From: Cytophagaceae bacterium
GTDB taxonomy: Bacteria > Bacteroidota > Bacteroidia > Cytophagales > Flexibacteraceae
Direction of reading: 5' to 3'
Length of the DNA: 64,000 bases
Assembly (NCBI GenBank): GCA_947458545.1
Contig: CANGYH010000001.1
Coordinates: 744,001 to 808,000 of the forward strand
The notes beneath the pieces are model-generated. The model ran no database searches. It was not told the origin of the DNA and saw nothing but the letters and a program-made list of their open reading frames with translations. Positions 1-64,000 of the stretch are shown here, one piece after another (position 1 is the stretch's first letter; the number at the start of each line of letters is the position of its first letter). The position numbers and the translations under genes are program-made.

Positions 1-1
1 C

Positions 2-601
2 TGCGGGCACTTCAAAACCGGGCAGATCATCTTCAGCGAGGCCCAGCGGCCCTATGGTATATTCTGCGTGCTAGAGGGCAAAATCAAATTGACCAAAGCC
101 AGCGGCGACGGCAAAGAGCAGATCGTCCGCCTGGCCAAGGCCGGCGATGCCCTGGGCTACCGGGCCGTGCTGGCCGGCGAGCGCTACAGCGCCAGCGCTG
201 TTGCCTTAGACGACAGCAAGGTGTGCTTCATTCCGCTAGAGGTATTCCGCAAGGTGATGGACGAGAACCCCGCCGTCGCGCACGACCTGTTTATCAGCCT
301 GAGCCGCGCCCTGACAGAGACTGAGCAACAAATGGCTACCCTGGCCCTCAAGCCTGTGCGCGAGCGTTTGGCAGATGCCCTGCTCCTCCTTAAAAAGGTA
401 TATGGAGACGACAAGAGTCCTGAACCCTTCTCCATCAACCTGAGCCGCGAGAACCTGGCCAACCTGGTCGGCACCGCCAAAGAGACGGTAATCCGCTTCT
501 TGTCTGAGTTCAAAGAAGAAGGCATGGTAGAGACCAAAGGCTCAACCATCATCCTGACAGACACCAAACGCTTGCTGGCCCTCAGCAAGCTCTATGATTA
601 G
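2..601 (+). CDS. Crp/Fnr-family transcriptional regulator (5' end outside window)
   Basis: The reading frame is open from the first bases of the window, so the N-terminus is missing; an internal GTG at 68 is not a credible start because cyclic-nucleotide-binding-fold sequence precedes it. About 199 residues are visible. The first half is the beta-roll effector domain (G-x-I-I-F and V-L-E-G-K-I-K-L strands). A long dimerisation helix follows (ALKPVRERLADALLLL), then a C-terminal winged helix-turn-helix with the family pattern LSRENLANLVGTAKETVIR. Proteins of this type bind palindromic DNA sites as dimers and respond to a small ligand, redox state or oxygen. No Fe-S cysteine cluster is visible in the part present, and the ligand cannot be inferred. 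A strong terminator follows the stop codon. Confidence 0.9.
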   Translation, partial: CGHFKTGQIIFSEAQRPYGIFCVLEGKIKLTKASGDGKEQIVRLAKAGDALGYRAVLAGERYSASAVALDDSKVCFIPLEVFRKVMDENPAVAHDLFISLSRALTETEQQMATLALKPVRERLADALLLLKKVYGDDKSPEPFSINLSRENLANLVGTAKETVIRFLSEFKEEGMVETKGSTIILTDTKRLLALSKLYD

Positions 602-627
602 AACTTAACCTCGCTCAGACCACCCAA

Positions 628-656
628 GGGATGCGGCCACCGCATCCCTTTTTTTT
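628..656 (+). terminator. Rho-independent terminator of the Crp/Fnr gene
   Basis: A perfect 9-bp stem (GGGATGCGG at 628-636 with CCGCATCCC at 640-648) with a 3-nt loop is followed directly by eight T residues. It lies 26 bp after the stop codon. Confidence 0.92.
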
Positions 657-756
657 ATGCCTATGGCCAGCGCTATTCAACATTTGTATAAAACACAGGC
701 CACCCTATTATCTTCCTGCCCGTTAGACCAACAATACACCAAACCTGTCTTCATTC

Positions 757-2991
757 ATGCAGAAACTCTCCTCACTGCTGTTGGCATGGCTGGCCTTGGC
801 CGTGGCTTCGGCTTCTGCCCAAAATGCCGACGTGATGCTGCAAGGCTTCAATGCCGTCAGCTATCAGAATCCCAACGGCTGGTACAACGTCGTCACCAGC
901 AAGGCGGCCGAGCTTAAAGCGGCAGGCTTCAAGGCCGTCTGGATGCCACCGCCCTCCGACAATACCGGGGGAATGGGCTATCTGCCCCGGCAGTACTACA
1001 ACCTCAATACGGCGCATGGATCGGCCGCGCAGCTTCAAAACTGCATCAACGCCCTGCATGGCCAGGGCATCAAAGTGCTGGCCGACATCGTGATCAACCA
1101 CCGCGTAGGTACCAGCAACTGGGCAGACTTTACCAACCCGAGCTGGGGCTGCTGGGCCATCTGCAACGACGATGAGTGGCGCGGCGTAGGCGGCAACCCC
1201 TGCGGCAACAACGACACCGGCATCCCCTACGAGGCAGGCCGAGACCTAGACCATACCAACCCCACCGTGCAGGCCGACATCCGCGCCTGGATGCAGTGGC
1301 TCAAAAACACCGTCGGGTTCGACGGTTGGCGTTACGACTATTGCAAGGGCTTCTCGCCCTACTACGTGGGCCTCTACAACGACGCTACAGCACCCTACAT
1401 CTCCATTGGCGAGTATTGGGACGGCAACCGCCAATTGGTGCAAAACTGGGTAGATGGCACGGCCCAAAAGTCCACCGCGTTCGACTTCCCCCTCAAATAC
1501 CAACTGCACGCTGCCGTCAATGGCAACTATAGCGCGCTTAATGCCGGCGGCGCCATGAACGGCCTGGCTGGCTGGTCTCCCACCAAATCCGTCACCTTTC
1601 TAGACAACCACGACACCTACCGCGATAACAACATCTTCCCCGGCGACAACTTCAAGGTGCTTCAAGGCTATGCCTACATCCTGACACACCCGGGCATCCC
1701 GATGGTGTTCTGGGACCATTACTTCGACTGGGGCACCACCTACCGCGACGCCATTGCGGCCCTCATCAAGCTGCGCTACGATAACCAGATTACGGCCAGC
1801 AGTAGCCTCAATATACAGGTAGCCCAGGGCAATCTGTACGCCGCCGTCATAGACGGCAAACTGGCTATGAAAATCGGCCCGGCAGACTGGCAACCCAGCG
1901 GCACGGGGTGGTTCCTCAAGACCTGGGGCAACAACTACGCCGTGTGGGACCGCATCAACCCCTGCGCCGCCGCCACCCCTACCCTGACGGTGACGCCCGG
2001 CGGGCCCAACACTTTTACGGGTAGCCTCCAGGTTACGGCCCAGGGTATGACAAACAACGGCACCACGCCTATGCTGTATTTCACCACAGACGGCAGCACA
2101 CCTACCACGGCATCGCCGTCGGCACAAGGCAGCCGCAGTTTCACCTTCACCACCACCACCACTCTGCGGGTATTTGCCCAAGGCACGGGCGGCTGCCAGA
2201 GCGCCCCGCAAAGCCACACCTACACGCTGGCCGCGCCTGTAGCGGGCTTCTCGGTATTTTTCCAGCGCCCCGCCGGGTGGACGGCGGCCAAGGTCTATTG
2301 GTGGAACCCCTCGCCCGTCGGGTCGTTGCCTGCCGTGGCCTGGCCGGGGGTAGATATGCAGCCCTATGGCAACGGTTGGTTTAAGTACACCTTTAGGGGC
2401 GTGGCGGGCACCAACCTCATCTTTACCGACGGCACCCGTCAAACGGCAGATCTGACGCGCAACCGCACCGGCTCTTTCAGCAGCAATGCCTGGAGCGACA
2501 CCCGCCCCCCCATGACCTACGTCATGGACGGCAACCTGGACGCCGCCGCCACCAAAGTAGCCGAGGCAAACGGCGTGGCACTCTATGCAGACTATAATGG
2601 CACCCAGCTTTACCTGGCCGCCGTGTCTGCCCGCAACACCACGCAAGACGTCTTTTTGCTGGCTGCGGCTAACCTTGCAACGGCCGTGGCAGCGCCCTGG
2701 GCCAAGGCGGGCAGCATCCCCGGTGGATGCATTTACATTGGCAACGAGAGCACCAACAACTGGGCAGGCTGGACGGGCGGGCAAAGCACCACCGTGGCAG
2801 CCACCGGCATGGTAGAGGGTACGGTAAACGTTAGCCGCACATTCGGTACAGCAGCCAATCTATACTTGGCTGCCGCCCGCTATGCTACTGCCAATGGAGG
2901 TGCCCTACAAGCCCAGGCCCCAGCCCCCGTGCAAGCCAATGGCAACTTGGAGGCTGCTGAGTTTTGGCTGATGAACCTGACAGCTTTTTAA
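757..2991 (+). CDS. Secreted alpha-amylase (GH13) with starch-binding domains
   Basis: Predicted to hydrolyse internal alpha-1,4 bonds of starch outside the cell. The 744-aa protein starts with a signal peptide (residues 1-21, cleavage after ASA). A GH13 barrel follows to about residue 400. The catalytic triad is visible: nucleophile D194 in GWRYDY, acid/base E219 in ISIGEYWD, and D286 in FLDNHDT; the conserved DIVINH region lies earlier. Residues about 405-490 resemble the chitobiase/Fn3-associated beta-sandwich (FTTDGSTPT). Residues about 495-575 resemble a CBM26 starch-binding module with its aromatic YWWNPS and WPGVDM motifs. The last roughly 150 residues start VMDGNLDAAA and form a domain I cannot name. 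There is no clear T9SS sorting domain. The gene stands alone between two terminators, and no maltose-uptake genes are nearby. Confidence 0.92.
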   Translation: MQKLSSLLLAWLALAVASASAQNADVMLQGFNAVSYQNPNGWYNVVTSKAAELKAAGFKAVWMPPPSDNTGGMGYLPRQYYNLNTAHGSAAQLQNCINALHGQGIKVLADIVINHRVGTSNWADFTNPSWGCWAICNDDEWRGVGGNPCGNNDTGIPYEAGRDLDHTNPTVQADIRAWMQWLKNTVGFDGWRYDYCKGFSPYYVGLYNDATAPYISIGEYWDGNRQLVQNWVDGTAQKSTAFDFPLKYQLHAAVNGNYSALNAGGAMNGLAGWSPTKSVTFLDNHDTYRDNNIFPGDNFKVLQGYAYILTHPGIPMVFWDHYFDWGTTYRDAIAALIKLRYDNQITASSSLNIQVAQGNLYAAVIDGKLAMKIGPADWQPSGTGWFLKTWGNNYAVWDRINPCAAATPTLTVTPGGPNTFTGSLQVTAQGMTNNGTTPMLYFTTDGSTPTTASPSAQGSRSFTFTTTTTLRVFAQGTGGCQSAPQSHTYTLAAPVAGFSVFFQRPAGWTAAKVYWWNPSPVGSLPAVAWPGVDMQPYGNGWFKYTFRGVAGTNLIFTDGTRQTADLTRNRTGSFSSNAWSDTRPPMTYVMDGNLDAAATKVAEANGVALYADYNGTQLYLAAVSARNTTQDVFLLAAANLATAVAAPWAKAGSIPGGCIYIGNESTNNWAGWTGGQSTTVAATGMVEGTVNVSRTFGTAANLYLAAARYATANGGALQAQAPAPVQANGNLEAAEFWLMNLTAF

Positions 2992-3008
2992 GCCTTTGGC
3001 GGTCATTC

Positions 3009-3054
3009 AGAAAGCCCTGGATTTGACAATCAAATCCAGGGCTTTCTGCTTTTT
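3009..3054 (+). terminator. Rho-independent terminator of the alpha-amylase gene
   Basis: A perfect 16-bp stem (3009-3024 paired with 3032-3047) with a 7-nt loop is followed by a short T run at 3050-3054, just after the amylase stop. Confidence 0.92.
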
Positions 3055-3066
3055 CGGGCAGGGCCC

Positions 3067-3103
3067 AAAAACGCAAAAAGCCCCCCACAAAAGTGAGAGG
3101 CTT
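3067..3103 (-). terminator. Terminator of the tRNA-Asp transcript
   Basis: Read on the minus strand, an 11-bp stem (3103-3093 with 3088-3078, including two G-U pairs) has a TTTT loop and a T-rich tail. It begins 5 bp past the tRNA 3' end. Confidence 0.8.
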
Positions 3104-3108
3104 AGTTG

Positions 3109-3182
3109 CGGTCCGGACGGGACTCGAACCCGCGACCTCCGCCGTGACAGGGCGGCATTCTAACCAACTGAACTACCGGACC
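3109..3182 (-). tRNA. tRNA-Asp (GTC)
   Basis: A 74-nt cloverleaf on the minus strand. The acceptor stem pairs GGTCCGG (3182-3176) with CCGGACC (3116-3110) and the discriminator base is G. The anticodon stem-loop reads CCGCCCTGTCACGGCGG, giving anticodon GTC for aspartate. The T arm GCGGGTTCGAGTCCCG is canonical. CCA is not encoded and must be added enzymatically. Confidence 0.97.
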
Positions 3183-3313
3183 TTCTTACCGCCGATTGCC
3201 TAGGCTCTCTGCGAAAAGGTGTGCAAAGATAGCCCCAGAAATGGGCCCTGCAAATGCATAGAGCCACTTTTTTCTCTTTTTTTTGAGCAAGCCCCAAACC
3301 CGGCCCTACCCCT

Positions 3314-3321
3314 TAGATTTG
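3314..3321 (+). promoter_or_regulatory. Putative -7 box of accA
   Basis: TAGATTTG fits the Bacteroidota -7 consensus TAnnTTTG and lies 50 bp before the accA start. No well-spaced -33 TTTG is visible. Confidence 0.4.
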
Positions 3322-3371
3322 CAAACCCAGGTATCTAAACCCCGGTACCCTGGCCCAAAACTGCGCTGCCC

Positions 3372-4337
3372 ATGGCCCATCTGCTTGATTTTGAGAAACC
3401 TATCGCCGAGCTTGAGGCCAAGCTCCAAGACATGAAAACGCTGGCCGCCGCCAACAATGTGGACGTATCAGCAGCGGCCACAACCTTGGAGGCCCAGATC
3501 CAGCAACTCAAAAAAGACACCTATGCCAACCTCACGCGCTGGCAGCGGGTACAATTGAGCCGGCACCCCAGCCGCCCCTATGCCCTAGACTACATCGGGG
3601 CCATGGTAGAAAACTTCGTGGAGCTGCACGGAGACCGCTCTGTGGCAGACGATCCGGCCATGGTAGGCGGCATGGGCCAGTTAGACGGGCAGACGTTCTT
3701 CTTTGTAGGACAGCAAAAAGGCCGTACTACCAAGGAGCGCCAACTCCGCCGCTTCGGCATGCCCAACCCCGAGGGCTACCGAAAGGCCTTGCGCATCATG
3801 CAAACGGCCGAAAAGTTCGGCAAGCCCATCGTTACGCTCATTGATACGCCCGGTGCCTACCCCGGCCTGGAGGCAGAAGAGCGCGGGCAGGGAGAAGCCA
3901 TCGCCCGCAACCTGCGCGAGATGTTTCGCCTGACGGTGCCCATCATCTGCATCATCATCGGCGAGGGTGCCAGCGGGGGCGCGCTCGGCATCGCCATCGG
4001 AGACAAGGTGATCATGCTTGAGAATACCTGGTACTCAGTCATATCTCCAGAATCCTGCTCGTCTATCTTGTGGCGTAGCTGGAATTTCAAAGAGCAAGCC
4101 GCCGAAGCCCTTAAGCTCACGGCCAAAGACATGCTTGGCAACGGGCTGATAGACGAGGTACTGAAAGAGCCTCTCGGTGGTGCCCACACCGACCCTGGCT
4201 ACATGGCTCGCAAAGTAAAAAAGGCCATTCTAGACGCCTACGACGAGCTTAAAGGCTTCTCGGCCCATGAGCTTACAGACCGCCGCATAGACAAGTTCTC
4301 TGGCATGGGCGTAGTGGTAGAGCCAGCTGCCGCCTAA
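3372..4337 (+). CDS. accA: Acetyl-CoA carboxylase carboxyltransferase subunit alpha
   Basis: Transfers the carboxyl group from biotin carrier protein to acetyl-CoA, giving malonyl-CoA, the first step of fatty-acid synthesis, as an alpha2-beta2 complex with AccD. The 321-aa length is normal for AccA. The N-terminus is the usual coiled helix beginning [11 protein letters not shown]. The crotonase-like core carries [19 protein letters not shown]-type [24 protein letters not shown], the oxyanion-hole segment [15 protein letters not shown], and [11 protein letters not shown]. The start ATG at 3372 precedes [11 protein letters not shown], the typical family N-terminus. accD and accB/C are not in the window. 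The upstream tRNA-Asp is on the opposite strand. Confidence 0.97.
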
Positions 4338-4457
4338 TCTTTTTTGTAACCAAGGCCACAGGCGTTCCGTATAAGATTGCTTGGTAAGCCGTGCCCAATT
4401 TTAGCCCAGCGTTGTTAGTTGCCGGGTGGAGAGCCTGCAATCCGAGCCTTTCAACCT

Positions 4458-5705
4458 ATGTCCCACACCCTCCAAACCAAAGAAGACGTCTATATAGACG
4501 CAATGGTAGAGATGGTGGAGGCTGTAAATGGAGCCTTTTCAGAAGAGAACCTGCTGCGCCTCTACCAGCTTACCCTGATTGGGCATCTGGGTTTGAGCCG
4601 GTTCGTACTTTGGGTAGAAGAAGATAGCCACTGGGTACCCAAAGCCAGCCAAGGCATAGCCCAGCACCTGCCCGAGGGGCAGGTGCGTAGGCTGTCACAG
4701 GCTATTCAGAGGCCGGGCAAGCTTGAGGGCCACCCGCCAGGCCATGCGCTGCATGGCTATACGTATGCCATACCCGTATTGAGGCGGGCCAAGGCCAACG
4801 CCCAAACCCAGGCTTCAGCGGCGGCGCCCACCGTTATTGCCCTATTGCTGCTGGGTGGTGGCGTGTATGGCTTGCAAGCCCACGGCAACCTGATTAAGTT
4901 CTTAAACGCGGTAACCCACCTGATGACCTTGGCCATCTACAACCGCAGGCTAGAGGCCATAGAGCGCCAGCAAGAGCGCATGGCCATAGAGCTTGAGTTT
5001 GCAGAAAAGGTGCAGTTGGGCCTCTACCCCAAATACTTACCCAACGAGGGGCCGCTAAAAGCTGCCGCCAGTATGATAGGCTTCGGCAAGGTGAGCGGAG
5101 ACTATTACGACTTTATCCCCTTGGGGGGGCAGCGGTATCTGATTTGCCTGGCCGATGTATCTGGCAAGGGCATGGGAGCCGCACTGCTGATGGCCAACTT
5201 CCAGGCAGGGCTGCGGGCACTGGTGCGCCATACCACCCACCTTGAGGCGCTGCTGGCCGAACTGAACACCGTCATTCTCCACAACGGCCGGGGCGACAAG
5301 TTTGTAACTGCATTTCTGGGCCTGGTGGATATGCGCCAGCGCAAGCTCACCTACATAAATGCTGCCCACCCGCCCGCACTACTCTGCCTGCCCAGCGGAG
5401 AGATAAAAGCCCTGAGCACGGGCACCACGCTGGTGGGCATCTTCGACGCCCTGCACAATATAGAGGTAGGCCGAGAGAGCCTGCCGCCGGGCTTCCGCCT
5501 AATCATGTACACCGACGGCGTCTCAGAGACTTTCAACCCTGCCAGAGAAGAGTTTGGTGAGGAGCGCCTGATGCAGATCATCAACCAAACCGCCCCGTCT
5601 GAGGGCCTAGACACACTTCATGCGCACATATTGGATGCGCTGGAGGCTTTCAGGCAGGGGGCCGTGGCCGAAGATGATATCACCCTTTTCTCGCTGCAGG
5701 GCTAG
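4458..5705 (+). CDS. SpoIIE-family protein serine phosphatase with GAF-like N-terminus
   Basis: A PP2C-fold phosphatase of the SpoIIE/RsbU type, which usually dephosphorylates anti-anti-sigma factors or related switch proteins. The first 180 residues form a sensor region that resembles the degenerate GAF domain of Bacteroidota RsbU proteins; its end (FLNAVTHLMTLAIYNRRLEA) leads into a coiled linker with an EFAEKVQLGLYPK motif. The phosphatase domain has the metal-binding acidic motifs GDYYDF, LADVSGKGMGAALLMA, MYTDGVSE and EDDIT, so it should be active. The ATG at 4458 is preferred over a TTG at 4419. No anti-sigma factor kinase or STAS-domain partner is encoded nearby. Its TAG stop overlaps the stop of the convergent stress-protein gene. 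Confidence 0.88.
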   Translation: MSHTLQTKEDVYIDAMVEMVEAVNGAFSEENLLRLYQLTLIGHLGLSRFVLWVEEDSHWVPKASQGIAQHLPEGQVRRLSQAIQRPGKLEGHPPGHALHGYTYAIPVLRRAKANAQTQASAAAPTVIALLLLGGGVYGLQAHGNLIKFLNAVTHLMTLAIYNRRLEAIERQQERMAIELEFAEKVQLGLYPKYLPNEGPLKAAASMIGFGKVSGDYYDFIPLGGQRYLICLADVSGKGMGAALLMANFQAGLRALVRHTTHLEALLAELNTVILHNGRGDKFVTAFLGLVDMRQRKLTYINAAHPPALLCLPSGEIKALSTGTTLVGIFDALHNIEVGRESLPPGFRLIMYTDGVSETFNPAREEFGEERLMQIINQTAPSEGLDTLHAHILDALEAFRQGAVAEDDITLFSLQG

Positions 5706-6544
5706 CGTACCAGCAGTAGATTGGTAGGCAACAAGGCCACCAACCTGCTTAACGACAAATAGCGCCAGCGCCAGAAATAGCGCATCGCCTCGGCAGGTGG
5801 GGCCTCTAGCGCCAGCACCTCTACGGGGTGCTTCTCCATAAACTGCTGGCATGCCCGGCTCAGTGCACCGGCAAAGAGCTTAATATGCAGGTCTGGCACT
5901 GGATGCTCGGCTTCCTCTAACAGGTCGCCTTCAAACGGATCGAGGGCGTGCCGGGCATGGGCAAGGCCGCTAGAGGCCGCCTGCCGCCTGCGCGTAATTA
6001 CGGGCAAATCGTCGGCTCCCTGGCCATCCTTCACCAGCAGATGCACATGGTCGGCCCCCAGTGCCTGGGCCATCCTTACGGTCTTTTCTATGAGCATACC
6101 CTCTGCTTGCAGGGTATTGGTGGCTATGGCAACTTCTTGCCAGTGCTTTGGCCGTTGGCGCGGATTGGCCAGCAAAAGCACCGAGCAGTTTACCAGCCGC
6201 AGGGTGTCTTGCGCAACGGTGCCAAAAATGGCGTCTTTGGTCGATTGGGTAGGCAACGCGCCTAACACCAGCAGATCTACGGCTTCTTGCTGGCAAATGC
6301 GGGCAATGGCCTTGGCAGGTGGCCCACTCGGAAAGTACAGTTTACACCCCGGGCCATCCAGGTGCTGGCGCTCCATCAGGGCCTCCAAATGGGCATAGGT
6401 ATGCTCAGAGGGGCGCCCTACGTGAATTACTACAAGCTCTGCCCCCATCTGCTCGGCCAGATAACCTGCTTCGGCCAACAAGGCCTCTCTGCGCGGAGAC
6501 AACGACACTGCTACGGCCAAACGCCGGTACGGACCCAACCACAT
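5702..6544 (-). CDS. Universal stress protein with two tandem UspA domains
   Basis: A 280-aa cytosolic protein with two UspA-like alpha/beta domains. The first (residues about 1-145) shows RLAVAVSLS, ELVVIHVG, a DLLVLGALP strand and the final CSVLLL strand. Its nucleotide loop is degenerate: the usual GxxGxGxxxxxxG pattern is only partly kept. The second (about 150-280) has VAIATN, ADHVHLLV and VEVLALEAPP and ends in NLLLVR, with an even weaker loop. Such double-domain proteins are common in Bacteroidota and are associated with stress or stationary-phase survival; no enzymatic role can be assigned. The gene is monocistronic and converges on the phosphatase gene with a four-base overlap of stop codons (CTAG). 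Confidence 0.85.
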   Translation of the reverse strand: MWLGPYRRLAVAVSLSPRREALLAEAGYLAEQMGAELVVIHVGRPSEHTYAHLEALMERQHLDGPGCKLYFPSGPPAKAIARICQQEAVDLLVLGALPTQSTKDAIFGTVAQDTLRLVNCSVLLLANPRQRPKHWQEVAIATNTLQAEGMLIEKTVRMAQALGADHVHLLVKDGQGADDLPVITRRRQAASSGLAHARHALDPFEGDLLEEAEHPVPDLHIKLFAGALSRACQQFMEKHPVEVLALEAPPAEAMRYFWRWRYLSLSRLVALLPTNLLLVR

Positions 6545-6736
6545 AATTCAACTTCTAATTCTGAAAGGTTTGACAATACAACGAGCAAGCCCCCCGAAAC
6601 TTGTGCCGACAGGCCCACGGAAGGGCCCTGTCTAACGCAAGGGAAACCAGGCAGGTTGTATACTTCTGCAAGGTACAAACTAAGCAGCAATTATCCTAAT
6701 TACCCCCTTACCAGGCTTGGCGATTAACACTATTAC
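6545..6736. other. Intergenic region upstream of the stress-protein gene
   Basis: There is no credible coding sequence here. It must hold the minus-strand promoter of the stress-protein gene, but I find no clean TAnnTTTG box. An imperfect GC-rich hairpin (GACAGGCCC ... GGGCCCTGTC) lies near 6607-6635. Confidence 0.4.
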
Positions 6737-6760
6737 AAAAAAGGCCGCAACTGCGGCCTT
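6737..6760 (-). terminator. Second terminator downstream of sucD
   Basis: An 8-bp stem AAGGCCGC/GCGGCCTT (6741-6748 with 6753-6760) has an A run on its left, which is a T run on the minus strand. It backs up the hairpin at 6778-6810. Confidence 0.75.
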
Positions 6761-6777
6761 CATTTTACCATATCTGC

Positions 6778-6810
6778 AAAAAAACCAGGCCCACCTTATG
6801 GCAAGCCTGG
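6778..6810 (-). terminator. First terminator downstream of sucD
   Basis: On the minus strand CCAGGC (6810-6805) pairs with GCCTGG (6790-6785), with further inner pairing, and is followed by seven T residues (the A run at 6778-6784). Confidence 0.8.
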
Positions 6811-6841
6811 CCCATAGTAATTTGCTAAAACCGCAGATTAC

Positions 6842-7723
6842 TTAAGCAAGCACACCCATGGCCTTGGCCATCGTCTCGCCGATGTTGGCCGGAGATTCTA
6901 CTACGTGGATGCCGCACTCGCGCATGATGCGCATCTTGGCAGCGGCCGTATCATCTGACCCGCCTACGATGGCGCCTGCGTGGCCCATACGGCGGCCAGG
7001 AGGTGCCGTTTGCCCGGCGATGAAGCCCACGACGGGCTTCTTGTTGCCAGAGGCGGCAATCCAGCGAGCGGCTTCGGCTTCCATACCGCCGCCGATCTCA
7101 CCTATCATAACGATGCCTTCCGTATCAGGGTCGTTCATGAGCAGCTCTACGGCTTCGCGGGTAGGCGTACCGATGATGGGGTCTCCACCGATGCCGATGG
7201 CCGTGGTGATGCCCATACCCGCCTTCACGATCTGGTCGGCGGCTTCATACGTCAGCGTGCCAGACTTTGACACGATGCCGATGTTGCCCGGCTTAAAGAC
7301 GAAGCCCGGCATAATGCCCACCTTAGCCTGGCCCGGAGAGATTACGCCGGGGCAGTTGGGCCCGATGAGACGGCTGCTGCGCTTTTGTAGGTATGCCTTT
7401 ACGGCAATCATATCCTTAACCGGAATACCCTCTGTGATGGCTACGATCAAACCAACACCAGCGTCTGCTGCCTCCATGATGGCATCAGCAGCAAAAGCCG
7501 GCGGTACGAAGATGATCGAAACGTTGGCGCCCTCTTTCTCAACGGCCTGTGCTACCGTGTTGAAAACAGGCAGGCCCAGGTGCTGCTGCCCGCCTTTGCC
7601 GGGCGTTACCCCACCCACAACGCGGGTGCCATACTCCAGCATCTGCTGGGCATGGAAGCTACCTTCTGAACCGGTAAAGCCTTGCACAATCACACGAGAT
7701 TGGCTATTGACGAGGACGCTCAT
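6842..7723 (-). CDS. sucD: Succinate-CoA ligase subunit alpha
   Basis: The CoA-binding and phosphohistidine-carrying subunit of succinyl-CoA synthetase, which makes ATP or GTP from succinyl-CoA in the TCA cycle. The 293-aa length matches the family. Visible motifs are the CoA-binding Rossmann start [20 protein letters not shown], the NCPGVISPG loop, [23 protein letters not shown] and the catalytic-histidine motif [10 protein letters not shown]. The ATG at 7723 gives the family-typical MSVLVN; the frame runs upstream without homology. The partner sucC is not adjacent, so the two subunits are encoded apart. Two tandem terminators follow, and a TACCTTTG box lies about 60 bp upstream. Confidence 0.97.
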
Positions 7724-7782
7724 AACGACGGGATGCGAGTAGTATGTAGAAGTGCGTTCATACAGGCTTTTGCCTGGCAAGG

Positions 7783-7790
7783 CAAAGGTA
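7783..7790 (-). promoter_or_regulatory. Putative -7 box of sucD
   Basis: TACCTTTG on the minus strand, 59 bp before the sucD ATG. No convincing -33 element is seen. Confidence 0.45.
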
Positions 7791-7842
7791 CACAACCACC
7801 CGCAACGCCCGTGCATCAGGCAAGCTTCAAAACAGGCCCTGG

Positions 7843-8061
7843 CTAAAAGTTGCCATTGCCGGTGGCAGGGTCTGGCATGGGGACGTTTACAGGCTCCTCT
7901 TGGCGGTTGGCCTCGTTCTCTTCCAAATCTGTCTCTACCTGCGAGGGCTGCCTGCGGTAATCGGTATCAAAATCTGGCTCCGCCTCTGTGTGGACGTGGC
8001 CTGGCGCTTCTGGCGCTGCCTCGGGCTCTGGGCCCAAGGCGTAGAATGCTGGGTGAATCAT
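7843..8061 (-). CDS. Small acidic hypothetical protein
   Basis: An uncertain 72-aa gene that I do not recognise. The product is rich in Pro, Glu and Asp ([25 protein letters not shown]) and looks disordered, with no signal peptide, membrane segment or cysteines. It fills the space between sucD and the Omp28-like gene on the same strand, starts with ATG, and opposes no stronger reading frame. No clear promoter box is visible. It could be a real small cytosolic protein or a chance frame in GC-rich DNA. Confidence 0.4.
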
Positions 8062-8128
8062 AGGGTGGCTTTGTGCGATGCGTTCTGGTTGGTACGCACG
8101 GCTGCCGGCATTTGTTGGCCCAAAGCGC

Positions 8129-8162
8129 AGAAGGCCCCTGCATGCTTATGCAGGGGCCTTCT
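8129..8162 (-). terminator. Hairpin terminator after the Omp28-like gene
   Basis: A perfect 15-bp stem (8129-8143 with 8148-8162) with a 4-nt loop lies 22 bp past the stop codon. The T run on the minus strand is weak. Confidence 0.75.
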
Positions 8163-8183
8163 GGCAAATCCGAGAAGCTGGTA

Positions 8184-10187
8184 CTAGCGCACCACACTAA
8201 CCTGCACCATGCCTACCACGGCATTGCGGCGCACGTGCGTTGCCAGATACAAGCCCGCAGGGCGCCCCTCCAAAGACAGGGTCAGTTGGTTTGCGGTGGC
8301 GGTGCCTTCTGCTACCAGACGGCCTGCAAGGTCTGTCAGCCGGACGACGTCGCCGGGCAGCAGGTTCAAGAAGCGAGCTTCGCCCTGGGTGGGGTTGGGA
8401 GCTACCACCATCGGCATCAGGCTAACCTCGCCTTCGGTGCTGGTTACAGACAGGCCGTCGAAGTAGTTGAGCAGGTTTGTAACAAACCGGTTGCGGTTGC
8501 TGGCAGGTGCTACGGAGTTTAGGGGGAAGGAGGCGAAGAACGTGCGGCGGTCTCCTACACGGGTACGGATGCCGGCTGGTGTGCTGTTGGCATAGGTGAA
8601 ACTGGCAACGCCAGGAGGCACCAAGGCTAGCTGGTCGTAGCTGGCAGAGCCCATGTTGGTAGTCACAAAGCCTGTAGCGATGGTGTCTCCGGTTACGGCA
8701 CGTACCGAAACTGTACCGTCTGCTCCATTGGCACCTGGGCCGTCTGCCGTGTAGCGGGCACCAAAGTAATCGCGCAGCAGGCTCGTCATGGCAGGAGAGC
8801 CGGCCACGCCGAAGTAACCCCACTCGCAACCCATCAGGGCCACATCTCCGCCTGCATCCATAAAGGCGGCCAGAGAGTCAATCTGAGCAGCCGTCAGCAG
8901 GCCGCTAAACTCGTTGGCACTGCCGATTAGAATCTTGCTGTAATTGGCACGAGAGATTAGCTCGGCCGGAAAAGAACCAGATTCTGTGCGGTTCATAATG
9001 TAGCGGCTGCGGCTTTGGGTTGGCGCATTCACGGCCACACTGGTGTTGGCATCTTTAGAGATGACCAGCAGCTCTGCCCGGCTGTAAACAGGGATAGCAC
9101 TAGATTCTACAAAAGCCTGGAAGCGGGGGTCAGACGGACGAACCTGCAGCGTGATGTTGCCGCGCAGGTTGGTGCCGTTGGTAATGATGACCTGCACGGG
9201 CACCTGCACCGGGTTGGCGGCGTCGGCGGTAATCTCCATAGAATCTACAGCCTGGCCGGTAGCGTCGAGCAGCTTGGTAGAGGTGCCTGCTATCTGCGTG
9301 CGGGGGCCAGAGACCTTAAACTGAGTGGGGCTGGTGGCCGTGGTAGTTACCGTAATGGATTGCGTAATGGTATCTGTGCTGCTGGCCATAATGAGGCGCG
9401 GCACGTTGGTTACGGCAAAAGGCACGGGCTGCGTGGGGGCAGAGTAACCGCCTTGCAGCACACGCTTGCCTGTGTTGTTCTGAATGAAGCCCACCACGGC
9501 CAACTGCCGGATGTCGTACACGTTGGCCAGCCGCCACTTGAAGTTGTACACCATAGAGTCGCCAATGGCCATGGCCGTGGGCAGGGTGGTGCCGTTGGCG
9601 TTGGGCAGCATCTTCTTCATCACATGGGGGAAGACAGTCTCGCCGTTGGAGCCAGGGGCAGTGGGGAAAACAATCTCTTTTTCGATCACCACCGTCTGCA
9701 GGCGCAGGTCTCCTGTGGCATCGGCCACTTTGGTTACCACGGCACGCACGGCAATAGAGTCTACCCTGTTATTGGAGATAATGTAGTTATGCTTCACCTT
9801 CAGCTCGAACGGAGAAGGTACGCCACCCTGGGCATTGATGGTATCTACGTTCCAAGACGATGGCGACCCTGGGCTGTTACCTGCAGTAGGCCTGCGGCCG
9901 TTCATAATGCTGGTAGGCACAGAGCTTACGCCGTAGTAGGTTGTTCGGGCACCGTTGTCAGCCGTATTCTGGGTGTACATGGGGTCAACCCCAGGCCAGC
10001 TTGTATGGTACTTAATAACCACTAGCGGGGCGGTTGCTGCATTTATTCGCTGGGCAATAATGGGGTTAGTGCTAGCGCAGGGCGGGCAGCTGGCTTGCGT
10101 AAAATATTCTAGTAATACAACGCGCTGGGTCTGGGCAAAAGCCAGGGTGGGGGCAGCCAACAGGCTAGCCAACAAAAGGTGCTTCAT
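8184..10187 (-). CDS. Secreted Omp28-like protein with T9SS sorting domain
   Basis: A 667-aa exported protein. A signal peptide (MKHLLLASLLAAPTLAFAQ) is followed by an Omp28-type thioredoxin-like domain with a CPPC motif (EYFTQASCPPCASTNP), then YYGVSSVPTSIMNGR, which resembles the cis-proline loop of thioredoxin folds. The middle is beta-rich, with an internal segment (ILIGSANEFSGLL, FMDAGGDVALMGCEWG) like a glutamine-amidotransferase-type flavodoxin fold. The C-terminus (APNPTQGEARFLNLLPGD to VRLTDLAGRLV and GLYLATHV) is a type A T9SS sorting domain. Omp28 relatives are surface proteins of poorly known function; a redox or adhesion role is possible. ATG 10187 was chosen because it starts the signal peptide. 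It is divergent from another small secreted protein. Confidence 0.85.
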   Translation of the reverse strand: MKHLLLASLLAAPTLAFAQTQRVVLLEYFTQASCPPCASTNPIIAQRINAATAPLVVIKYHTSWPGVDPMYTQNTADNGARTTYYGVSSVPTSIMNGRRPTAGNSPGSPSSWNVDTINAQGGVPSPFELKVKHNYIISNNRVDSIAVRAVVTKVADATGDLRLQTVVIEKEIVFPTAPGSNGETVFPHVMKKMLPNANGTTLPTAMAIGDSMVYNFKWRLANVYDIRQLAVVGFIQNNTGKRVLQGGYSAPTQPVPFAVTNVPRLIMASSTDTITQSITVTTTATSPTQFKVSGPRTQIAGTSTKLLDATGQAVDSMEITADAANPVQVPVQVIITNGTNLRGNITLQVRPSDPRFQAFVESSAIPVYSRAELLVISKDANTSVAVNAPTQSRSRYIMNRTESGSFPAELISRANYSKILIGSANEFSGLLTAAQIDSLAAFMDAGGDVALMGCEWGYFGVAGSPAMTSLLRDYFGARYTADGPGANGADGTVSVRAVTGDTIATGFVTTNMGSASYDQLALVPPGVASFTYANSTPAGIRTRVGDRRTFFASFPLNSVAPASNRNRFVTNLLNYFDGLSVTSTEGEVSLMPMVVAPNPTQGEARFLNLLPGDVVRLTDLAGRLVAEGTATANQLTLSLEGRPAGLYLATHVRRNAVVGMVQVSVVR

Positions 10188-10358
10188 GTAAAGGTGTAGG
10201 CAGTCGGGCAAAAAAGGTTTAGTGTAGTGTCTCCACGATACGTAGAAAAGCCAGGGAGGGTCGGCAATTCAAAAGATTGGTTGGCTGCATCGGTCGGTCG
10301 TACAAACAATCCATCTCAAAAGCAACCAATGACACCCCAAAACGATTCTGACACGGGC

Positions 10359-10391
10359 TTTGGGCCAAATATAGAAACCTCAATACCTTTG
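10359..10391 (+). promoter_or_regulatory. Bacteroidota-type promoter of the small T9SS protein gene
   Basis: TTTG at 10359-10362 and TACCTTTG at 10384-10391 are 21 bp apart, matching the Bacteroidota -33/-7 promoter. This is the cleanest two-part promoter in the window. The start codon at 10450 leaves a leader of about 50 nt. Confidence 0.7.
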
Positions 10392-10449
10392 CACAAAAGA
10401 CGGTTGAACGGACCGGCGCCGCAGTGACCGTCAGACCACCTACCACATC

Positions 10450-11121
10450 ATGCACAAATACCTTTACGCACTGTGTGCCGCCTTGCTTTGCCTGGCTGCC
10501 CCTGCCCAAGCCCAAACCCTGGAGCTTTTTAACCGCGACACCCTAGTTACCTCTGAGCCGCAGCCACTCGATCCTGCCTTCGGCTATTGCAAGATTCGGA
10601 ATATTGGGAGCAACACGGCCCGCGTTATCGTACGGCGCACCATAGAGTCGGCCCCGGCCAACCAGCAGTTTTACTTCTGCTTTACGGTAAGCTGCTACTC
10701 GCCCTTTACAGACGAGAGCACCGATACGCTAACGCTACCTGCAGGCGGGGTAGATTCTTCATTTAAGGCCTACATCAACCCCATGGGCGAGCTGGGCCAG
10801 GCCAACGTGCGCTACGAGTTTATTGACCTGAACACCAACAGCCGCACCAGCATCCGCTTCCGCTACAGTACCGTGCTGGTGTCTGTAAAAGAGCGCGCCG
10901 CCTTGCAGGCCCTCGTTGCCTCTGCCATGCCCGCCCGTGGCACCTTGACGCTGGCCCCCAATGCGGGCCTACGACTTACGCTGGCAGACATGGCCGGGCG
11001 GCAGGTACGCACCTTCTTGGCCGGAGCCACCCCTACCCCGGCAGACCTTACTGGCCTCATGCCAGGTGCCTATGTGCTGCAGGCCGCAGACGGCAGACGC
11101 TGCCGCATTGTGGTAGAGTAA
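10450..11121 (+). CDS. Small secreted protein with T9SS-like C-terminus
   Basis: A 223-aa exported protein. It has a signal peptide (MHKYLYALCAALLCLAAPAQAQ), a beta-sandwich of about 110 residues with three cysteines that could form a disulfide (YCKIRNIG, FYFCFTVSCYSPF), and a C-terminal part (APNAGLRLTLADMAGRQVRT, GAYVLQAADGR) that resembles a short T9SS type A sorting domain. The middle domain has the look of the Bacteroidota Omp28-linked beta domain, fitting its position divergent from the Omp28-like gene. No catalytic motif is visible and the function is unknown. It has its own promoter and ends at a 36-bp palindrome. Confidence 0.78.
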   Translation: MHKYLYALCAALLCLAAPAQAQTLELFNRDTLVTSEPQPLDPAFGYCKIRNIGSNTARVIVRRTIESAPANQQFYFCFTVSCYSPFTDESTDTLTLPAGGVDSSFKAYINPMGELGQANVRYEFIDLNTNSRTSIRFRYSTVLVSVKERAALQALVASAMPARGTLTLAPNAGLRLTLADMAGRQVRTFLAGATPTPADLTGLMPGAYVLQAADGRRCRIVVE

Positions 11122-11146
11122 GTTTTCAGACAGCAGCCCGCTTATT

Positions 11147-11182
11147 AAACGAGGCACCCTTGCATGCAAGGGTGCCTCGTTT
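11147..11182. terminator. 36-bp perfect palindrome, probable terminator
   Basis: Bases 11147-11164 are the exact reverse complement of 11165-11182, starting AAACGAGG and ending CCTCGTTT, with no unpaired loop. It sits between the small secreted protein gene and the symporter gene and would end the first transcript. Confidence 0.75.
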
Positions 11183-11194
11183 GCGTTTAGGCTG

Positions 11195-11202
11195 CAACTT
11201 TG
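11195..11202 (+). promoter_or_regulatory. -7-like box before the symporter gene
   Basis: CAACTTTG ends 5 bp before the ATG at 11208 and resembles TAnnTTTG with C for T at the first position. The same octamer precedes the starts at 54457 and 25539. Confidence 0.4.
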
Positions 11203-11207
11203 CCTAT

Positions 11208-12992
11208 ATGTCTGCCTATCTCGCCTGGCCCGACGTGGCCATCATTTTGGCATTTCTGGGGCTATCGCTGCTCATCGGGGTCTATTACAGCAAGCGGGCC
11301 TCTGGCTCGTTAGAGAGTTTCTTTCTGGGAGGGCGCTCGTTCCCGTGGTGGCTATCGGGTATATCGCTGGTGGCCACCACGTTTGCCGCAGACACCCCGC
11401 TGGCCGTTACTGAGCTGGTGGCCAAAAACGGCATTGCAGGCAACTGGCTGTGGTGGAACATGATGGCAGGCGGCATGCTCACCACGCTCTTTTTTGCCCG
11501 GCTCTGGTGGCGCAGCGGCATCTTGACGGATGTGGAGCTGGTAGAGCTGCGCTACGGCGGAGCACCGGCCAGGTTCTTGCGCGGGTTTAAGGCAGTGTAC
11601 CTGGGCTTGTTTATGAACACGCTCATCATCGGCTGGGTCAATCTAGCCATGGGCACCATCCTGGAGGCGTTTTTCGGTTTGGACGCTAACCAGACCTTCT
11701 GGGCGCTGGCGGCCTGTATGGTGCTGGTAGCGTTTTACAGCAGCCTCTCGGGGCTTTGGGGGGTGGCGGTTACAGACTTCTTTCAGTTTTTGCTGGCTAT
11801 GGGGGGCTGCATTGTGCTGGCCGTCTATGTGCTAGACCTGCCCCAGGTAGGTGGGATGGCAGGCCTCACGCAGCGGTTGCGGCCCGAGCAGTTGGACTTC
11901 TTCCCTACCCTGGGCGACGCAGGCACGGGCATGGCCTTGAGCCTGGGGGCCTTCCTGGCCTACATTGGCGTGCAGTGGTGGAGCAGTTGGTACCCCGGGG
12001 CAGAGCCCGGTGGCGGCGGCTACGTGGCACAGCGCATCATGTCGGCCAAGTCTGAGCGCGACGCCACCCTATCGAGCCTGCTGTTTCAGATCCTGCACTT
12101 CTGCGTGCGGCCCTGGCCGTGGATCATCGTCGCGCTAGCCACATTGCTCATGTACCCCGGCCTGGAAGAGCCCAAGTTCGGCTACGTCTATGCCATGCGA
12201 GACCATTTGCCGCCGGGGCTCAAAGGGCTGCTGCTGGCCAGTTTCTTGGCGGCGTATATGTCCACTGTCAGCTCGCAGTTCAACTGGGGGGCTGGTTACC
12301 TTACTTCCGACTTATACCTGCGGTTCTTCAATCCCAAGGCAGGCCTCAAGGCGCAGGTGCTGGCCGGGCGCGTGGCCACCGTTTTCATCGCAGGGCTAAG
12401 CCTCTGGGTGGGGCAATACATGAACTCCATCTCGGGCGTGTGGACGTTTATGATCGAGGCAGGGGCGGGTATTGGGCTGGTGCTGATTTTGCGCTGGTAC
12501 TGGTGGCGCATCAATGCATGGTCAGAGATTACGGCCTCGCTGGTGCCGCTGATGGTGTACGGCCTTACCTCTACGGGGGTGCTTGGGGCAGAGCTGTCTT
12601 CCTTCCCCAACAGCTTCTTTGTCATTGTAGGCTGTACAACGGTGGCCTGGCTGTTGGTGACGTTGCTAACCCGCCCCGAGCGCAACGAGACGCTCATCGC
12701 CTTCTACCGCCGCGTACGCCCCGAGGCTGGCTGGGAGCCCATCCGCATCGCAGCCCGGATGCCTAAAGAAAACGGCAAGCTCGGCCTGCGCCTGTTGGCT
12801 TGGCTGGCGGCCATCGGTATGGGCTACTCTACGCTTTTTGCAACGGGCTATGCGCTGTTTGGCCGTTGGGCCCAAGCCAGCATTTGGGGGGCGGGGCTGG
12901 CCGTATCGCTGACATTGTTCATCTTCTTGATAAACAAAGGCCATGCACTGGCGGCGACGCCCGGCCCTACCTTGCCCGCTGATAAGGCATGA
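11208..12992 (+). CDS. Sodium/solute symporter family transporter
   Basis: A 594-aa inner-membrane protein of the SSS family, which couples sodium entry to uptake of a sugar, amino acid or other organic solute. About 13 or 14 hydrophobic helices are visible. N-terminal family features are SKRASGSLESFFLGGRS and the discontinuous first helix WWLSGISLVATTFAADTPLAVTE. A later conserved segment is AAYMSTVSSQFNWGAGYLTSDLY, which in the family contributes to the sodium site. The substrate cannot be read from sequence. The ATG at 11208 follows a -7-like box; an earlier in-frame start would fall inside the terminator palindrome. The last four bases overlap the hemG start, so the two are co-transcribed. 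Confidence 0.93.
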   Translation: MSAYLAWPDVAIILAFLGLSLLIGVYYSKRASGSLESFFLGGRSFPWWLSGISLVATTFAADTPLAVTELVAKNGIAGNWLWWNMMAGGMLTTLFFARLWWRSGILTDVELVELRYGGAPARFLRGFKAVYLGLFMNTLIIGWVNLAMGTILEAFFGLDANQTFWALAACMVLVAFYSSLSGLWGVAVTDFFQFLLAMGGCIVLAVYVLDLPQVGGMAGLTQRLRPEQLDFFPTLGDAGTGMALSLGAFLAYIGVQWWSSWYPGAEPGGGGYVAQRIMSAKSERDATLSSLLFQILHFCVRPWPWIIVALATLLMYPGLEEPKFGYVYAMRDHLPPGLKGLLLASFLAAYMSTVSSQFNWGAGYLTSDLYLRFFNPKAGLKAQVLAGRVATVFIAGLSLWVGQYMNSISGVWTFMIEAGAGIGLVLILRWYWWRINAWSEITASLVPLMVYGLTSTGVLGAELSSFPNSFFVIVGCTTVAWLLVTLLTRPERNETLIAFYRRVRPEAGWEPIRIAARMPKENGKLGLRLLAWLAAIGMGYSTLFATGYALFGRWAQASIWGAGLAVSLTLFIFLINKGHALAATPGPTLPADKA

Positions 12993-14323
12993 CCCAGCAC
13001 ACCCAGACGCTCATTGTTGGAGGCGGCATCAGCGGCCTAGCCCTGGCCCGGGCCCTCACCGAGCGCGGCCACGACAACCTGCTGCTAGAGCAAACCGCCC
13101 GCGTGGGCGGCGTGATAGACACCTACACCCCGCCGGGCACCGCCTGGCAAATGAACTACGGTGCCAACACCCTCTTTGTAGATGAAGAGGTGATGGCCTT
13201 TCTGGAGCGCAGCGGCCTGGGCCCCAACTGGGTAGAGCCCTCGGCTATCTCCAAAGCGCGCTTCATTCTGAAGGGAGACACCTACCACAAGCTGCCCGGA
13301 GGACCGCTGAGTCTGCTCTTTGGCGGGTTCTTTAGCCTCGGCACCAAGCTGCGGCTGCTGCGCGAGTTGCGCCTAAAGCCGGGTGATATCTCACCCCCGG
13401 CCCAGCCCGAGACAGTGTATGACTTCTTTGCCCGCCACTTTGGCCAAGAGGTATGCGAGTGGGCCGTGCAGCCCTTTCTGGCAGGGATTTACGCCGGAGA
13501 CGCCAAGCAACTGCTCATTGACCTGGTCTTCCCCAAGCTGGTGGCTATGGAGCGCGAGCACGGCAGCCTGCTCAAAGGCCTGCGCAAGGCCGGGCTGGGC
13601 GGGCGTCGCAAGTCCATATCGTTTGTAATGGGTATGCGCGAGCTCTGCGAGGCCCTGGCCGATATGACCCAAGCCGTGCAGGGGCAGACAGAGGTCGTAG
13701 CCCTGGCGCGCAATGCCGACGGCTGGCTGGCCACCGACCATAACGGCGATACCTACCAAGCCCGGCAGGTGGTGCTGGCCTTGCCTGCCTACCAGGCTGG
13801 CAAGCTATTGGCCCAGCACTACCCTAACCTGGCAAAGCGCTTGGCCCAGGTCCACTACACGGAGCTGGCCCAGGTCCACATCGGCTTTGCCGAGAAGGAC
13901 ATTGCCCGGCCTTTGCGGGGCTTCGGGGGGCTGCATCCACCGGCGGCGGGCACGTTTACCAGCGGGGTGCTTTGGGTAAGCTCTGTGCTGCCCATGCGGG
14001 CCCCGGCGGGCAGCCAATTGTTGGTGGCCTTTGTGGGCGGGGAGGGCCGGCCCTCTATAGCTACCCTGCCTGACGCAGAGATATTAGACCGCACAGAGGC
14101 CGAGCTGCGCCGCCTGTACGGTATAGAGGCCCCGGCCACGGTGCGCCACCTGCGTCGGTGGCGGCAGGCCATCCCCCAATACGACCACCGCCTGCTGGGC
14201 CTGGCCGAGGCTGCCCAAGCACCAGAGCCCGACGGCCTCTACCTGAACGGCAATTACATCGGCGGTGTATCTGTGCAAGACTGTATCCTGAAGGGGCTGC
14301 GCCTGGCCGAGCGTTTGGGCTAG
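12989..14323 (+). CDS. hemG: Oxygen-dependent protoporphyrinogen oxidase
   Basis: A 444-aa FAD enzyme that oxidises protoporphyrinogen IX to protoporphyrin IX, the penultimate step of haem synthesis (HemY/HemG type). The FAD-binding motif GGGISGLALARAL is at the N-terminus, with an acidic residue ending the second strand (LLLEQTARVGG). The middle carries the substrate-domain segment CEWAVQPFLAGIYAGDAKQL, close to the family motif for the active-site region. The C-terminus has the second FAD motif GLYLNGNYIGGVSVQDCILKG cut to the family pattern G-N-x-x-x-G-V. It overlaps the symporter gene by ATGA, implying translational coupling. Ordinary amine oxidases are the main alternative, but the C-terminal motif favours this call. 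Confidence 0.9.
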   Translation: MTQHTQTLIVGGGISGLALARALTERGHDNLLLEQTARVGGVIDTYTPPGTAWQMNYGANTLFVDEEVMAFLERSGLGPNWVEPSAISKARFILKGDTYHKLPGGPLSLLFGGFFSLGTKLRLLRELRLKPGDISPPAQPETVYDFFARHFGQEVCEWAVQPFLAGIYAGDAKQLLIDLVFPKLVAMEREHGSLLKGLRKAGLGGRRKSISFVMGMRELCEALADMTQAVQGQTEVVALARNADGWLATDHNGDTYQARQVVLALPAYQAGKLLAQHYPNLAKRLAQVHYTELAQVHIGFAEKDIARPLRGFGGLHPPAAGTFTSGVLWVSSVLPMRAPAGSQLLVAFVGGEGRPSIATLPDAEILDRTEAELRRLYGIEAPATVRHLRRWRQAIPQYDHRLLGLAEAAQAPEPDGLYLNGNYIGGVSVQDCILKGLRLAERLG

Positions 14324-14416
14324 GCAAGGCGCCATTCGGTTAACTATGCTTGTTTGCCGTACCTTAGCCGTCAGGACGCGAACCTTTCCTTTAACCGACA
14401 GCTCTTTATAGTTCTG

Positions 14417-16492
14417 ATGACAGGCCTTTTCAGGGTACAGCTGCTGGCTGTATGGCTCTTTTGCTTGCCATGCCTGGTGGCGCTGGCACAACCCGTCGCC
14501 TTTGAGGTACCCGAGCAAGTGACCTTTGCCGGGCAGCGGCTAAAGCTTACGCCCGATGCGCAGGCCGTCATCAAAAAGCATGGGCAGTCTTTGGTGCGCA
14601 ATGCCAAATTCTACCGCGCCATGACCGAGCGCGCCGACGCCTACTTCCCGCTCGTCGAGCGCATTTTCAGGGAAGAAGGTTTGCCAGATGACTTCAAATT
14701 CTTGGTGATCCAAGAGTCTGGCCTGGCCTCAGATGTTGTAAGCCGCTCTAATGCCGTTGGATACTGGCAGTTCAAGGCAGAGACGGCCACCGAATTGGGC
14801 CTGCGCGTAGATCCGGACGTGGACGAGCGAATGCACATCATGGCCAGCTCGCGCGGGGCGGCCCGATATCTGGTGCGCAACAATAATGTGCTCCAGAACT
14901 GGACCTACGCCTTGCTGAGCTACTACTCGGGCCTGACGGGTAGCAAGCCCTACACCAAGCCCGAGTACATCGGCGCTACGGAAATGGAGCTGGACAGCAG
15001 CACACACTTCTACGTGCTCAAGTTTCTGGCCCACAAGATTGCCTTTGAGAACGCGGTGAACCGCAGCCCCAACCCCGGCCTGCAGATTGCAGAGTACCCC
15101 GATTGCGAAGGCAAGACCCTGCGCCAGATAGCCGCCGAAACCAACATCGAGCTGGCCCAACTGGAGATGTACAACAAGTGGTGCCGCACCGGGGTGGTAC
15201 CGGCTGACCGGGATTACACCGTCATCGTCCCCGTAACGGGCGGGCAGCAGCCCAGCTGGATGGCCATGACCACGCGTCCTACCCCACAACTGGGCAACAA
15301 CCTGAAGCCTTGGAAGGAGAAGCGCTTCTTTGGCCTGATAGAGGTGGAGCCCACCCCGGTGGACCCGAGCCTGAACCAGGAGCAGCCCGTCTTCTTTAGC
15401 TGGAACGGCATCAAGGCCATTTTGGCCCGCAAGGCAGACAACATCAACAAACTGGCCCTGGCCGCAGGGGTCAGCAAAGAAGACTTGATGGATTACAACG
15501 ACCTGCGCGTGTTTGACCTCATCGTACCCGGGCAGGTGTATTATGTGAAGCCCAAGCGGCGCAAGGCCAAGATCCCCTTCCACACCGTGCGCTCGGGCGA
15601 AACGATCTGGGAGGTGGCCCAGAACTACGGCCTGACCCTGGAGGCACTGATGCGCAAAAACCGCATGCGCACCCCCGAAAAGCTGGCCACGGGCCGCATC
15701 CTGTGGCTGCGCCACATCCGCCCAGAGGACCATCCCATCGAGTACGACAAGTCTGTGCCGCAGGCCGCCCCGGTGCCCGTTACCCGGCCGATAGACAAGC
15801 CGCTGCCTGTGCTGGCCAGCACGGCCAACCCGCCTGCCACGGCCGTTGTAACGGCCCCGCCTAAGCTGAAGGACCCCGATGCCCCCTCCCTGCAAGAGCT
15901 GGGCGATAAGTACGAGGACGTGCAGCCCAACACCAAGGCCGAGCAAGTAACCGTCCCCCTGGAAACCGGCGACGAGGCCCAGGCCACCCCCTTCCCTAAG
16001 GCCCCGCAAAACGAAACCGAGGCCGCCGGCGGCGAGCGCGTACCCACCCCCGCCAAAGCCGAAGAACCCGCCAAGCCTGCTGCCCTGCCTGCAGCCAAGC
16101 CTGCCCCTGCCAAGCCCGCACCCTCACCGGTGGTGGCTGCGCCCAAACCGGCCCCGGTCACTGCCCCGGCAGGCCCCCGCACCCACACCGTGCAGCCCAA
16201 AGAGACCCTGTATGGCATCACCAAGCAATACGGCATTGCCGCCGCCGAGCTTGTGGCCGCCAACCCCACCCTAGAGCAAGGCTTAAAAGTTGGCATGGTG
16301 CTGACCATACCCTCGGCCCAACCCGCCGCCGCACCGCCTGCGGCCTTGCCTGCCGCTACCCACACCGTAGCCCCCGGCGAGACCTTTTACAGCATTGCTA
16401 AGCGCTATGGCCTGAAGGTGGACAGCCTCAAAGCCCTCAACCCCGAGGCAGAGGCAGGGCTCAAAATCGGGCAGGTGCTGAGGTTGAAGTAG
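14417..16492 (+). CDS. Lytic transglycosylase with LysM repeats (MltD-like)
   Basis: A periplasmic or outer-membrane-associated enzyme of 691 aa that cleaves peptidoglycan glycan strands to 1,6-anhydro products. It begins with a signal peptide (MTGLFRVQLLAVWLFCLPCLVALAQ). The SLT domain follows, with catalytic Glu in VIQESGL, then NAVGYWQFKAETATELGL and the ALLSYYSG motif. Toward the C-terminus are a degenerate LysM (NINKLALAAGVSKEDLM) and three good LysM modules (HTVRSGETIWEVAQNYG, HTVQPKETLYGITKQYG, HTVAPGETFYSIAKRYG). A linker rich in Ala, Pro and Lys lies between the second and third. A TTG at 14354 is possible, but the ATG at 14417 starts the signal peptide directly. Confidence 0.9.
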   Translation: MTGLFRVQLLAVWLFCLPCLVALAQPVAFEVPEQVTFAGQRLKLTPDAQAVIKKHGQSLVRNAKFYRAMTERADAYFPLVERIFREEGLPDDFKFLVIQESGLASDVVSRSNAVGYWQFKAETATELGLRVDPDVDERMHIMASSRGAARYLVRNNNVLQNWTYALLSYYSGLTGSKPYTKPEYIGATEMELDSSTHFYVLKFLAHKIAFENAVNRSPNPGLQIAEYPDCEGKTLRQIAAETNIELAQLEMYNKWCRTGVVPADRDYTVIVPVTGGQQPSWMAMTTRPTPQLGNNLKPWKEKRFFGLIEVEPTPVDPSLNQEQPVFFSWNGIKAILARKADNINKLALAAGVSKEDLMDYNDLRVFDLIVPGQVYYVKPKRRKAKIPFHTVRSGETIWEVAQNYGLTLEALMRKNRMRTPEKLATGRILWLRHIRPEDHPIEYDKSVPQAAPVPVTRPIDKPLPVLASTANPPATAVVTAPPKLKDPDAPSLQELGDKYEDVQPNTKAEQVTVPLETGDEAQATPFPKAPQNETEAAGGERVPTPAKAEEPAKPAALPAAKPAPAKPAPSPVVAAPKPAPVTAPAGPRTHTVQPKETLYGITKQYGIAAAELVAANPTLEQGLKVGMVLTIPSAQPAAAPPAALPAATHTVAPGETFYSIAKRYGLKVDSLKALNPEAEAGLKIGQVLRLK

Positions 16493-16648
16493 AGCTAGAC
16501 TAGAGGAATGCTGGCCTCTGGCAGGGTACTGATTTGACCCTCCAAAGGAGCAAAACTGCCCTATCCTAGACGAAATACGTGTGGTTGGGGCTTGGCCTCT
16601 CTGAAAGGGGTAGTTACTTGAACGGCATACCCGCCTCCACTTGCAACT

Positions 16649-16656
16649 TACCTTTG
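16649..16656 (+). promoter_or_regulatory. Putative -7 box of the E1 gene
   Basis: TACCTTTG, an exact TAnnTTTG match, ends 26 bp before the ATG at 16683. The preceding 150 bp are non-coding; a TTG at 16618-16620 lies too far upstream for an ideal -33. Confidence 0.5.
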
Positions 16657-16682
16657 CGCCACGCACCTATTTGCACCCACTA

Positions 16683-18767
16683 ATGCCAGCCAAAGCCCTT
16701 AAAGCTACTACTGATTCCCTGTCACTCGATGTAATCCTGAAAGCCCTGCGCCTGGCCGAGACGGCCCGGGCCATGAGCGAGCACTACGACGAGCGCAAAG
16801 ACGTAACGACGCGCTACGTCCACAGCACGAGCCGGGGCCACGAGGCTATTCAGATAGCGGCAGGCCTGTTTTTGGGCGAAGATGACCTGGCCTACCCCTA
16901 CTACCGCGACGATAGCCTGATGCTAACCCTAGGCCTGGCCCCGGCCGAGCTGATGGCCCAGCTTTGCGGCAAAGCGGCAGACCCCAGCAGCGGGGGGCGC
17001 ACCTACTACTGCCACCCCAGCATCCGCCGGGCGGGTATGGCCGTGGTGCCCCACCAAAGTAGTGCCACGGGCATGCAGGCCATTCCGGCTACGGGGGCGG
17101 CGCATGGGCTCAAATACCGCAAAGAGGTCGGGCTGGATGCGCCGGATAGCCGCCGGGTGGTGCTCTGCTCCATCGGAGATGGGGCCATGACGGAGGGCGA
17201 AGTGGCCGAGGCCCTGCAAATGGCGGCGCTCAAGCAGTTGCCCATCGTCTATCTGGTACAAGACAACGAGTGGGCCATCTCTGCCACCAAAGAAGAAACC
17301 CGCACGGGCACGGCCTACGACTATGCGGCGGGCTTCCCCGGGCTGCAACGCCTGGCCTGCAACGGTGCCGACTTTGCCGAGAGCTACCGCACCCTGGCCG
17401 AGGCCTATCAACTGGCCCGCGCCGGGCAGCCGGTGTTGGTGCATGCCCCCTGCCCGCTACTGGGCCACCACACCAGCGGTGTGCGCCGCGAATGGTACCG
17501 CACCGAGCAAAACCTAGCTGACCACCACAGCCAAGACCCCCTGCCCCGCCTCCGCGCCCTGGCCCTGGATGCTGGTGCCAACCCGGATACCCTGGCCGCC
17601 GAGCGGGAGCAGATCCGCACCCAAATAGCCCAAGACCTGGCCGAGGTGCTGGCCAGCCCAGACCCAGACCCCGCCACCGCCCTGCACCATGTGACAGCCC
17701 CCACGCCCGTCACCGAAGAGCGCGGCACGCGCAACCCGGCGGGCAGCCCGCGCACGTTTATGGTGGATGCCGCCCTCCACGCGCTGGAGGAAACGCTGGC
17801 CGCTCATCCGGAGGCGCTGTTTTATGGGCAAGACGTAGGCCCCCAATTAGGCGGGGTATTCCGCGAGGCATCGGGATTGAGCCAGAAGTTCGGCACGCAC
17901 CGGGTGTTCAATACGCCCATCCAGGAGGCTTATATCGTGGGCAGCACGGCGGGCATGGCGGCCGTGGGCCTGCGGCCCATTGTAGAGCTGCAGTTTGCTG
18001 ACTACTTCTGGCCCGCCATGAACCAGTTCGTCTCTGAGCTAAGTAAGAGCTGCTATTTGAGCCAGGGGCAGTTTCCGGTGCCGACCGTCATCCGCGTGCC
18101 CATCGGGGCCTATGGGGGCGGCGGGCCTTACCACAGCGGCAGCATAGAGTCTGCCCTGCTCACCATCAAGGGCATCAAGGTGTGCTACCCCAGCACCACT
18201 GCAGACCTGAAGGGCCTGCTTAAAGCCGCCTATGCTGACCCCAACCCGGTAGTAGTGCTGGAGCACAAAGGCCTCTACTGGAGCAAAGTACCCGGCACCG
18301 AAGAGGCCAAAACGCCCGAGCCCGATGCCGACTACATTTTGCCCTTGGGCCAGGCACGCCCCGTGCTTGCCGCAGACGAGGCTGCCATCCGGCGGGGTAC
18401 GTCTATCGGCATCGTTACGTACGGGATGGGGGTCTATTGGGCTACGGCAGCGGCCAAGGCATTCCCAGGGCAGATAGAAGTGCTAGACCTTCGCACCCTG
18501 GCCCCGATAGACGAGACGGCCGTGCAAGCCTTGGTGCGCCGCCACGGGCGCGCCCTGTTCATTACGGAAGAGCCCGCCAGCACCAGCTTTATGCAGGCCC
18601 TGGCAGCGCGGTCTATGGCTGCCTGCTTTGAGGCGCTAGACCAGCCCATACAGGTGTTGGGGGCGGCAGATACCCCGGCGGTACCGCTCAACCTGGCCCT
18701 GGAGGCCGTCGTGTTGCCCACGGCCGAAAAGGTGAAGGCCCGGATACAAGAGATGCTGGAGGCCTAG
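16683..18767 (+). CDS. Fused 2-oxoacid dehydrogenase E1 (alpha plus beta)
   Basis: A single 694-aa polypeptide joining the E1 alpha and E1 beta chains of a branched-chain 2-oxoacid or pyruvate dehydrogenase. It decarboxylates a 2-oxoacid with thiamine diphosphate and passes the acyl group to E2. The alpha half (1 to about 330) has YYRDDSLML and the ThDP motif GDGAMTEGEVAEALQMAA ending in QDNEW. The beta half (about 360 on) has FYGQDVGPQLGGVFREASGL, FNTPIQEAYIVGSTAGMAA, VELQFADYFWPAMNQ and the C-terminal transketolase fold (TYGMGVYWA, ITEEP). Fused E1 of this kind is common in Bacteroidota. E2 and E3 are not nearby. The exact oxoacid is uncertain; the YPYYRDD and QLGGVFR sequences lean to the branched-chain type. 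Confidence 0.9.
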   Translation: MPAKALKATTDSLSLDVILKALRLAETARAMSEHYDERKDVTTRYVHSTSRGHEAIQIAAGLFLGEDDLAYPYYRDDSLMLTLGLAPAELMAQLCGKAADPSSGGRTYYCHPSIRRAGMAVVPHQSSATGMQAIPATGAAHGLKYRKEVGLDAPDSRRVVLCSIGDGAMTEGEVAEALQMAALKQLPIVYLVQDNEWAISATKEETRTGTAYDYAAGFPGLQRLACNGADFAESYRTLAEAYQLARAGQPVLVHAPCPLLGHHTSGVRREWYRTEQNLADHHSQDPLPRLRALALDAGANPDTLAAEREQIRTQIAQDLAEVLASPDPDPATALHHVTAPTPVTEERGTRNPAGSPRTFMVDAALHALEETLAAHPEALFYGQDVGPQLGGVFREASGLSQKFGTHRVFNTPIQEAYIVGSTAGMAAVGLRPIVELQFADYFWPAMNQFVSELSKSCYLSQGQFPVPTVIRVPIGAYGGGGPYHSGSIESALLTIKGIKVCYPSTTADLKGLLKAAYADPNPVVVLEHKGLYWSKVPGTEEAKTPEPDADYILPLGQARPVLAADEAAIRRGTSIGIVTYGMGVYWATAAAKAFPGQIEVLDLRTLAPIDETAVQALVRRHGRALFITEEPASTSFMQALAARSMAACFEALDQPIQVLGAADTPAVPLNLALEAVVLPTAEKVKARIQEMLEA

Positions 18768-18782
18768 GGCCGCCAGCCTAGG

Positions 18783-19004
18783 TTACGAGCGCAGAAACGC
18801 ACGCACCGCAATAAAGACCAACCCGGCCAGAAAGGTCAGGATGGAGATCTTGTTGATGGTGTGCATAGTCCGCAGGTTGAAGTTGCTGTGCTTGTTAGGG
18901 TCTGGCTTTTGGAAGACCTTGAACAGGTACGAGAACATCTCGCCTACGGCAAAGTAGTCGGCAAAAGAGTTCTTTTGGCGCTTGGTCCGATAGCTGGGCT
19001 CCAT
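18783..19004 (-). CDS. Small single-pass membrane protein (DUF6728-like)
   Basis: A 73-aa protein with a hydrophilic N-terminal half (DYFAVGEMFSYLFKVFQKPD, then SNFNLRTMHTINKISI) and one C-terminal membrane helix (ILTFLAGLVFIAVRAFL). It resembles a conserved small Bacteroidota family that I recall as DUF6728, with the shared core F-N-L-R-T-M-H-x-I-N-K-I-S-I. No function is known. It starts at an ATG and lies on the same strand and downstream of L-serine dehydratase, 62 bp after that gene ends, so the two may be co-transcribed. Confidence 0.78.
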   Translation of the reverse strand: MEPSYRTKRQKNSFADYFAVGEMFSYLFKVFQKPDPNKHSNFNLRTMHTINKISILTFLAGLVFIAVRAFLRS

Positions 19005-19066
19005 ATCAAATCATCGAGCGGTAGGCTCTATAAGGGTAAGCCGTAGGCACGGCAAAAGGTTTCAAA

Positions 19067-19981
19067 TTAATCCCCTGGGGCAGGTTCGGGCGTGTCTAAA
19101 ATCACCAGGTCATCGCCCAGAAACTGCTGCATGATGCGCTTGGCCGTAGGGGTGGCGGCCAGCCCGCCGAGGGCTGTCTCTTTATAGCGGGTCTCCATGC
19201 TCATACCCACCTCGGCCATAGCCGTCACGCACTCGTCGGCGGGGATCACCGCATCCACACCGGCCAGGGCAATCTGCGTAGAGCTGGCTGCAATGGCCAC
19301 CGCGCTGGCGTTGCGCACGATGCAGGGGATCTCCACCAACCCGCCGACGGGGTCGCACACCAGGCCCAGCATACACTGGATGGTAACGGCAACGGCGTCG
19401 AAGGCCTGCTTGGGCGTCCCCCCCAGCATATAGCAACCCGCCGCCGCCGCCATGGCCGCAGCCGAACCCGTCTCTGCCTGGCAACCGCCGACGGCACCGG
19501 CCAGGCTGGCATTGCGCTGGATGATGAGGCCTGTACCCGCTGCCACCAGCAGGCCCTCGTACACGCGCTCGTCCGGCAGGTTGTGCAGTTTCTGGATCGT
19601 TGTCAGGTAGCCAGGCAAGATGCCGCTGGCCCCGGCCGTGGGGGCGGCCACCACGCGGCCCATACAGGCGTTGGTCTCTTTGGCGGCCAGGGCCTGGCCG
19701 ATCAGCCCTGTAAACTCGGGCGACACCACGTGCAGCGGACTGGCCGCCACCTTACGCCCGGCCCCCTGCACCATGCCGCTCAGGCTGTGCAGCTCTTGGG
19801 TGGCCCCGGTGAGGGCGGCGTCCTTCATCACGGCATAGGCATGGGCCAGTCCCTCGAAGATCTGGGCTTCGGTGGTGCCCTTCTCGTGCATCTCGCGCAC
19901 CAGCACGGGCTGGTAGAGGGGCTCGCCGGTCTGCTCGCAGTGCTGCTGCCAGGCCAGGAAGGAGTCAAAAGACAACGGCAT
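19067..19981 (-). CDS. sdaAA: L-serine ammonia-lyase, iron-sulfur dependent, alpha domain
   Basis: A 304-aa enzyme (or alpha subunit) that deaminates L-serine to pyruvate and ammonia using a [4Fe-4S] cluster. Cluster cysteines are visible in NACMGRVVAAPTAGASG, GGCQAETGSAAAMAAAAGC and GLVCDPVGGLVE, all family hallmarks. The C-terminus keeps MSMETRYKETALGGLA. The regulatory beta domain, fused in E. coli SdaA, is absent here and no separate sdaAB lies next to it, so it is either elsewhere or missing. ATG 19981 (MPLSFDSF) is chosen over a TTG two codons earlier. It is divergent from the TamB gene. Confidence 0.93.
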   Translation of the reverse strand: MPLSFDSFLAWQQHCEQTGEPLYQPVLVREMHEKGTTEAQIFEGLAHAYAVMKDAALTGATQELHSLSGMVQGAGRKVAASPLHVVSPEFTGLIGQALAAKETNACMGRVVAAPTAGASGILPGYLTTIQKLHNLPDERVYEGLLVAAGTGLIIQRNASLAGAVGGCQAETGSAAAMAAAAGCYMLGGTPKQAFDAVAVTIQCMLGLVCDPVGGLVEIPCIVRNASAVAIAASSTQIALAGVDAVIPADECVTAMAEVGMSMETRYKETALGGLAATPTAKRIMQQFLGDDLVILDTPEPAPGD

Positions 19982-20134
19982 AATCAAAAACCCGAGGGTA
20001 GAAATAGGTGTGCGGCAAGGGCGCTACCCCAAACCGAAAGGCAATTTACCCCTCTGCCCCAACAATAGCGCAGGCCTGTGCCAACCGCCGTGCAAACGTG
20101 TGCGTATCTTGTAGCTAGTCCTGCCATCTGCCGC

Positions 20135-23100
20135 TTGATTGCCATCATCAAAAAAACAGGTAAAATAGCCCTCTTTATAGTAGGAGGCGCTATCGGGCTG
20201 GTGCTAGTGGTGCTGGTTGGCATTGCCGTAGCCTTGCAATTCTCGTCTGTACAGACCTGGGCCACGGGCAAGGCCACAGCCTGGCTTGAGGGCAAGATCG
20301 GCACGCCTGTCCGCATCGCGCGGGTAGATTTAGACCTGCCTAAGACGCTCGTCATAGAAGGTATCTACCTGGAGGACCGCTCGGCAGATACCCTGCTGTA
20401 TGCCGGGCACGTGGGGGTAGATATCGGCGTGCTGGCTATTACACGCAAAGAAGTCAACATTAACGAGGTAGAGCTGCGGCAGGTGGTGGCCAAGCTGCGC
20501 AAACCGGTCGACAAGGACACGTTCAACTTTCAGTATATCGTCAACGCCTTTGCCTCCAGCGATACTACCCAGAAGACCGACACCAGCGCCAGCCCCTGGA
20601 CGATTGATGTGGAAGGCCTCCGCGTTGCCGATGTGCGCTTTGTGCTGGACGATAGGTTTAACAAGACCTACCTCGCCACCCGCCTGGGCAAGCTAGACCT
20701 AGAGCTGGAAACGCTCGGCCTGCAAACCCAGCACCCAGAGGTATCGGCCATCAACCTCAACGGGCTGCGCCTTACCTACGTGGCTCCTCCTGAAGACAGC
20801 AGCAAGGTAGCCGATACCACAGCCGCCAAAGCTGCCGCCCTGGCCGAGCAAGGCCCTGGCAAGAAAACCAAACCCGAAGACCTGAACACCAGCGGCTGGG
20901 GGCTCTCGCTGGCGCGGCTATCGCTTCGCGATGTGGGCCTGCGCTACCGGATTCAAGGCGCACGTGCAACCCCAGGTAGTTTCAATCCGCAGCAGATAGA
21001 CGTACAAGACCTCTCGCTACTGCTGGCCGACGTAGAGGTGGGCGTCAACAACTTGGCCGCTAAGCTCGAGCAGCTCTCGCTGGCAGAGCGGAACAGCGGC
21101 TTTGTGCTGGCCAACCTAAAGGCCGAGGCCGAGGTGCGCGCCCCCGCCTACCGCCTGGCGTTGCACGAGGCCCGCACGCCCCGCAGCCGTATCGGCGGTA
21201 TTACCGTAGGCACCCGAGATCTGGCAGACCCCAAGGGGTTGCTACATGCCCTTTACGCGCAGGGGCGGTTCATTAAAGACTCCATCCACTTAGCAGATGT
21301 GGCGCTATTTGTGCCGTTGCCTGAGGCCGACAAGCTAGCCAAGCTGGCACTGAAGATGCGGGGTGGTTTCAGGCTAGACAGCACTACGCTTCAGGCAAAG
21401 AATCTTAGCCTTGCCCTCAACGATGCCAACCAGGTGATGCTCGACGGCAAGGCCACCCGCATTACCGACATAACCAACCTGCGCTTGTCTGAGCTGGCAC
21501 ACACCCTGCGGGCCGACCCTCGCTTTGTAGCTCAGTACTTACCCAAAGGCTCCTTGCCGCCGGAAGTCTTTAAGCTAGGGCCGTTGCGCATGACAGGGAA
21601 GGTAAGCGGAGGCCTCTCTGGCTTGGCGGGCAGCCTCTCGGTGTCGGCCCGCCCTGGCACCCTAACGCTAGACAGGTACTATTACCGTACTGACAAGGAC
21701 TTCACCTTTCACGCAGGTGCCGTAAAGCTGCATACGGCTGGGCTCAACCCTGCTGTGGTGCTGGGCCCGCAGTTGGGCCTCGGCCCGGTTACCGCCTCGG
21801 CAGACCTGGCCGGGGGGTATAAACCCAAGGGCGGGCCTTTCCTCAACAAAGGCCAGGTGCAGGTAACCCACGCGGTGTACAACCGCTACACCTACCGCAA
21901 CATCCGCCTCGATGCCACCTACCTGGCACAGGTAGCCCGCGCCCGCCTCCGTGCGGCAGACCCCAACCTGCAAACGGACCTGCGGCTGCTGGCCAACCTA
22001 AGGCTGCCGCTCAAGCCCACCTTCAAGGTATCGGGCCCGCTAGAGATTGACCCGCGCAAGCTGCACTTTTTGACCGATACGCTACGCTTCCGCACCCGGC
22101 TGGACGGTGATGTTACCGGTACAGACCTGAGCCGCCTCAAGGCCCGGATTGATCTGCGCGACATGCTCATCACCAAGCCCGGAGCGCGTATCGGGCTAGA
22201 TTCGCTGCTGGCCCGCATAACCACGGACAGTGGCCGGAGGGTCGTATCCGTACAGTCAGAGGTCATCCAGGCGCGCATGGCGGGGCAGTTCGACCTGGCC
22301 ACAATTGGCCCGGCACTGTCTGACTTCCTGGTGCGGTACATCCCCCTGGCCAGCCTGCCCAGGCGGCGCAAACCCCTACCTCCGCAAGACTTCCGCCTCA
22401 CCATGGCCATGCCTGCCAATCCCAAGGCCATAGAGGCGCTGGTCTCCGGGCTATACGTACCGCAGCCCATGAAGCTGGACATGCGCTTCAACAGCCGCCG
22501 CCAACGCCTGGATACCGACCTGGACCTGCCCTACCTGCGCTATCAAACCAACATGGTCAGCGGCCTGAAGCTGACCACCGACACCGACAACGACGACTGG
22601 CGCGTGAGCCTGAAGGCAGCTACCATAGCGGCAGACAGTTTCATCATCCCAGAGCCTGCCGTGCAACTGGCCGTCAAAGAAGGCGATGCCCGCTTCCGCC
22701 TCAAGGTAGCCGCCGACGAAGCCGAAAGCCGGGCACGGATCGGCGGCCGCATCCTGGGCATAGGGGCCATCAGCCGGCTGACGCTCAACGAGGCAGACCT
22801 GTCTCTGAAAGGCCAAAAGTGGGCCCTGGACAAAAACGCCCAGATAGAGGCCGGCAGCAATCATTTGCGCATCCTAAACTTCTGGTTGCAAAACGAGCAA
22901 GACAGCAGCCAGTCCATCCGTATCGAGTCTCCGGGCGGCCGGGCCAATGCCTTGCAGGCCGGTATCCACAACATCAGCGTGGCAGACATTATCCGACTGC
23001 TGCCTACTAGCCTGCCTTACCAGGCCGAGGGCTTGCTCAACGTACGCGCAGAGCTTGCCGACGTCTTTACCCTGGCAGGCCTCAAGGCCGACCTGAAGTT

Positions 23101-25048
23101 AGACTCCATCAGCGTGGACGGCAAAAAGGCAGGCTCGCTAACGGTAGAGGCCAGCCAGCCCCGTAAAGACCTTGTAGCCCTGGCAGCCACGCTGCGCAAC
23201 TACGGTGCGGCCCTGCAGCTAAAGGGCAACTACAACATGGCCAACCCCGCCCGGGCGCTAGACTTCCGCCTGCTGCTAGACCATTACCAACCCGAGAACC
23301 TGGCTCCGCTGCTAAATGCTTACATCACCCGCTGGACAGGCGACCTGTCGGCCGACGTTAGCGTTACCGGGGCGATAGACAACCCCCAGGTGGGGGGCTT
23401 TCTGGCCTTCAACGGCAGCAACGTCTTGCAGCCCGCCTTTACCGGGGTGCCCTACCAGATAAACAACCAGCGCATCGCCATCACCCGGCAGACTGTGCGG
23501 CTAGATGCCTTTACCCTAAAAGACGAGGCAGGCAAAACCCTAAGCCTGGACGGGACCGTGGGCATCGCCAACCTTGCCAACCCACAGGTAGATATGCGCA
23601 TTGCGGCCAATGGCTTCCACTTGCTAAACACAACGGCTGCAGACAACAGCAGCTTCTATGGAGAGGCCTTCGTATCTACCAACCTGGCTCTTAGAGGACC
23701 CGCCGCGGCCCTGAGCGTAAGCGGCCAGGTTGCTACCGAAGAGGGTACGCGCATCACCTACAACCTGGAGTCTGGCGAACCGGGCACGGCAGGTGTGGAG
23801 CCCTACATCCTCTTCTACGACTCGCGCGATAGTACTACCCTCAAAAAAGCCACCGCCAAAATTCAGACCCAAGCAGAGGTGCAAGGGCTGGGGCTGGCGC
23901 TCAACATCAAGCTGCAAAAGGGTACGCGATTCTTGGTCATCATAGACCCTTCTACCGGCGACCGGCTGGAGTGCGAAGGCACGGCAGACCTGCGCTTTGC
24001 CATGCGCCCCAACGGCGACATCAACCTGCAAGGAGACTATAATCTGACGGATGGCTTCTACTCCCTCAACCTGGCAGGCTTGGTAAGCAGGCGCTTCAAT
24101 GTTCGCAGCGGCAGCCGGCTCTCGTGGCGCGGAGACCCTGCCAATGCTCAGGTGGACCTGACCGCCGTTTATACCACCAAGACGGCCCGGTTTCCCCTCG
24201 TGGCCGACCAGGAGGAGGCCATGACACCCTCAGAGATTGCCGCCGCCAAGCGTAGGGAGCCCGTCTCGGTGCTGCTGCGCATCACCAATACGCTGCTACA
24301 GCCCGAGATTAAGTTTGACCTGGAAGTGCCCGAAACCAGCTCCCAGGCTACGGGCGGAGCCACCGTCGGCATTGTGGCGGCCCGCATCCAGCAGATACAG
24401 ACCAACGAAAACGAGGTCAACAAGCAAGCTCTGGGGCTGATAGCCCTCAACCGCTTTGTGGCCAACGGCGAGGGCGGCAGTGGCGCCACCACGGCAGACC
24501 AAGCCAACGAAAAAGCCAACCAGACCGTCTCAGACGTGTTGACGCAGCAACTGTCAAACCTGGGCCAAGAGTTTCTGGGTGGGGTAGAGATAAACGTAAA
24601 CATAGACCAGCAGCAGACGGCCGCTGGGTCTAGCACGGCCTTTGCCGACAAGCAGGTGGGCCTGTCGGTGGGCAAGAGCTTTGCAAACGAGCGGCTACGC
24701 GTATCAGTAGGCGGGCAGGTCTCTACGGGGAATAGCTCGGCGGCGGTGGGGTCAGGGTCTACCACAGGCACGCCCATGCTGGGCGATATTACGGCCGAGT
24801 ACAGGCTTGATAAAAAGGGTGAGTTGAATGTGAAGTTCTTCCGAACCAACAATCAAACGGTTTTCACCACGGCCGCCACAGAGCGTATTGGCACCAGCCT
24901 ACAACACAACAAGAACTTCAGCTCCTTCCGCCGCTTGTTTTGGAGCGACAAAAAGCGCGAGGCCGAGCTTCAGGCAGAGCGCAGACGGCAGCAGCCAGAC
25001 TCTACGCCCATGCGTATGCGGGCCAGCAAAGACGCTCCCCAGCCTTAA
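20135..25048 (+). CDS. tamB: Translocation and assembly module protein TamB
   Basis: A very large (about 1637 aa) inner-membrane-anchored AsmA-like protein that spans the periplasm, helping outer-membrane protein assembly or lipid transport with a BamA-type partner. One N-terminal helix (KIALFIVGGAIGLVLVVLVGIAVAL) is followed by more than 1300 residues of beta-strand repeats with the Bacteroidota TamB opening GTPVRIARVDLDLPKTL and EGIYLEDRSADTLLYAG. The C-terminal DUF490 domain shows VNVSITG-type segments, LSNLGQEFLGGVEINVNI, VGLSVGKSF and ITAEYRLDKKGELNVKFFR. Start is uncertain: GTG 20078 gives extra non-conserved residues, while TTG 20135 puts the membrane helix at the usual distance. Its TAA stop overlaps the convergent phosphoribosyltransferase stop. 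Confidence 0.92.
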   Translation: MIAIIKKTGKIALFIVGGAIGLVLVVLVGIAVALQFSSVQTWATGKATAWLEGKIGTPVRIARVDLDLPKTLVIEGIYLEDRSADTLLYAGHVGVDIGVLAITRKEVNINEVELRQVVAKLRKPVDKDTFNFQYIVNAFASSDTTQKTDTSASPWTIDVEGLRVADVRFVLDDRFNKTYLATRLGKLDLELETLGLQTQHPEVSAINLNGLRLTYVAPPEDSSKVADTTAAKAAALAEQGPGKKTKPEDLNTSGWGLSLARLSLRDVGLRYRIQGARATPGSFNPQQIDVQDLSLLLADVEVGVNNLAAKLEQLSLAERNSGFVLANLKAEAEVRAPAYRLALHEARTPRSRIGGITVGTRDLADPKGLLHALYAQGRFIKDSIHLADVALFVPLPEADKLAKLALKMRGGFRLDSTTLQAKNLSLALNDANQVMLDGKATRITDITNLRLSELAHTLRADPRFVAQYLPKGSLPPEVFKLGPLRMTGKVSGGLSGLAGSLSVSARPGTLTLDRYYYRTDKDFTFHAGAVKLHTAGLNPAVVLGPQLGLGPVTASADLAGGYKPKGGPFLNKGQVQVTHAVYNRYTYRNIRLDATYLAQVARARLRAADPNLQTDLRLLANLRLPLKPTFKVSGPLEIDPRKLHFLTDTLRFRTRLDGDVTGTDLSRLKARIDLRDMLITKPGARIGLDSLLARITTDSGRRVVSVQSEVIQARMAGQFDLATIGPALSDFLVRYIPLASLPRRRKPLPPQDFRLTMAMPANPKAIEALVSGLYVPQPMKLDMRFNSRRQRLDTDLDLPYLRYQTNMVSGLKLTTDTDNDDWRVSLKAATIAADSFIIPEPAVQLAVKEGDARFRLKVAADEAESRARIGGRILGIGAISRLTLNEADLSLKGQKWALDKNAQIEAGSNHLRILNFWLQNEQDSSQSIRIESPGGRANALQAGIHNISVADIIRLLPTSLPYQAEGLLNVRAELADVFTLAGLKADLKLDSISVDGKKAGSLTVEASQPRKDLVALAATLRNYGAALQLKGNYNMANPARALDFRLLLDHYQPENLAPLLNAYITRWTGDLSADVSVTGAIDNPQVGGFLAFNGSNVLQPAFTGVPYQINNQRIAITRQTVRLDAFTLKDEAGKTLSLDGTVGIANLANPQVDMRIAANGFHLLNTTAADNSSFYGEAFVSTNLALRGPAAALSVSGQVATEEGTRITYNLESGEPGTAGVEPYILFYDSRDSTTLKKATAKIQTQAEVQGLGLALNIKLQKGTRFLVIIDPSTGDRLECEGTADLRFAMRPNGDINLQGDYNLTDGFYSLNLAGLVSRRFNVRSGSRLSWRGDPANAQVDLTAVYTTKTARFPLVADQEEAMTPSEIAAAKRREPVSVLLRITNTLLQPEIKFDLEVPETSSQATGGATVGIVAARIQQIQTNENEVNKQALGLIALNRFVANGEGGSGATTADQANEKANQTVSDVLTQQLSNLGQEFLGGVEINVNIDQQQTAAGSSTAFADKQVGLSVGKSFANERLRVSVGGQVSTGNSSAAVGSGSTTGTPMLGDITAEYRLDKKGELNVKFFRTNNQTVFTTAATERIGTSLQHNKNFSSFRRLFWSDKKREAELQAERRRQQPDSTPMRMRASKDAPQP

Positions 25049-25539
25049 ACGAGATACACCCCCTGGCCCAAGACGACCTCGATATGCGCCTCTAGGGTAG
25101 TAGAGACGCGATGGCCCACAAAGTCTGGCGCAATGGGGTAGCGGCGATGGTCTCTGCCCACCAATACGCCAACCTGCACAATGGCGGGGCTATGGCCCAT
25201 CAACCAGGTAAAGGCGTAGGCCAGCGTCTGGCCGGTGTTGAGCACGTCATCTATCAGCACAACGGCGCTGCCAGGCAGCAGCTCGGTGGCAAGGCCGTGC
25301 AGCTGTACCTGCGGCAAAGTGCCTGCATGCTTAGGCAACTTAATTATGCCGACAGAAACCTTGGCCGGCTCGCGCTTGTTAATCTCATCGGCCAGCATTT
25401 GGGCCAGGGCTGCCCCCTGCCCCTCAATGCCGAGCAGGTAAAGGGCAGGTTGCCCGTAGTTGGCCTCTAAAATCTGAACGGCCAGGCGGGCAATCTGGGC
25501 CTGGCACTGGGCTGCCGTAAAGAGCGGGGCCTTTTCCAT
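25045..25539 (-). CDS. Phosphoribosyltransferase (PyrR-like or purine type)
   Basis: A 164-aa type I phosphoribosyltransferase. The PRPP-binding motif is VVLIDDVLNTGQTLAYAF and the flexible loop precedes it. The N-terminal ALYLLGIEGQGAALAQMLA strand-helix matches the PyrR/hypoxanthine group (LxGIxxxGxxxA). The C-terminal VQVGVLVGRDHRRYPIAPDFVG is typical of PyrR-like proteins. It may salvage a base to its nucleotide or act as a pyrimidine regulator; I cannot tell which. ATG 25539 is preferred over TTG 25548, since the TTG lies inside a CAACTTTG box. It is the last gene of the five-gene surface operon, 22 bp after the beta-propeller lipoprotein, and its stop overlaps the tamB stop (TTAA). Confidence 0.85.
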   Translation of the reverse strand: MEKAPLFTAAQCQAQIARLAVQILEANYGQPALYLLGIEGQGAALAQMLADEINKREPAKVSVGIIKLPKHAGTLPQVQLHGLATELLPGSAVVLIDDVLNTGQTLAYAFTWLMGHSPAIVQVGVLVGRDHRRYPIAPDFVGHRVSTTLEAHIEVVLGQGVYLV

Positions 25540-25545
25540 TGGGCT

Positions 25546-25553
25546 CAAAGTTG
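25546..25553 (-). promoter_or_regulatory. -7-like box before the phosphoribosyltransferase gene
   Basis: CAACTTTG on the minus strand ends 6 bp before ATG 25539. It could give this gene its own nearly leaderless transcript despite its place at the end of an operon. Confidence 0.35.
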
Positions 25554-25561
25554 GGGCGGGG

Positions 25562-26728
25562 CTACCTAAAGTCTGAGCTTAGCTTGTAGCGGCACACGCG
25601 GCGGTTGCCGGCATCGGCCACGTACACCACCTGGTTGAGGTAAGCCACCCCGCGCGCTCTGTTAAACTGGTAAGGGCCGTTGCCCGTGCCTCCGAAGCTG
25701 ACTTTCCGCAATTGTAAACCTTGGCTGGTGCGGAGCTGGATGCCCTCTGCACCTTGCGCGTCAAACTGAAAAAGGCTGTCCTTGTCTGTAACGAAAATGT
25801 AGCCCGTGGCGTCGCTGGCAAAAGTGAGGCCCTGCGGGCGCACAAACCGCCCCGGCGCGTACAACTCCGGTGCCATCAGTTTTACGTTGTAGTTGAAGCC
25901 GGCATCGCCCTGGCTTACGGTAATATACCGCACGGGCAGCACCTCGGCCGGGTCTGAGGTGGAGATCAAAAAATCCAGCGGGTCGTTGTTGGGTATCACA
26001 AGCGAGCGAGCCGGCAGCGTTGCAATGGCCCCGGGATTGCGGAAAAAGTCGTTGTACACGGCTCCACCGTCGCCAGACACCGATAAAGTTGTCTTAAACC
26101 TGTCACGGTTATCAAACAGCAGCACCGCGCTGTAAGGCACCTGCGATATGGGGTCGTTGCCGTTGCCACTGCGTGTTACGTAGTATTGGTTGTCTGGCAG
26201 CACGGCAATACCATTAAAATCGGCCGCCGTGTCTAGCGTAGTAACGGCCGTACGGCCGAGCAAGAAGGGCTGCTGGATGCGCTTCACGATCTTATCCTCG
26301 CCCAGGCCATACCGCCCTGCTTTGACGGCAATACGAAAGATGGTAGGCACCTGCCGCACGTCAGACGGCTCTGCCCCTACGATGCGGTCTTTGCCCAGGG
26401 CCAGGATATCCAGCGTACGGTCTTGCGCCACGGCGCGGATGCCGGGTACAGTCATGCGGCTTTGCTCACGCCCGGCCTCGTCGTAGCAGATCAGTTGCTG
26501 GGCGGCAGAGTCTACCACGTAGAGCAGGTTGTCGTTACCGGCAATTATGGCGGTAGGATACTGCATCCCGTTGGTGATATAGGGGAAGACAGGCACATAG
26601 CTGACCTCGTCTCCCGCAGACTGTGGTGGCGTTATGAAGTCTAGCTTCGTTTTGCGGCCGAACATATCGTTGCAACCGCTCAAAAGGGCCAGGGCAGGCA
26701 ACAGCGCCATCCAAAAGAGATTTTTCAT
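25562..26728 (-). CDS. Lipoprotein with beta-propeller (NHL-like) repeats
   Basis: A 388-aa lipoprotein with signal and lipobox (LLPALALLSGC), so it is probably anchored in the outer membrane. The mature part carries NHL-like repeats: YPTAIIAGNDNLLYVVDSAAQQLICYD, cut here to its strand pattern; FNGIAVLPDNQYYVT; VRPQGLTFASDATGYIFVTD; and the closing RARGVAYLNQVVYVADAGNRRVCRY. These make a six-bladed propeller likely. Such proteins usually bind ligands or partner proteins rather than catalyse. It lies 18 bp after the PorV/PorQ-like gene and 22 bp before the phosphoribosyltransferase in one operon. ATG 26728 fits the signal peptide. Confidence 0.8.
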   Translation of the reverse strand: MKNLFWMALLPALALLSGCNDMFGRKTKLDFITPPQSAGDEVSYVPVFPYITNGMQYPTAIIAGNDNLLYVVDSAAQQLICYDEAGREQSRMTVPGIRAVAQDRTLDILALGKDRIVGAEPSDVRQVPTIFRIAVKAGRYGLGEDKIVKRIQQPFLLGRTAVTTLDTAADFNGIAVLPDNQYYVTRSGNGNDPISQVPYSAVLLFDNRDRFKTTLSVSGDGGAVYNDFFRNPGAIATLPARSLVIPNNDPLDFLISTSDPAEVLPVRYITVSQGDAGFNYNVKLMAPELYAPGRFVRPQGLTFASDATGYIFVTDKDSLFQFDAQGAEGIQLRTSQGLQLRKVSFGGTGNGPYQFNRARGVAYLNQVVYVADAGNRRVCRYKLSSDFR

Positions 26729-26746
26729 CGGCAACGTTTCGGCAGG

Positions 26747-27787
26747 CTATGGTTGGGAGGGGCTGGTGGTTTTGGCTGGGCGGGCCAACGCATAAGAGAT
26801 GCCAACGGAATGGATAAGCCCCAAAAAGCGGGTTGGGTTCACACCATAGTCAATCTGCAGCATGTGCCCGCCGATGGGCTGGCGGTAGCCGATACCGGCC
26901 GAAGGGGCACGCTCGTTGTCCACGCCCAGCTTCAGGCCGGCGCGCAGGGCCAGCGTATTGGCCCAGATATACTCTGCCCCGGCGCGGATATTCTCAGCGT
27001 TGTCGTTGGGGTGGTTCAGTTGCAGGTGTACGGTTATCAGGTGCTCGTCTCGGCGCAGGGCATCCATAGAGGCCCCCATCTTAAAGTGCGTCGGGGCGGG
27101 ATAGCCCTCCACGTTTACGCCTTGGCCGCGCTGGAGCAAATCAGGCACCTGGTTGCCCCGCAGGGTAGCATTTGTGCCAAAGTGCTGCAGGGTTGCTCCA
27201 AAGCGTAGGTTGCGCCAGTCTGTCCGGTACAAGAAGCCGACGTCTGCCCCCAGGCCGTTCGCAGCATATTCGGCCAGTTGCTCGCGCAAGAACTTGAAAC
27301 CCAACCCGAAGGAGAATCGCTCAGAAAGGTCTCGGCTGTAACCGGCCTCGGCAGACAGGCTGTAGGTCGTGAAGTACTGGCCCGTGCCTTGCGGAAAAAA
27401 TTCCGTGCGGACTTTCTCTGCCCCCATATTGAGCATATGTACCTGCCCGTAAAACGTGCCCCGCTCTTTGTTGGGCACCAAAACTGACACCAGCGAGTGG
27501 TTGATGCCGTCGGCAAAATACATGTTGCTGACGCCTACCGTCAGGCTTTTTACTTCTGCAGCCAAAGCCGGGTTCAGCGTGGCGGCATACGCATCGCCAG
27601 ATAGGGTAGCGTTGGCACCGCCCATACCCGTTGACCGGGGAGACAAATCGTTTTTCAAAAACGTAAGCGCCGAGATGCCTACCCGAGTTCCTCCCAGGTT
27701 GGGAAACAGCTGCGCTTGCGCTGCGCCTGCCCAGGCCAGACCCAGCAGCAGCGCCCCCAGGCGTTTGATTTGGTTATGTGCAGCCAT
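26747..27787 (-). CDS. PorV/PorQ-family outer-membrane barrel protein
   Basis: A 346-aa protein with a signal peptide (LLLGLAWAGAAQAQ) and a beta-barrel of the PorV/PorQ type. The family opening is clear: SPRSTGMGGANATLSGDAYAATLNPAL cut to pattern R-S-x-G-M-G-G-A, then D-A-x-A-x-x-x-N-P-A. Strands such as LTVGVSNMYFADG, FSFGLGFKFLREQLAEY and LALRAGLKLGVDNERAPSAG continue to the end, closing with FLGLIHSVGISYAL. PorV and PorQ work in the type IX secretion system, delivering or processing cargo at the surface. Members encoded beside TonB receptors and cargo genes, as here, may be dedicated to local substrates. The start lies only 2 bp after the TonB receptor stop. Confidence 0.82.
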   Translation of the reverse strand: MAAHNQIKRLGALLLGLAWAGAAQAQLFPNLGGTRVGISALTFLKNDLSPRSTGMGGANATLSGDAYAATLNPALAAEVKSLTVGVSNMYFADGINHSLVSVLVPNKERGTFYGQVHMLNMGAEKVRTEFFPQGTGQYFTTYSLSAEAGYSRDLSERFSFGLGFKFLREQLAEYAANGLGADVGFLYRTDWRNLRFGATLQHFGTNATLRGNQVPDLLQRGQGVNVEGYPAPTHFKMGASMDALRRDEHLITVHLQLNHPNDNAENIRAGAEYIWANTLALRAGLKLGVDNERAPSAGIGYRQPIGGHMLQIDYGVNPTRFLGLIHSVGISYALARPAKTTSPSQP

Positions 27788-27789
27788 AT

Positions 27790-30624
27790 CTAGAAGCTGA
27801 GCGCCACGCCATACAGAATCTGGCGCGGTTGCATGAAACGGGCAGGGTTGGTGGGTAGCGGCCCGCCTACGCGGGGACCGGTGAAGTTGGGGTCGCGCTC
27901 GTCGTAGGGCAGCGGGTCTCCGGGGCGGTAGGCCGTACCCGTTACCGGGTTCACGATCTGTGCGTTGAGGTTATTAAACAGGTTGGTAATCTCCACCGAA
28001 GCCGACACGAAGAGGCGATTCCGCAGCCTGAAATCGCGCGTCAGGCGTAGGTCCGTCCAGAACCAGGGCGAGCCTATGCGGGTGTTGGGGCTGGTCTCAA
28101 TGGGCTCCCAGATGGGGCGGCCGCTGGGATCAACGCCAGCCTGCCGGTGGGGCGTATAACGCAGCCCACTCTTCCAGGTGGACATCACAAAAAGCCTGAA
28201 GCCCTTGAGCGGTATACGAAAAAGCCTGTCAGACGTATCTGGGGTATAGATGAAAGTACCCTTCAGATCCCAAGGACGATCCCAGGCCAGGAACTGCTCT
28301 TTGGTCAGGTTTACCTGGCCTGTGTTGCGGATTTGCAGGCGGCTCTCCAGGGCCGAGTTGCTTTTGCCCGTAGCCACCTGGTAGGCCACGTTGGCCATGG
28401 CCCTGATCCGTCGCGATACCCGGTAGTTGCCCATCACCTCCAGGCCACGGATACGGGCATAGTCTTGGTTAATGGAGAAAGACTTCTCTACAAACCGCCC
28501 GGTGGCAGGGTCTTGCAAGATGATGGTTCGGCTAACGATGAAGTCGAACTGGTCTTTGTAGAAGGCTGTCATCGTTACGCCCAGGTCTCGGGTAATCTGG
28601 CTCTTCACGCCCAGCTCGTAGCTCACGGCCACCTCGGGGTTCAGGTTCGGGTTGCCCAGGTCAGAGAGGAAGCTGCGGTCTTGGTAAACCGGGTCCAGGC
28701 CGGCATAGACGAAGCGGGGGTGCGGCAGCCGCATGGTGTGCCCGTAGTTGAAGTACATCACCATGTTCTCCGTAACGGGGAAGCTTACGTTGACGCGGGG
28801 CAGCAGGCGGGCCTTCCAACGCTCGCCCAGCAGGCCGACAGTTTGGCGGCGGTACTGATCTCGCACCTCCTGGATAACCTGGGCACGCGGATCATTCACC
28901 GCATTGTTGGCCAGGTTGCCCGGGGCCCAATACTCCAGGCGCGCACCCAGCGATGCGATGATGCCCTTATAGCGAATCTCATCCTCTACCCAAAAGGCGC
29001 CCTGGCGTGGCTTCACCTTCCAGACGTCTGAGGTTGATCCGATGGAGCGGCTGGGCGTAGTCTCGCCACTGGCCAGCACGATGGGCGCACCCACCCAGGG
29101 GCTGCTGACATCTACCCACTGCATGGCCTGCTGCCGGTGCTCGTGGCCCAGCGTGGTGCGGTGGATGCGGCTGGGGCTGTCGTAGGTAAACTTGTATTTG
29201 AGGGTGTACTCCTCTACCCAGTGGTCGTGCCAGACGGTAGAGATGCCTCCGTTGTTGATAAAGCCGTTGCCCGGGTTTACAAATACCACGCCGGTGTCGT
29301 TGGGGTTCCAGACGGAGATATCGCCGGTTTGGATGTTGCGTGGCTCCAGAATCTGATCTATCGTTTGTGTACGGAAGGGGCGCCCATTGGCGTCGGCCCG
29401 CAGATTTACGAACAGGCGGCCCAGGTCTACGCCCAGCCGCCACCGGTCTGAGAACTTGTGCGTGAAGTTGGCCGCCGTTAGGTTGCTGCGGTGGGTGTAG
29501 GTGGTGCCGTTGTCGGGCTGCAGCGTATAGCCATACTGAAAGCCCGGCACCATGATAGCGTTGAACCCGATGATCTGCAGCGTCCGCGTGTTCTGGTTGA
29601 TGGCCACCGAGTTTTGGCTGGTGACGGTGAGCTTCGTCTGCGGGCCGATGTAGTAGCTCAGCTTCACGGTACCGTTCCACATATTGTCCTGCCGTGGGGC
29701 CCAAAACTGTGAGTTGCTGATAATGCTGCTTTGCAACTGGTTGGCCCGTACGCGGAAGTAGGTATCGTTCAGGTTCGTCTGGAAAGACGTAAAGAGCCGC
29801 AACTTCTTGTTGGTGCCGGGGATGGGCGTGCCCAGGTTGAAGTCCACAATGTCCGTGTTCCAGCGCGAGCCCTGGTTTACGTTCACCCCGAAGTTGTCGC
29901 GCTGCCAGCGGCTAAAAACCTCCAGCTTCTCACCGCCCTCTTTGATCCGGCTCACGATTACGCCCGAGTTGCCGTTGTATTCGGCCCCGGAGCCGCCCGT
30001 AACCACAGTAACGTCTTGCACCGAGTTGGACGATACCTGCACCCCAAAGCCCGTGCCGGCCAATGGGTCTTGCGCGTTGATGCCATCTACCACATACTGG
30101 GTCTCGTACACGCGGCCGCCGCGGATCTGGAGGCCGTCGGGCGATACGCTTACGCCTGCCTGCAGGGCCACTACGTCTTGCACAGACCGGGTGGTCATCT
30201 CCTTAATATCTCCGGCCGATACGCGCACCTCAGAGCGGCCGCTCTCCAAATCAACAACGGCGCGCTCACCTACTATCTCTACCTGGTCTAGCGTTCTGCC
30301 AGCTTCTTTGAGCTGTGCATTGAGCTCGTACACGCCACCCTTGGGGATGCGGATGCCGGTGTACTCCCGGCTTACAAAACCGATGTAGCTGATGCGGATG
30401 GTATAATCTCCCGCCTTCACGTTAGGTATTGTGAAGTTGCCGTTGTCGTCGGTGGTGCCGCCGTTGTAGGTGCCGACGATCAAGACGGTAGCTCCAAACA
30501 AAGGCTCTTTGGTAGCGGCATCGGTGATGCGACCCTTTAGCGTGGCTGCCTGCCCCCAGGCCAGGCCCGTCGCCAGGCAGCAGATGAGGGTAAGCCAGCG
30601 GCTCAATTGGTTAGACCCAGGCAT
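27790..30624 (-). CDS. TonB-dependent outer-membrane receptor
   Basis: A 944-aa receptor for active uptake of a large or scarce substrate, energised by TonB-ExbBD. A signal peptide (LTLICCLATGLAWGQ) leads to a carboxypeptidase-regulatory-like domain (LKGRITDAATKEPLFGATV, DDNGNFTIPNVKAGDYTIRISYIG). The plug begins near ERAVVDLESGRSEVRVSAGD, with VQDVVALQAGVSVSPDGLQIRGGR and YVVDGINAQDPLAG. A long barrel of about 700 residues ends in ILYGVALSF, a C-terminal aromatic signature. No SusD partner is adjacent, so it is not a standard SusCD pair. It is transcribed between a lipoprotein gene (4 bp gap) and the PorV/PorQ-like gene (2 bp gap). ATG 30624 starts the signal peptide. Confidence 0.92.
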   Translation of the reverse strand: MPGSNQLSRWLTLICCLATGLAWGQAATLKGRITDAATKEPLFGATVLIVGTYNGGTTDDNGNFTIPNVKAGDYTIRISYIGFVSREYTGIRIPKGGVYELNAQLKEAGRTLDQVEIVGERAVVDLESGRSEVRVSAGDIKEMTTRSVQDVVALQAGVSVSPDGLQIRGGRVYETQYVVDGINAQDPLAGTGFGVQVSSNSVQDVTVVTGGSGAEYNGNSGVIVSRIKEGGEKLEVFSRWQRDNFGVNVNQGSRWNTDIVDFNLGTPIPGTNKKLRLFTSFQTNLNDTYFRVRANQLQSSIISNSQFWAPRQDNMWNGTVKLSYYIGPQTKLTVTSQNSVAINQNTRTLQIIGFNAIMVPGFQYGYTLQPDNGTTYTHRSNLTAANFTHKFSDRWRLGVDLGRLFVNLRADANGRPFRTQTIDQILEPRNIQTGDISVWNPNDTGVVFVNPGNGFINNGGISTVWHDHWVEEYTLKYKFTYDSPSRIHRTTLGHEHRQQAMQWVDVSSPWVGAPIVLASGETTPSRSIGSTSDVWKVKPRQGAFWVEDEIRYKGIIASLGARLEYWAPGNLANNAVNDPRAQVIQEVRDQYRRQTVGLLGERWKARLLPRVNVSFPVTENMVMYFNYGHTMRLPHPRFVYAGLDPVYQDRSFLSDLGNPNLNPEVAVSYELGVKSQITRDLGVTMTAFYKDQFDFIVSRTIILQDPATGRFVEKSFSINQDYARIRGLEVMGNYRVSRRIRAMANVAYQVATGKSNSALESRLQIRNTGQVNLTKEQFLAWDRPWDLKGTFIYTPDTSDRLFRIPLKGFRLFVMSTWKSGLRYTPHRQAGVDPSGRPIWEPIETSPNTRIGSPWFWTDLRLTRDFRLRNRLFVSASVEITNLFNNLNAQIVNPVTGTAYRPGDPLPYDERDPNFTGPRVGGPLPTNPARFMQPRQILYGVALSF

Positions 30625-30628
30625 GGAA

Positions 30629-32146
30629 TCAGTTGAAGTCGCGGTTGAGGACATTGTTGAAGAACCGGTCGAACGCGGCCTCGTCGCCCGACTGCCGGTC
30701 TAGATCTACGGTAAAGAAGATGAGCGATGGCTTGGCCGCACCTTTGGGCGCCTTGCCGCCGATGGCCCGCGTCGGCCGCGGGTTTTGGGTGCCACCCGTC
30801 CAGACGATGGGCCCGGCATACAGGCTATCAGCCTGTGCACTGGGGAAGAACGTATCTACCCCTTGCTGAATAACTCCGCCCTGGCCGGCCGACAGCGAAC
30901 GTAGATTAGGGTAACGTGCCGTATCGAGCGAGACTATCAAGCTCCGGTTGTTGATGCGGCCAGCCTGGCTCTGCAGGCTATCTACGGGCAGCCAACCCGA
31001 AAGCGGCGTAGCCGGAAAAAGCACCCGTGCGCCCGCATCAGGAAACTTGGCCGATACCAAAAGCTTGCGCCCGGCCGACAAATGCGCCGCCAAAAACGGC
31101 GAGGCCGTCTCGATAAGCAACTGCGTATTGTCTATCGTGTTGGTCAGCCGCGCCTCGTCGGAGTACCAGAAGACTTTGGGGTACTGCTCTGTGAGCAGGC
31201 CCAAGGTATTGACGAAAACCGGCGGCTGGTTTTGCCCCCCATTACCCGTCAGGTCTATGTAGTCGAAACCGGCCGGATAAACACGAGCCAGCGTGGGGAA
31301 GTATTTATTCTCAGGAGCAAACACGCCGCGGGTGTTGTGGGCATCCAGCAGCAGCAGGTCAGACGTTATGCGCCGTAAGAAGAAGGCCCGCACCCTGCCC
31401 CCGTCTAGCACTTGCGCCAAGGGAGAGCTTGTGCGCGACAGGTCCGTCACGCGCATTTCAAAGGTATTTGAGCCGCCGACTTCCAGGCCAGGCAACTGTG
31501 CAGGCAGCAGTATGCGCTGGCTGCTGAGGGTGTTGCTGTAGAAAACGCGCGCGTTTTGCACACCGGCCGTGCGCGGGTCTGCCGCTAAGAGGTATATGGC
31601 AGCGGCTGTTTTGGGCAACGCGTACCACGCTCCGCCGTTGAGGCGGATAAAAGCAGAGTCGAGCGTTTCGTCTCCGTCTGGGTCTGTGGCCAAAAAGGGC
31701 AGCGTTATCACACCCAGCAGGGTGTCTGTTTTGGGCAACGCGTTGAAGCTGACCCTTGGGGGCGAGTTGCGGACGGGCAGGCGAATTTCGGCCGGTTCGC
31801 TCTCGCTGTTCAGGTTATCAATCGCTACTACGCGGAAGACGATGGTCTGAATGGTGTCTCCGGCCGTGAGCGTAAACCGAAAGAGGCTGTCCGTTCGGCT
31901 AATCAGGCTTGTGTAGGGCCCGCCATTTACAGATAAGCGGAAGCCCCGCACAAACCCGTCTGCATCCGAGCCGGTCCAGAAGAGGCGCACGGTCGAGATC
32001 AGATTCGTCGGATCGGCAAGGGTAACGTCCTTTACGTTCACCTTGGCCAGCGGCTTTTGGTTCAGGCCCGCATTGGGGTCGTCTTTGCGGCTGCAAGCTT
32101 GGAGCACCAGCAGGCATACCGATAAGACAAGCAGTGTATAACGCAT
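30629..32146 (-). CDS. Surface lipoprotein with Ig-like domains, first gene of surface operon
   Basis: A 505-aa lipoprotein (signal and lipobox LSVCLLVLQAC). The N-terminal half has two fibronectin/Ig-like domains (VRLFWTGSDADGFVRGFRLSVNG; then FLATDPDGDETLDSAFIRLNGG, both with the S/T-D-x-D-G calcium-type turn). The second half is a globular region with LLLLDAHNTRGVF, YPKVFWYSDEARLT and LSAGRKLLVSAKFPD, which suggests a flavodoxin-like or glutamine-amidotransferase-like fold without an obvious catalytic triad. The function is unknown. ATG 32146 is chosen because the lipobox is then 16-17 residues in. The gene starts a tight run of five, with the TonB receptor next after 4 bp. Confidence 0.78.
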   Translation of the reverse strand: MRYTLLVLSVCLLVLQACSRKDDPNAGLNQKPLAKVNVKDVTLADPTNLISTVRLFWTGSDADGFVRGFRLSVNGGPYTSLISRTDSLFRFTLTAGDTIQTIVFRVVAIDNLNSESEPAEIRLPVRNSPPRVSFNALPKTDTLLGVITLPFLATDPDGDETLDSAFIRLNGGAWYALPKTAAAIYLLAADPRTAGVQNARVFYSNTLSSQRILLPAQLPGLEVGGSNTFEMRVTDLSRTSSPLAQVLDGGRVRAFFLRRITSDLLLLDAHNTRGVFAPENKYFPTLARVYPAGFDYIDLTGNGGQNQPPVFVNTLGLLTEQYPKVFWYSDEARLTNTIDNTQLLIETASPFLAAHLSAGRKLLVSAKFPDAGARVLFPATPLSGWLPVDSLQSQAGRINNRSLIVSLDTARYPNLRSLSAGQGGVIQQGVDTFFPSAQADSLYAGPIVWTGGTQNPRPTRAIGGKAPKGAAKPSLIFFTVDLDRQSGDEAAFDRFFNNVLNRDFN

Positions 32147-32236
32147 GGGTAAAACGGAGGGAGGGCTCGCTCCGCCAGGGTTGTGCCAGCCCCGCAGGCC
32201 AGCGATGTAGGGCAGCAACCTCTGCCCGGAAGGTAT

Positions 32237-32293
32237 CCCCTATGGCCTGGGGGCCCCTTGCCATAGGTTTGGCAAAGGGCCCCAGGCATGGGG
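32237..32293 (-). terminator. GC-rich hairpin after the OB-fold cargo gene
   Basis: An imperfect stem of about 22 bp (32237-32262 with 32271-32293) has an 8-nt loop. It lies just past the stop at 32309 and before the lipoprotein gene, separating two transcripts. There is no T run, so it may end transcription with help or only protect the mRNA. Confidence 0.6.
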
Positions 32294-32308
32294 GCTAAAG
32301 CGTTGGGC

Positions 32309-34480
32309 TTAGTAAGCCACTACCTTATGGCTCTCTTTATAGCCCGTCTGGGCATCAAAGAGCACGATGTAGTACAGGCCACCCGCCGTCAACTTGTCGG
32401 TTTTGATGCGGAGGCTGTTGCCGTTGGCCTGGCCTTCGGCCTGCAGCGTAATGGCTTTGCCCACGTTGTCGTAAGCTACCACCTGCAGGCTGCGGCCCTC
32501 TAGCGAAGCACGCTTGTCAGTTAGGGTGAAGAAGGTACCCGCCTGCATTGGGCTTGGCGAGAGCACATAGCGGCTGTTGCCAGGAGCCACAAAGCCACGC
32601 ACGGCAGAAAGGTAACCTTCCACGTCGGCGGTGTTGCGGGGCAGCAGCTTAAAGTTGCCGAAGCTGAAGTAAACCAGACCCGTGATGCTCTGCAAGCGGT
32701 CGCCATCTTGCACGATGATGGGCGTGACGCCAGGGTTCAGGGCAGAGATCCATCGGCGGCCGCTGATGAAGCTCACGTTTTTAGAGCCATAGTTAGAGCC
32801 GCCGAAGTTGGCCGTCTGCACGATTACGCCCGAGTTGGGGTCTAGCACGTCTGGCCCTACGCGCCACTCGCCAAAGTTGGCCGTGGGGTTGGTAGAAGTG
32901 CCGGTGTGGTTGCTATCTACCACAAACAAGGGCTGGGGCTGGTTTACGCGTACCAGCATGCCTTCGTACTTCTCGTTCAGGGCAAAGTCGTAGGGAGAGA
33001 GCGCCGTGGTGGCAAGATCGATAGGCGCAAACGTTACGTTGCTGCGCAGCACGGTAGCGCTGGTAACGTTGATGCAGGTCATACCGCCGCGCTCTTGTAC
33101 CTGGCCCGCTACCAGTACCTCGTCGCCACGGTTGAGGGTGGCGATGGTAGCGCCGCCCACCAGCCAGATGCCGCCCCACTCAGTGGCACCCGGTGTGATG
33201 ATGTAGATCGAGTTCAGGTCGGCCGTGGTGGATACCACTACGCCGCGTACAGAGTCTACAGCCAGTTGGTTGTAGCCCGAGTTGCCGTTGCTGAAGGGGG
33301 TAAACTGCAGGTCTCGGACGCTGGGGCCGCCACAACGGCTGGTAAAGAAGGCAGGTGCATCTGCACTAGGCGAGATGGATACGTTGCCGGCATTATCTAC
33401 GGCGCGGATGTAGTAGGTAACCAAAGTACCATCGGCCTGCCCAGGGATGGCGGCCGTGTAGATGTTAGAGCCGGTAGCCGTCATGGCTACCTGCTGGGGC
33501 GCACCGCCAGAGATGGTGTACACCAGCGTGGCAGAGGCAATGCTGCCGTCGTCTGTAATGGTGGCCGTGATGCTGGTATTGACGCGCGAGCAAGGCTGGA
33601 TGGGCAGGCGCGTCAGCCCACCAATAGAGGGCGACGAGGCGCCCCGCACATAGTGAGACGCGTTGAAGGGGTGAATCTCGTAGCCCCGGTTGTTGGTACC
33701 CGTACCTTGGCAACGGTTCTTAGAGTGGATTACGATGCCACGGATGCTGTTGAACTGGTCGCCAACGGCGGGAGGCACAAAGCCACCAGCCGTACGGGCA
33801 GCCAAAAAGCGGTCAGACACTTCGACCTTGTTGCCCTGTGCGTCTTGCACGGTAAAGGTGTAGCGTACGGGCGTACCAAAGGCGTTGATGGCCGTCACCG
33901 TCACGTTCTGTATCTCTACAAAAGCACCTTCTACCTGCTCGCCGGTGGTCAGGTTGTTAAGGCGTTGATTGTCGTTAAGTATACCGACGTTAGGCAGCAA
34001 CACAGCCGTCGGGGCGGGGCCGGTTCCGTCGCCGATGTTGCGCACGCCGTCTGCCAGGGGGTTAATCTGGGTCTCACCGTCGTTGGTGGGGTTGGTGGTG
34101 CTGGTGCCATTAAACTCTTGCACCAGGCCGGTAACCTCCAGAGTATCGCCGGGCAGCACGGTTTGCAGGTCTGTAGGCGTAGTGGGTACGTTGCCCCCGC
34201 CAAAGCGAATACCGATGTTTTTGAAGGGGCCGTCGCCGTCTAGGCTGCGGATCCAAACCTGGCGCCCGCTGGCAGACTGGGCCTGGCCGCCGGGTACCAT
34301 CACGATGCCGCGCACGCGCACGGTGTCTCCCACGCGGGCAGGTGCGTCGTTGCAGGCCGCCAGATCGGTGGCAGACACCGTCTGGATGTCAGAAATGGTC
34401 ACCAGCGGATACACGCGCTGGGCCTGTGCCGTTGTGCCTGCAGCCAGCAGGGCTGCCAAGGCTAGTAGCTGTTTTTTCAT
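32309..34480 (-). CDS. Secreted OB-fold protein with T9SS sorting domain
   Basis: A 723-aa exported protein. After the signal peptide (MKKQLLALAALLAAGTTAQAQ) come repeated OB-fold domains of the kind found in secreted nucleases such as YhcR: ARVGDTVRVRGIVMVPGGQ, LPGDTLEVTGLVQEFNG, and later LNRGDEVLVAGQVQERGG. An Ig-like middle domain (ITATITDDGSIASATLVYTI, YYIRAVDNAGNVSISPSA) is of the metalloprotease/esterase-associated type. The C-terminus (LSPSPMQAGTFFTLTDKR to GGLYYIVLFDAQTGY) is a T9SS type A sorting domain. No catalytic motif is visible, so it is likely a binding protein, perhaps for nucleic acid or polysaccharide. A gene for a secreted EEP-fold enzyme lies two genes upstream. Confidence 0.8.
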   Translation of the reverse strand: MKKQLLALAALLAAGTTAQAQRVYPLVTISDIQTVSATDLAACNDAPARVGDTVRVRGIVMVPGGQAQSASGRQVWIRSLDGDGPFKNIGIRFGGGNVPTTPTDLQTVLPGDTLEVTGLVQEFNGTSTTNPTNDGETQINPLADGVRNIGDGTGPAPTAVLLPNVGILNDNQRLNNLTTGEQVEGAFVEIQNVTVTAINAFGTPVRYTFTVQDAQGNKVEVSDRFLAARTAGGFVPPAVGDQFNSIRGIVIHSKNRCQGTGTNNRGYEIHPFNASHYVRGASSPSIGGLTRLPIQPCSRVNTSITATITDDGSIASATLVYTISGGAPQQVAMTATGSNIYTAAIPGQADGTLVTYYIRAVDNAGNVSISPSADAPAFFTSRCGGPSVRDLQFTPFSNGNSGYNQLAVDSVRGVVVSTTADLNSIYIITPGATEWGGIWLVGGATIATLNRGDEVLVAGQVQERGGMTCINVTSATVLRSNVTFAPIDLATTALSPYDFALNEKYEGMLVRVNQPQPLFVVDSNHTGTSTNPTANFGEWRVGPDVLDPNSGVIVQTANFGGSNYGSKNVSFISGRRWISALNPGVTPIIVQDGDRLQSITGLVYFSFGNFKLLPRNTADVEGYLSAVRGFVAPGNSRYVLSPSPMQAGTFFTLTDKRASLEGRSLQVVAYDNVGKAITLQAEGQANGNSLRIKTDKLTAGGLYYIVLFDAQTGYKESHKVVAY

Positions 34481-34621
34481 AGGTCGCGTCTCTTGTCAGA
34501 GCGTTGGGGGTCTGCGGGGCTTCGTCTGGGCAGACGGGGCACTCGCCAGATAGGGTGGAGAAAAAGAGAAAGTTTTAGGCTAAGGTATTCAGGCTGTGTA
34601 GGATAAATCGTTTGGCGTTGG

Positions 34622-34642
34622 GTTAAGTATCCATTACTTAAC
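34622..34642 (-). other. Inverted repeat containing a stop codon
   Basis: A perfect 8-bp inverted repeat (GTTAAGTA ... TACTTAAC) with a 5-nt spacer includes the TAA stop at 34634-34636. It is AT-rich and lacks a T run. It could be a weak hairpin in the mRNA or chance. Confidence 0.35.
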
Positions 34643-36772
34643 TACGGTAAATCGGCCTTTATAGACGTTGCCAGTGTCAAGATCTTCTACAGAAAACAGA
34701 TATACGCCACGCGCTACGATCTGGCTGTTGCGGCTTAGCAGATCCCAGGCATGCTCGCCACCAGAGAGCTGGTTCGTTTTCGTGTCGCTGTTGATGGTGT
34801 ACCAGTCTGAGCCCTGGCCGCGGTAGTTGGCGGCATCGTGCTCAAAGTCGTCCACCACGTCCCCGGCCTGCGTAAGCACGCGTATGCGGCAGCGCTTGGG
34901 CAAGTTGGCAAACATCAGGCGGCGCTCCTCTGGGCGGCTGTTAACGCGCTCCCAAGCTGCTCCGCCATAGTAGGGGTTGGGGTACACAAAGGGCTTGTTG
35001 TCTTTGGGGTCTGCATTGGCCGGCGTACCTGGAAATACGCGATAAACCGCCTCAAGCGGGGCACTCTCCAACGATTGCAGGCCCGTGCTAGCATTGCCGC
35101 TGTCGTAGGCCGAAATGGCAAGCACGTGCTGCCAACCTGCAGGCAAACCAGCAATGTCCAGCTTGTAGCGATATACGGTCGTGTCGCCTTCAAACACATA
35201 AGTACCCTTCCGAGGCAGGCGCGTGCGATAGGCCAGGGTAGAGTCTTTGTTGAAGTCTTGATAGAGCTGCAGGCTGTTGGTCAGATCCAGCACCTGGCTT
35301 TGGTCAAACCCGATGCGGGTCTTGTAGATGCGGTAACCGGCAAAGTCTCTGCGGCGGGTGATGGGGTCAACGGTTTGCTCGGCGTTGTCGCTCCAATAAA
35401 GAGTGGCGTTGTTGGGGCCGGTCTCTACGCGGGCCAGAGGTACGTCTGGTGGGGCAGGCAGAATCCAGCGGCTCAGTTTGCCGTCTTGGTTTACGTCTTC
35501 GCCTGCATCCAGCACACCGTTAAAGTTGGTATCCTCACCATTGTAGGCAATCTGGGCCCAGTTGGCGTTGGCCACCAGTTCGGCTCTTTGGCGCTGGGTG
35601 TCTTCGGTATTGGGCTGGCCGTCTTCGGTTTTGCGGGCCAGCACCACTCCAAAGGTGATGCGCATGCTCTCACCAGGCAGCAGCCGCGGCAGCGTCGAGA
35701 TGCTGATCAGGTTAGAGCGGTTGTTGGGCGCGCGCAGCGATGGACGCAGCACATCGCCCCAGTTGGGGCGCTCGGTCAGGCTGTTGATCAGGCGCAGGTA
35801 GCGCTCGTTCTCGTTGTTGGGGGTAAAGAAGAGGGGGTCTGTACTGTTAAACTGCCAACTGTTGTAGTTAATCTTCACCACGCGCCCGTCAGGATTGGGG
35901 CCCACTTTGGCCGGGTGGTAAAAGACGGTCGTGTCTTGCCCGAGGCCGTTGCGTGTCTGGTGATCAACACCCAACAGCTTGAGGCCGATGTAGCTGTTGG
36001 TAAAGCCAGGGTCTCCGGTGGCGTCAAACTCGTAGGCCATGTAGGTGGGCGCATCCAGGTAGCCGTTGCCCCCTTTGTTGAAAAAGGGCGTACCGCCGGG
36101 TGGCGTCCGGCGTATGTTTCGCACCACGCCGTCGGCCCAAAAGCCGATGGCCACATCGCGCATGGTGTCTGCCGTGCGGTTGGTGATGGTATAGTCTAAC
36201 GCAACCAGAAAGTTGATGAAAGAGAAGTTCCAGTTGTAGCTCTCTACATGCACGTCTATGCCCAACGGCGTGCCGCGCCTGTCTGAAACGGGGCAGCCCC
36301 CCCCTACCGGAATCTTGGTGCCTGGCACGGTATCGTTGCGGTCGGTAAAGTCGCCGAAGAAGTCTTGGTGGCTTACCGCCAGCGGGCTAAAGCCTGGATT
36401 GCGCCGAAGCGAGCTGCGCATCCCCAACTCGGCCGTGGGGCGGTCTCTGGGCGGGGTAAACTCAAAATTGCAGCCGCCTGGGGCATACCCACCCGAGGCA
36501 TCTATGGCACCAGTGGCCACGCGCTTCTGCCCCCGAACGTCTGCCCCGACCCACAGCCCTCCCTGGAAGAGATGCTCTACCCCAGAGCCCGCCGGATACT
36601 CGCAAGAGCGAAAGCCCCGCGTAAGCCAGGAGCCGCGGAACGCATTACCGATCAACCCGATGTTGTTGACCGTCATCCGGACGTTGCTGGCCGTCGTCTG
36701 ACGCTCGATGTTCTGTTGGGCTTGCGCACAAAAAGCAACAAAAAGCAAGGCAACAAGGGCAAGGCAACGCAT
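34634..36772 (-). CDS. Large secreted T9SS cargo protein, function unknown
   Basis: A 712-aa exported protein. The signal peptide (MRCLALVALLFVAFCAQAQ) is followed by a conserved-looking block: VRMTVNNIGLIGNAFRG, a short SCEYPAGSGVEHLFQGGLW stretch and GADVRG. A central region follows (YNWNFSFINFLVALDYTITN, MRDVAIGFWADGVV, then a dockerin-like FNGVLDAGEDVNQDGKL calcium loop). The C-terminus has the FlgD/T9SS-type Ig fold (VYPNPYYGG, RIRVLTQAGDVVDDF, GVYLFSVEDLDTGNVYKGRFTVVK). I recognise the architecture as recurring next to TonB receptors and PorV-like genes in Bacteroidota and relatives, but no function is established. It starts 45 bp after the EEP-fold enzyme stops, so both are probably one transcript. 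Confidence 0.75.
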   Translation of the reverse strand: MRCLALVALLFVAFCAQAQQNIERQTTASNVRMTVNNIGLIGNAFRGSWLTRGFRSCEYPAGSGVEHLFQGGLWVGADVRGQKRVATGAIDASGGYAPGGCNFEFTPPRDRPTAELGMRSSLRRNPGFSPLAVSHQDFFGDFTDRNDTVPGTKIPVGGGCPVSDRRGTPLGIDVHVESYNWNFSFINFLVALDYTITNRTADTMRDVAIGFWADGVVRNIRRTPPGGTPFFNKGGNGYLDAPTYMAYEFDATGDPGFTNSYIGLKLLGVDHQTRNGLGQDTTVFYHPAKVGPNPDGRVVKINYNSWQFNSTDPLFFTPNNENERYLRLINSLTERPNWGDVLRPSLRAPNNRSNLISISTLPRLLPGESMRITFGVVLARKTEDGQPNTEDTQRQRAELVANANWAQIAYNGEDTNFNGVLDAGEDVNQDGKLSRWILPAPPDVPLARVETGPNNATLYWSDNAEQTVDPITRRRDFAGYRIYKTRIGFDQSQVLDLTNSLQLYQDFNKDSTLAYRTRLPRKGTYVFEGDTTVYRYKLDIAGLPAGWQHVLAISAYDSGNASTGLQSLESAPLEAVYRVFPGTPANADPKDNKPFVYPNPYYGGAAWERVNSRPEERRLMFANLPKRCRIRVLTQAGDVVDDFEHDAANYRGQGSDWYTINSDTKTNQLSGGEHAWDLLSRNSQIVARGVYLFSVEDLDTGNVYKGRFTVVK

Positions 36773-36817
36773 GGCTGGGGAGGTATCTTGTCTTGGCAAG
36801 CAGCTAAGGGATGTAAT

Positions 36818-38113
36818 CTAAGGTTGCAGCGGGGCTACGATCCGAAGTTGGGCGGGCTGCTGCGCGCCACCCTCGGGCAACAGGCGCACCAGCAGCACAG
36901 AGCCGGGTACTATACCCGCAGGCAGCGCCGCAGGCTGGCCGTCGGCCAAAGGTACCTGCCCGAGCAACGTACCCGTAATGCCATAAAAGGCTGCCGTACC
37001 ACCCGCAGGCATGCCCGATACATAGAGCTTGCCTTGGGCCGTGTAAGCACGCAGGGCCGTGGCGGTGGCCTGCCTAACGCCCGTCAGCCTACGGTAGGCC
37101 AGCTTACCCAGAATGGGCAGATGGTCTGAGTTGTTGAGGATGGCGCTGATCACCAGAGGCGGTGCCGAGTTGTTGGTGCCCTGGTTGACGGCCTGGTTAA
37201 AATGCCGCCCGTCTTGCCCGATGGGCCTGAAGGCAGCCGGATTGTACAAAAGGCGGCGAGTAGGATCTAGCAACGGGCGGTTCACCAGTTGCTGATCGAA
37301 GCGGTCGTCCATCCCGCCGGCGGCAAAGCACTGGCCGCTGGGGCCGTTGTAAGGGCTCTGTGTATGTACGTCGGCAAAAGAGGCGTTGGCGCTCCAGGCA
37401 CCCGGGCGGTTGAGCGGATCGCGGAAGTGGCCGCCGCTGTCAGGCCGTACCATCCGCAAGTAGGCCAGCTCCGTGCTGCGATAGACGTTAAAATCGCCTT
37501 GGAAGATGTACGCCTCAGACGTGTCTTGCGTGCGGAGGTAGTTGTTGAGGCTGCGCACCTGCGCGGCGCGGTCGTTTTGGTCGGCTGTCGTGTTGGCGGC
37601 CTTCAGGTGGGCCACAATCACGTTCAGAAAGACGGTATCCGTCTCGCCCGGCTGGGGCAGCACGTAGAGGCGGTAATGGTCCAAATCGCGGATGGCGGCG
37701 GCAATGCCCCTGTGGCTTTTGAGGCCCAGCTTGGTGCTGTTGTAGAAGAAGCCGTTTACCAACGAAGAGACAATAATATTGCTAACAGGAGCCTTGACAT
37801 AGCTGGTAACCCCGCCGACGTTCAGACTGCGCTGCAAGAGGCGGTCTTGCAGGATAGTGGCCCGGTTAACCTCGTTAAAGCTGATGATGTCCGGCTGCGC
37901 ATACTGTACGATCCGGCGGATGAGCGTATCTTTCTTCTCTAGCCCGTTGGTGGTTGCGTTGCAGCCTACGGCGTTGTTGCCGTAGTTCATGACGTTGTAA
38001 TGCATCACACGCAGCGTATCTACCTGCGCATGGGCATGGTGCACCGGCAAAAGGGCTGCGAAGGCACACACTAAAAAGCCTGCCGCCGTAAGAAAGTTAA
38101 GAGCGCTACGCAA
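36818..38113 (-). CDS. Secreted endonuclease/exonuclease/phosphatase-fold enzyme
   Basis: A 431-aa exported hydrolase of the EEP superfamily (DNase I, sphingomyelinase and inositol phosphatase relatives). The signal peptide is FLTAAGFLVCAFAALLPVHH plus AHAQ. Catalytic motifs are N40 in MHYNVMNYG, E81 in FNEVN, H169 in AHLKA, D207/N209 in GDFNVY, and D330-H331 in NSDHLPI, so it should be active. The last 85 residues (TALRAYTAQGKLYVSGMP, AAFYGITGTLL) look like a T9SS sorting domain. Neighbours with OB-fold domains suggest a nuclease role, though a phosphodiesterase is possible. The only usable start is a TTG at 38113, since an in-frame TGA lies just upstream and no ATG precedes the signal peptide. 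Confidence 0.85.
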   Translation of the reverse strand: MRSALNFLTAAGFLVCAFAALLPVHHAHAQVDTLRVMHYNVMNYGNNAVGCNATTNGLEKKDTLIRRIVQYAQPDIISFNEVNRATILQDRLLQRSLNVGGVTSYVKAPVSNIIVSSLVNGFFYNSTKLGLKSHRGIAAAIRDLDHYRLYVLPQPGETDTVFLNVIVAHLKAANTTADQNDRAAQVRSLNNYLRTQDTSEAYIFQGDFNVYRSTELAYLRMVRPDSGGHFRDPLNRPGAWSANASFADVHTQSPYNGPSGQCFAAGGMDDRFDQQLVNRPLLDPTRRLLYNPAAFRPIGQDGRHFNQAVNQGTNNSAPPLVISAILNNSDHLPILGKLAYRRLTGVRQATATALRAYTAQGKLYVSGMPAGGTAAFYGITGTLLGQVPLADGQPAALPAGIVPGSVLLVRLLPEGGAQQPAQLRIVAPLQP

Positions 38114-38440
38114 AAACCAGAGCTTTCAGGGATGGGGGGCAGAGGCAGTCAGCACGGATTCTAACGGTCTGCACCCTTAAGAAAGCCTCACAAAGTTACA
38201 AGCCCAACCACACGTCTCTATATTACCCCGATGTTAACGTTACAACCCCGGCACGACCTTTGCCGTAGGCCAGGGCACCCCAGCCACCCCGCCAGGCAGC
38301 AATACGTTGGCAAACGTACCGAAACAACCAGCCTGCCATTCGTATTATTGTATCGCCAATAGATGTGTCTGACAGACATGTCTGGGGCCGATTTTTCGCT
38401 ACAAGCTTACACACACCTACATTACCCAAGTTCTCTGCGC
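38114..38440. other. Divergent intergenic region
   Basis: The 327 bp between the EEP enzyme (minus) and acyl-CoA dehydrogenase (plus) hold no supported gene. They contain GACCTTTG near 38260, a TATTATTG at 38343-38350 that could be a plus-strand -7 box, and the TGTCTG half-site array at 38366-38384. Confidence 0.5.
38366..38384 (+). promoter_or_regulatory. Operator-like array of three TGTCTG half-sites
   Basis: The sequence TGTCTG-A-CAGACA-TGTCTG forms two overlapping palindromes: 38366-38378 and the perfect 12-mer 38373-38384. It lies 57 bp before the acyl-CoA dehydrogenase ATG and 16 bp after a -7-like TATTATTG. This is the usual look of a repressor binding site (for example TetR family), but the regulator is unknown. 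Confidence 0.5.
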
Positions 38441-39607
38441 ATGGAAGCCCTCTTGCAGGACACCCAAGTTGGTTTTGGCCCCTCTGAAAGCCAGGAAATG
38501 ATTGCCCGCATGGTGCGGGATTTTGCCGCCCGCGAGATTGCCCCCCATGTGATGGAGTGGGACGAGGCGCAGCACTTCCCCGCCCAGCTCTTCCACGACA
38601 TGGGCAAGCTGGGCCTGATGGGCATCCTGGTGCCCGAAACCTACGGCGGTGCCGGTATGGGTTATGCCGAGTACGTTACCGCCCTGCTCGAGCTTGGCGC
38701 GGTAGATCCCTCCATCTCATTGTCTGTGGCGGCGCACAACTCGCTCTGCACCGGCCACATTCTGCAACACGGCAACGAGGCCCAAAAGCGCAAGTACCTG
38801 CCCAAGCTGGCCACCGGCGAGTGGATTGGCGCCTGGGGCCTGACGGAGCCCAACACCGGCTCTGATGCCGGCAACATGCGCTGCGTGGCCCGTAAAGAGG
38901 GCAACGAGTGGGTCATCAACGGCACCAAGAACTTTATCACCCACGGGCGCTCAGGCCATGTGGCCGTCGTTATTGCCCGCACGGGCGAGGTCGGCGACTC
39001 CCACGGCATGACGGCCTTCATCGTAGAGCGCGGCACGCCGGGCTTCTCGGGCGGTAAGAAGGAGAACAAGCTGGGCATGCGCGCCAGCGAGACGGCCGAG
39101 ATGGTCTTCTCTGACTGCCGCATCCCCGAAGAAAACGTAATCGGCGAGGTGGGCGACGGCTTCATCCAGTCTATGAAAGTGCTTGACGGGGGGCGCATCT
39201 CCATCGCAGCCCTCTCGCTGGGTGTGGCCGAGGGTGCCTACCGCGCCTCGGTGGCCTACAGCAAAGAGCGCCACCAGTTCAACAAGCCCATTGCCAGCTT
39301 CCAGGCCATCAGCTTCAAACTGGCCGACATGGCCACCGAGCTAGAGGCCGCCAAGCTCCTCACCTTCCGCGCCGCCTGGATGAAAGACAACGGCCAGAAC
39401 GTAAACCTGGAGTCGGCCATGGCCAAGTACTACGCCTCTGAGGTCTGCGTAAAAGCCAGCAACGAGGCCGTGCAGATCTTCGGCGGCTACGGCTTCGTCA
39501 AAGACTTCCCCGTAGAGAAGTTCTACCGCGACAGCAAACTCTGCACCATCGGCGAAGGCACCAGCGAGATCCAAAAGCTGGTGATTTCGAGAGCGTTGTT
39601 GAAGTAG
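38441..39607 (+). CDS. Acyl-CoA dehydrogenase
   Basis: A 388-aa FAD enzyme that introduces the alpha-beta double bond in an acyl-CoA, the first step of fatty-acid or branched-chain acyl-CoA oxidation, passing electrons to ETF. Signature motifs are present: [15 protein letters not shown] (flavin-binding), the KNFITHG segment, the [19 protein letters not shown] loop, and near the C-terminus E372 in IGEGTSEIQ, the position of the catalytic base in short- and medium-chain types. Length and motifs fit a short-chain or butyryl-CoA type. ATG 38441 (MEALLQDTQ) is chosen; the open frame upstream crosses the operator array. It stands alone with its own terminator. Confidence 0.95.
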
Positions 39608-39627
39608 GCAGTTGCACCTCTGTAAAT

Positions 39628-39662
39628 GAAAGAGCCCCTGGTATTCAGGGGCTCTTTCGTTT
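39628..39662 (+). terminator. Terminator of the acyl-CoA dehydrogenase gene
   Basis: A 13-bp perfect stem (GAAAGAGCCCCTG at 39628-39640 with 39646-39658) with a 5-nt loop is followed by a T-rich stretch, 20 bp past the stop. Confidence 0.85.
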
Positions 39663-39704
39663 GTTGGAGGCGTAGCATCTATAAACATTGGCAAGGCCCT
39701 TGCT

Positions 39705-39753
39705 ATCCGTAGACTCTGTCTACGGATGCCCTGCATGGCCGACTCCTGTCGGC
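39705..39753. repeat. Two adjacent hairpins between convergent genes
   Basis: ATCCGTAGA (39705-39713) pairs with TCTACGGAT (39719-39727), then GCCGAC (39738-39743) pairs with GTCGGC (39748-39753). They lie downstream of both the acyl-CoA dehydrogenase and the DUF2256 gene. They may end the minus-strand transcript or be a small repetitive palindromic element. Confidence 0.4.
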
Positions 39754-39785
39754 TGCTGGCACCGGGTCCACCCCAACAGTCAGAA

Positions 39786-39932
39786 TCAAGCCCACTTCCC
39801 CCGCCTGCACCCGTCCGAACAATACTTCACCTCATCCCAGACCTTCTCCCACTTCTTGCGCCAGGTAAAGGGGCGGTTGCAGGTGATGCAGACCTTGGTG
39901 GGCAGATTCTCCTTCTTTACGCCGCGGGGCAT
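39786..39932 (-). CDS. DUF2256 domain zinc-ribbon protein
   Basis: A 48-aa protein, easily missed because of its size. It reads as a textbook DUF2256 member: a basic start ([13 protein letters not shown]), a CxxC knuckle (CITC at 15-18), [17 protein letters not shown], and the second pair YCSDGC (Cys 38 and 42), so one zinc ion is probably bound. The function is unknown; the family is often seen near photolyase/cryptochrome genes. It lies 45 bp downstream of the TIGR03643 gene on the same strand, and those two families are frequent neighbours. ATG 39932 is the only start giving the conserved N-terminus. Confidence 0.9.
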
Positions 39933-39977
39933 GGTCAGTAGCAGGTTATAGGGTCTAATCCGTTCAGGTACAAGCCG

Positions 39978-40211
39978 TTATTCCACCGGGTTGTTGCGCA
40001 AGCGCGTCCGCTTCTCATGTTTGGAGGCCCGGCCGCTCACCCGTTTCCGCCACAGCCGAAAGCTGCCCGGCTTCAGGTGCTTGCGCATCACGGCAATCAC
40101 CTCCGCCTCCGCCAGGCCCGTATCCCGCTTGATCTTATCAAAAGACACATCATCCGCCCAAGCCATGCGGATGATCTTATCTATAAACGCATAATCATCA
40201 AGCGGTTGCAT
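39978..40211 (-). CDS. TIGR03643 family protein
   Basis: A 77-aa protein matching the TIGR03643 pattern: IDKIIRMAWADDVSFDKI, a helix-turn-helix-like centre TGLAEAEVIAVMRKHLKP and the conserved tail SFRLWRKRVSGRASKH. It is basic and may bind nucleic acid, but no activity is known. ATG 40211 (MQPLDDYAF) is selected because the upstream extension to 40277 is not family-like. The next gene on the strand encodes DUF2256, a common partner family. No photolyase is in the window, unlike the usual context. Confidence 0.87.
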   Translation of the reverse strand: MQPLDDYAFIDKIIRMAWADDVSFDKIKRDTGLAEAEVIAVMRKHLKPGSFRLWRKRVSGRASKHEKRTRLRNNPVE

Positions 40212-40307
40212 ACAACAGGCAGCCGGCCCCCGGCACTCCCCGGCAGCCCAGCTCCCTACCCAAACGGCCCCAGCCATCGGATTGTTTGGGCCACCTTACC
40301 CCAACCT

Positions 40308-40381
40308 GTCGCAAGTCTTTAGCGACCCGATTAGGGGAGCGATGACTTGTGACGCCCATTGCGGGAAGTCTTCAGACTTCC
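40308..40381. repeat. Paired inverted repeats, BIME/REP-like
   Basis: GTCGCAAGTC (40308-40317) pairs 9 of 10 with GACTTGTGAC (40344-40353), and immediately after it GGAAGTCT (40364-40371) pairs with AGACTTCC (40374-40381). Both hairpins share the core AAGTC/GACTT. This resembles repetitive extragenic palindromes of Bacteroidota. Only one copy is seen here. Confidence 0.45.
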
Positions 40382-40412
40382 GGAAAAAATGTCCCCAACT
40401 CCCCCGCCTGCG

Positions 40413-40420
40413 TACCTTTA
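40413..40420 (+). promoter_or_regulatory. -7-like box of cdd
   Basis: TACCTTTA ends 13 bp before the cdd ATG at 40434 and differs from TAnnTTTG only at the last base. Confidence 0.45.
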
Positions 40421-40433
40421 ACCCCCGTCCAGC

Positions 40434-40850
40434 ATGAGCAAGGATACACTTTCGCCCGACAAGCTCGAGCACCTGCACCACCTGGCCCGCGAAGCCGCCG
40501 GCCGGGCCTATGCCCCGTACAGCCGCTTCCCCGTCGGGGCCGCGCTGCTTACGGAAGATGGCCGCATGTTCGTAGGCTGCAACGTCGAAAACGCCGCCTA
40601 CCCCCTTGGCCTCTGTGCCGAGCGCAGCGCCGTGTCGGCCATGGTCGTCGGCGGCGGGGGTAAAATCGTGGCTGCGGTCGTCTATACGCCCACCCCTACC
40701 CCAGCCTCCCCTTGCGGGGCCTGCCGCCAGGTCCTGCACGAGTTTGGCCCCCAGGCCACCGTTTACAGCTACTGCGAGGGCAGCGCCGTGGCCGTCCACC
40801 CCTTACCCACCCTTTTGCCAGAGGCCTTCGGGCCCGAGAATCTGGCCTAA
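40434..40850 (+). CDS. cdd: Cytidine deaminase
   Basis: A 138-aa homotetrameric-type enzyme that hydrolyses cytidine and deoxycytidine to uridine and deoxyuridine in pyrimidine salvage. The zinc site is complete: C61-A-E63 with the proton-shuttle glutamate, and P-C94-G-A-C97. FPVGAALLTEDGR and GCNVENAAYPLGLCAERSA are the substrate-binding signatures. ATG 40434 follows a TACCTTTA box and a palindromic intergenic region. Its TAA stop overlaps the stop of the convergent NmrA-like gene. Confidence 0.96.
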   Translation: MSKDTLSPDKLEHLHHLAREAAGRAYAPYSRFPVGAALLTEDGRMFVGCNVENAAYPLGLCAERSAVSAMVVGGGGKIVAAVVYTPTPTPASPCGACRQVLHEFGPQATVYSYCEGSAVAVHPLPTLLPEAFGPENLA

Positions 40851-41707
40851 AGCCCCCGGGCGAATTGCTCCAGGGTAGTAGTCGGCTTGCCCAGGCGCTC
40901 CCAGGCAGCCTCGCTCGCAAAGCGCTCCGGATACTCGTTGAGCGACTTGAGCAGGTTGTACCCAAAACGGGCCTTGCGATCTACCAGTCCAATCACTTTG
41001 AGCACGGCCAGGGGCACCTTATCCACCTTCAGCTTCTCCTTTTTGTAGGCGGCCACAAAGCACGTGGCGGCCTCCAGCTGCGTCATACCCTCAGGCCCTT
41101 GGACGTCATAATCGTGGTTGCCCGTCAGGTCCAACCGCAGGGATCGGGCCACCATCTGGCCATAGTCGGCTCCTGCTATGTAGTGGAGCTTAACCTCGCT
41201 CTGGCCCACCACCCCTACGCCCTTGCCCCGGCGGGCCATCAGCAAGGCCTCCATAAAGGCAGAGGGATAGAAGATGGTATAAGGCAACCCGCTGGCCCAG
41301 ATGGTGGCCACAGCCCGCCGCTTGAGGGCAAAAACCCACCAGTCCGTACCTCCGAGCGCCTCCCAGCGGTGTATCAGGCTAGAGAGATAGACCACCCGCC
41401 CTACCCTGGCTGCCTGTGCGGCCTCCAGGGCGGCGGCCAGGCCCTGCTCTTCGGCATGCCAATCGTTCGGGCGCTCGTCTTGCGCTACAGACAGGTTCAG
41501 GTACAACGCCTGCTGCCCGTCCATGGCGGCTGCCAGCTTAGCTGGCTGGCGCAGGTTCCCCTCTACAAGGCGCACGCCGGCGGGTAATACCTTTCTGGCC
41601 TTGGCGAGGTCTCGGACGTAGGCGGTTACTTCAAAGCCAGCCTCGGCCAAGGCCCGAGCCACCGGCTGCCCAAGGCGGCCGGTGGCTCCAATCATCAAAA
41701 TGCGCAT
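40847..41707 (-). CDS. NmrA-like NAD(P)-binding oxidoreductase
   Basis: A 286-aa Rossmann-fold protein of the atypical short-chain dehydrogenase group. The N-terminal nucleotide motif is MRILMIGATGRLGQPVARAL (GxxGxxG), followed by VTAYVRD with a basic residue that favours NADP. VEGNLRQPAKLAAAMDG and VVYLSSLIHR are typical of NmrA/YwnB-like proteins; the Tyr-x-x-x-Lys pair of true dehydrogenases is not evident. PYTIFYPSAFMEALL fits the family substrate region. The substrate is unknown. ATG 41707 gives the family start. It follows tgt on the same strand after 94 bp, and overlaps the cdd stop at its own end. Confidence 0.83.
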   Translation of the reverse strand: MRILMIGATGRLGQPVARALAEAGFEVTAYVRDLAKARKVLPAGVRLVEGNLRQPAKLAAAMDGQQALYLNLSVAQDERPNDWHAEEQGLAAALEAAQAARVGRVVYLSSLIHRWEALGGTDWWVFALKRRAVATIWASGLPYTIFYPSAFMEALLMARRGKGVGVVGQSEVKLHYIAGADYGQMVARSLRLDLTGNHDYDVQGPEGMTQLEAATCFVAAYKKEKLKVDKVPLAVLKVIGLVDRKARFGYNLLKSLNEYPERFASEAAWERLGKPTTTLEQFARGL

Positions 41708-41801
41708 TGTTTTAGGTTTGCGGTCAGGTTTTCGCCTCAAAGAAACCGCCTTTGCGCCCCACCGGCCCGCCTTCCAGGTACCCACAAAAAGGTAAGTACC
41801 C

Positions 41802-42932
41802 TTACAGCCGCCGCATTAGCCGGGGCGTAATCTCTTTGCGCCAGGCCTCAAAATCTCCGGCCAGTATGTGTGCCCGTGCCTGCCGCACCAGCCAGAGGTA
41901 AAACGTCAGGTTTTGCACGCTGGCAATCTGCAAACCCAGCAGCTCCTGCGCCTGGAACAGGTGCCGCACATAGGCCTTGCTGTGGCCACTCTCAAATACG
42001 CCCTCCAGGCCGGGGTCCAGGGCAGAGAAGTCCTTCTCCCACTTCTTGTTGCGGATGCTGATAACCCCCTCTGTCGTGAAGATGTACCCGTTGCGCCCGT
42101 TGCGGGTTGGCATCACACAGTCAAACATATCCACACCGAGGCTGATGCAGGTCAGGATATTCTCAGGCGTGCCCACCCCCATCAGATAGCGGGGTTTGTC
42201 TGCTGGTAAGATGCTGCAGCACAGGGCTGTCATCTCATACATCAGCTCAGCTGGCTCGCCTACGGAGAGGCCCCCGATAGCATTGCCCGCTGCCCCTTTG
42301 CTGGCAATGTAGGCCGCGCTCTCCTCCCGCAAATGCCGGTACACCGACCCCTGCACGATCGGAAACAGGTGCTGCTTATGCCCGTAGAGGCCCTCGGTGC
42401 CGTCCATATAGGCCACGCAACGGTCTAGCCAGCGGTGCGTCAGGTGCATAGAGGTGGTGGCGTACTTCTCGGTGGCCGGGTACGGCGGGCACTCGTCAAA
42501 GGCCATCACGATGTCTGCCCCAATCACCCGCTGTATCTCCATCGCCCGCTCGGGCGAGAAGGTGTGCTTAGACCCATCTATATGGCTGCGGAAGGTGGCG
42601 CCCTCCTCCGACAGCTTCCGGTTGGCCGCCAGCGAGAACACCTGGTACCCGCCTGAGTCGGTCAGCAGGGGCCTGTCCCACCCGGCAAAGCCGTGCAGGC
42701 CACCGGCAGCCTGCAGCACCTCCAGCCCCGGCCGTAGGTAGAGGTGGTAGGTGTTGCCCAAGATGATCTGCGCCTGCACGGTATGGCGCAGCTTGTCGGC
42801 ATCTACCCCTTTCACGGTGCCCACCGTGCCCACGGGCATAAAAATGGGCGTCTCTATCGCCCCATGGTCGGTCGTCAGGGTGCCGGCGCGGGCCTGGCTG
42901 CCAGGGTCTTGTCCCAATAAGTTAAACTGCAT
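41802..42932 (-). CDS. tgt: tRNA-guanine transglycosylase lacking the zinc site
   Basis: A 376-aa enzyme that swaps guanine 34 of Asp, Asn, His and Tyr tRNAs for a queuosine precursor base. The catalytic aspartates are kept: D92 in LTDSGGYQVFSLA and D271 in FDCVMPTRNGRNG. IGGLSVGEP, which binds the base, is also present. The structural zinc site is gone: where E. coli has C-D-C-Y-T-C this protein has G-L-E-G-V-F-E (residues 308-314), and the histidine ligand of T-I-H-N-L is glutamine (Q340 in SVQNL). The surrounding AYVRHL and HILAGDF segments remain, so the fold is probably retained. The gene is 18 bp after the TonB receptor gene and third in the rpe operon. Confidence 0.93.
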   Translation of the reverse strand: MQFNLLGQDPGSQARAGTLTTDHGAIETPIFMPVGTVGTVKGVDADKLRHTVQAQIILGNTYHLYLRPGLEVLQAAGGLHGFAGWDRPLLTDSGGYQVFSLAANRKLSEEGATFRSHIDGSKHTFSPERAMEIQRVIGADIVMAFDECPPYPATEKYATTSMHLTHRWLDRCVAYMDGTEGLYGHKQHLFPIVQGSVYRHLREESAAYIASKGAAGNAIGGLSVGEPAELMYEMTALCCSILPADKPRYLMGVGTPENILTCISLGVDMFDCVMPTRNGRNGYIFTTEGVISIRNKKWEKDFSALDPGLEGVFESGHSKAYVRHLFQAQELLGLQIASVQNLTFYLWLVRQARAHILAGDFEAWRKEITPRLMRRL

Positions 42933-42950
42933 CCGGTAGAGGCTACGGGT

Positions 42951-45410
42951 CTAGAAATCTACCCGCATTTTCAGGTTAAAGAACCGGGCCGACAGGTAGT
43001 TGGGGATGGCAAACTGCGTATTGTTCACGTCCCGGATCCACAGGTAGCTGATGGTGTTGTTGATGCCCACCAGGTTCAGGATGTCCAGCCCGATGGCGGC
43101 CGTCTCGAACCTGCGGCCCAGCTTGCTGTTGCGGTCCTGCAAGGCAATGATCTTGCTAAAGCCGATGTCGATCCGGCGATACCACGGGGCCGATATGGCC
43201 GCCCGGTTGTCCAGGTTGTTGGGTGGGCCAAAGGGCAGCCCCGTGCCGACGATGGCATTGAGGTAAACGCGCCAGCTGGGGTTGTTGGGCAGATAATCTT
43301 GGAAGAAAACGGCCGCCGTCACGCGCTGGTCCGTAGGCCGCCGGATAAAGCCCCGCGGGGCCCGCGTCTCGGGCGTAAAGCCGGTAGAGTCTCCGTCAAT
43401 GTTCTCCTTGGTCTGCAAGATGCCGAGGCTGAACCAGCTCTCTGTCCCTTTGATGAACTCGCCCGCCAGCCTGAAATCCAGCCCGGCGGCATAGGCCCGC
43501 CCGCCCAGCGTAGGCCGGTAGCGGATTCGCACATTGTCCACATCGTAGGGAATGATGCGCGGCACATCCTTAAAATATGCCTCGCTGATGAACCGAAAGG
43601 GCCGCCCCCACATCTTCAGACCCAGGTCTGAGGCTACGACGAAGTGATAGCTCTGCTGGGCCCGCAGGTTGGTGTAGAGCCTGCCGTCGTAATCGCGCAG
43701 CTCGCGGTAGAAGGCCGGTTGCTGGTACACGCCCGCCGCCGCCTTCAGCAGCCACCGCCCGGCCGAGTCCATCTTGCGCAGCACCTGTATGCGTGGTGCG
43801 GCCAGCGCCTGCTGGTTGAGCGTCCAGTACTGGGCCCGCACCCCACCGATAACGGTGTAGGGCCCGCTGCGCCAGGTAGCCTGCACGTACCCTTGGGTTC
43901 GGAAGCTACTCAAGTTGGCCCGTGCATCCAGGGGCGGGGTGGTGGTCACGTAATCGGCCGAGTCGGCAAAGGTGTATTCGTCTAGCCGGTCGGCAATGCG
44001 CTCTTGCTGGATACCGATGCCTGCCTCAAGGTCCAGGTTGCGGGTGGGGCTCCAGTAGTTGCGGGTTTGCAGGCCGGCAATCTCTACGTCTAGCCGGTTG
44101 CGGGCGTAGTTGAAGAAGGTACCCACCCCCCGCAGCGTTACGCACTTGTTAAAGTTGTCTCGGCCAGGGTCTTGGCCCACGTCGCAGAGGCGGTAGCCGC
44201 CCTCCACGTTGTTGCGCTCCCGCTCAAAGCTGGTGATGTGCTGGGCAATAAGCTCCGTACGTACCCGCCCCAGCCGGCCAGACACCGACAGGCCATTTTG
44301 AAATGTGTTGTAGGTCAGCAGCTCCTGCCCCTCAAAGGCCACATTCAGGCGCAGCACCCCTTGAATGGTGCCAAACTGCGTCTGCTGCTCCTCCGGAATA
44401 ACCTGGTACCGGTTGCTGGCTACGGTGGTAAGCAGTTGCACCTTAACGTCCGACAGAAACCGCGTCGTGTCCAGGTCTGACACCCGGTAGGTCAGCAGCG
44501 CCTGCCCATCGAAGAAGCGCGGCAAATACTGCCCTTGCACGTCGAAGCCTCGCGTCAGAAAAGTGCGGCGCAGCAGGTACTCGGCGCTTTTGCGGCGCAC
44601 GCCTGCCACCAGGCTCCAGCGGCTTTTGACAGAGCCTAGCTCTATATGGCCAGTCTGCGTCAGCAACCCGGCGGAGATGCTGCCTGCATTGCGCCGGGGT
44701 TGCTTGTAGCGCACCGCCAGCACCGAGCTCAGCTTATCGCCATAGCGGGGCGCCCATCCCCCAGAGCTAAAGTCGGCCCGCTGCACAAGGTCCGGGTTCA
44801 CAAAGCTGAGGCCCTCTTGCTGCCCAGCGCGGACGATGGTTGGCCGGTACACCTCCTGGTCATTCACATAGACTAGGTTTTCGTCGTAGTTACCACCGCG
44901 TACAGAGTATTGGCTCGTTAGTTCAGACGTGGTAACCACGCCTGGCAGCGTGGCCAGCAGCTTGTTAAAGTCGCCAAAAGGCGTAGGCAGTACGTTGCTC
45001 AACCGGGGGTTTATGGTGACGGTAGAGAGCATGGCCGAGCGCTCGTTTTGGCCCACCACGTTTACCTCGTCTAACGCCTTAGCCTCGGGGGCCAAGGCAA
45101 TGGTAGGTACCCGGGTCGTATCCTGCCTGCTGATGGCCACGCGCAGGGTTCGCGGGGCATAGCCCAGGTGCCGCACCGTCAGCTCTACGGCACCACTGAC
45201 CTTAGGAGCAAGGCGCAGTATGTAGATGCCTGCATTGTCGGTCAAATCGCCGCCCGAGGCGGTAGCCGCCTTCACAGTGGCTCCGGTGAGGGGCTGGCCT
45301 TTGTCGTCGGTTACTTGCCCGGTCAGGTACCGTGTTTGGGCGTAGCCTGCCCGGGCCAAGCAGCCTAGGCCCAGCAGCAGCGTCAAGATGCGGAAAAATG
45401 CGTGCGCCAA
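42951..45410 (-). CDS. TonB-dependent receptor in the rpe-tgt operon
   Basis: An 819-aa outer-membrane receptor. A signal peptide (ILTLLLGLGCLARAGYAQ) is followed by a carboxypeptidase-regulatory-like domain (YLTGQVTDDKGQPLTGATV, LTVRHLGYAPRTLRV). The plug has FNKLLATLPGVVTTSELTSQYSVRGGNYDENLV in outline, with VYVNDQEVYRP and RYGDKLSSVLAVRYK. The barrel continues to the terminal FFNLKMRVDF. No SusD partner is present. The start is a TTG at 45410; the frame is closed by the rpe stop just upstream, and no ATG precedes the signal. It lies 6 bp after rpe and 18 bp before tgt. Substrate unknown; a queuine-type base is one guess from context. Confidence 0.9.
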   Translation of the reverse strand: MAHAFFRILTLLLGLGCLARAGYAQTRYLTGQVTDDKGQPLTGATVKAATASGGDLTDNAGIYILRLAPKVSGAVELTVRHLGYAPRTLRVAISRQDTTRVPTIALAPEAKALDEVNVVGQNERSAMLSTVTINPRLSNVLPTPFGDFNKLLATLPGVVTTSELTSQYSVRGGNYDENLVYVNDQEVYRPTIVRAGQQEGLSFVNPDLVQRADFSSGGWAPRYGDKLSSVLAVRYKQPRRNAGSISAGLLTQTGHIELGSVKSRWSLVAGVRRKSAEYLLRRTFLTRGFDVQGQYLPRFFDGQALLTYRVSDLDTTRFLSDVKVQLLTTVASNRYQVIPEEQQTQFGTIQGVLRLNVAFEGQELLTYNTFQNGLSVSGRLGRVRTELIAQHITSFERERNNVEGGYRLCDVGQDPGRDNFNKCVTLRGVGTFFNYARNRLDVEIAGLQTRNYWSPTRNLDLEAGIGIQQERIADRLDEYTFADSADYVTTTPPLDARANLSSFRTQGYVQATWRSGPYTVIGGVRAQYWTLNQQALAAPRIQVLRKMDSAGRWLLKAAAGVYQQPAFYRELRDYDGRLYTNLRAQQSYHFVVASDLGLKMWGRPFRFISEAYFKDVPRIIPYDVDNVRIRYRPTLGGRAYAAGLDFRLAGEFIKGTESWFSLGILQTKENIDGDSTGFTPETRAPRGFIRRPTDQRVTAAVFFQDYLPNNPSWRVYLNAIVGTGLPFGPPNNLDNRAAISAPWYRRIDIGFSKIIALQDRNSKLGRRFETAAIGLDILNLVGINNTISYLWIRDVNNTQFAIPNYLSARFFNLKMRVDF

Positions 45411-45416
45411 AGCCGG

Positions 45417-46091
45417 TTATGCGTTCAGGGTCAAATCGTTCACCCGCAGCTCATCGATGGCAAATGCCAGGTCGTCTGCCGTAAAGAGGGCCGTGCCTGC
45501 CACCAAAACATCAGCCCCGGCATGGAGCAGCCGGGCCGCATTGGTGCGGTCTACGCCGCCATCTACCTCTATGTGGAGGTTTGGGTTAATCTGTCGCAGG
45601 CGGGCCGCCTCGGCCACCTTGTGTACCGAGAACGGAATAAAGCTCTGCCCCCCAAACCCGGGGTTTACGGACATGATCAGCAGCAGATCCAACAGGTCGA
45701 TCACCTGCGTGGCCAGCGCCACGGGCGTATGCGGATTGAGCGCTAGCCCGGCCTTTTTGCCCAGCTTCTTGATCTGGGTCAGCACCGAGTGCAGGTGCGG
45801 GCAGGCCTCGTAATGCACGGTGATGATGTCTGCCCCGGCCTGGGCAAAGGCAGCCACATAGCGCTCAGGCTTCTCTATCATCAGGTGGACGTCCAGCACG
45901 GCATCAGGCCAGGCCTTGCGGAATGCCTGCACCACCGGCATCCCGAAGGTAAGGTTGGGCACAAAGTGGCCGTCCATCACGTCAATGTGGATCCAGTCTG
46001 CCCCGGCCTCGCGCAGGTTATGGGCCACGCCACGGATGTCCGATAAGTCTGCTGCCAGGATAGAAGGAGCAATCAGCGCCGGCTTTTGCAT
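45417..46091 (-). CDS. rpe: Ribulose-phosphate 3-epimerase
   Basis: A 224-aa TIM-barrel enzyme interconverting ribulose 5-phosphate and xylulose 5-phosphate in the pentose phosphate pathway. Motifs: IAPSILAADLSDI, the metal ligands HIDVMDGHFVPNLTFG and DVHLMIEKPERYV, ITVHYEACPHL, LDLLLIMSVNPGFGGQSFIP and IEVDGGVDRTNA. Length and all catalytic residues are normal. ATG 46091 lies only three bases after a TACCTTTG box, implying a leaderless transcript. It is the first gene of an operon with the TonB receptor and tgt and is divergent from the PfkB kinase. Confidence 0.97.
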   Translation of the reverse strand: MQKPALIAPSILAADLSDIRGVAHNLREAGADWIHIDVMDGHFVPNLTFGMPVVQAFRKAWPDAVLDVHLMIEKPERYVAAFAQAGADIITVHYEACPHLHSVLTQIKKLGKKAGLALNPHTPVALATQVIDLLDLLLIMSVNPGFGGQSFIPFSVHKVAEAARLRQINPNLHIEVDGGVDRTNAARLLHAGADVLVAGTALFTADDLAFAIDELRVNDLTLNA

Positions 46092-46094
46092 ACA

Positions 46095-46102
46095 CAAAGG
46101 TA
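46095..46102 (-). promoter_or_regulatory. -7 box of rpe, three bases from the start codon
   Basis: TACCTTTG on the minus strand, an exact TAnnTTTG match, ends 3 bp before ATG 46091. Transcription would begin at about the start codon. Confidence 0.55.
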
Positions 46103-46175
46103 GCCGGCGGGCACAAAGCCTTCTATCACATCGTGCTGGCTTGGCACCTAGGTGGTTTCACCCTCTGCCAAGCCT

Positions 46176-46183
46176 TACCTTTG
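46176..46183 (+). promoter_or_regulatory. -7 box of the PfkB kinase gene
   Basis: TACCTTTG lies 53 bp before ATG 46237. It is divergent from the identical box of rpe, 73 bp away. Confidence 0.5.
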
Positions 46184-46236
46184 CAGGCTTACAGCGGCCA
46201 GAGCCCTTGCGGTATGGCCCTTTGCTGTCTCTTTCT

Positions 46237-47166
46237 ATGTCTCTTCTCGTTGTTGGGTCTGTTGCTTTCGACGCGCTCGAAACCCCCTTTGGTAAAACCG
46301 ACAAAATCGTAGGCGGCGCCGCCACCTACATCTCGCTGGCCTCCAGCTACTTCACCAAACACGTAAACCTGGTATCCGTGGTCGGCGGAGACTTTCAGCA
46401 GGCCGACATCCAGATGCTCCAGCGCCATGGCGTGGACACCACCGGCCTGCAAATCAAGCAAGACCAGAAGTCCTTCTTCTGGAGTGGCCGCTACCACAAC
46501 GACATGAACAGCCGCGACACCCTGGTGACGGAGTTGAACGTGCTGGCCGACTTTGACCCCATCGTGCCCGACGCCTACCAGGGATGCCAATACCTGATGC
46601 TTGGCAACCTGGCCCCCAGCGTGCAGCGCACCGTGCTGCAGCGCCTGACCCAGCGCCCCAAACTGGTGGTGATGGACACGATGAACTTCTGGATGGAGAT
46701 TGCCCTGGCAGATCTGAAAGAGACGCTGGCCATGGTAGATGTGCTCTCCGTCAACGACGAGGAAGCCCGGCAACTCTCGAGCGAGTATGCCCTCGTAAAG
46801 GCTGCACGCAAGATCCAAGCCATGGGCCCCAAGACGGTCATTATCAAAAAGGGCGAGCATGGTGCCTTGCTCTTTGGGCCCGAGGGCCAGATCTACTTCT
46901 GCCCCGCCCTGCCGCTGGAAGAAGTGTTTGACCCCACCGGCGCCGGCGACACCTTTGCCGGGGGCTTCATCGGCTACCTGGCATCGACAGACGACACCAG
47001 CTTCGAGAACATGAAGCGCGCCATCCTCTACGGCTCGGCCATGGCCAGTTTCTGCGTAGAGCGTTTTGGCACAGAGCGCCTGGTCAATCTGCCTGAGGCT
47101 GAGCTGCAAAGCCGCATTGCCCGCTTTACGGAGCTTACCCGGGTAGAACTTCCGCTGGCCGTTTAA
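46237..47166 (+). CDS. PfkB-family carbohydrate kinase
   Basis: A 309-aa ribokinase-like sugar or nucleoside kinase. The N-terminal motif VVGSVAFDALETPFGKTDKIVGGAATYIS carries the family's substrate-binding glycine pair (GGAA). Near the C-terminus DPTGAGDTFAGGFIGYLA is the anion-hole and catalytic-base signature (D of TGAGD). FWMEIALADLKETLAMVDVLSVNDEEA fits the hinge region. The substrate is not clear. ATG 46237 is chosen over a long upstream frame that crosses the divergent promoter region. kmo follows 50 bp later on the same strand. Confidence 0.93.
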   Translation: MSLLVVGSVAFDALETPFGKTDKIVGGAATYISLASSYFTKHVNLVSVVGGDFQQADIQMLQRHGVDTTGLQIKQDQKSFFWSGRYHNDMNSRDTLVTELNVLADFDPIVPDAYQGCQYLMLGNLAPSVQRTVLQRLTQRPKLVVMDTMNFWMEIALADLKETLAMVDVLSVNDEEARQLSSEYALVKAARKIQAMGPKTVIIKKGEHGALLFGPEGQIYFCPALPLEEVFDPTGAGDTFAGGFIGYLASTDDTSFENMKRAILYGSAMASFCVERFGTERLVNLPEAELQSRIARFTELTRVELPLAV

Positions 47167-47174
47167 TCTTATAG

Positions 47175-47207
47175 TGTGTGGGGGCCGCCAGGCCGCGCCC
47201 CCGCATA
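47175..47207 (+). other. GC-rich hairpin between pfkB-like gene and kmo
   Basis: An 11-bp stem (47175-47185 with 47197-47207, two G-U pairs) stands 8 bp after the kinase stop and 9 bp before the kmo ATG. There is no T run. It may be an attenuator, a partial terminator or a block to the kmo ribosome site. Confidence 0.5.
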
Positions 47208-47216
47208 CCCCTTTCC

Positions 47217-48584
47217 ATGACGCCGATCTCTCCCGGTCAACACATTCTCATCCCAGGCGCTGGCTTGGTAGGCTCGCTGGCGGGCATCTGGCTCTCCAAG
47301 CTGGGCTTTCGGGCCACACTGCTAGACAAACGATCCAAACCCGGCACCCCGGGCTACGACCAGTCTCGCAGCATCAACCTGGCCTTGAGCCACCGGGGCT
47401 GGAAAGCACTCGGAGAAATCGGCGTCCATGTGGACATCGGCCCCGTGGCCCTGCCCATGGAAGGCCGCATCGTGCACGACATGGAGGGCCGCACGCAGTT
47501 TCAGCCCTACGGCCGGGCCGGGCAGGCCATCTACTCTGTCAGCCGGTCTAACCTCAACCGCGTCCTCAACGAGCGCGCCTCGGCCGAGCCGGGGGTAGAG
47601 ATACACTACCGCACCCGCGCCACAAGCATAGACATAGAAAGGCACCAGGTCTTTGCAGAAACGCCCGAAGGCCAGCGCACCTACCACGGAGACGCTATCC
47701 TGAGCTGCGACGGCGCCTTCTCTGCCATGCGGCAGGCCTTTCAGACCTCAGACCGGTTCGACTTCTCACAAGACTACATCGCCCACGGCTACCAGGAGTT
47801 CCACATGGAGCCCACCGCCACCGGAGACTGGGCCATGGACCCCAACGGGCTGCACATCTGGCCCCGCAAGAGCTTCATGATGATAGCCTTGCCCAACCCG
47901 GATAAGTCTTTCACCTGCACGCTCTTTCTGGGTTGGGAAGGCTCTGAAGACAGCTTTGCGGCCCTCAAAGACGCAGGCTACGCAAGGATGTGGCTGCAAG
48001 ACAACTTCCCCGACTTTTGCGCCCGCGTGCCCGACTTTGCCGAGCAGGCTCGCAAAAACGTGGTCAGCTCGCTGGTGACGATCCGTTGCTTCCCCTGGTA
48101 CAAGCAGCGCTCGCTGCTGTTGGGCGATGCGGCCCATGCCATCGTACCGTTCTACGGCCAGGGTATGAACGCCGGCTTCGAGGACGTGGACATCCTGATG
48201 CACATGCTGCCGAAGGCCAAAACCTGGGAGGGCCTCTTTATGGATTTTGCCAAGGCCCGCAAGCCCGACACAGACGCCATTGCAGACCTGGCCCTGGCCA
48301 ACTTCGTTGAGATGCGCGACAAGGTGGCTGACCCGCTCTTCCTCTTCCAAAAGAAAATTGATGCTCGCCTGGCTGCCCTGCTGCCCGAGCGGTGGGTACC
48401 GCTCTACACCATGGTCAGCTTCACCAGCACCCCCTACTCAGAGGCCTGGGCCCGTGGCCGCGAGCAGGAGCGCCTCATCCGCCGCATCATGGACCTGCCC
48501 GGTGTAGAAGAGCGATACCTGCAAGACGACTGGCTGTTAGATGCCTTGAGCCGGGTAGAGTTTGGCATGGTCGTCACGCGCTAA
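47217..48584 (+). CDS. kmo: Kynurenine 3-monooxygenase
   Basis: A 455-aa flavoprotein hydroxylase that converts L-kynurenine to 3-hydroxykynurenine with NADPH and O2, on the tryptophan-to-quinolinate route for NAD synthesis. The FAD motif is ILIPGAGLVGSLAGIWLSK; the substrate-side signature is YDQSRSINLALSHRGWKAL, with the second FAD motif LLLGDAAHAIVPFYGQGMNAGFED in split form. The SRSINLALS and PFYGQGMN motifs are characteristic of KMO. Other pathway genes are not present here. ATG 47217 is chosen over upstream in-frame starts that cross the hairpin. Unlike eukaryotic enzymes there is no obvious C-terminal membrane anchor. Confidence 0.93.
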   Translation: MTPISPGQHILIPGAGLVGSLAGIWLSKLGFRATLLDKRSKPGTPGYDQSRSINLALSHRGWKALGEIGVHVDIGPVALPMEGRIVHDMEGRTQFQPYGRAGQAIYSVSRSNLNRVLNERASAEPGVEIHYRTRATSIDIERHQVFAETPEGQRTYHGDAILSCDGAFSAMRQAFQTSDRFDFSQDYIAHGYQEFHMEPTATGDWAMDPNGLHIWPRKSFMMIALPNPDKSFTCTLFLGWEGSEDSFAALKDAGYARMWLQDNFPDFCARVPDFAEQARKNVVSSLVTIRCFPWYKQRSLLLGDAAHAIVPFYGQGMNAGFEDVDILMHMLPKAKTWEGLFMDFAKARKPDTDAIADLALANFVEMRDKVADPLFLFQKKIDARLAALLPERWVPLYTMVSFTSTPYSEAWARGREQERLIRRIMDLPGVEERYLQDDWLLDALSRVEFGMVVTR

Positions 48585-48641
48585 ATTGGCATAAAACCGC
48601 GCCTGGCGAACGCAGAAGGGCTGTTTTGTTGTTTTCAACCG

Positions 48642-49712
48642 ATGACCCAGCCTGCCGCCAGCGCCCTCTTTAACCTTAAGACCATCTATGCCGAAGAGGC
48701 TGCCGCAGCGTCTGCCCGTGGCCAGGCCATCTTGGCCCAATGGCCGCAGGCGCAGGTAGAGCTTGTGCCAAGCCACTGGCAAATTCCGGCCCTGGCCCAG
48801 ATACCTGCCAACGCCGAAGCCTGGGCCAAAATCAAGCGAGAGGTGCTGGTGCTTGGCATCAAAAAACGCCCCGAGGTGCGCGTCAACGGCCGCTCGGCAG
48901 ACTACATCCTGTCAGGCGCTTCTAACGGCTGTGCGCTGGCCTGTGTCTATTGCTATGTAGCCCGGCGCAAGGGCTACGCCAACCCCATCACCCTCTTTAC
49001 CAACACAGAGGATGCCCTGGCCGCCCAGGTGCGCCACCTGGCCCGGCTGGGTCCCAAAGTGCCCAATCAGGTAGATGCTGACTGCCACGTCTATGAAATC
49101 GGCGAGAACGGCGACCTCTCCGTTGATGCCCTGCTGACGGACGTGCCCGAGGCGATGATTGCGCACTTTCGGCTGCAGCCGGGGGCCAAGGCCACCTTCG
49201 CCACAAAGTTCGTCAACCCGGCCCTGCTCGGCTACGACCCGCAGGGCAAAACGCGCATCCGCTTCAGCCTGATGCCCGCCCATGTGGCCAAGGTGGTAGA
49301 TGTGCGCACCACGCCCATGGCCGAGCGCATCGCCGCCATCAACGACTTTGTGGCAGCAGGCTATGAGGTGCACCTCAACTTCTCGCCCGTCATCATCTAC
49401 TCGGGGTGGACGCAAGACTGGGCCCAGCTCTTTGCCCACCTGGCCGACGTACTCTCGCCGGCCGCCAAGGCCCAACTGGCCGCCGAGATCATCTACTTGA
49501 CCCACAACGCCGAGCTGCACGAGATTAACCTCCAGTGGCACCCCAAAGCCGAAGATCTCCTCTGGACGCCCCAGTGGCAAGAGACCAAGCAAAGCCAGAC
49601 GGGCGGCATCAACGTACGCTACCGCCATGGCCAAAAGGGCCGCCTCGTGGCCGAGCTAAAGCGCCTGCTGGCCCTGCACCTGCCCGAGTGCCGGGTGCGC
49701 TATGCGTTCTGA
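48642..49712 (+). CDS. Spore photoproduct lyase-like radical SAM protein
   Basis: A 356-aa radical S-adenosylmethionine enzyme of the SPL family. The cluster motif is C97-ALA-C101-VY-C104 in SNGCALACVYCYVARRKGY. Further family features are ATKFVNP and IRFSLMP, TTPMAERIAAINDFVAAGYEVHLNFSPV, and the ending INLQWHP near LWTPQWQE. SPL in Bacillus repairs spore photoproduct (5-thyminyl-5,6-dihydrothymine). In that protein a cysteine in E-x-x-C-x-S-D gives a hydrogen atom; the aligned stretch here is EIGENGD, without cysteine, though C148 lies a few residues before. The true lesion or substrate may differ. The methyltransferase starts 17 bp downstream on the same strand. Confidence 0.85.
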   Translation: MTQPAASALFNLKTIYAEEAAAASARGQAILAQWPQAQVELVPSHWQIPALAQIPANAEAWAKIKREVLVLGIKKRPEVRVNGRSADYILSGASNGCALACVYCYVARRKGYANPITLFTNTEDALAAQVRHLARLGPKVPNQVDADCHVYEIGENGDLSVDALLTDVPEAMIAHFRLQPGAKATFATKFVNPALLGYDPQGKTRIRFSLMPAHVAKVVDVRTTPMAERIAAINDFVAAGYEVHLNFSPVIIYSGWTQDWAQLFAHLADVLSPAAKAQLAAEIIYLTHNAELHEINLQWHPKAEDLLWTPQWQETKQSQTGGINVRYRHGQKGRLVAELKRLLALHLPECRVRYAF

Positions 49713-49714
49713 CG

Positions 49715-49722
49715 CATCTTTG
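49715..49722 (+). promoter_or_regulatory. -7-like box of the methyltransferase gene
   Basis: CATCTTTG starts 2 bp after the previous stop codon and ends 7 bp before ATG 49730. Confidence 0.35.
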
Positions 49723-49729
49723 CAGCTAC

Positions 49730-50644
49730 ATGGCCACCGCCCCTATCGCCCAACCGCTCAACCTGACGCCCGGCCCCTGGCCCGACTACCAACTGCTGGA
49801 TGCCGGCAACGGCGAGAAGCTGGAGCGGTTTGGCCCCCACACCGTCCGCCGGCCCGAGCCGCAGGCCATCTGGCAGCCTAGTTTGCCCGCGCAAGAGTGG
49901 GCCCGCCTAGCCCAGGCCACCTTTAGCCGCGAGAAGGGCAGCCAAGAGAAAGGCACGTGGAGCTTTCCCCCCACCCAGCCCGATCGGTGGTGGGTGGCAT
50001 ATCCCCTAACCGGCGGGCAAGCCGTGCTGAAGCTGAAGGTGAGCCTGTCCAGCTTCAAGCACGTGGGCATCTTCCCCGAGCAGGCACCCAACTGGGACTT
50101 TATCTATCAGCAGTGCCTGCGCCTGGGCCAGCCCCAGGTGCTTAACCTGTTTGCCTACACGGGCGGGGCCACCCTGGCAGCCCGGGCAGGCGGGGCCCAG
50201 GTAGCCCACGTAGAAGCTATGAAGCCCACCTTGAGCTGGGCCAACGAGAACGCCCAAGGCTCTGGCCTGGACGGCATCCGCTGGATGGCTGACGACGCCC
50301 TGGCCTTTGCCCGCCGCGAGGCCCGCCGGGGCAAAACCTACCAAGGCATCATATTAGACCCGCCTGCCTACGGCCGGGGCCCCAACGGCGAAAAGTGGCT
50401 GCTGGAAGAAGGCATCCAACCCCTGCTGGAGGCCTGCGCCGCCCTGCTAGACCCGGTGGCTGGGTTTGTGGTGCTCAATCTCTACAGCCTGGGCTACAGC
50501 CCCCTCATCGCCCGCAACCTGGCCCTGACCCAACTGGCCCCCAAGCTCCCTCCCACCCTGCAAGAGGCTTGCGGGGAGCTTTGCGTTGGCAGCGGCGCCG
50601 TCTGCACCCTGCCCCTGGGCACCTATTGGCAAGCAGCCTGGTAA
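49730..50644 (+). CDS. Class I SAM-dependent RNA methyltransferase (RlmI/RlmK-like)
   Basis: A 304-aa methyltransferase. It has a beta-rich N-terminal part and a Rossmann core with motif I (VLNLFAYTGGATLAAARAG pattern: NLFAYTGG), VEAMKPTLSWANEN as motif II/III, IRWMADDALAF, and the catalytic-loop motif DPPAYGRG typical of the 23S rRNA RlmI/RlmK and RsmD-like groups. The PUA domain of E. coli RlmI is not present. The probable substrate is a base in 23S rRNA, but which one is unknown. ATG 49730 is used; the long frame upstream is antisense-like overlap with the previous gene. Peptidase T follows 26 bp later. Confidence 0.87.
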   Translation: MATAPIAQPLNLTPGPWPDYQLLDAGNGEKLERFGPHTVRRPEPQAIWQPSLPAQEWARLAQATFSREKGSQEKGTWSFPPTQPDRWWVAYPLTGGQAVLKLKVSLSSFKHVGIFPEQAPNWDFIYQQCLRLGQPQVLNLFAYTGGATLAARAGGAQVAHVEAMKPTLSWANENAQGSGLDGIRWMADDALAFARREARRGKTYQGIILDPPAYGRGPNGEKWLLEEGIQPLLEACAALLDPVAGFVVLNLYSLGYSPLIARNLALTQLAPKLPPTLQEACGELCVGSGAVCTLPLGTYWQAAW

Positions 50645-50670
50645 AACACCCAATCCCAACACCCCTCCCT

Positions 50671-51915
50671 GTGATAGCCCCCACCCACCCCTCTGCCAGC
50701 TTGCTGGAGCGCTTTTGCCGCTACGTGCAGATAGACACCCAGTCTAACCCCAACAGCCAGACGGTGCCCACCACCGCCAAGCAAAAAGACCTGGGCCGCC
50801 TGCTGGTGCAAGAGCTGCAAGCCCTGGGCGCCATCGATGCCGAGCTAGACGACAAAGGCTATGTCTATGCCACCATCCCCGCCAGCCCCGGCTGCGAGGC
50901 CGAGCCCGTCATCATGCTCTGCGCCCACATGGATACCTCGCCCGATGCCAGCGGCACGGGCGTGCGGCCGCTGGTACACCCCAACTACCAAGGCCAAGAC
51001 CTCCCCTTGCCAGACGACCCCAGCATCGTCGTCTCTCCCGGCACAGACCCCGCCCTGCTGGCACAGCTGGGCCATACGCTCATCACAGCCTCTGGCACGA
51101 CGCTACTGGGGGCCGACAACAAGGCCGGCGTGGCCGAGATCATGACCGTGGCCGAGCGCCTGCTGCGCGGCGTACCGGGCCTGCGCCACGGCAAGGTGCG
51201 CATCCTCTTTACGCCGGACGAAGAGGTAGGCCGCGGGGCCGACCATGTGGACCTGCAGAAGCTGGGGGCCGATTTCGGCTACACGCTCGACGGTGAGGAG
51301 CGCGGCACCCTGGAAGACGAAACCTGGAACGCCGACGGCGCCACCGTCGTCTTCGACGGGGTGTCGGCCCACCCGGGCTTTGCCAAGGGCCGCTTGGTCA
51401 ACGCGGTGAAGGCGGCCGCTGGCTTTGTGGCCAGCCTGCCCGCAGACCAAAGCCCCGAGGCCACCGAAGGCCGGCAGGGCTTTGTCCACCCCGTATCCGC
51501 CACGGGCACTGCCGAGCGGGCCGAGGTCAAGCTCATCCTGCGCGACTTTACGCTGGAGGGGCTGGCGGCCCAGCATCAGTTGCTGCAGCGCCTGGCCCGC
51601 CAGGCTGCCGAGGCCCTGGGTGCTCAGATGCACTACCACCCCGCCGAGCAATACCGAAACATGAAGCAGGTGCTAGACCAGCATCCCCAGGTGGTGGAGC
51701 GCGCCCTGGCCGCCATGCGTCGCTGCGGACTACAGCCCGAGCGCCGCTCCATCCGCGGCGGCACGGATGGGGCCCGATTCACGCTCATGGGCTTGCCTTG
51801 CCCCAACCTGTTTGCCGGCGAGCACGCCTTCCATTCCAAAAAAGAGTGGGTGAGCCTGGAGGATATGGAGCTGGCCGTACAGGTAGCCCTGGAGGTACTG
51901 CGCGTACCAGCCTAA
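50671..51915 (+). CDS. pepT: Peptidase T (tripeptide aminopeptidase)
   Basis: A 414-aa cytosolic M20 metallopeptidase that removes N-terminal residues from tripeptides. Zinc ligands and catalytic residues are clear: H and D in CAHMDTSPDASG, GADNKAGVAEIM with the bridging Asp, FTPDEEVGRGADH with the catalytic Glu and ligand Glu, a later DFTLEG, and HAFHSKKEWVSLEDM at the end. The start is taken as GTG 50671, giving the usual length; the frame is open far upstream but that part lies inside the methyltransferase gene and is not conserved. No ATG is available at the right place. Confidence 0.94.
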   Translation: MIAPTHPSASLLERFCRYVQIDTQSNPNSQTVPTTAKQKDLGRLLVQELQALGAIDAELDDKGYVYATIPASPGCEAEPVIMLCAHMDTSPDASGTGVRPLVHPNYQGQDLPLPDDPSIVVSPGTDPALLAQLGHTLITASGTTLLGADNKAGVAEIMTVAERLLRGVPGLRHGKVRILFTPDEEVGRGADHVDLQKLGADFGYTLDGEERGTLEDETWNADGATVVFDGVSAHPGFAKGRLVNAVKAAAGFVASLPADQSPEATEGRQGFVHPVSATGTAERAEVKLILRDFTLEGLAAQHQLLQRLARQAAEALGAQMHYHPAEQYRNMKQVLDQHPQVVERALAAMRRCGLQPERRSIRGGTDGARFTLMGLPCPNLFAGEHAFHSKKEWVSLEDMELAVQVALEVLRVPA

Positions 51916-51987
51916 AGAACCCGCCCTGCCGTCGAACGCAGGGGCGCATTTAACACCCGGGTAACAAACGAGGCCATGCAATAGGCG

Positions 51988-51995
51988 CATATTTG
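51988..51995 (+). promoter_or_regulatory. -7-like box of the PLD-fold cargo gene
   Basis: CATATTTG, 46 bp before ATG 52042, in a 126-bp non-coding gap. The same octamer precedes the prolyl oligopeptidase start on the other strand. Confidence 0.35.
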
Positions 51996-52041
51996 TACAA
52001 AGAAAGCTGCCCGCCTTGTGCTTTCAGGGTAGCTTATTGGC

Positions 52042-54351
52042 ATGAAAAAACGCATACTTTTGGCCCTGGCAGCGGTAGGATTTGCCTATACCGCTCAGGC
52101 GCAAACAGCCATTACCATCCAGCAGGCCCGGGCCCAGGCCGTGGGGCAGACGGTCACCATTGGGGGCATTGTCACCAACGGGGGCGAGCTTGGCCGTCTG
52201 CGGTTTATTGACGACGGCACGGCAGGCATCGCCCTCTTTTACACATCAGATTCACTCGTGCGCGAGCCCGTCGTGCGTGGCGACAGTGTGTTTGTAACCG
52301 GCGTCCTTAAGCAGTTCAACAACCTGCTAGAGCTAGACCCCATCACCGTCAGCCGGGTCGTCTCTCAAAACAATCGCCTGCACGACACACTAGTTTTTAA
52401 TGCCGGCAACTGGGGCGCCGCCTACAGCGAAGACAACGAAGGCCGCCTGGTGCGTCTCAACCGCATCCCCCGCGTCACCAGCGGTACGGGCACGGCCATT
52501 ACCAGTTTCAACGTGACGGGCTCTGGGGCCAACTTCCGCCTCAATGGCGATGCCAGCCTGGCCATGCGGGTGCTTTCTACCAGCTCTGGCCCCTCGGGCA
52601 TTGTAGGCAAACCTACCCCGGCCGACACCTTCGACATCGTAGGCATCATGAGCCAGTTTAGCGCGGCCGTGCCCACCAGCGGCTATCAGCTCCAGCCCCG
52701 TCTTTACGACGACATCGTGCTGGGGCCTGCACCCAACTTCTCTAGCCGCATCTTCGAGACGAACGTTACCACCACTTCGCTCAGCCTTGGGTTTACCACT
52801 ACCAACCCCGGCAGCACACGCGTAGAGTTCGGCTCTACGCCTGCCCTCGGCAACATCCAAGACGACCCTACCCAGGTTACAAACCACACCTTCACCCTGC
52901 AAAACCTCACCCCTGGCACGGTCTATTGGGTGCGGGTAAGCAGCTCTAACGTTAACGGCACCACACAAGGGCCTATGCAGGTGTTTGCCACGCAGTCATT
53001 GTCGTCAGGCACTATCCGGGCCTACTTCAACCATAGCGTTGCCACCCAGGATGCGCTACCCGGCAACGAGGCCATAGTCTCTCAAGCAGGGCTTGACGAT
53101 ACGCTGATCAGCTACATCAACCGCGCGACCGAGTCGCTGGACATTGCCATCTACAACTGGAACAACACCGGGCTCTCCAACATAACCAACGCCGTTAATG
53201 CGGCCTACACCCGTGGCGTAAGGGTACGGATCATCACCGACGGCAGCGCCGTCAATGTAGGCCTTAATACGCTTAACCCGGCCATCCGAACCTTGCGCAG
53301 CCCAACCACTATGGCCTTTGGCCTGATGCACAACAAGTTTGTCATCATAGATGCCGACGCGGCAGATCCTTCCAAGCCCTGGCTCTGGACGGGCTCGCTC
53401 AACTGGACCGATGACATGGTGGTCGACGCCTGGAACAACGTCATCACCTTCCAAGACCAAGCCCTGGCCCGCAGCTACAAGGTAGAATTTGAGGAGATGT
53501 GGGGCTCAACCACCCTCACGCCCGGCAGTGTGTTTACCGGCCCCGGCTCTGCGGGCACGGCCCTGTTTGGCCCTTATAAGACAGACAACACGCCCCATTA
53601 CATCAAACTTGGCACCACGGGCAAAGAGGTAAATCTGTATTTCTCGCCGTCTGACGGTACGCAAGGCCAGATTATTGGGGCCATCAGCTCGGCTGAGTCA
53701 AGCTTCCAGATAGGCACCAACCTGATCACCCGCACCGAGTATGCCATTGCCATTCGCAACAAGTACCAGGCACTAGGCGCGGCCAGTTGCTCACGCGTTT
53801 TGGTAGATGACACAAGCCAGTCTGGCTCGGGTCTGGCGTATCGTATCATGCTGCCTACCTTGGGCAACAACCTACAAATGTTTGCCCCCAGGGGCACCTT
53901 CCACCACAAGTATGTAATTGTAGACCAAGAGGTTACCGCTGGCGATCCTAAAGTGGTGACAGGCTCGCACAACTGGAGCGGCTCTGCCGAGCAGCGGAAC
54001 GACGAGAACACCGTCATCGTGCACGACCAGCGCACGGCCAACCAGTACTATCAGGAGTTCCAGCAACGCTGGGCCGACGACGGGCAGACCAACTGCATCA
54101 CCGTCAGCATACAGCCCCGCCTTGCCTCGGCCATCCAACTGGCCCCCAACCCGGCCGAAGAGGGCGTTACCATCAGCCTGCCTACGTTGGCTGGCAAGCA
54201 GGTAAAACTGCTGGGTGCCGATGGCCGTCTGCTGCAAAGCCGTGTGGCTACGGGTGCCTCACTGTACTTACCTACGCACACGTTAGCGCCGGGCGCATAC
54301 CTCATCCAGGTAGAGGGTGTTGCCGTACCGGCCCGTTTTATGAAACAGTAA
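52042..54351 (+). CDS. Secreted phospholipase D-fold protein with OB-fold and T9SS domain
   Basis: A 769-aa exported protein with four parts. After a signal peptide (LLALAAVGFAYTAQAQ) there is an OB-fold of the YhcR nuclease type (VGQTVTIGGIVTNGGELG, VRGDSVFVTGVLKQFN). A fibronectin-III-like domain follows (FGSTPALGN, LTPGTVYWVRVSSSNVNG). Two PLD half-sites come next: HNKFVIID at H430-K432 and HHKYVIVD at H621-K623, both HxKxxxxD, with GSLNWTDD and GSHNWSGS after them. The end (APNPAEEGVTISLP, YLIQVEG) is a T9SS sorting domain. PLD-fold enzymes cleave phosphodiesters of phospholipids or nucleic acids; the OB-fold makes nuclease likelier. It has its own terminator. Confidence 0.87.
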   Translation: MKKRILLALAAVGFAYTAQAQTAITIQQARAQAVGQTVTIGGIVTNGGELGRLRFIDDGTAGIALFYTSDSLVREPVVRGDSVFVTGVLKQFNNLLELDPITVSRVVSQNNRLHDTLVFNAGNWGAAYSEDNEGRLVRLNRIPRVTSGTGTAITSFNVTGSGANFRLNGDASLAMRVLSTSSGPSGIVGKPTPADTFDIVGIMSQFSAAVPTSGYQLQPRLYDDIVLGPAPNFSSRIFETNVTTTSLSLGFTTTNPGSTRVEFGSTPALGNIQDDPTQVTNHTFTLQNLTPGTVYWVRVSSSNVNGTTQGPMQVFATQSLSSGTIRAYFNHSVATQDALPGNEAIVSQAGLDDTLISYINRATESLDIAIYNWNNTGLSNITNAVNAAYTRGVRVRIITDGSAVNVGLNTLNPAIRTLRSPTTMAFGLMHNKFVIIDADAADPSKPWLWTGSLNWTDDMVVDAWNNVITFQDQALARSYKVEFEEMWGSTTLTPGSVFTGPGSAGTALFGPYKTDNTPHYIKLGTTGKEVNLYFSPSDGTQGQIIGAISSAESSFQIGTNLITRTEYAIAIRNKYQALGAASCSRVLVDDTSQSGSGLAYRIMLPTLGNNLQMFAPRGTFHHKYVIVDQEVTAGDPKVVTGSHNWSGSAEQRNDENTVIVHDQRTANQYYQEFQQRWADDGQTNCITVSIQPRLASAIQLAPNPAEEGVTISLPTLAGKQVKLLGADGRLLQSRVATGASLYLPTHTLAPGAYLIQVEGVAVPARFMKQ

Positions 54352-54378
54352 GAGGCAGCATCCATTCGGAAGAAAAGC

Positions 54379-54410
54379 GCGCTGCCTGGGCCACCGGGCA
54401 GCGCTTTTTT
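54379..54410 (+). terminator. Rho-independent terminator of the PLD-fold gene
   Basis: An 11-bp stem (54379-54389 with 54394-54404, one G-U pair) with a 4-nt loop is followed by six T residues. Confidence 0.9.
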
Positions 54411-54443
54411 GTACCAAGCCCCTCCTGCAAAACGTCTAGCCCA

Positions 54444-54451
54444 CAACTTTG
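54444..54451 (+). promoter_or_regulatory. -7-like box of the alkaline phosphatase gene
   Basis: CAACTTTG ends 5 bp before ATG 54457, directly after the preceding terminator, so this gene must have its own promoter. Confidence 0.45.
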
Positions 54452-54456
54452 CATTT

Positions 54457-56127
54457 ATGCCCGCAATAACCCGTATTGCCTCTAACGTAGCACTTCTGGC
54501 CCTGGCCTGCACCCCTTTGGCACAAGCCCAGCACCGCTCTGGCCTAGGCGCCCCCCCTGCCCGCCCCCGGCTGGTGGTGGGCATCACCGTAGATCAGATG
54601 CGCTACGACTTTCTGTACCGCTACTGGGCCTGCTACGGCAAAGGAGGCATCAAACGGCTGGTGCAGAAGGGGTACAGCTTCGAGCAAGCGCATTACCCCT
54701 ACGCCCCCACCGTGACCGGGCCGGGCCACGCCAGCCTGTTTACGGGCACCAGCCCGGCCTACCACGGCATAGCTGGCAACCATTGGTGGGTGCGCCAGGC
54801 AGGGGCAGAAACCTACTGCACAGCAGACAGCACCGTGCAGGGCCTGGGGGCCAAAGGCGAGGCCGGGCAGATGTCTCCACGCAACCTGCTCACCACCACC
54901 ATCGGAGACGAGCTCAAGTTCGCCACCCGGGGCCAGGGCAAGGTCATCGGCGTAGCCCTCAAAGACCGCGGCTCCATCTTACCCGCAGGCCACCGGGCCG
55001 ACGCCGCCTATTGGTTCGACACCAAAAGCGGCAACTGGATCAGCAGCAATTACTATATGTCCACCCTGCCCGATTGGGTAAGTAGCTTCAACACACAAAA
55101 ATCGGCTGGCAACTATCTGCAACAGCCTTGGGCTCCCCTGCTGCCTGCCGAGGCCTACAACCACCTAGCCGGGCCCGACAGCTCCCTCTATGAGGGCCAG
55201 GTTACGGCCGGGGCGGGCACCCGAATGCCGGTAGATATCCCCCGATTTGTGCCTCGGGCAGGCTATGGTTTGCTCTACAACAGCGGGCTGGGCATCCACG
55301 TCACCACAGATTTTGCCCTGGCCGCCCTTAGCCAAGAGCAGTTGGGCAAACGGGCCGGCACCACGGATATGCTCTGCCTCAGCTACAGCAGCACGGATGT
55401 GGTGGGCCACATCTTCGGGCCCGACAGTTGGGAGGTGATGGATACCTACCTCCGCCTAGACCGCGACCTGGAGCGCCTGCTCGATGCCATTGATGACCAG
55501 GTAGGGCTCAAGAACGTGCTCGTCTTCCTTTCGGCAGACCATGGTGTGGTGCAGGTGCCAGACCTGGCTGCCAGCCAAAAGCTGCCTGCCGGGCGCTATG
55601 CGCAAAACCAAGCCCGCCAGGCCGCCGAAGCTCGCCTGGCCGAGCGCTATGGCGCCGGCACCTACGTGCTAGCAGAGCAAGGCGAGCAGCTCTATCTTAA
55701 CAGACCCTACCTCAAGGAGCGCCGCATCAGCGTAGATGAGGCTGCCGCAGTGGCCGCCGAGGCTGTGCGCGCCCTGCCCTGGTGCCAAAACGCCTGGGGG
55801 GCCTGGGCCCTCAAGGCCGCCGCCGTTACGGACCCGTTTGCCCGCCGCCTGGCCCTGGGCGCCCACCCCGAGCGCAGCGGAGATGTGTATTTTCTGCCCC
55901 GGCCGGGCTTCATCGAGTCTGAGCGCAGCCGCGGCACCACCCACGGCACACCGTACAGCTACGATACGCACGTGCCCATGCTCTTCTTTGGCTGGGGTGT
56001 GCCTAAAGGCCAGAGCCGACAAGCTGTCTCTATCACAGACATTGCCCCAACAGTATCGTCTCTGCTCAAGATGATGGAGCCATCAGGCTGCATCGGCCAG
56101 GCCCGCAGCTTTGAGGTGGAAGATTAA
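54457..56127 (+). CDS. Secreted alkaline phosphatase family protein (PafA-like)
   Basis: A 556-aa periplasmic or exported phosphomonoesterase or phosphodiesterase of the alkaline phosphatase superfamily. The signal peptide is MPAITRIASNVALLALACT plus PLAQAQ. The N-terminal metal ligand is in LVVGITVDQMRYDF, and the Thr nucleophile is in the PTVTGPGHASLFTG motif (about residues 84-97), as in PafA and nucleotide pyrophosphatases. Other metal ligands are in SYSSTDVVGHIFGPDSWE, FLSADHGVVQVP and the later THGTPYSYDTHVPMLFFG. This matches the Bacteroidota PafA group, which releases phosphate from many esters and is not inhibited by phosphate. It would liberate phosphate or nucleosides from extracellular nucleotides. 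Confidence 0.9.
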   Translation: MPAITRIASNVALLALACTPLAQAQHRSGLGAPPARPRLVVGITVDQMRYDFLYRYWACYGKGGIKRLVQKGYSFEQAHYPYAPTVTGPGHASLFTGTSPAYHGIAGNHWWVRQAGAETYCTADSTVQGLGAKGEAGQMSPRNLLTTTIGDELKFATRGQGKVIGVALKDRGSILPAGHRADAAYWFDTKSGNWISSNYYMSTLPDWVSSFNTQKSAGNYLQQPWAPLLPAEAYNHLAGPDSSLYEGQVTAGAGTRMPVDIPRFVPRAGYGLLYNSGLGIHVTTDFALAALSQEQLGKRAGTTDMLCLSYSSTDVVGHIFGPDSWEVMDTYLRLDRDLERLLDAIDDQVGLKNVLVFLSADHGVVQVPDLAASQKLPAGRYAQNQARQAAEARLAERYGAGTYVLAEQGEQLYLNRPYLKERRISVDEAAAVAAEAVRALPWCQNAWGAWALKAAAVTDPFARRLALGAHPERSGDVYFLPRPGFIESERSRGTTHGTPYSYDTHVPMLFFGWGVPKGQSRQAVSITDIAPTVSSLLKMMEPSGCIGQARSFEVED

Positions 56128-56178
56128 CAGGCATCTTGTAGAGCTAAAACCCTTCTTGCGCCCCTCCCCACCACCTTT

Positions 56179-56186
56179 TATCTTTA
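56179..56186 (+). promoter_or_regulatory. -7-like box of trhO
   Basis: TATCTTTA ends 4 bp before ATG 56191 and matches TAnnTTTG except for the last base. It would give a leaderless mRNA. Confidence 0.4.
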
Positions 56187-56190
56187 CAGA

Positions 56191-57162
56191 ATGGCCCTGC
56201 CCTACCGCGTTTTATTGTATTACTGCTTTGCCGAGGTGCAAGACGCCGCCTTGCTGCAACGCCAACAGCTCGAAAAGTGCCTGGAGCTTGACCTGCGCGG
56301 CCGCATCATCGTAGCGCCCGAGGGGCTAAATGGCACCGTATCGGGCACGCCCGAGGCCTGCCAGGCGTACATGGATTGGGTGCATGCCGACCCACGCTTT
56401 GCCGGTACAGACTTCAAGATAGAAGACGTGGCCGAGCAGGCCTTTGCCCGCATCAACGTGCGCCTCAAGCCAGAGATCGTCCATGCCGGGCTGCCCCACA
56501 TCAAGCCCTACGAGCGCACCGGCCAACACCTGACACCAGCCGAGTGGAAGGCCATGATGCAAGACCCAGACGTGGTCTTGCTGGACGTCCGCAGCGACTA
56601 TGAGCACAACCTAGGGCACTTCAAAGGCGCACGCCGGCTAGACATTGAGAACTTCCGCGAGCTACCCGAGCACCTGCACGAGATTGAAGACCTGAAGAGC
56701 AAGAAAGTGCTTACCTACTGCACCGGCGGCATCAAGTGCGAGAAAGCCTCGGCTTTTTTGCTTGAGCAGGGCTTCGAGAACGTGTACCAACTGCTGGGCG
56801 GCATCATCCGCTACGGGCTGGAAGAGGGCGGCGAGAACTTCGACGGCAAATGCTACGTGTTTGACAACCGCGTGGCCGTGGAGGTTAACCAGGTAAACCC
56901 TACCGTAGTGGCCCAGTGCTACGTCTGCGGTACGCAAACCGAGCGCATGGTAAACTGCGCCAACTCCGTCTGCAACCGGCACGTAACCATCTGCCCAGAC
57001 TGTGGCGTAAAGCTGGAGGGAGCCTGCAGCGAAGCCTGCCAGCAGCACCCGGCCAAACGACCCTACAACGAGCGGGGCGTCTACACCACCGACCTGAACG
57101 GCTACAAACCCGGCCTAGGCTACGAGGGCCTTTTCAAAAACCCCGATTCTGCACGTGCATAA
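56191..57162 (+). CDS. trhO: tRNA uridine(34) hydroxylase, rhodanese family
   Basis: A 323-aa protein of the YceA/TrhO family, which hydroxylates uridine 34 of certain tRNAs on the way to 5-methoxy- or carboxymethoxy-uridine. Family order is complete: N-terminal acylphosphatase-like domain with IIVAPEGLNGTVSG, rhodanese domain with LLDVRSDYEHNLGHFKGA and active-site C177 in TYCTGGIKCEKAS, then a C-terminal cysteine-rich part (CYVCG, CANSVCNRH, ICPDCG, ACSEAC) that could hold zinc. GGIIRYGLE is typical of the family. Its stop overlaps the start of the nucleoside phosphorylase by eight bases, so both form an operon. Confidence 0.95.
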   Translation: MALPYRVLLYYCFAEVQDAALLQRQQLEKCLELDLRGRIIVAPEGLNGTVSGTPEACQAYMDWVHADPRFAGTDFKIEDVAEQAFARINVRLKPEIVHAGLPHIKPYERTGQHLTPAEWKAMMQDPDVVLLDVRSDYEHNLGHFKGARRLDIENFRELPEHLHEIEDLKSKKVLTYCTGGIKCEKASAFLLEQGFENVYQLLGGIIRYGLEEGGENFDGKCYVFDNRVAVEVNQVNPTVVAQCYVCGTQTERMVNCANSVCNRHVTICPDCGVKLEGACSEACQQHPAKRPYNERGVYTTDLNGYKPGLGYEGLFKNPDSARA

Positions 57163-58033
57163 CCACGACGGCCCCAGCCTAAGCCCTACAGACCTGCTCC
57201 GCAATCCTGACGGCTCGGTCTATCACCTGGCGATCCCGTTTGGGGTGCTGCCCAAAACCATCATCACCGTGGGCGACCCAGATCGGGTAGAGCTGGTGAG
57301 CCGCTGCTTCGACGCCGTTGAGCATCGGTTTGGCAAACGCGAGTTTGTGACCCACATCGGGCGGATTGGCAGCAACCAGGTAGCTGTTGTATCAACGGGT
57401 ATAGGTACTGACAATATCGACATTGCGCTGCAAGAGCTGGATTTTCTGGTCAACATCAACCCCATCACCGCCCAGAGCAAACAGCCCCACACCAGCCTGC
57501 ACATCGTGCGCATTGGCACCACGGGCGCGCTACGGCCCGACTTGCTACCAGGCTCGGCCATCGTCAGCCACGGGGCCACCGGGTTCGATACGCTGATGCA
57601 GTTCTATCAGATACCACCCGGCAAGCAGAACGTGCTCCAGATGGATCGCGAGCTGGCCGAAACGCTTCTGCTAGACTTTACCCCCTACACCGTCTCGGCC
57701 ACGTGGGGCATGCTCAACGTGGCCGCGCAGCGGTTTGCCCATCCGGGCCATACGGCCACTTGCCCGGGCTTTTACGGCCCGCAAAGCCGCACCACCCGCC
57801 TACCCCTGCGCCACAGCCTGCTGGATGTACTGGCCCTGGCCCCGGCCCGGGCCGGGTTGGCCTTCACCAACTTCGAGATGGAGACGGCTGGCATCTTTGC
57901 CCTTGGGGCGCTGCTGGGCCATTGCACGGCCTCCATCAGCCTGGTGGTGGCCAACCGAGCCACCGGCAAAGTAGCCAAAGATGCCCAAGGCCAGATGGAA
58001 GCCCTTATCGAGGACGTCCTGGGGATTCTCTAA
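57155..58033 (+). CDS. Nucleoside phosphorylase (PNP/UDP family)
   Basis: A 292-aa enzyme that splits a purine or pyrimidine nucleoside with phosphate to a base and ribose 1-phosphate. The phosphate-binding region is TIITVGDPDRVEL; RFGKREFVTHIG, VVSTGIGTDNIDIALQEL and IVRIGTTGALRPDLLPGS follow the uridine phosphorylase/PNP-I pattern. The nucleoside-binding motif is FEMETAGIFALGALLGH. The uridine versus purine preference is not decided by sequence. The only workable start is GTG 57155, inside the end of trhO (8-bp overlap). A large hairpin ends the unit. Confidence 0.92.
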   Translation: MHNHDGPSLSPTDLLRNPDGSVYHLAIPFGVLPKTIITVGDPDRVELVSRCFDAVEHRFGKREFVTHIGRIGSNQVAVVSTGIGTDNIDIALQELDFLVNINPITAQSKQPHTSLHIVRIGTTGALRPDLLPGSAIVSHGATGFDTLMQFYQIPPGKQNVLQMDRELAETLLLDFTPYTVSATWGMLNVAAQRFAHPGHTATCPGFYGPQSRTTRLPLRHSLLDVLALAPARAGLAFTNFEMETAGIFALGALLGHCTASISLVVANRATGKVAKDAQGQMEALIEDVLGIL

Positions 58034-58043
58034 CCGCCATACC

Positions 58044-58093
58044 CCCCTAAGCACAGAAGGCTGCCCAAATGGGCAGCCTTCTGTGCTTAGGGG
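58044..58093. terminator. 23-bp perfect hairpin shared by convergent genes
   Basis: Bases 58044-58066 pair exactly with 58071-58093 around an AAAT loop. It lies between the nucleoside phosphorylase and prolyl oligopeptidase stops and probably ends both transcripts, although neither side has a long T run. Confidence 0.8.
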
Positions 58094-58106
58094 CTAGGCT
58101 CGGGGC

Positions 58107-60230
58107 CTACTTCTTTTCCATGGGCAAATCCGTGTACCCCATCACGTTGAACATGAAGGCGTACATATCGGCACGCTCTTGCAGCACCTTTTTGATGGGT
58201 TTGCCTGCCCCGTGGCCCGCGTTGGTTTCGATGCGGATCAGGGTGGGGTTTTTGCCGCGCTGCATCTCTTGCAGGGTGGCGGCAAACTTAAAGCTGTGGG
58301 CAGGCACTACGCGGTCGTCGTGGTCTCCCGTCACAACCATAGTAGCCGGGTAGGCTGCAGGCTTCAGGTTATGCAGGGGGCTGTAACCCTTTAGGTATTT
58401 GAAGTACTTGGCAGAGTCTGAGGCGCCGTACTCCACAGCCCAGCCCCAGCCGATGGTGAACTTCTGGTAGCGGAGCATATCCAGCACGCCCACACCGGGG
58501 AAGGCCACCTTGAAAAGGTCGGGACGCTGCGTCATGCAGGCACCCACCAGCAGCCCACCGTTAGAGCGTCCTTCGATGGCCAGATGCTCCTTGTCGGTGT
58601 ACTTCTCGGCCTGCAGATACTGGGCCGCCGCGATAAAGTCGTCAAACACGTTTTGCTTCTTAAGCAGCATTCCAGCCTTGTGCCACTTCTCGCCATACTC
58701 GCCGCCGCCGCGGATGTTGGCAATAGCCAACACCCCGCCATTCTCTAGCAAGGGTAGCCACTGCGGATTAAAGCTGGGCTGCACCGAGATGTTGAAGCCC
58801 CCGTAGCCATAGAGCAGCGTAGGCCGCGCTCCATCCTTCTCCAAGCCCTTCTTGTGTACCAAGAACATGGGCACGCGCGTACCGTCTTTGCTGGCATAGA
58901 AGACCTGGTTGACCTCGTACTGGTCTATCGGAAACTTCACATTGGGTTTCTTAAACAGCTTAACAGCACCATCGGGCATTATCTCATACACCGAGGTTGG
59001 CGTCATAAAGCTGGTAAAGGCAAAAAACGCAGAGCCATCTTTGCGCCTGGCCGACAGCCCGCTAACAGTACCAAGGCCTGGCAACTTCACCGGATTGTTG
59101 GTTCGGGCCTTCAGGTTCATGGCAAAGAGCTGAGACGTTACGTCTTTGAGGTAGTTTACCAGGTAGGTCTGCCCGATGGGCACTACGGCCTCCAGCACCA
59201 TGTCTGGCTTCTCGGCCAGTACATTGGCCCAGTTCTTAGGCTCAGCTGCCTTGGGATCTATGGAGACCAGGCGGTAGTTGGCAGCCCCGTTGTTGGTTTT
59301 GACGATGATACGGCTGCCCTCGGTAGTAACCACGTCATAGTCGTAGGCAAAGCCGGGGCAGAGCTTGGTCCAGTCTTGCTGGCCTGTTGCCAAGTTGCGG
59401 ACATACACCTCGTTGCCACTGGTACCTTCAGAGACGTTGAGCACCAGGTATTGGTTGTCCTCCGTCACCCCGGCAGAGAAGTAGCGTAGGGGGTGCTTCT
59501 TGTCTTCATAAATGAGCTCGTCTTGGCTTTGGGGCGTGCCGAACTTGTGGAAGTACACCTTCTGAAACTCGTTCTTGGCCGACAGTGCCGAGCCCGTAGG
59601 CGCATCGTAGCGGCTGTAAAACACGCCGTCCTTGTAGAAGCTGGCACCGCTGAATTTGACCCAATGCAGCGTATCGGCCATCTGTTTGCCGGTGGCGGCC
59701 TCAAAGAAGATGAGGTCGTTCCAGTCTGAGCCTGCCTTGGCCACGGCAAAGGCCAGGTGCTTGTTGTCGTCTGAGGCGCCTGCCAGGTTTACCGTTATGG
59801 TACCTTCTTTAGAGAGGGTATTCGGGTCTATGAACACGGTAGGCGCGGCAGCACCGTCTTGCTTGTAGAGAACCGACTGGTTTTGCAGGCCGTCGTTGCG
59901 GTAGTAAAAGAGCGTTTTGCCCAGGCGCGTAGGCACCCCAAAGCGCTCGTAGTTGTAGAGTTGCTCCAGCCGCTCAAACAAGGTCTTGCGGTAGGGTATT
60001 TTCTCTAAGTAGTCGAAGGTCAGCCCGTTTTGGGTTTGTACCCATTCGGTAGTTTCGGCCGAGCGGTCGTCTTCCAGCCAATGGTATGGGTCGGCTACTT
60101 TGGTGCCGAAGTAGGTATCAACGTGGTCGCTTTTGCGGGTGGGTGGGTACTGCATCTGTGCGCAGATAGGCTGGGCCACCAAACTGGCAGTGGCCACCGC
60201 CAATGAGACAAGGGCTTTGGTGCGGTGCAT
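58107..60230 (-). CDS. Prolyl oligopeptidase family serine peptidase
   Basis: A 707-aa S9A peptidase that cleaves short peptides after proline. A signal peptide (ALVSLAVATASLVAQPICAQ) places it in the periplasm or outside. The seven-bladed propeller follows YPPTRKSDHVDTYFGTKVADPYHWLEDDRS. The alpha/beta hydrolase domain has S556 in EGRSNGGLLVG, the Asp motif GDHDDRVVPAHSFK, and H673 in ETNAGHGAGKP, so the triad is complete. GGGEYGEKWHKAG and YGYGGFNIS are further family features. ATG 60230 starts the signal peptide and lies 5 bp after a CATATTTG box; the longer open frame upstream is not conserved. Confidence 0.95.
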   Translation of the reverse strand: MHRTKALVSLAVATASLVAQPICAQMQYPPTRKSDHVDTYFGTKVADPYHWLEDDRSAETTEWVQTQNGLTFDYLEKIPYRKTLFERLEQLYNYERFGVPTRLGKTLFYYRNDGLQNQSVLYKQDGAAAPTVFIDPNTLSKEGTITVNLAGASDDNKHLAFAVAKAGSDWNDLIFFEAATGKQMADTLHWVKFSGASFYKDGVFYSRYDAPTGSALSAKNEFQKVYFHKFGTPQSQDELIYEDKKHPLRYFSAGVTEDNQYLVLNVSEGTSGNEVYVRNLATGQQDWTKLCPGFAYDYDVVTTEGSRIIVKTNNGAANYRLVSIDPKAAEPKNWANVLAEKPDMVLEAVVPIGQTYLVNYLKDVTSQLFAMNLKARTNNPVKLPGLGTVSGLSARRKDGSAFFAFTSFMTPTSVYEIMPDGAVKLFKKPNVKFPIDQYEVNQVFYASKDGTRVPMFLVHKKGLEKDGARPTLLYGYGGFNISVQPSFNPQWLPLLENGGVLAIANIRGGGEYGEKWHKAGMLLKKQNVFDDFIAAAQYLQAEKYTDKEHLAIEGRSNGGLLVGACMTQRPDLFKVAFPGVGVLDMLRYQKFTIGWGWAVEYGASDSAKYFKYLKGYSPLHNLKPAAYPATMVVTGDHDDRVVPAHSFKFAATLQEMQRGKNPTLIRIETNAGHGAGKPIKKVLQERADMYAFMFNVMGYTDLPMEKK

Positions 60231-60235
60231 ACCAG

Positions 60236-60243
60236 CAAATATG
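60236..60243 (-). promoter_or_regulatory. -7-like box of the prolyl oligopeptidase gene
   Basis: CATATTTG on the minus strand ends 5 bp before ATG 60230. Confidence 0.35.
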
Positions 60244-60355
60244 CGCACAATCCTACCCTTTAGGCCCAGGTAATGGCACAAAGCAGCCTCAAAAGCACCA
60301 GGGCCACTACTTATGCAAGCAGCGGCCCTGGCAGTACGTGGCAATACCTAGCCTT

Positions 60356-60661
60356 TTAGGCTTGGCCGGCCATGTGCTGGGCACGGTTTTTGGCGTCTCC
60401 GGCCATTTGGCGGCCTTTGTCGGCATAAGTGCTGGCCATGCTGCCGGCCCTGTCTATCAGGTCGTTCAGTTGGTTTTTCCAGTTGCCGGTGCGGTCTGTC
60501 ACTTGTTTGATGGTCTCTTTACCGGCCCTGGGTGCCAGCAGCAGGCCAGCCAGTATACCCACCCCAGCGCCGATTAGGAAGCCAGCCAATGCGCCTCCGC
60601 CCTGGCGAGCCTCGTGTTGTTCTTCAACGTAATCTTGCAGATTCTGATAGTCCATGCTCAT
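60356..60661 (-). CDS. YtxH domain-containing protein
   Basis: A 101-aa protein with one membrane-like glycine-rich segment (GGALAGFLIGAGVGILAGLLLAP) followed by RAGKETIKQVTDR and an amphipathic helix rich in Ala, Asp and Arg that could form a coiled coil. This is the YtxH pattern, a small stress-associated family in Gram-positives and Bacteroidota with no known biochemical role. ATG 60661 (MSMDYQNLQ) is preferred over a longer frame; ATG 60655 is equally possible. It lies upstream of prolyl oligopeptidase on the same strand and is divergent from the 733-aa protein. Confidence 0.85.
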   Translation of the reverse strand: MSMDYQNLQDYVEEQHEARQGGGALAGFLIGAGVGILAGLLLAPRAGKETIKQVTDRTGNWKNQLNDLIDRAGSMASTYADKGRQMAGDAKNRAQHMAGQA

Positions 60662-60763
60662 GGTTTTGTATGGGCTCCCGATTAGGTGGCCGAGAGCCTG
60701 CATTGCCTGTTACGCCACCATGCCAAGGTGGGTTTGACCTGGCAGTAAAAAAAACGGGCACGG

Positions 60764-60771
60764 TACCTTTG
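60764..60771 (+). promoter_or_regulatory. -7 box of the 733-aa protein gene
   Basis: TACCTTTG, an exact TAnnTTTG match, ends 7 bp before ATG 60779. A TTTG at 60733-60736 is 27 bp upstream, longer than the usual -33 spacing. Confidence 0.5.
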
Positions 60772-60778
60772 CCCCCGC

Positions 60779-62980
60779 ATGGAGCGAGCTGCCCCTTCTA
60801 CGACACGCGCACTCTTACAGGCTTTTTGGGTTACCCTGCCACTGGTGGTGGTGGGCGTGTCTATGTATGCATTGCTGGCAACCAGACCCCGCAGCGGTTG
60901 GACAGACGTGCCCCTGCACCCCAACGCCGTGGCGACGATCGTATTTGGCAGGCCTGCTCAAGGCTTGGCTGGTATAGACAAGCTGCCGCCCTACAACCTG
61001 CTGGCCTTCTCTAAGGGCTGGAGCCAGGCCCAGCGCCTAAGCCGCTTTGCCGACAGCCTCTTTGGCACCCACGAGGGCTTGCGGGCACGGTCTGCCCAAT
61101 GGCTGATGAGCCCCAATGGCCAGGCGGGCTATGTAGAAGTGCTAGAGATGGAAGGCGATTCACTGGCCCCAGAGGCCTGGCTGGCCCAAACACCCGATAG
61201 GTCTTATCTGCTACGCCCTGCCGGCAACGGTACCGTGGCCGAGCCGCAGCGAGGTACATGGCCCCACCTGCTTTTCTGGCGGCAATACATCATCTGCAGC
61301 CAAAACCCTGCTCACCTGGAAGAACTCATCGGCCAGCCCCTCAGCATGCAGATTGAGCGGCAGGTGCCCGCCGAAGTTGCCTATGGCCTGGTGTTGCACG
61401 CCGACCGTTGGGGCCTGGAAGGGCAAGAGACCGGCCTGCTGCCCTTTTACCCCCTGGGCAGGCTAGCCGGCGAGGCGCGTACCCTGGTGCTGCTGCCAAC
61501 TAAGGCAAGCACCGAGGGTTGGACCTTTGCCGGCCTGGCTGCCCGCAGCCTAAAGCGCTTGCGCTGGCCTGCCTTGCTGCCCGTGGCCCCCAGCCGTAAC
61601 CAAACCGCATTGCCAGACGGTTGGCAGGTACGCATTGGGCAGGGCCTTGCGGGCAACAGGTTCATGATTGGGTCAGAAGACACGCTGGCCCCCTTCCGCA
61701 AGGCCGTTGCCGAGCAGTTGCTTGGGGTGCGTCTTGCCTTGCCCCCGGCCGGGCCGGGCGGCCACAAGCCGCTGGGCCTGGCCCTGTCTTCTGCCAAGCC
61801 AGACGATTTGCGCACCGCCTTACAAAGCCGGTTTGGCAAGGCTGGCAGCCATAAACTGGTGGGCAATGTACCCCGTGCCGTGCTCGGGCTAGACCTGCCT
61901 GGCTTTGATACCTGCTACCTGGCCGAGTCTGCCGGGCAGGTATATCTAACGGCACAGCCCCTACCGCCCGATGCATCTATACCTGCAGAGCGGCTATCGG
62001 CTGGGCAAGATATGCTGCTGCAGTTCTCGCCGGCCGCGCAGTGGAGTTATATCCAGGCATATGGGCCGAGGCCTCTGCAAGCCTTGCAACAAAGCCTGCC
62101 CATCACCTTTAGCAGGCTGAGACAGGTGGCCATCAGCCTCATCGGAGACGGCGTACAAATTGAGGTTGCGCTGCACCCACAACCGCTGCTGGCAGAGCAA
62201 AGGCTGAGTGCCAAGCCGACATTCTCAAACCTCTTCAATGCGCCGTTGGCGGCCTTTGGCCCAGTGGCAGGCAACCCAAAACCGATGGGCTATGCCTTGA
62301 GCCAACTAGGCAGGCTATACTTTTTTTCTCCGGGCAAGCTCAGTTTTGCTCAATACCAATTGGGCGGCATAGCCCTAGCCACGCCACCATCTTACAACCC
62401 CACAGACCATACGCTGCGGTGGCAAGCCCAGCAGATGGCCTACGCGCTCGATACGCTGGGTAAGTTGTTACCGGGGTACCCAAAGCATATTGAGGATCAA
62501 GCTGTGCCACAGCGCAGTTTCCAGGCCACGGGCCCTCGTGGGCAAGCCTGGAGGGTCTCGTTATCTGCCGATGGTTTGCTGGAGGTGTTTGCAGAGGGTG
62601 GCCGGCGCTACCTGGCCAAGCAACTCTACCAGCCCGAGCGCGGGGTGCGCTTTTCCGTAGCCGAAGCCGGTGGGCAGGCGCTGGGGTTGATGCGCTACGC
62701 CTCGGCATCGGCCACGTTTTACGACCTTTTGGGCCGCAAGCGCTGGGAGGTACCCCGGCCAGACTCGCTAACCTTTTTTGCCACAGCACAGGGAGAGCTG
62801 GGCTACCAGGCCCTGGCCTATGGCGACACCGTGCGGGCCTACAATGCGATTGGACAGCCTGCCTGGGTTTTGCCAACTGCCCAAGGCAAACGCCCCCAGG
62901 TATTTGCCAATGCTAAAGGGCAGACCCTTATAGCCATACCAGACGGCAGGTACCTTCGTTGGCACAAATTGGGACAGTAA
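60779..62980 (+). CDS. Membrane-anchored hypothetical protein, 733 aa
   Basis: I do not recognise this protein. One N-terminal helix (LLQAFWVTLPLVVVGVSMYALLA) preceded by Arg residues would anchor it in the inner membrane, with the rest in the periplasm. There is no signal cleavage site or catalytic motif. The middle alternates strands and helices with no obvious repeat. The last 200 residues look like a quinoprotein-type propeller fragment (VSLSADGLLEVFAEGGRRYLA pattern, FYDLLGRKRWEVP, YNAIGQPAWVLPTAQGK). Tryptophan and aromatic residues are frequent. The ATG lies 7 bp after a TACCTTTG box, which supports expression. Codon use looks like that of the neighbours, so there is no sign of transfer. 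Confidence 0.75.
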   Translation: MERAAPSTTRALLQAFWVTLPLVVVGVSMYALLATRPRSGWTDVPLHPNAVATIVFGRPAQGLAGIDKLPPYNLLAFSKGWSQAQRLSRFADSLFGTHEGLRARSAQWLMSPNGQAGYVEVLEMEGDSLAPEAWLAQTPDRSYLLRPAGNGTVAEPQRGTWPHLLFWRQYIICSQNPAHLEELIGQPLSMQIERQVPAEVAYGLVLHADRWGLEGQETGLLPFYPLGRLAGEARTLVLLPTKASTEGWTFAGLAARSLKRLRWPALLPVAPSRNQTALPDGWQVRIGQGLAGNRFMIGSEDTLAPFRKAVAEQLLGVRLALPPAGPGGHKPLGLALSSAKPDDLRTALQSRFGKAGSHKLVGNVPRAVLGLDLPGFDTCYLAESAGQVYLTAQPLPPDASIPAERLSAGQDMLLQFSPAAQWSYIQAYGPRPLQALQQSLPITFSRLRQVAISLIGDGVQIEVALHPQPLLAEQRLSAKPTFSNLFNAPLAAFGPVAGNPKPMGYALSQLGRLYFFSPGKLSFAQYQLGGIALATPPSYNPTDHTLRWQAQQMAYALDTLGKLLPGYPKHIEDQAVPQRSFQATGPRGQAWRVSLSADGLLEVFAEGGRRYLAKQLYQPERGVRFSVAEAGGQALGLMRYASASATFYDLLGRKRWEVPRPDSLTFFATAQGELGYQALAYGDTVRAYNAIGQPAWVLPTAQGKRPQVFANAKGQTLIAIPDGRYLRWHKLGQ

Positions 62981-62994
62981 GGGCAGAGGGGGCT

Positions 62995-63993
62995 TTATTT
63001 GAATAGCTGCCTGGTTATGGGACCAGCAAAGTTGGTAACCGATACGACGGGTGTATTGGTTTTGAAGGGTAAGGGCTTACCCCGCAGCGCATGAAAGGCG
63101 CGGTAGGCCCCTACAATTCCTGCAAAGGCCATGTGCCCGGCGCCCAACACTATGCCGCTATACCAGGCGGGCTTGCCTTGCAAATGCATCCGCAGACGGG
63201 CGCGCTCGCGCAAATACTGATAGGCGTACCCGTGCCGGCCGAAGAAGTGTACAATAACAGGCCGGTAGGCCTCTCCTTCCCGCACAAAATGGCAGCCTCC
63301 CTGGAGCACGTTGATCTCGAACGGCTCGGTAAACTCGTCGGGCGTGTACATGCCCGTACGCTGGGGATCGGGCACGGGGGGCATGCGGTACCAGGCCATG
63401 GCCAGGGCATAGAACACCTCCTCATTAAACCACAGGCCCAGGTCGTAGATGCCCAGCTTTTTGTGGATACGACCGATTTGCCGGGCCCGCTCAAAGAGGC
63501 GGGTAGCCTCGGGCGAGCGCTCAAAATAATAATACCCCCCGTTGAAGCGGGGCATAAACGGCAGGCCATACTTGGCCAGCACCTCGGGTATTTGCATATA
63601 CCACCAGCCCTCGGTGGCGGTGTAACCCAGTGGGCCGAAGGCATAGCCCCGGCTGCGTTGGAGCACATCTGCCAGGCTGCCCACTACCAAGCAGTCGCTG
63701 TCTATGAAGGCCGTCCGCTCAAAGGGGGTGTAACAGTCAAACCACAGCTTTTGCTGCAAGGCCTGCCCTCGCTCTGGCCTAAAAAGAATCAGGATGTCAA
63801 AAGCATCGGCCAGGCCGGGGAAGTCGGGCTTGTCCGTAATGCAAGCCAACCGCAGGCCCGGGTTGTGCAACCTTACCGACTGCGCCAGACTGATGGCTTG
63901 GGCTACATAACGCGGATGCCCGAAGGCGAACGTAAGTACGCCTTCGGGCTCTTGCACATGGGCAAAACTCTCCTGATTAAGCGGGGGTGGCAC
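62995..63993 (-). CDS. Glycosyltransferase-like protein (GT-A fold, GT8-type)
   Basis: At least 332 aa, cytosolic. The N-terminal FAFGHPRYVAQAISLAQSV and LRLACITDKPDF strands, then FERTAFIDSDCLVVGSLADVL, contain a D-S-D motif that would bind a metal and a nucleotide sugar, as in GT8 glycosyltransferases. FNGGYYYFERSPEATRLFERA matches the acceptor side, and GIYDLGLWFNEEVFYALAM is a second conserved block. HFFGRHGYAYQYL is near the end, followed by a less conserved tail with a hydrophobic stretch. Donor and acceptor are unknown. The frame remains open to the window edge; GTG 63993 is a possible start, but the true start may lie outside. Confidence 0.78.
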   Translation of the reverse strand: MPPPLNQESFAHVQEPEGVLTFAFGHPRYVAQAISLAQSVRLHNPGLRLACITDKPDFPGLADAFDILILFRPERGQALQQKLWFDCYTPFERTAFIDSDCLVVGSLADVLQRSRGYAFGPLGYTATEGWWYMQIPEVLAKYGLPFMPRFNGGYYYFERSPEATRLFERARQIGRIHKKLGIYDLGLWFNEEVFYALAMAWYRMPPVPDPQRTGMYTPDEFTEPFEINVLQGGCHFVREGEAYRPVIVHFFGRHGYAYQYLRERARLRMHLQGKPAWYSGIVLGAGHMAFAGIVGAYRAFHALRGKPLPFKTNTPVVSVTNFAGPITRQLFK

Positions 63994-64000
63994 CGTCTTG

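Follow-up and report, generated by a model that had tools for sequence, protein, structure and literature searches.

A block of seven genes, all on the minus strand of the window (the whole 64,000-nucleotide stretch of DNA analyzed here), forms a real unit, and its six-gene core is retained in order across classes within one phylum, the Bacteroidota. The genes encode a secreted EEP-fold phosphodiesterase (predicted nuclease), two further putative cargoes (T9c and OBc), a lipoprotein (Lipo), a TonB-dependent receptor, a PorV/PorQ-family outer membrane barrel (PorVx), and an NHL beta-propeller lipoprotein. We propose, with moderate confidence, that their products would form a SusD-less surface machine for nucleic acid scavenging, in which PorVx would hold T9c as PorQ holds PorZ.

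Extent and conservation of the gene block

An earlier note on this DNA had described eight open reading frames, seven with exported products. All eight are present on the minus strand, and seven of the eight products carry an N-terminal export signal as judged by eye, two of these also having a lipobox-like cysteine. The same note joined five genes, from the lipoprotein to a phosphoribosyltransferase, into one operon with gaps of 4, 2, 18, and 22 bp, and we recover these spacings when downstream ATG starts are taken; with first starts, the same gaps are −26, 2, 12, and 13 bp. The claim was right that there is a unit but drew its borders wrongly: the unit has seven genes and takes in the enzyme and both cargo genes, with gaps of 18 bp (EEP-T9c), 153 bp (T9c-OBc), and 90 bp (OBc-Lipo). 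The PyrR-like phosphoribosyltransferase (positions 25045 to 25548; PF00156) has no homolog at an E value of ≤1e-3 in any of the 151 other loci searched, so we regard it as a local neighbor outside the conserved unit and reject it as a component of the system. A promoter and terminator scan was uninformative (5 promoter-like sites versus 3.9 in shuffled sequences), and the sole match of an Rfam search was a tRNA.

Following the earlier suggestion to look for the gene order in relatives, we found the core T9c-OBc-Lipo-TonB-PorVx-NHL present in full and in the same order in 64 of 80 T9c neighborhoods of the phylum, which cover 71 genera (nine genera represented twice), while none of 20 random 20-kb windows from carrier genomes contained it. 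Loss of the gene order in relatives, one of the refutations named in the earlier note, was thus not seen. These loci were picked by their T9c match, or by PorVx in the bacterium's own taxonomic order, so the presence of that gene is given. Ten of the 16 neighborhoods without a complete core lie at contig ends. Twelve weak loci (L098 to L109) from a set of 31 were excluded from the count, and core genes were detected with six-frame open reading frames, greedy calling having missed core genes in high-GC loci. Three contigs were fetched twice (L033/L089, L039/L088, and L041/L091), the members of each pair falling into different sets of the core-order count. The median gaps along the core are 18, 62, −4, 3, and −1 bp (n = 77 loci, two of the duplicate pairs among them), and pairwise distances of the six core proteins correlate with an r of 0.77 to 0.93 (75 loci, including one duplicate pair). 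Reduced forms also occur: four f42 loci retain T9c and OBc only, two f58 loci lack OBc, and in the bacterium's own order L029, L030, L032, and L038 lack the upstream core genes.

T9c is found at an E value of <1e-60 in 110 of 395 genomes of the phylum (about a quarter), and SprA, the type IX translocon, is present in all 110 carriers, a co-occurrence that is confounded by phylogeny (of 20 negatives listed out of 92, 14 belong to one family). No description of this six-gene order was found among the literature matches listed. Taken together, the order kept across classes, the spread of T9c, and the lack of a description among those matches indicate an important unknown function.

PorVx and its putative partner T9c

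PorVx (positions 26747 to 27787; 346 amino acids) had been called a PorV/PorQ-like barrel, and this assignment is borne out by a score of 160.8 bits against NF033709 (cutoff, 90). Its scores against the models of housekeeping PorV (NF033710; 53.2 bits; cutoff, 250), PorQ (NF033711; 83.4 bits; cutoff, 220), and PorP/SprF (TIGR03519; 16.8 bits; cutoff, 90.55) are all below the cutoffs. In a tree that holds one confirmed PorQ row only, PorVx forms its own clade (support, 100/98), separate from PorV and PorQ in 200 of 200 bootstrap trees. Grouping with a housekeeping protein, which the earlier note had named as a refutation, was thus not seen, and the scores and the separate clade lead us to reject PorVx as housekeeping PorV or PorQ. 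The bacterium's genome has a separate PorV beside PorU and a separate PorQ (276.1 bits), the latter falling outside the PorVx group. The PorVx family profile matches Flavobacterium johnsoniae PorV (6h3i) at 8.6e-12.

T9c (positions 34634 to 36799; 721 amino acids) has no Pfam or NCBIfam match at an E value of ≤0.01. Its AlphaFold2 model, of middling confidence (mean pLDDT, 68.6), suggests a super-beta-sandwich domain, an Fn3-like domain, and a C-terminal sorting domain (residues ∼596 to 721) that resembles the C terminus of PorZ (5m11; VIA-align Z score, 9.5; root mean square deviation [RMSD], 2.8; 87 residues; 25% identity). By this model, T9c would carry the PorZ-like C-terminal domain that marks one partner of a PorZ-PorQ-type pair. 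A PDB search with the profile of this domain returned nothing credible, so the link to PorZ rests on the structure comparison together with weak matches of two paralogous proteins (22.9 and 18.5 bits) to the C terminus of NF052228, which T9c itself does not match. The N-terminal domain aligns to cellodextrin phosphorylase (5nz7; Z score, 14.7; RMSD, 4.6; 252 residues), and Foldseek searches with T9c and Lipo returned mainly Fn3 domains.

The enzyme slot and the OB-fold cargo

EEP enzymes are characterized by catalytic Asn, Glu, His, Asp-x-Asn, and Ser-Asp-His motifs. The window's EEP protein (positions 36818 to 38113; 431 amino acids) scores 18.1 bits against PF03372, under the Pfam cutoff of 24.5, and has a weak match to the nuclease MnuA; five EEPs from the same slot in relatives exceed this cutoff (31.8 to 62.2 bits). 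The catalytic set is present in the window protein and its relatives: E81, H169, D207, N209, S329, D330, and H331 are invariant in all 29 locus EEPs, the window's included, and N40 is kept in 28, while positions D143, D269, and D270 vary. A PDB search with the EEP profile returned nocturnin alone (E value, 0.19). An EEP gene occupies the same slot in L033, L035, L041, L079 to L084, and L097.

A phosphodiesterase belonging to the EEP, the PLD/NucT-like, or the nucleotide pyrophosphatase (NPP) family, which are unrelated to each other, flanks 35 of the 64 complete loci of the phylum (3′ PLD in 15, 3′ EEP in 13, 3′ NPP in 5, 5′ EEP in 1, and EEP plus PLD in 1) but none of 20 random windows at the same threshold of 150 bits. 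Pfam assigned sampled slot genes to EEP, PLD, and PF01663. Both HKD motifs are present in 16 of 18 PLD proteins; no HKD motif was seen in the other two, from L160 and L179, both truncated by the end of the retrieved sequence. The remaining 29 loci have no phosphodiesterase recognized by the slot HMMs, which were made from slot genes (one sequence each for NPP and LTD) and would let other enzymes escape. Among the ten flanking genes scanned at phosphodiesterase-less loci, the sole nucleobase hint was a xanthine/uracil-type permease (L182).

OBc (positions 32309 to 34480; 723 amino acids) aligns over residues 411 to 619 with positions 1 to 215 of the ExeM/NucH nuclease model NF033681 at 51.8 bits. 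By the curated rule the OBc-EEP pair is not ExeM/NucH, since OB and EEP parts lie on separate proteins and the cutoff of 300 is not reached. One EEP (L124) aligns with the EEP part of that model (271 to 446). L112 and L150 encode an ExeM-type LTD in a gene of its own; in L137 and L140 the OBc protein itself carries it. The OBc family profile matches the chains 8glj_D and 8glk_D, which represent type IX C-terminal domains (CTDs), as well as residues 13 to 153 of the EEP protein 9sf8. The type A CTD model TIGR04183 matches none of the window's EEP, OBc, and T9c proteins at an E value of ≤0.01; in relatives it scores above its cutoff of 23 bits for two EEPs (39.8 and 41.0) and two OBc proteins (49.6 and 45.2) and below it for two EEPs (20.4 and 21.9) and one T9c (16.1).

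The receptor and the lipoproteins

The TonB-dependent receptor (positions 27790 to 30654; 954 amino acids) exceeds the cutoffs of PF00593 (94.7 bits), PF07715 (32.1 bits), and the carboxypeptidase-regulatory-like domain PF13715, and it is 49 to 62% identical to ten orthologs. It reaches 62.4 bits against the SusC/RagA model (cutoff, 368.25), and no SusD family was found among the eight proteins with Pfam and NCBIfam, in agreement with the earlier note; a SusCD polysaccharide utilization locus is therefore rejected. Lipo (positions 30629 to 32218; 529 amino acids from the first start) has no Pfam match at an E value of ≤0.01. In its model (mean pLDDT, 76.9), Fn3 tandems precede a ThuA/GATase-like C-terminal domain, residues 285 to 529 of which align to 3soz (Z score, 14.9; RMSD, 3.5; 204 residues), and its place in the core order is conserved. 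The NHL lipoprotein (positions 25562 to 26734; 390 amino acids; PF01436), with a lipobox-like LSGC site, is conserved as the final core gene.

Related modules elsewhere in the genomes

Using an HMM derived from T9c CTDs (CTDz), with 20 random windows as the control, we found that 11 of 16 further PorV-family regions of genome G320 are TonB-CTDz-PorV triads. In 30 PorV-family loci from 12 genomes, taken from 126 PorV-family matches and examined in addition to the G320 regions, a CTDz protein lies directly 5′ in 14; nine of the twelve genomes searched have 8 to 18 PorV-family matches each. CTDs of the T9c type are not confined to the vicinity of PorV-family genes: 1 of the 20 random windows (L200) contains three that reach at least 40 bits. 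A C8 module (L045), considered as PorU-PorV, was rejected as such, since the true PorV adjoins PorU on C2 (L043); it is a second TonB/CTDz/PorV module. We tentatively suggest that the block may be one specialized member of a large undescribed class that combines a TonB receptor, a scaffold with a PorZ-type CTD, and a private PorV/PorQ-family barrel, and that PorV-family paralogs may mostly be dedicated cargo holders that join type IX export to TonB uptake, replacing SusD. This reading runs against the view, stated in PMC12618676, that one PorV recognizes all type A CTDs.

Proposed mechanism and alternatives

In the proposed machine, the type IX system would export three cargoes, a nuclease (EEP here, PLD/NucT-like or a nucleotide pyrophosphatase in other carriers), the OB-fold protein, and the scaffold T9c. 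OBc would present nucleic acid to the nuclease, the two corresponding to ExeM/NucH parts on separate chains. T9c would retain its PorZ-like sorting domain, and PorVx would tether T9c to the cell surface in the way that PorQ tethers PorZ; together with the two lipoproteins, T9c and PorVx may assemble on the TonB receptor, which would import the released oligonucleotides, nucleotides, or nucleosides. Capture of nucleic acids or nucleotides had been suggested before, partly from the phosphoribosyltransferase. That part of the argument falls away, while the separate ExeM/NucH parts and the exchange of unrelated phosphodiesterases give the idea indirect support.

PorVx might instead be a mere dedicated shuttle from SprA, with cargoes cleaved by the housekeeping sortase and released or linked to A-LPS, and with cotranscription with the TonB gene reflecting shared regulation and no complex. 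This reading, which we consider rather unlikely, draws on the shuttle role of PorV (PMC5562754), on cognate PorP/SprF shuttles that adjoin type B cargo genes (PMC12618676), and on the ordinary type A tails of some OBc and EEP relatives. The tail of T9c, however, is PorZ-like, and the CTD of PorZ is retained and stays attached to PorQ (PMC10202324). The recurrence of TonB-CTDz-PorV triads likewise argues against a mere shuttle.

The same architecture could also serve another substrate, either a nonnucleic phosphodiester polymer (phospholipid or teichoic acid-like) or a polysaccharide. Enzymes acting on phospholipids are found in both the EEP and the PLD superfamily, the N-terminal domain of T9c resembles those of GH116 and phosphorylase carbohydrate enzymes (Z score of about 14.5), and OBc matches CBM56 at 28.9 bits, barely above the cutoff of 27. 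Yet the nearest NCBIfam model of two PLD proteins, well below its cutoff, is the nuclease NucT, the OB, EEP, and LTD modules are suggestive of ExeM/NucH, and nucleotide pyrophosphatase-family genes fill the slot in five loci, so that we judge such a substrate unlikely. Still less probable is a nonnutritional surface system that binds or processes DNA for biofilm matrix, natural transformation, or defense against extracellular DNA. In Shewanella, ExeM has a strong effect on biofilm, and it is mainly a different nuclease that is required when DNA serves as the phosphorus source (PMC6085458), but a TonB receptor within the core of 64 of 80 loci favors uptake, and no competence protein was found in the selection of flanking proteins given to Pfam. 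Accidental adjacency of housekeeping type IX or lipoprotein genes, for which only the variable flanks speak, has a negligible probability and is refuted by the conserved order; the bootstrap separation of PorVx and the genome's own PorV and PorQ also speak against it.

If nucleic acid scavenging is correct, Bacteroidota would gain a nucleic acid counterpart to polysaccharide utilization loci, and candidate genes would be named for the cycling of DNA or RNA (and phosphorus). Many PorV/PorQ paralogs would acquire a role as private holders of PorZ-type cargo, a testable challenge to the rule of one PorV shuttle for all type A-like sorting domains.

Comparison with known systems

With SusCD/RagAB loci the block shares a TonB receptor with a carboxypeptidase-regulatory-like domain, lipoproteins, and secreted enzymes, whereas here there is no SusD match, and type IX cargo and a PorV-family barrel are present. 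ExeM/NucH nucleases share their LTD, OB, and EEP module types with these loci, which distribute the modules over separate operon proteins with type IX tails and a TonB receptor. PorQ-PorZ and PorV-PorU, which form subcomplexes according to PMC5562754, likewise combine a barrel of the FadL/PorV family with an adjacent exported protein whose last domain is a CTD, PorZ-like in the T9c model; PorVx differs in being a separate clade inside a TonB operon, and T9c matches no sortase or PorZ family. In PorP/SprF-like cognate shuttles (PMC12618676 and PMC9143113), too, a barrel is dedicated to the cargo encoded alongside it, but PorVx belongs to another barrel family, and the CTD of T9c appears PorZ-like rather than type B.

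Gene order of the block and its conservation

Eight genes, all on the minus strand, fill positions 25045-38113 as judged from the window ORFs, and encode, in transcription order, an EEP-fold enzyme, the two cargo proteins T9c (721 amino acids, no family matched) and OBc (723 amino acids), the lipoprotein Lipo, a TonB receptor, the PorV/PorQ-family barrel PorVx, an NHL propeller lipoprotein (NHL), and a PyrR-like phosphoribosyltransferase. The intergenic gaps of 4, 2, 18, and 22 bp claimed in the earlier note are correct when the downstream ATG starts are used. The model of Lipo comprises Fn3-like domains and a ThuA/GATase-like domain, and our guess is that the protein could act as a surface capture or lid subunit. 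Outside the block, positions 42951-45410 (minus strand) encode an 819-amino-acid protein with CarbopepD_reg and plug domains and no barrel match at an E value of ≤0.001.

Of 148 genomes from the order to which the window belongs, 13, including the window's own, have a PorVx orthologue (E < 1e-60), and the fetched neighborhoods showed the same gene order around several of them. Using T9c without its C-terminal domain (CTD) as the query, we obtained matches in 153 of 395 phylum genomes at E ≤ 1e-6 (110 of these at E < 1e-60) and, for the class, in 87 of 395 genomes at 1e-30. Among the named relatives are Cytophagaceae, Spirosoma, Hymenobacteraceae, Sphingobacteriales, Ignavibacteriales, and Balneolales MAGs; weak matches came from Zixibacteria and Krumholzibacteriota. 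We then labeled, by family HMMs, the six-frame ORFs of 80 T9c neighborhoods from 71 genera of the phylum and, as a control, of 20 windows of 20 kb chosen at random in ten carrier genomes. The core T9c-OBc-Lipo-TonB-PorVx-NHL was complete and ordered in 64/80 neighborhoods versus 0/20 controls, showing that the gene order is kept in relatives. Among the 16 incomplete loci, 10 are truncated at a contig end or close to one, four from family f42 retain only T9c-OBc, and two (f58) are without OBc. The core was also complete in 5 of 14 loci of the order and in 8 of 19 loci taken from 31 named ones; many of the incomplete loci in these two sets lie on short contigs, and four (L029, L030, L032, and L038) are truly missing upstream core genes. 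Pairwise distances of the six core proteins correlate (r of 0.77 to 0.93; 75 loci), as expected for one inherited unit, and shared species history alone would give the same. The operon is real and deeply conserved. The phosphoribosyltransferase, previously counted as its last member, has to be dropped from it, since none of the other 151 loci encodes a homologue.

The four f42 loci (L123, L158, L163, and L165), with no TonB receptor or PorVx within the fetched stretch, offer a natural test of the T9c-OBc pair acting alone. A diverged operon is present in soil-type Bacteroidetes MAGs (L106 to L109); complete copies of it match OBc, Lipo, TonB, T9c, and PorVx. Outside Bacteroidota, a T9c-like protein lies directly behind a TonB receptor in three Zixibacteria loci (L100, L102, and L104).

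A phosphodiesterase slot flanks the core

In Cytophagales and in the Sphingobacteriales MAGs an EEP enzyme lies 5' of T9c; outside these, the usual position of the slot is 3' of NHL, and it holds an EEP enzyme, a PLD-type enzyme (NucT-like match), or a type I phosphodiesterase/nucleotide pyrophosphatase (NPP). The 64 complete loci comprise 15 with a 3' PLD, 13 with a 3' EEP, 5 with a 3' NPP, one with a 5' EEP, one with EEP plus PLD, and 29 with none recognized. At the threshold applied to the loci, 0/20 random windows held a slot enzyme, one giving two weak EEP matches (44 and 33 bits). Ten flanking genes sampled from loci without a recognized enzyme included one xanthine/uracil permease and one gene without a match, the rest having unrelated functions.

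The EEP active-site residues are conserved in 28 to 29 of 29 proteins, with three further positions varying, and both HKD motifs are present in 16/18 PLD proteins; an HKD motif is absent from those of L160 and L179, both of which run off the fetched stretch. Several 3' EEP enzymes carry a T9SS tail, as does the PLD-type enzyme of L115, the L110 and L118 copies running off the fetched stretch.

In three genomes of the order, the EEP gene has a sodium:solute symporter-family gene as its immediate 5' neighbor (L033, 16090-17562; L035, 15989-17434; L041, 1582-3024), assigned by Pfam for the L035 copy and by homology for the others. Elsewhere in the window, a plus-strand PLD/NucT-like gene (52042-54351; two HKD motifs, T9SS-tail match below cut-off) precedes a neighboring type I phosphodiesterase/nucleotide pyrophosphatase gene on the same strand (54409-56127); this pair at 52042-56127 represents two families that occupy the slot in other genomes.

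PorVx and T9c in the context of type IX secretion

The genome encodes a type IX system, with SprA, PorU adjoining PorV, and PorQ. SprA was found in 303/395 phylum genomes and in 110/110 T9c carriers, a co-occurrence confounded by relatedness, because family f37 accounts for 14 of the 20 listed SprA-negative genomes (of 92). PorVx scores above the PorV/PorQ subfamily cut-off and below both equivalog cut-offs. The earlier note had allowed for its being a housekeeping PorV or PorQ, and it groups with neither: in a tree of 71 rows, 21 block barrels form one group (support of 100/98), separate from 12 PorV proteins (100/99) and from PorQ, represented by one confirmed row. The L106 to L108 barrels are sister to the block barrel group (92/85).

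In the predicted T9c model (mean pLDDT of 68.6), the CTD resembles that of PorZ (Z of 9.5, rmsd of 2.8, 87 residues, 25% identity). PorV-family matches numbered 4 to 18 per genome in twelve genomes, and 8 to 18 in nine. In one of them (G320), 11 of 16 further PorV-family regions have the arrangement TonB receptor, T9c-type CTD protein, PorV-family barrel. A closer look at 30 loci out of the 126 matches in the twelve genomes revealed 14 immediately preceded by the gene for a T9c-type CTD protein (two repeating G320 cases), 11 housekeeping-type PorV proteins (10 directly behind a type IX CTD gene), 3 that belong to the block, and 2 with neither feature. T9c-type CTDs of at least 40 bits occurred in 1/20 random windows (L200; G009 C1:600001-620000), which holds four large proteins with CTDs of this type in tandem and no PorVx match nearby; this CTD is therefore not limited to barrel pairs.

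The genome that contains the window has one more such triad, on contig C8 (L045, 7696-16001), consisting of a TonB-like receptor, a 1,440-amino-acid protein with a PorZ-like CTD, and a PorV-family barrel. Similar modules occur in L042, L047, and L048; a conserved gene of ∼157 amino acids adjoins, and one of ∼130 amino acids adjoins three of the four modules.

Comparison with known systems

The block is most likely a TonB-based machine for scavenging nucleic acids that has a PorV-family barrel of its own; we observe the architecture and infer the function. The operon is apparently undescribed so far: the portions covered of the open-licence, non-preprint literature gave no account of such an operon or triad, an absence that is no proof of novelty. 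Passages of one source have all type A CTDs recognized by PorV, and dedicated shuttles as PorP/SprF-like proteins serving type B cargo (PMC12618676; see also PMC9143113 for the shuttles). For P. gingivalis, the subcomplexes PorU:PorV and PorQ:PorZ are described, with PorZ anchored by PorQ (PMC5562754, in part), and one suggestion in a review is that PorZ-type CTDs may be shielded against cleavage by cognate PorV-like barrels (PMC10202324). By analogy, T9c and PorVx may be another pair of the PorU:PorV and PorQ:PorZ kind. The block also recalls ExeM/NucH, whose OB part is matched by OBc and whose EEP part is matched by one slot EEP enzyme. A single ExeM chain carries LTD, OB-like, and EEP regions (PMC6085458, in part). 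Among the loci, L112 and L150 encode an ExeM-type LTD as a gene of its own, and L137 and L140 carry one on the OBc chain.
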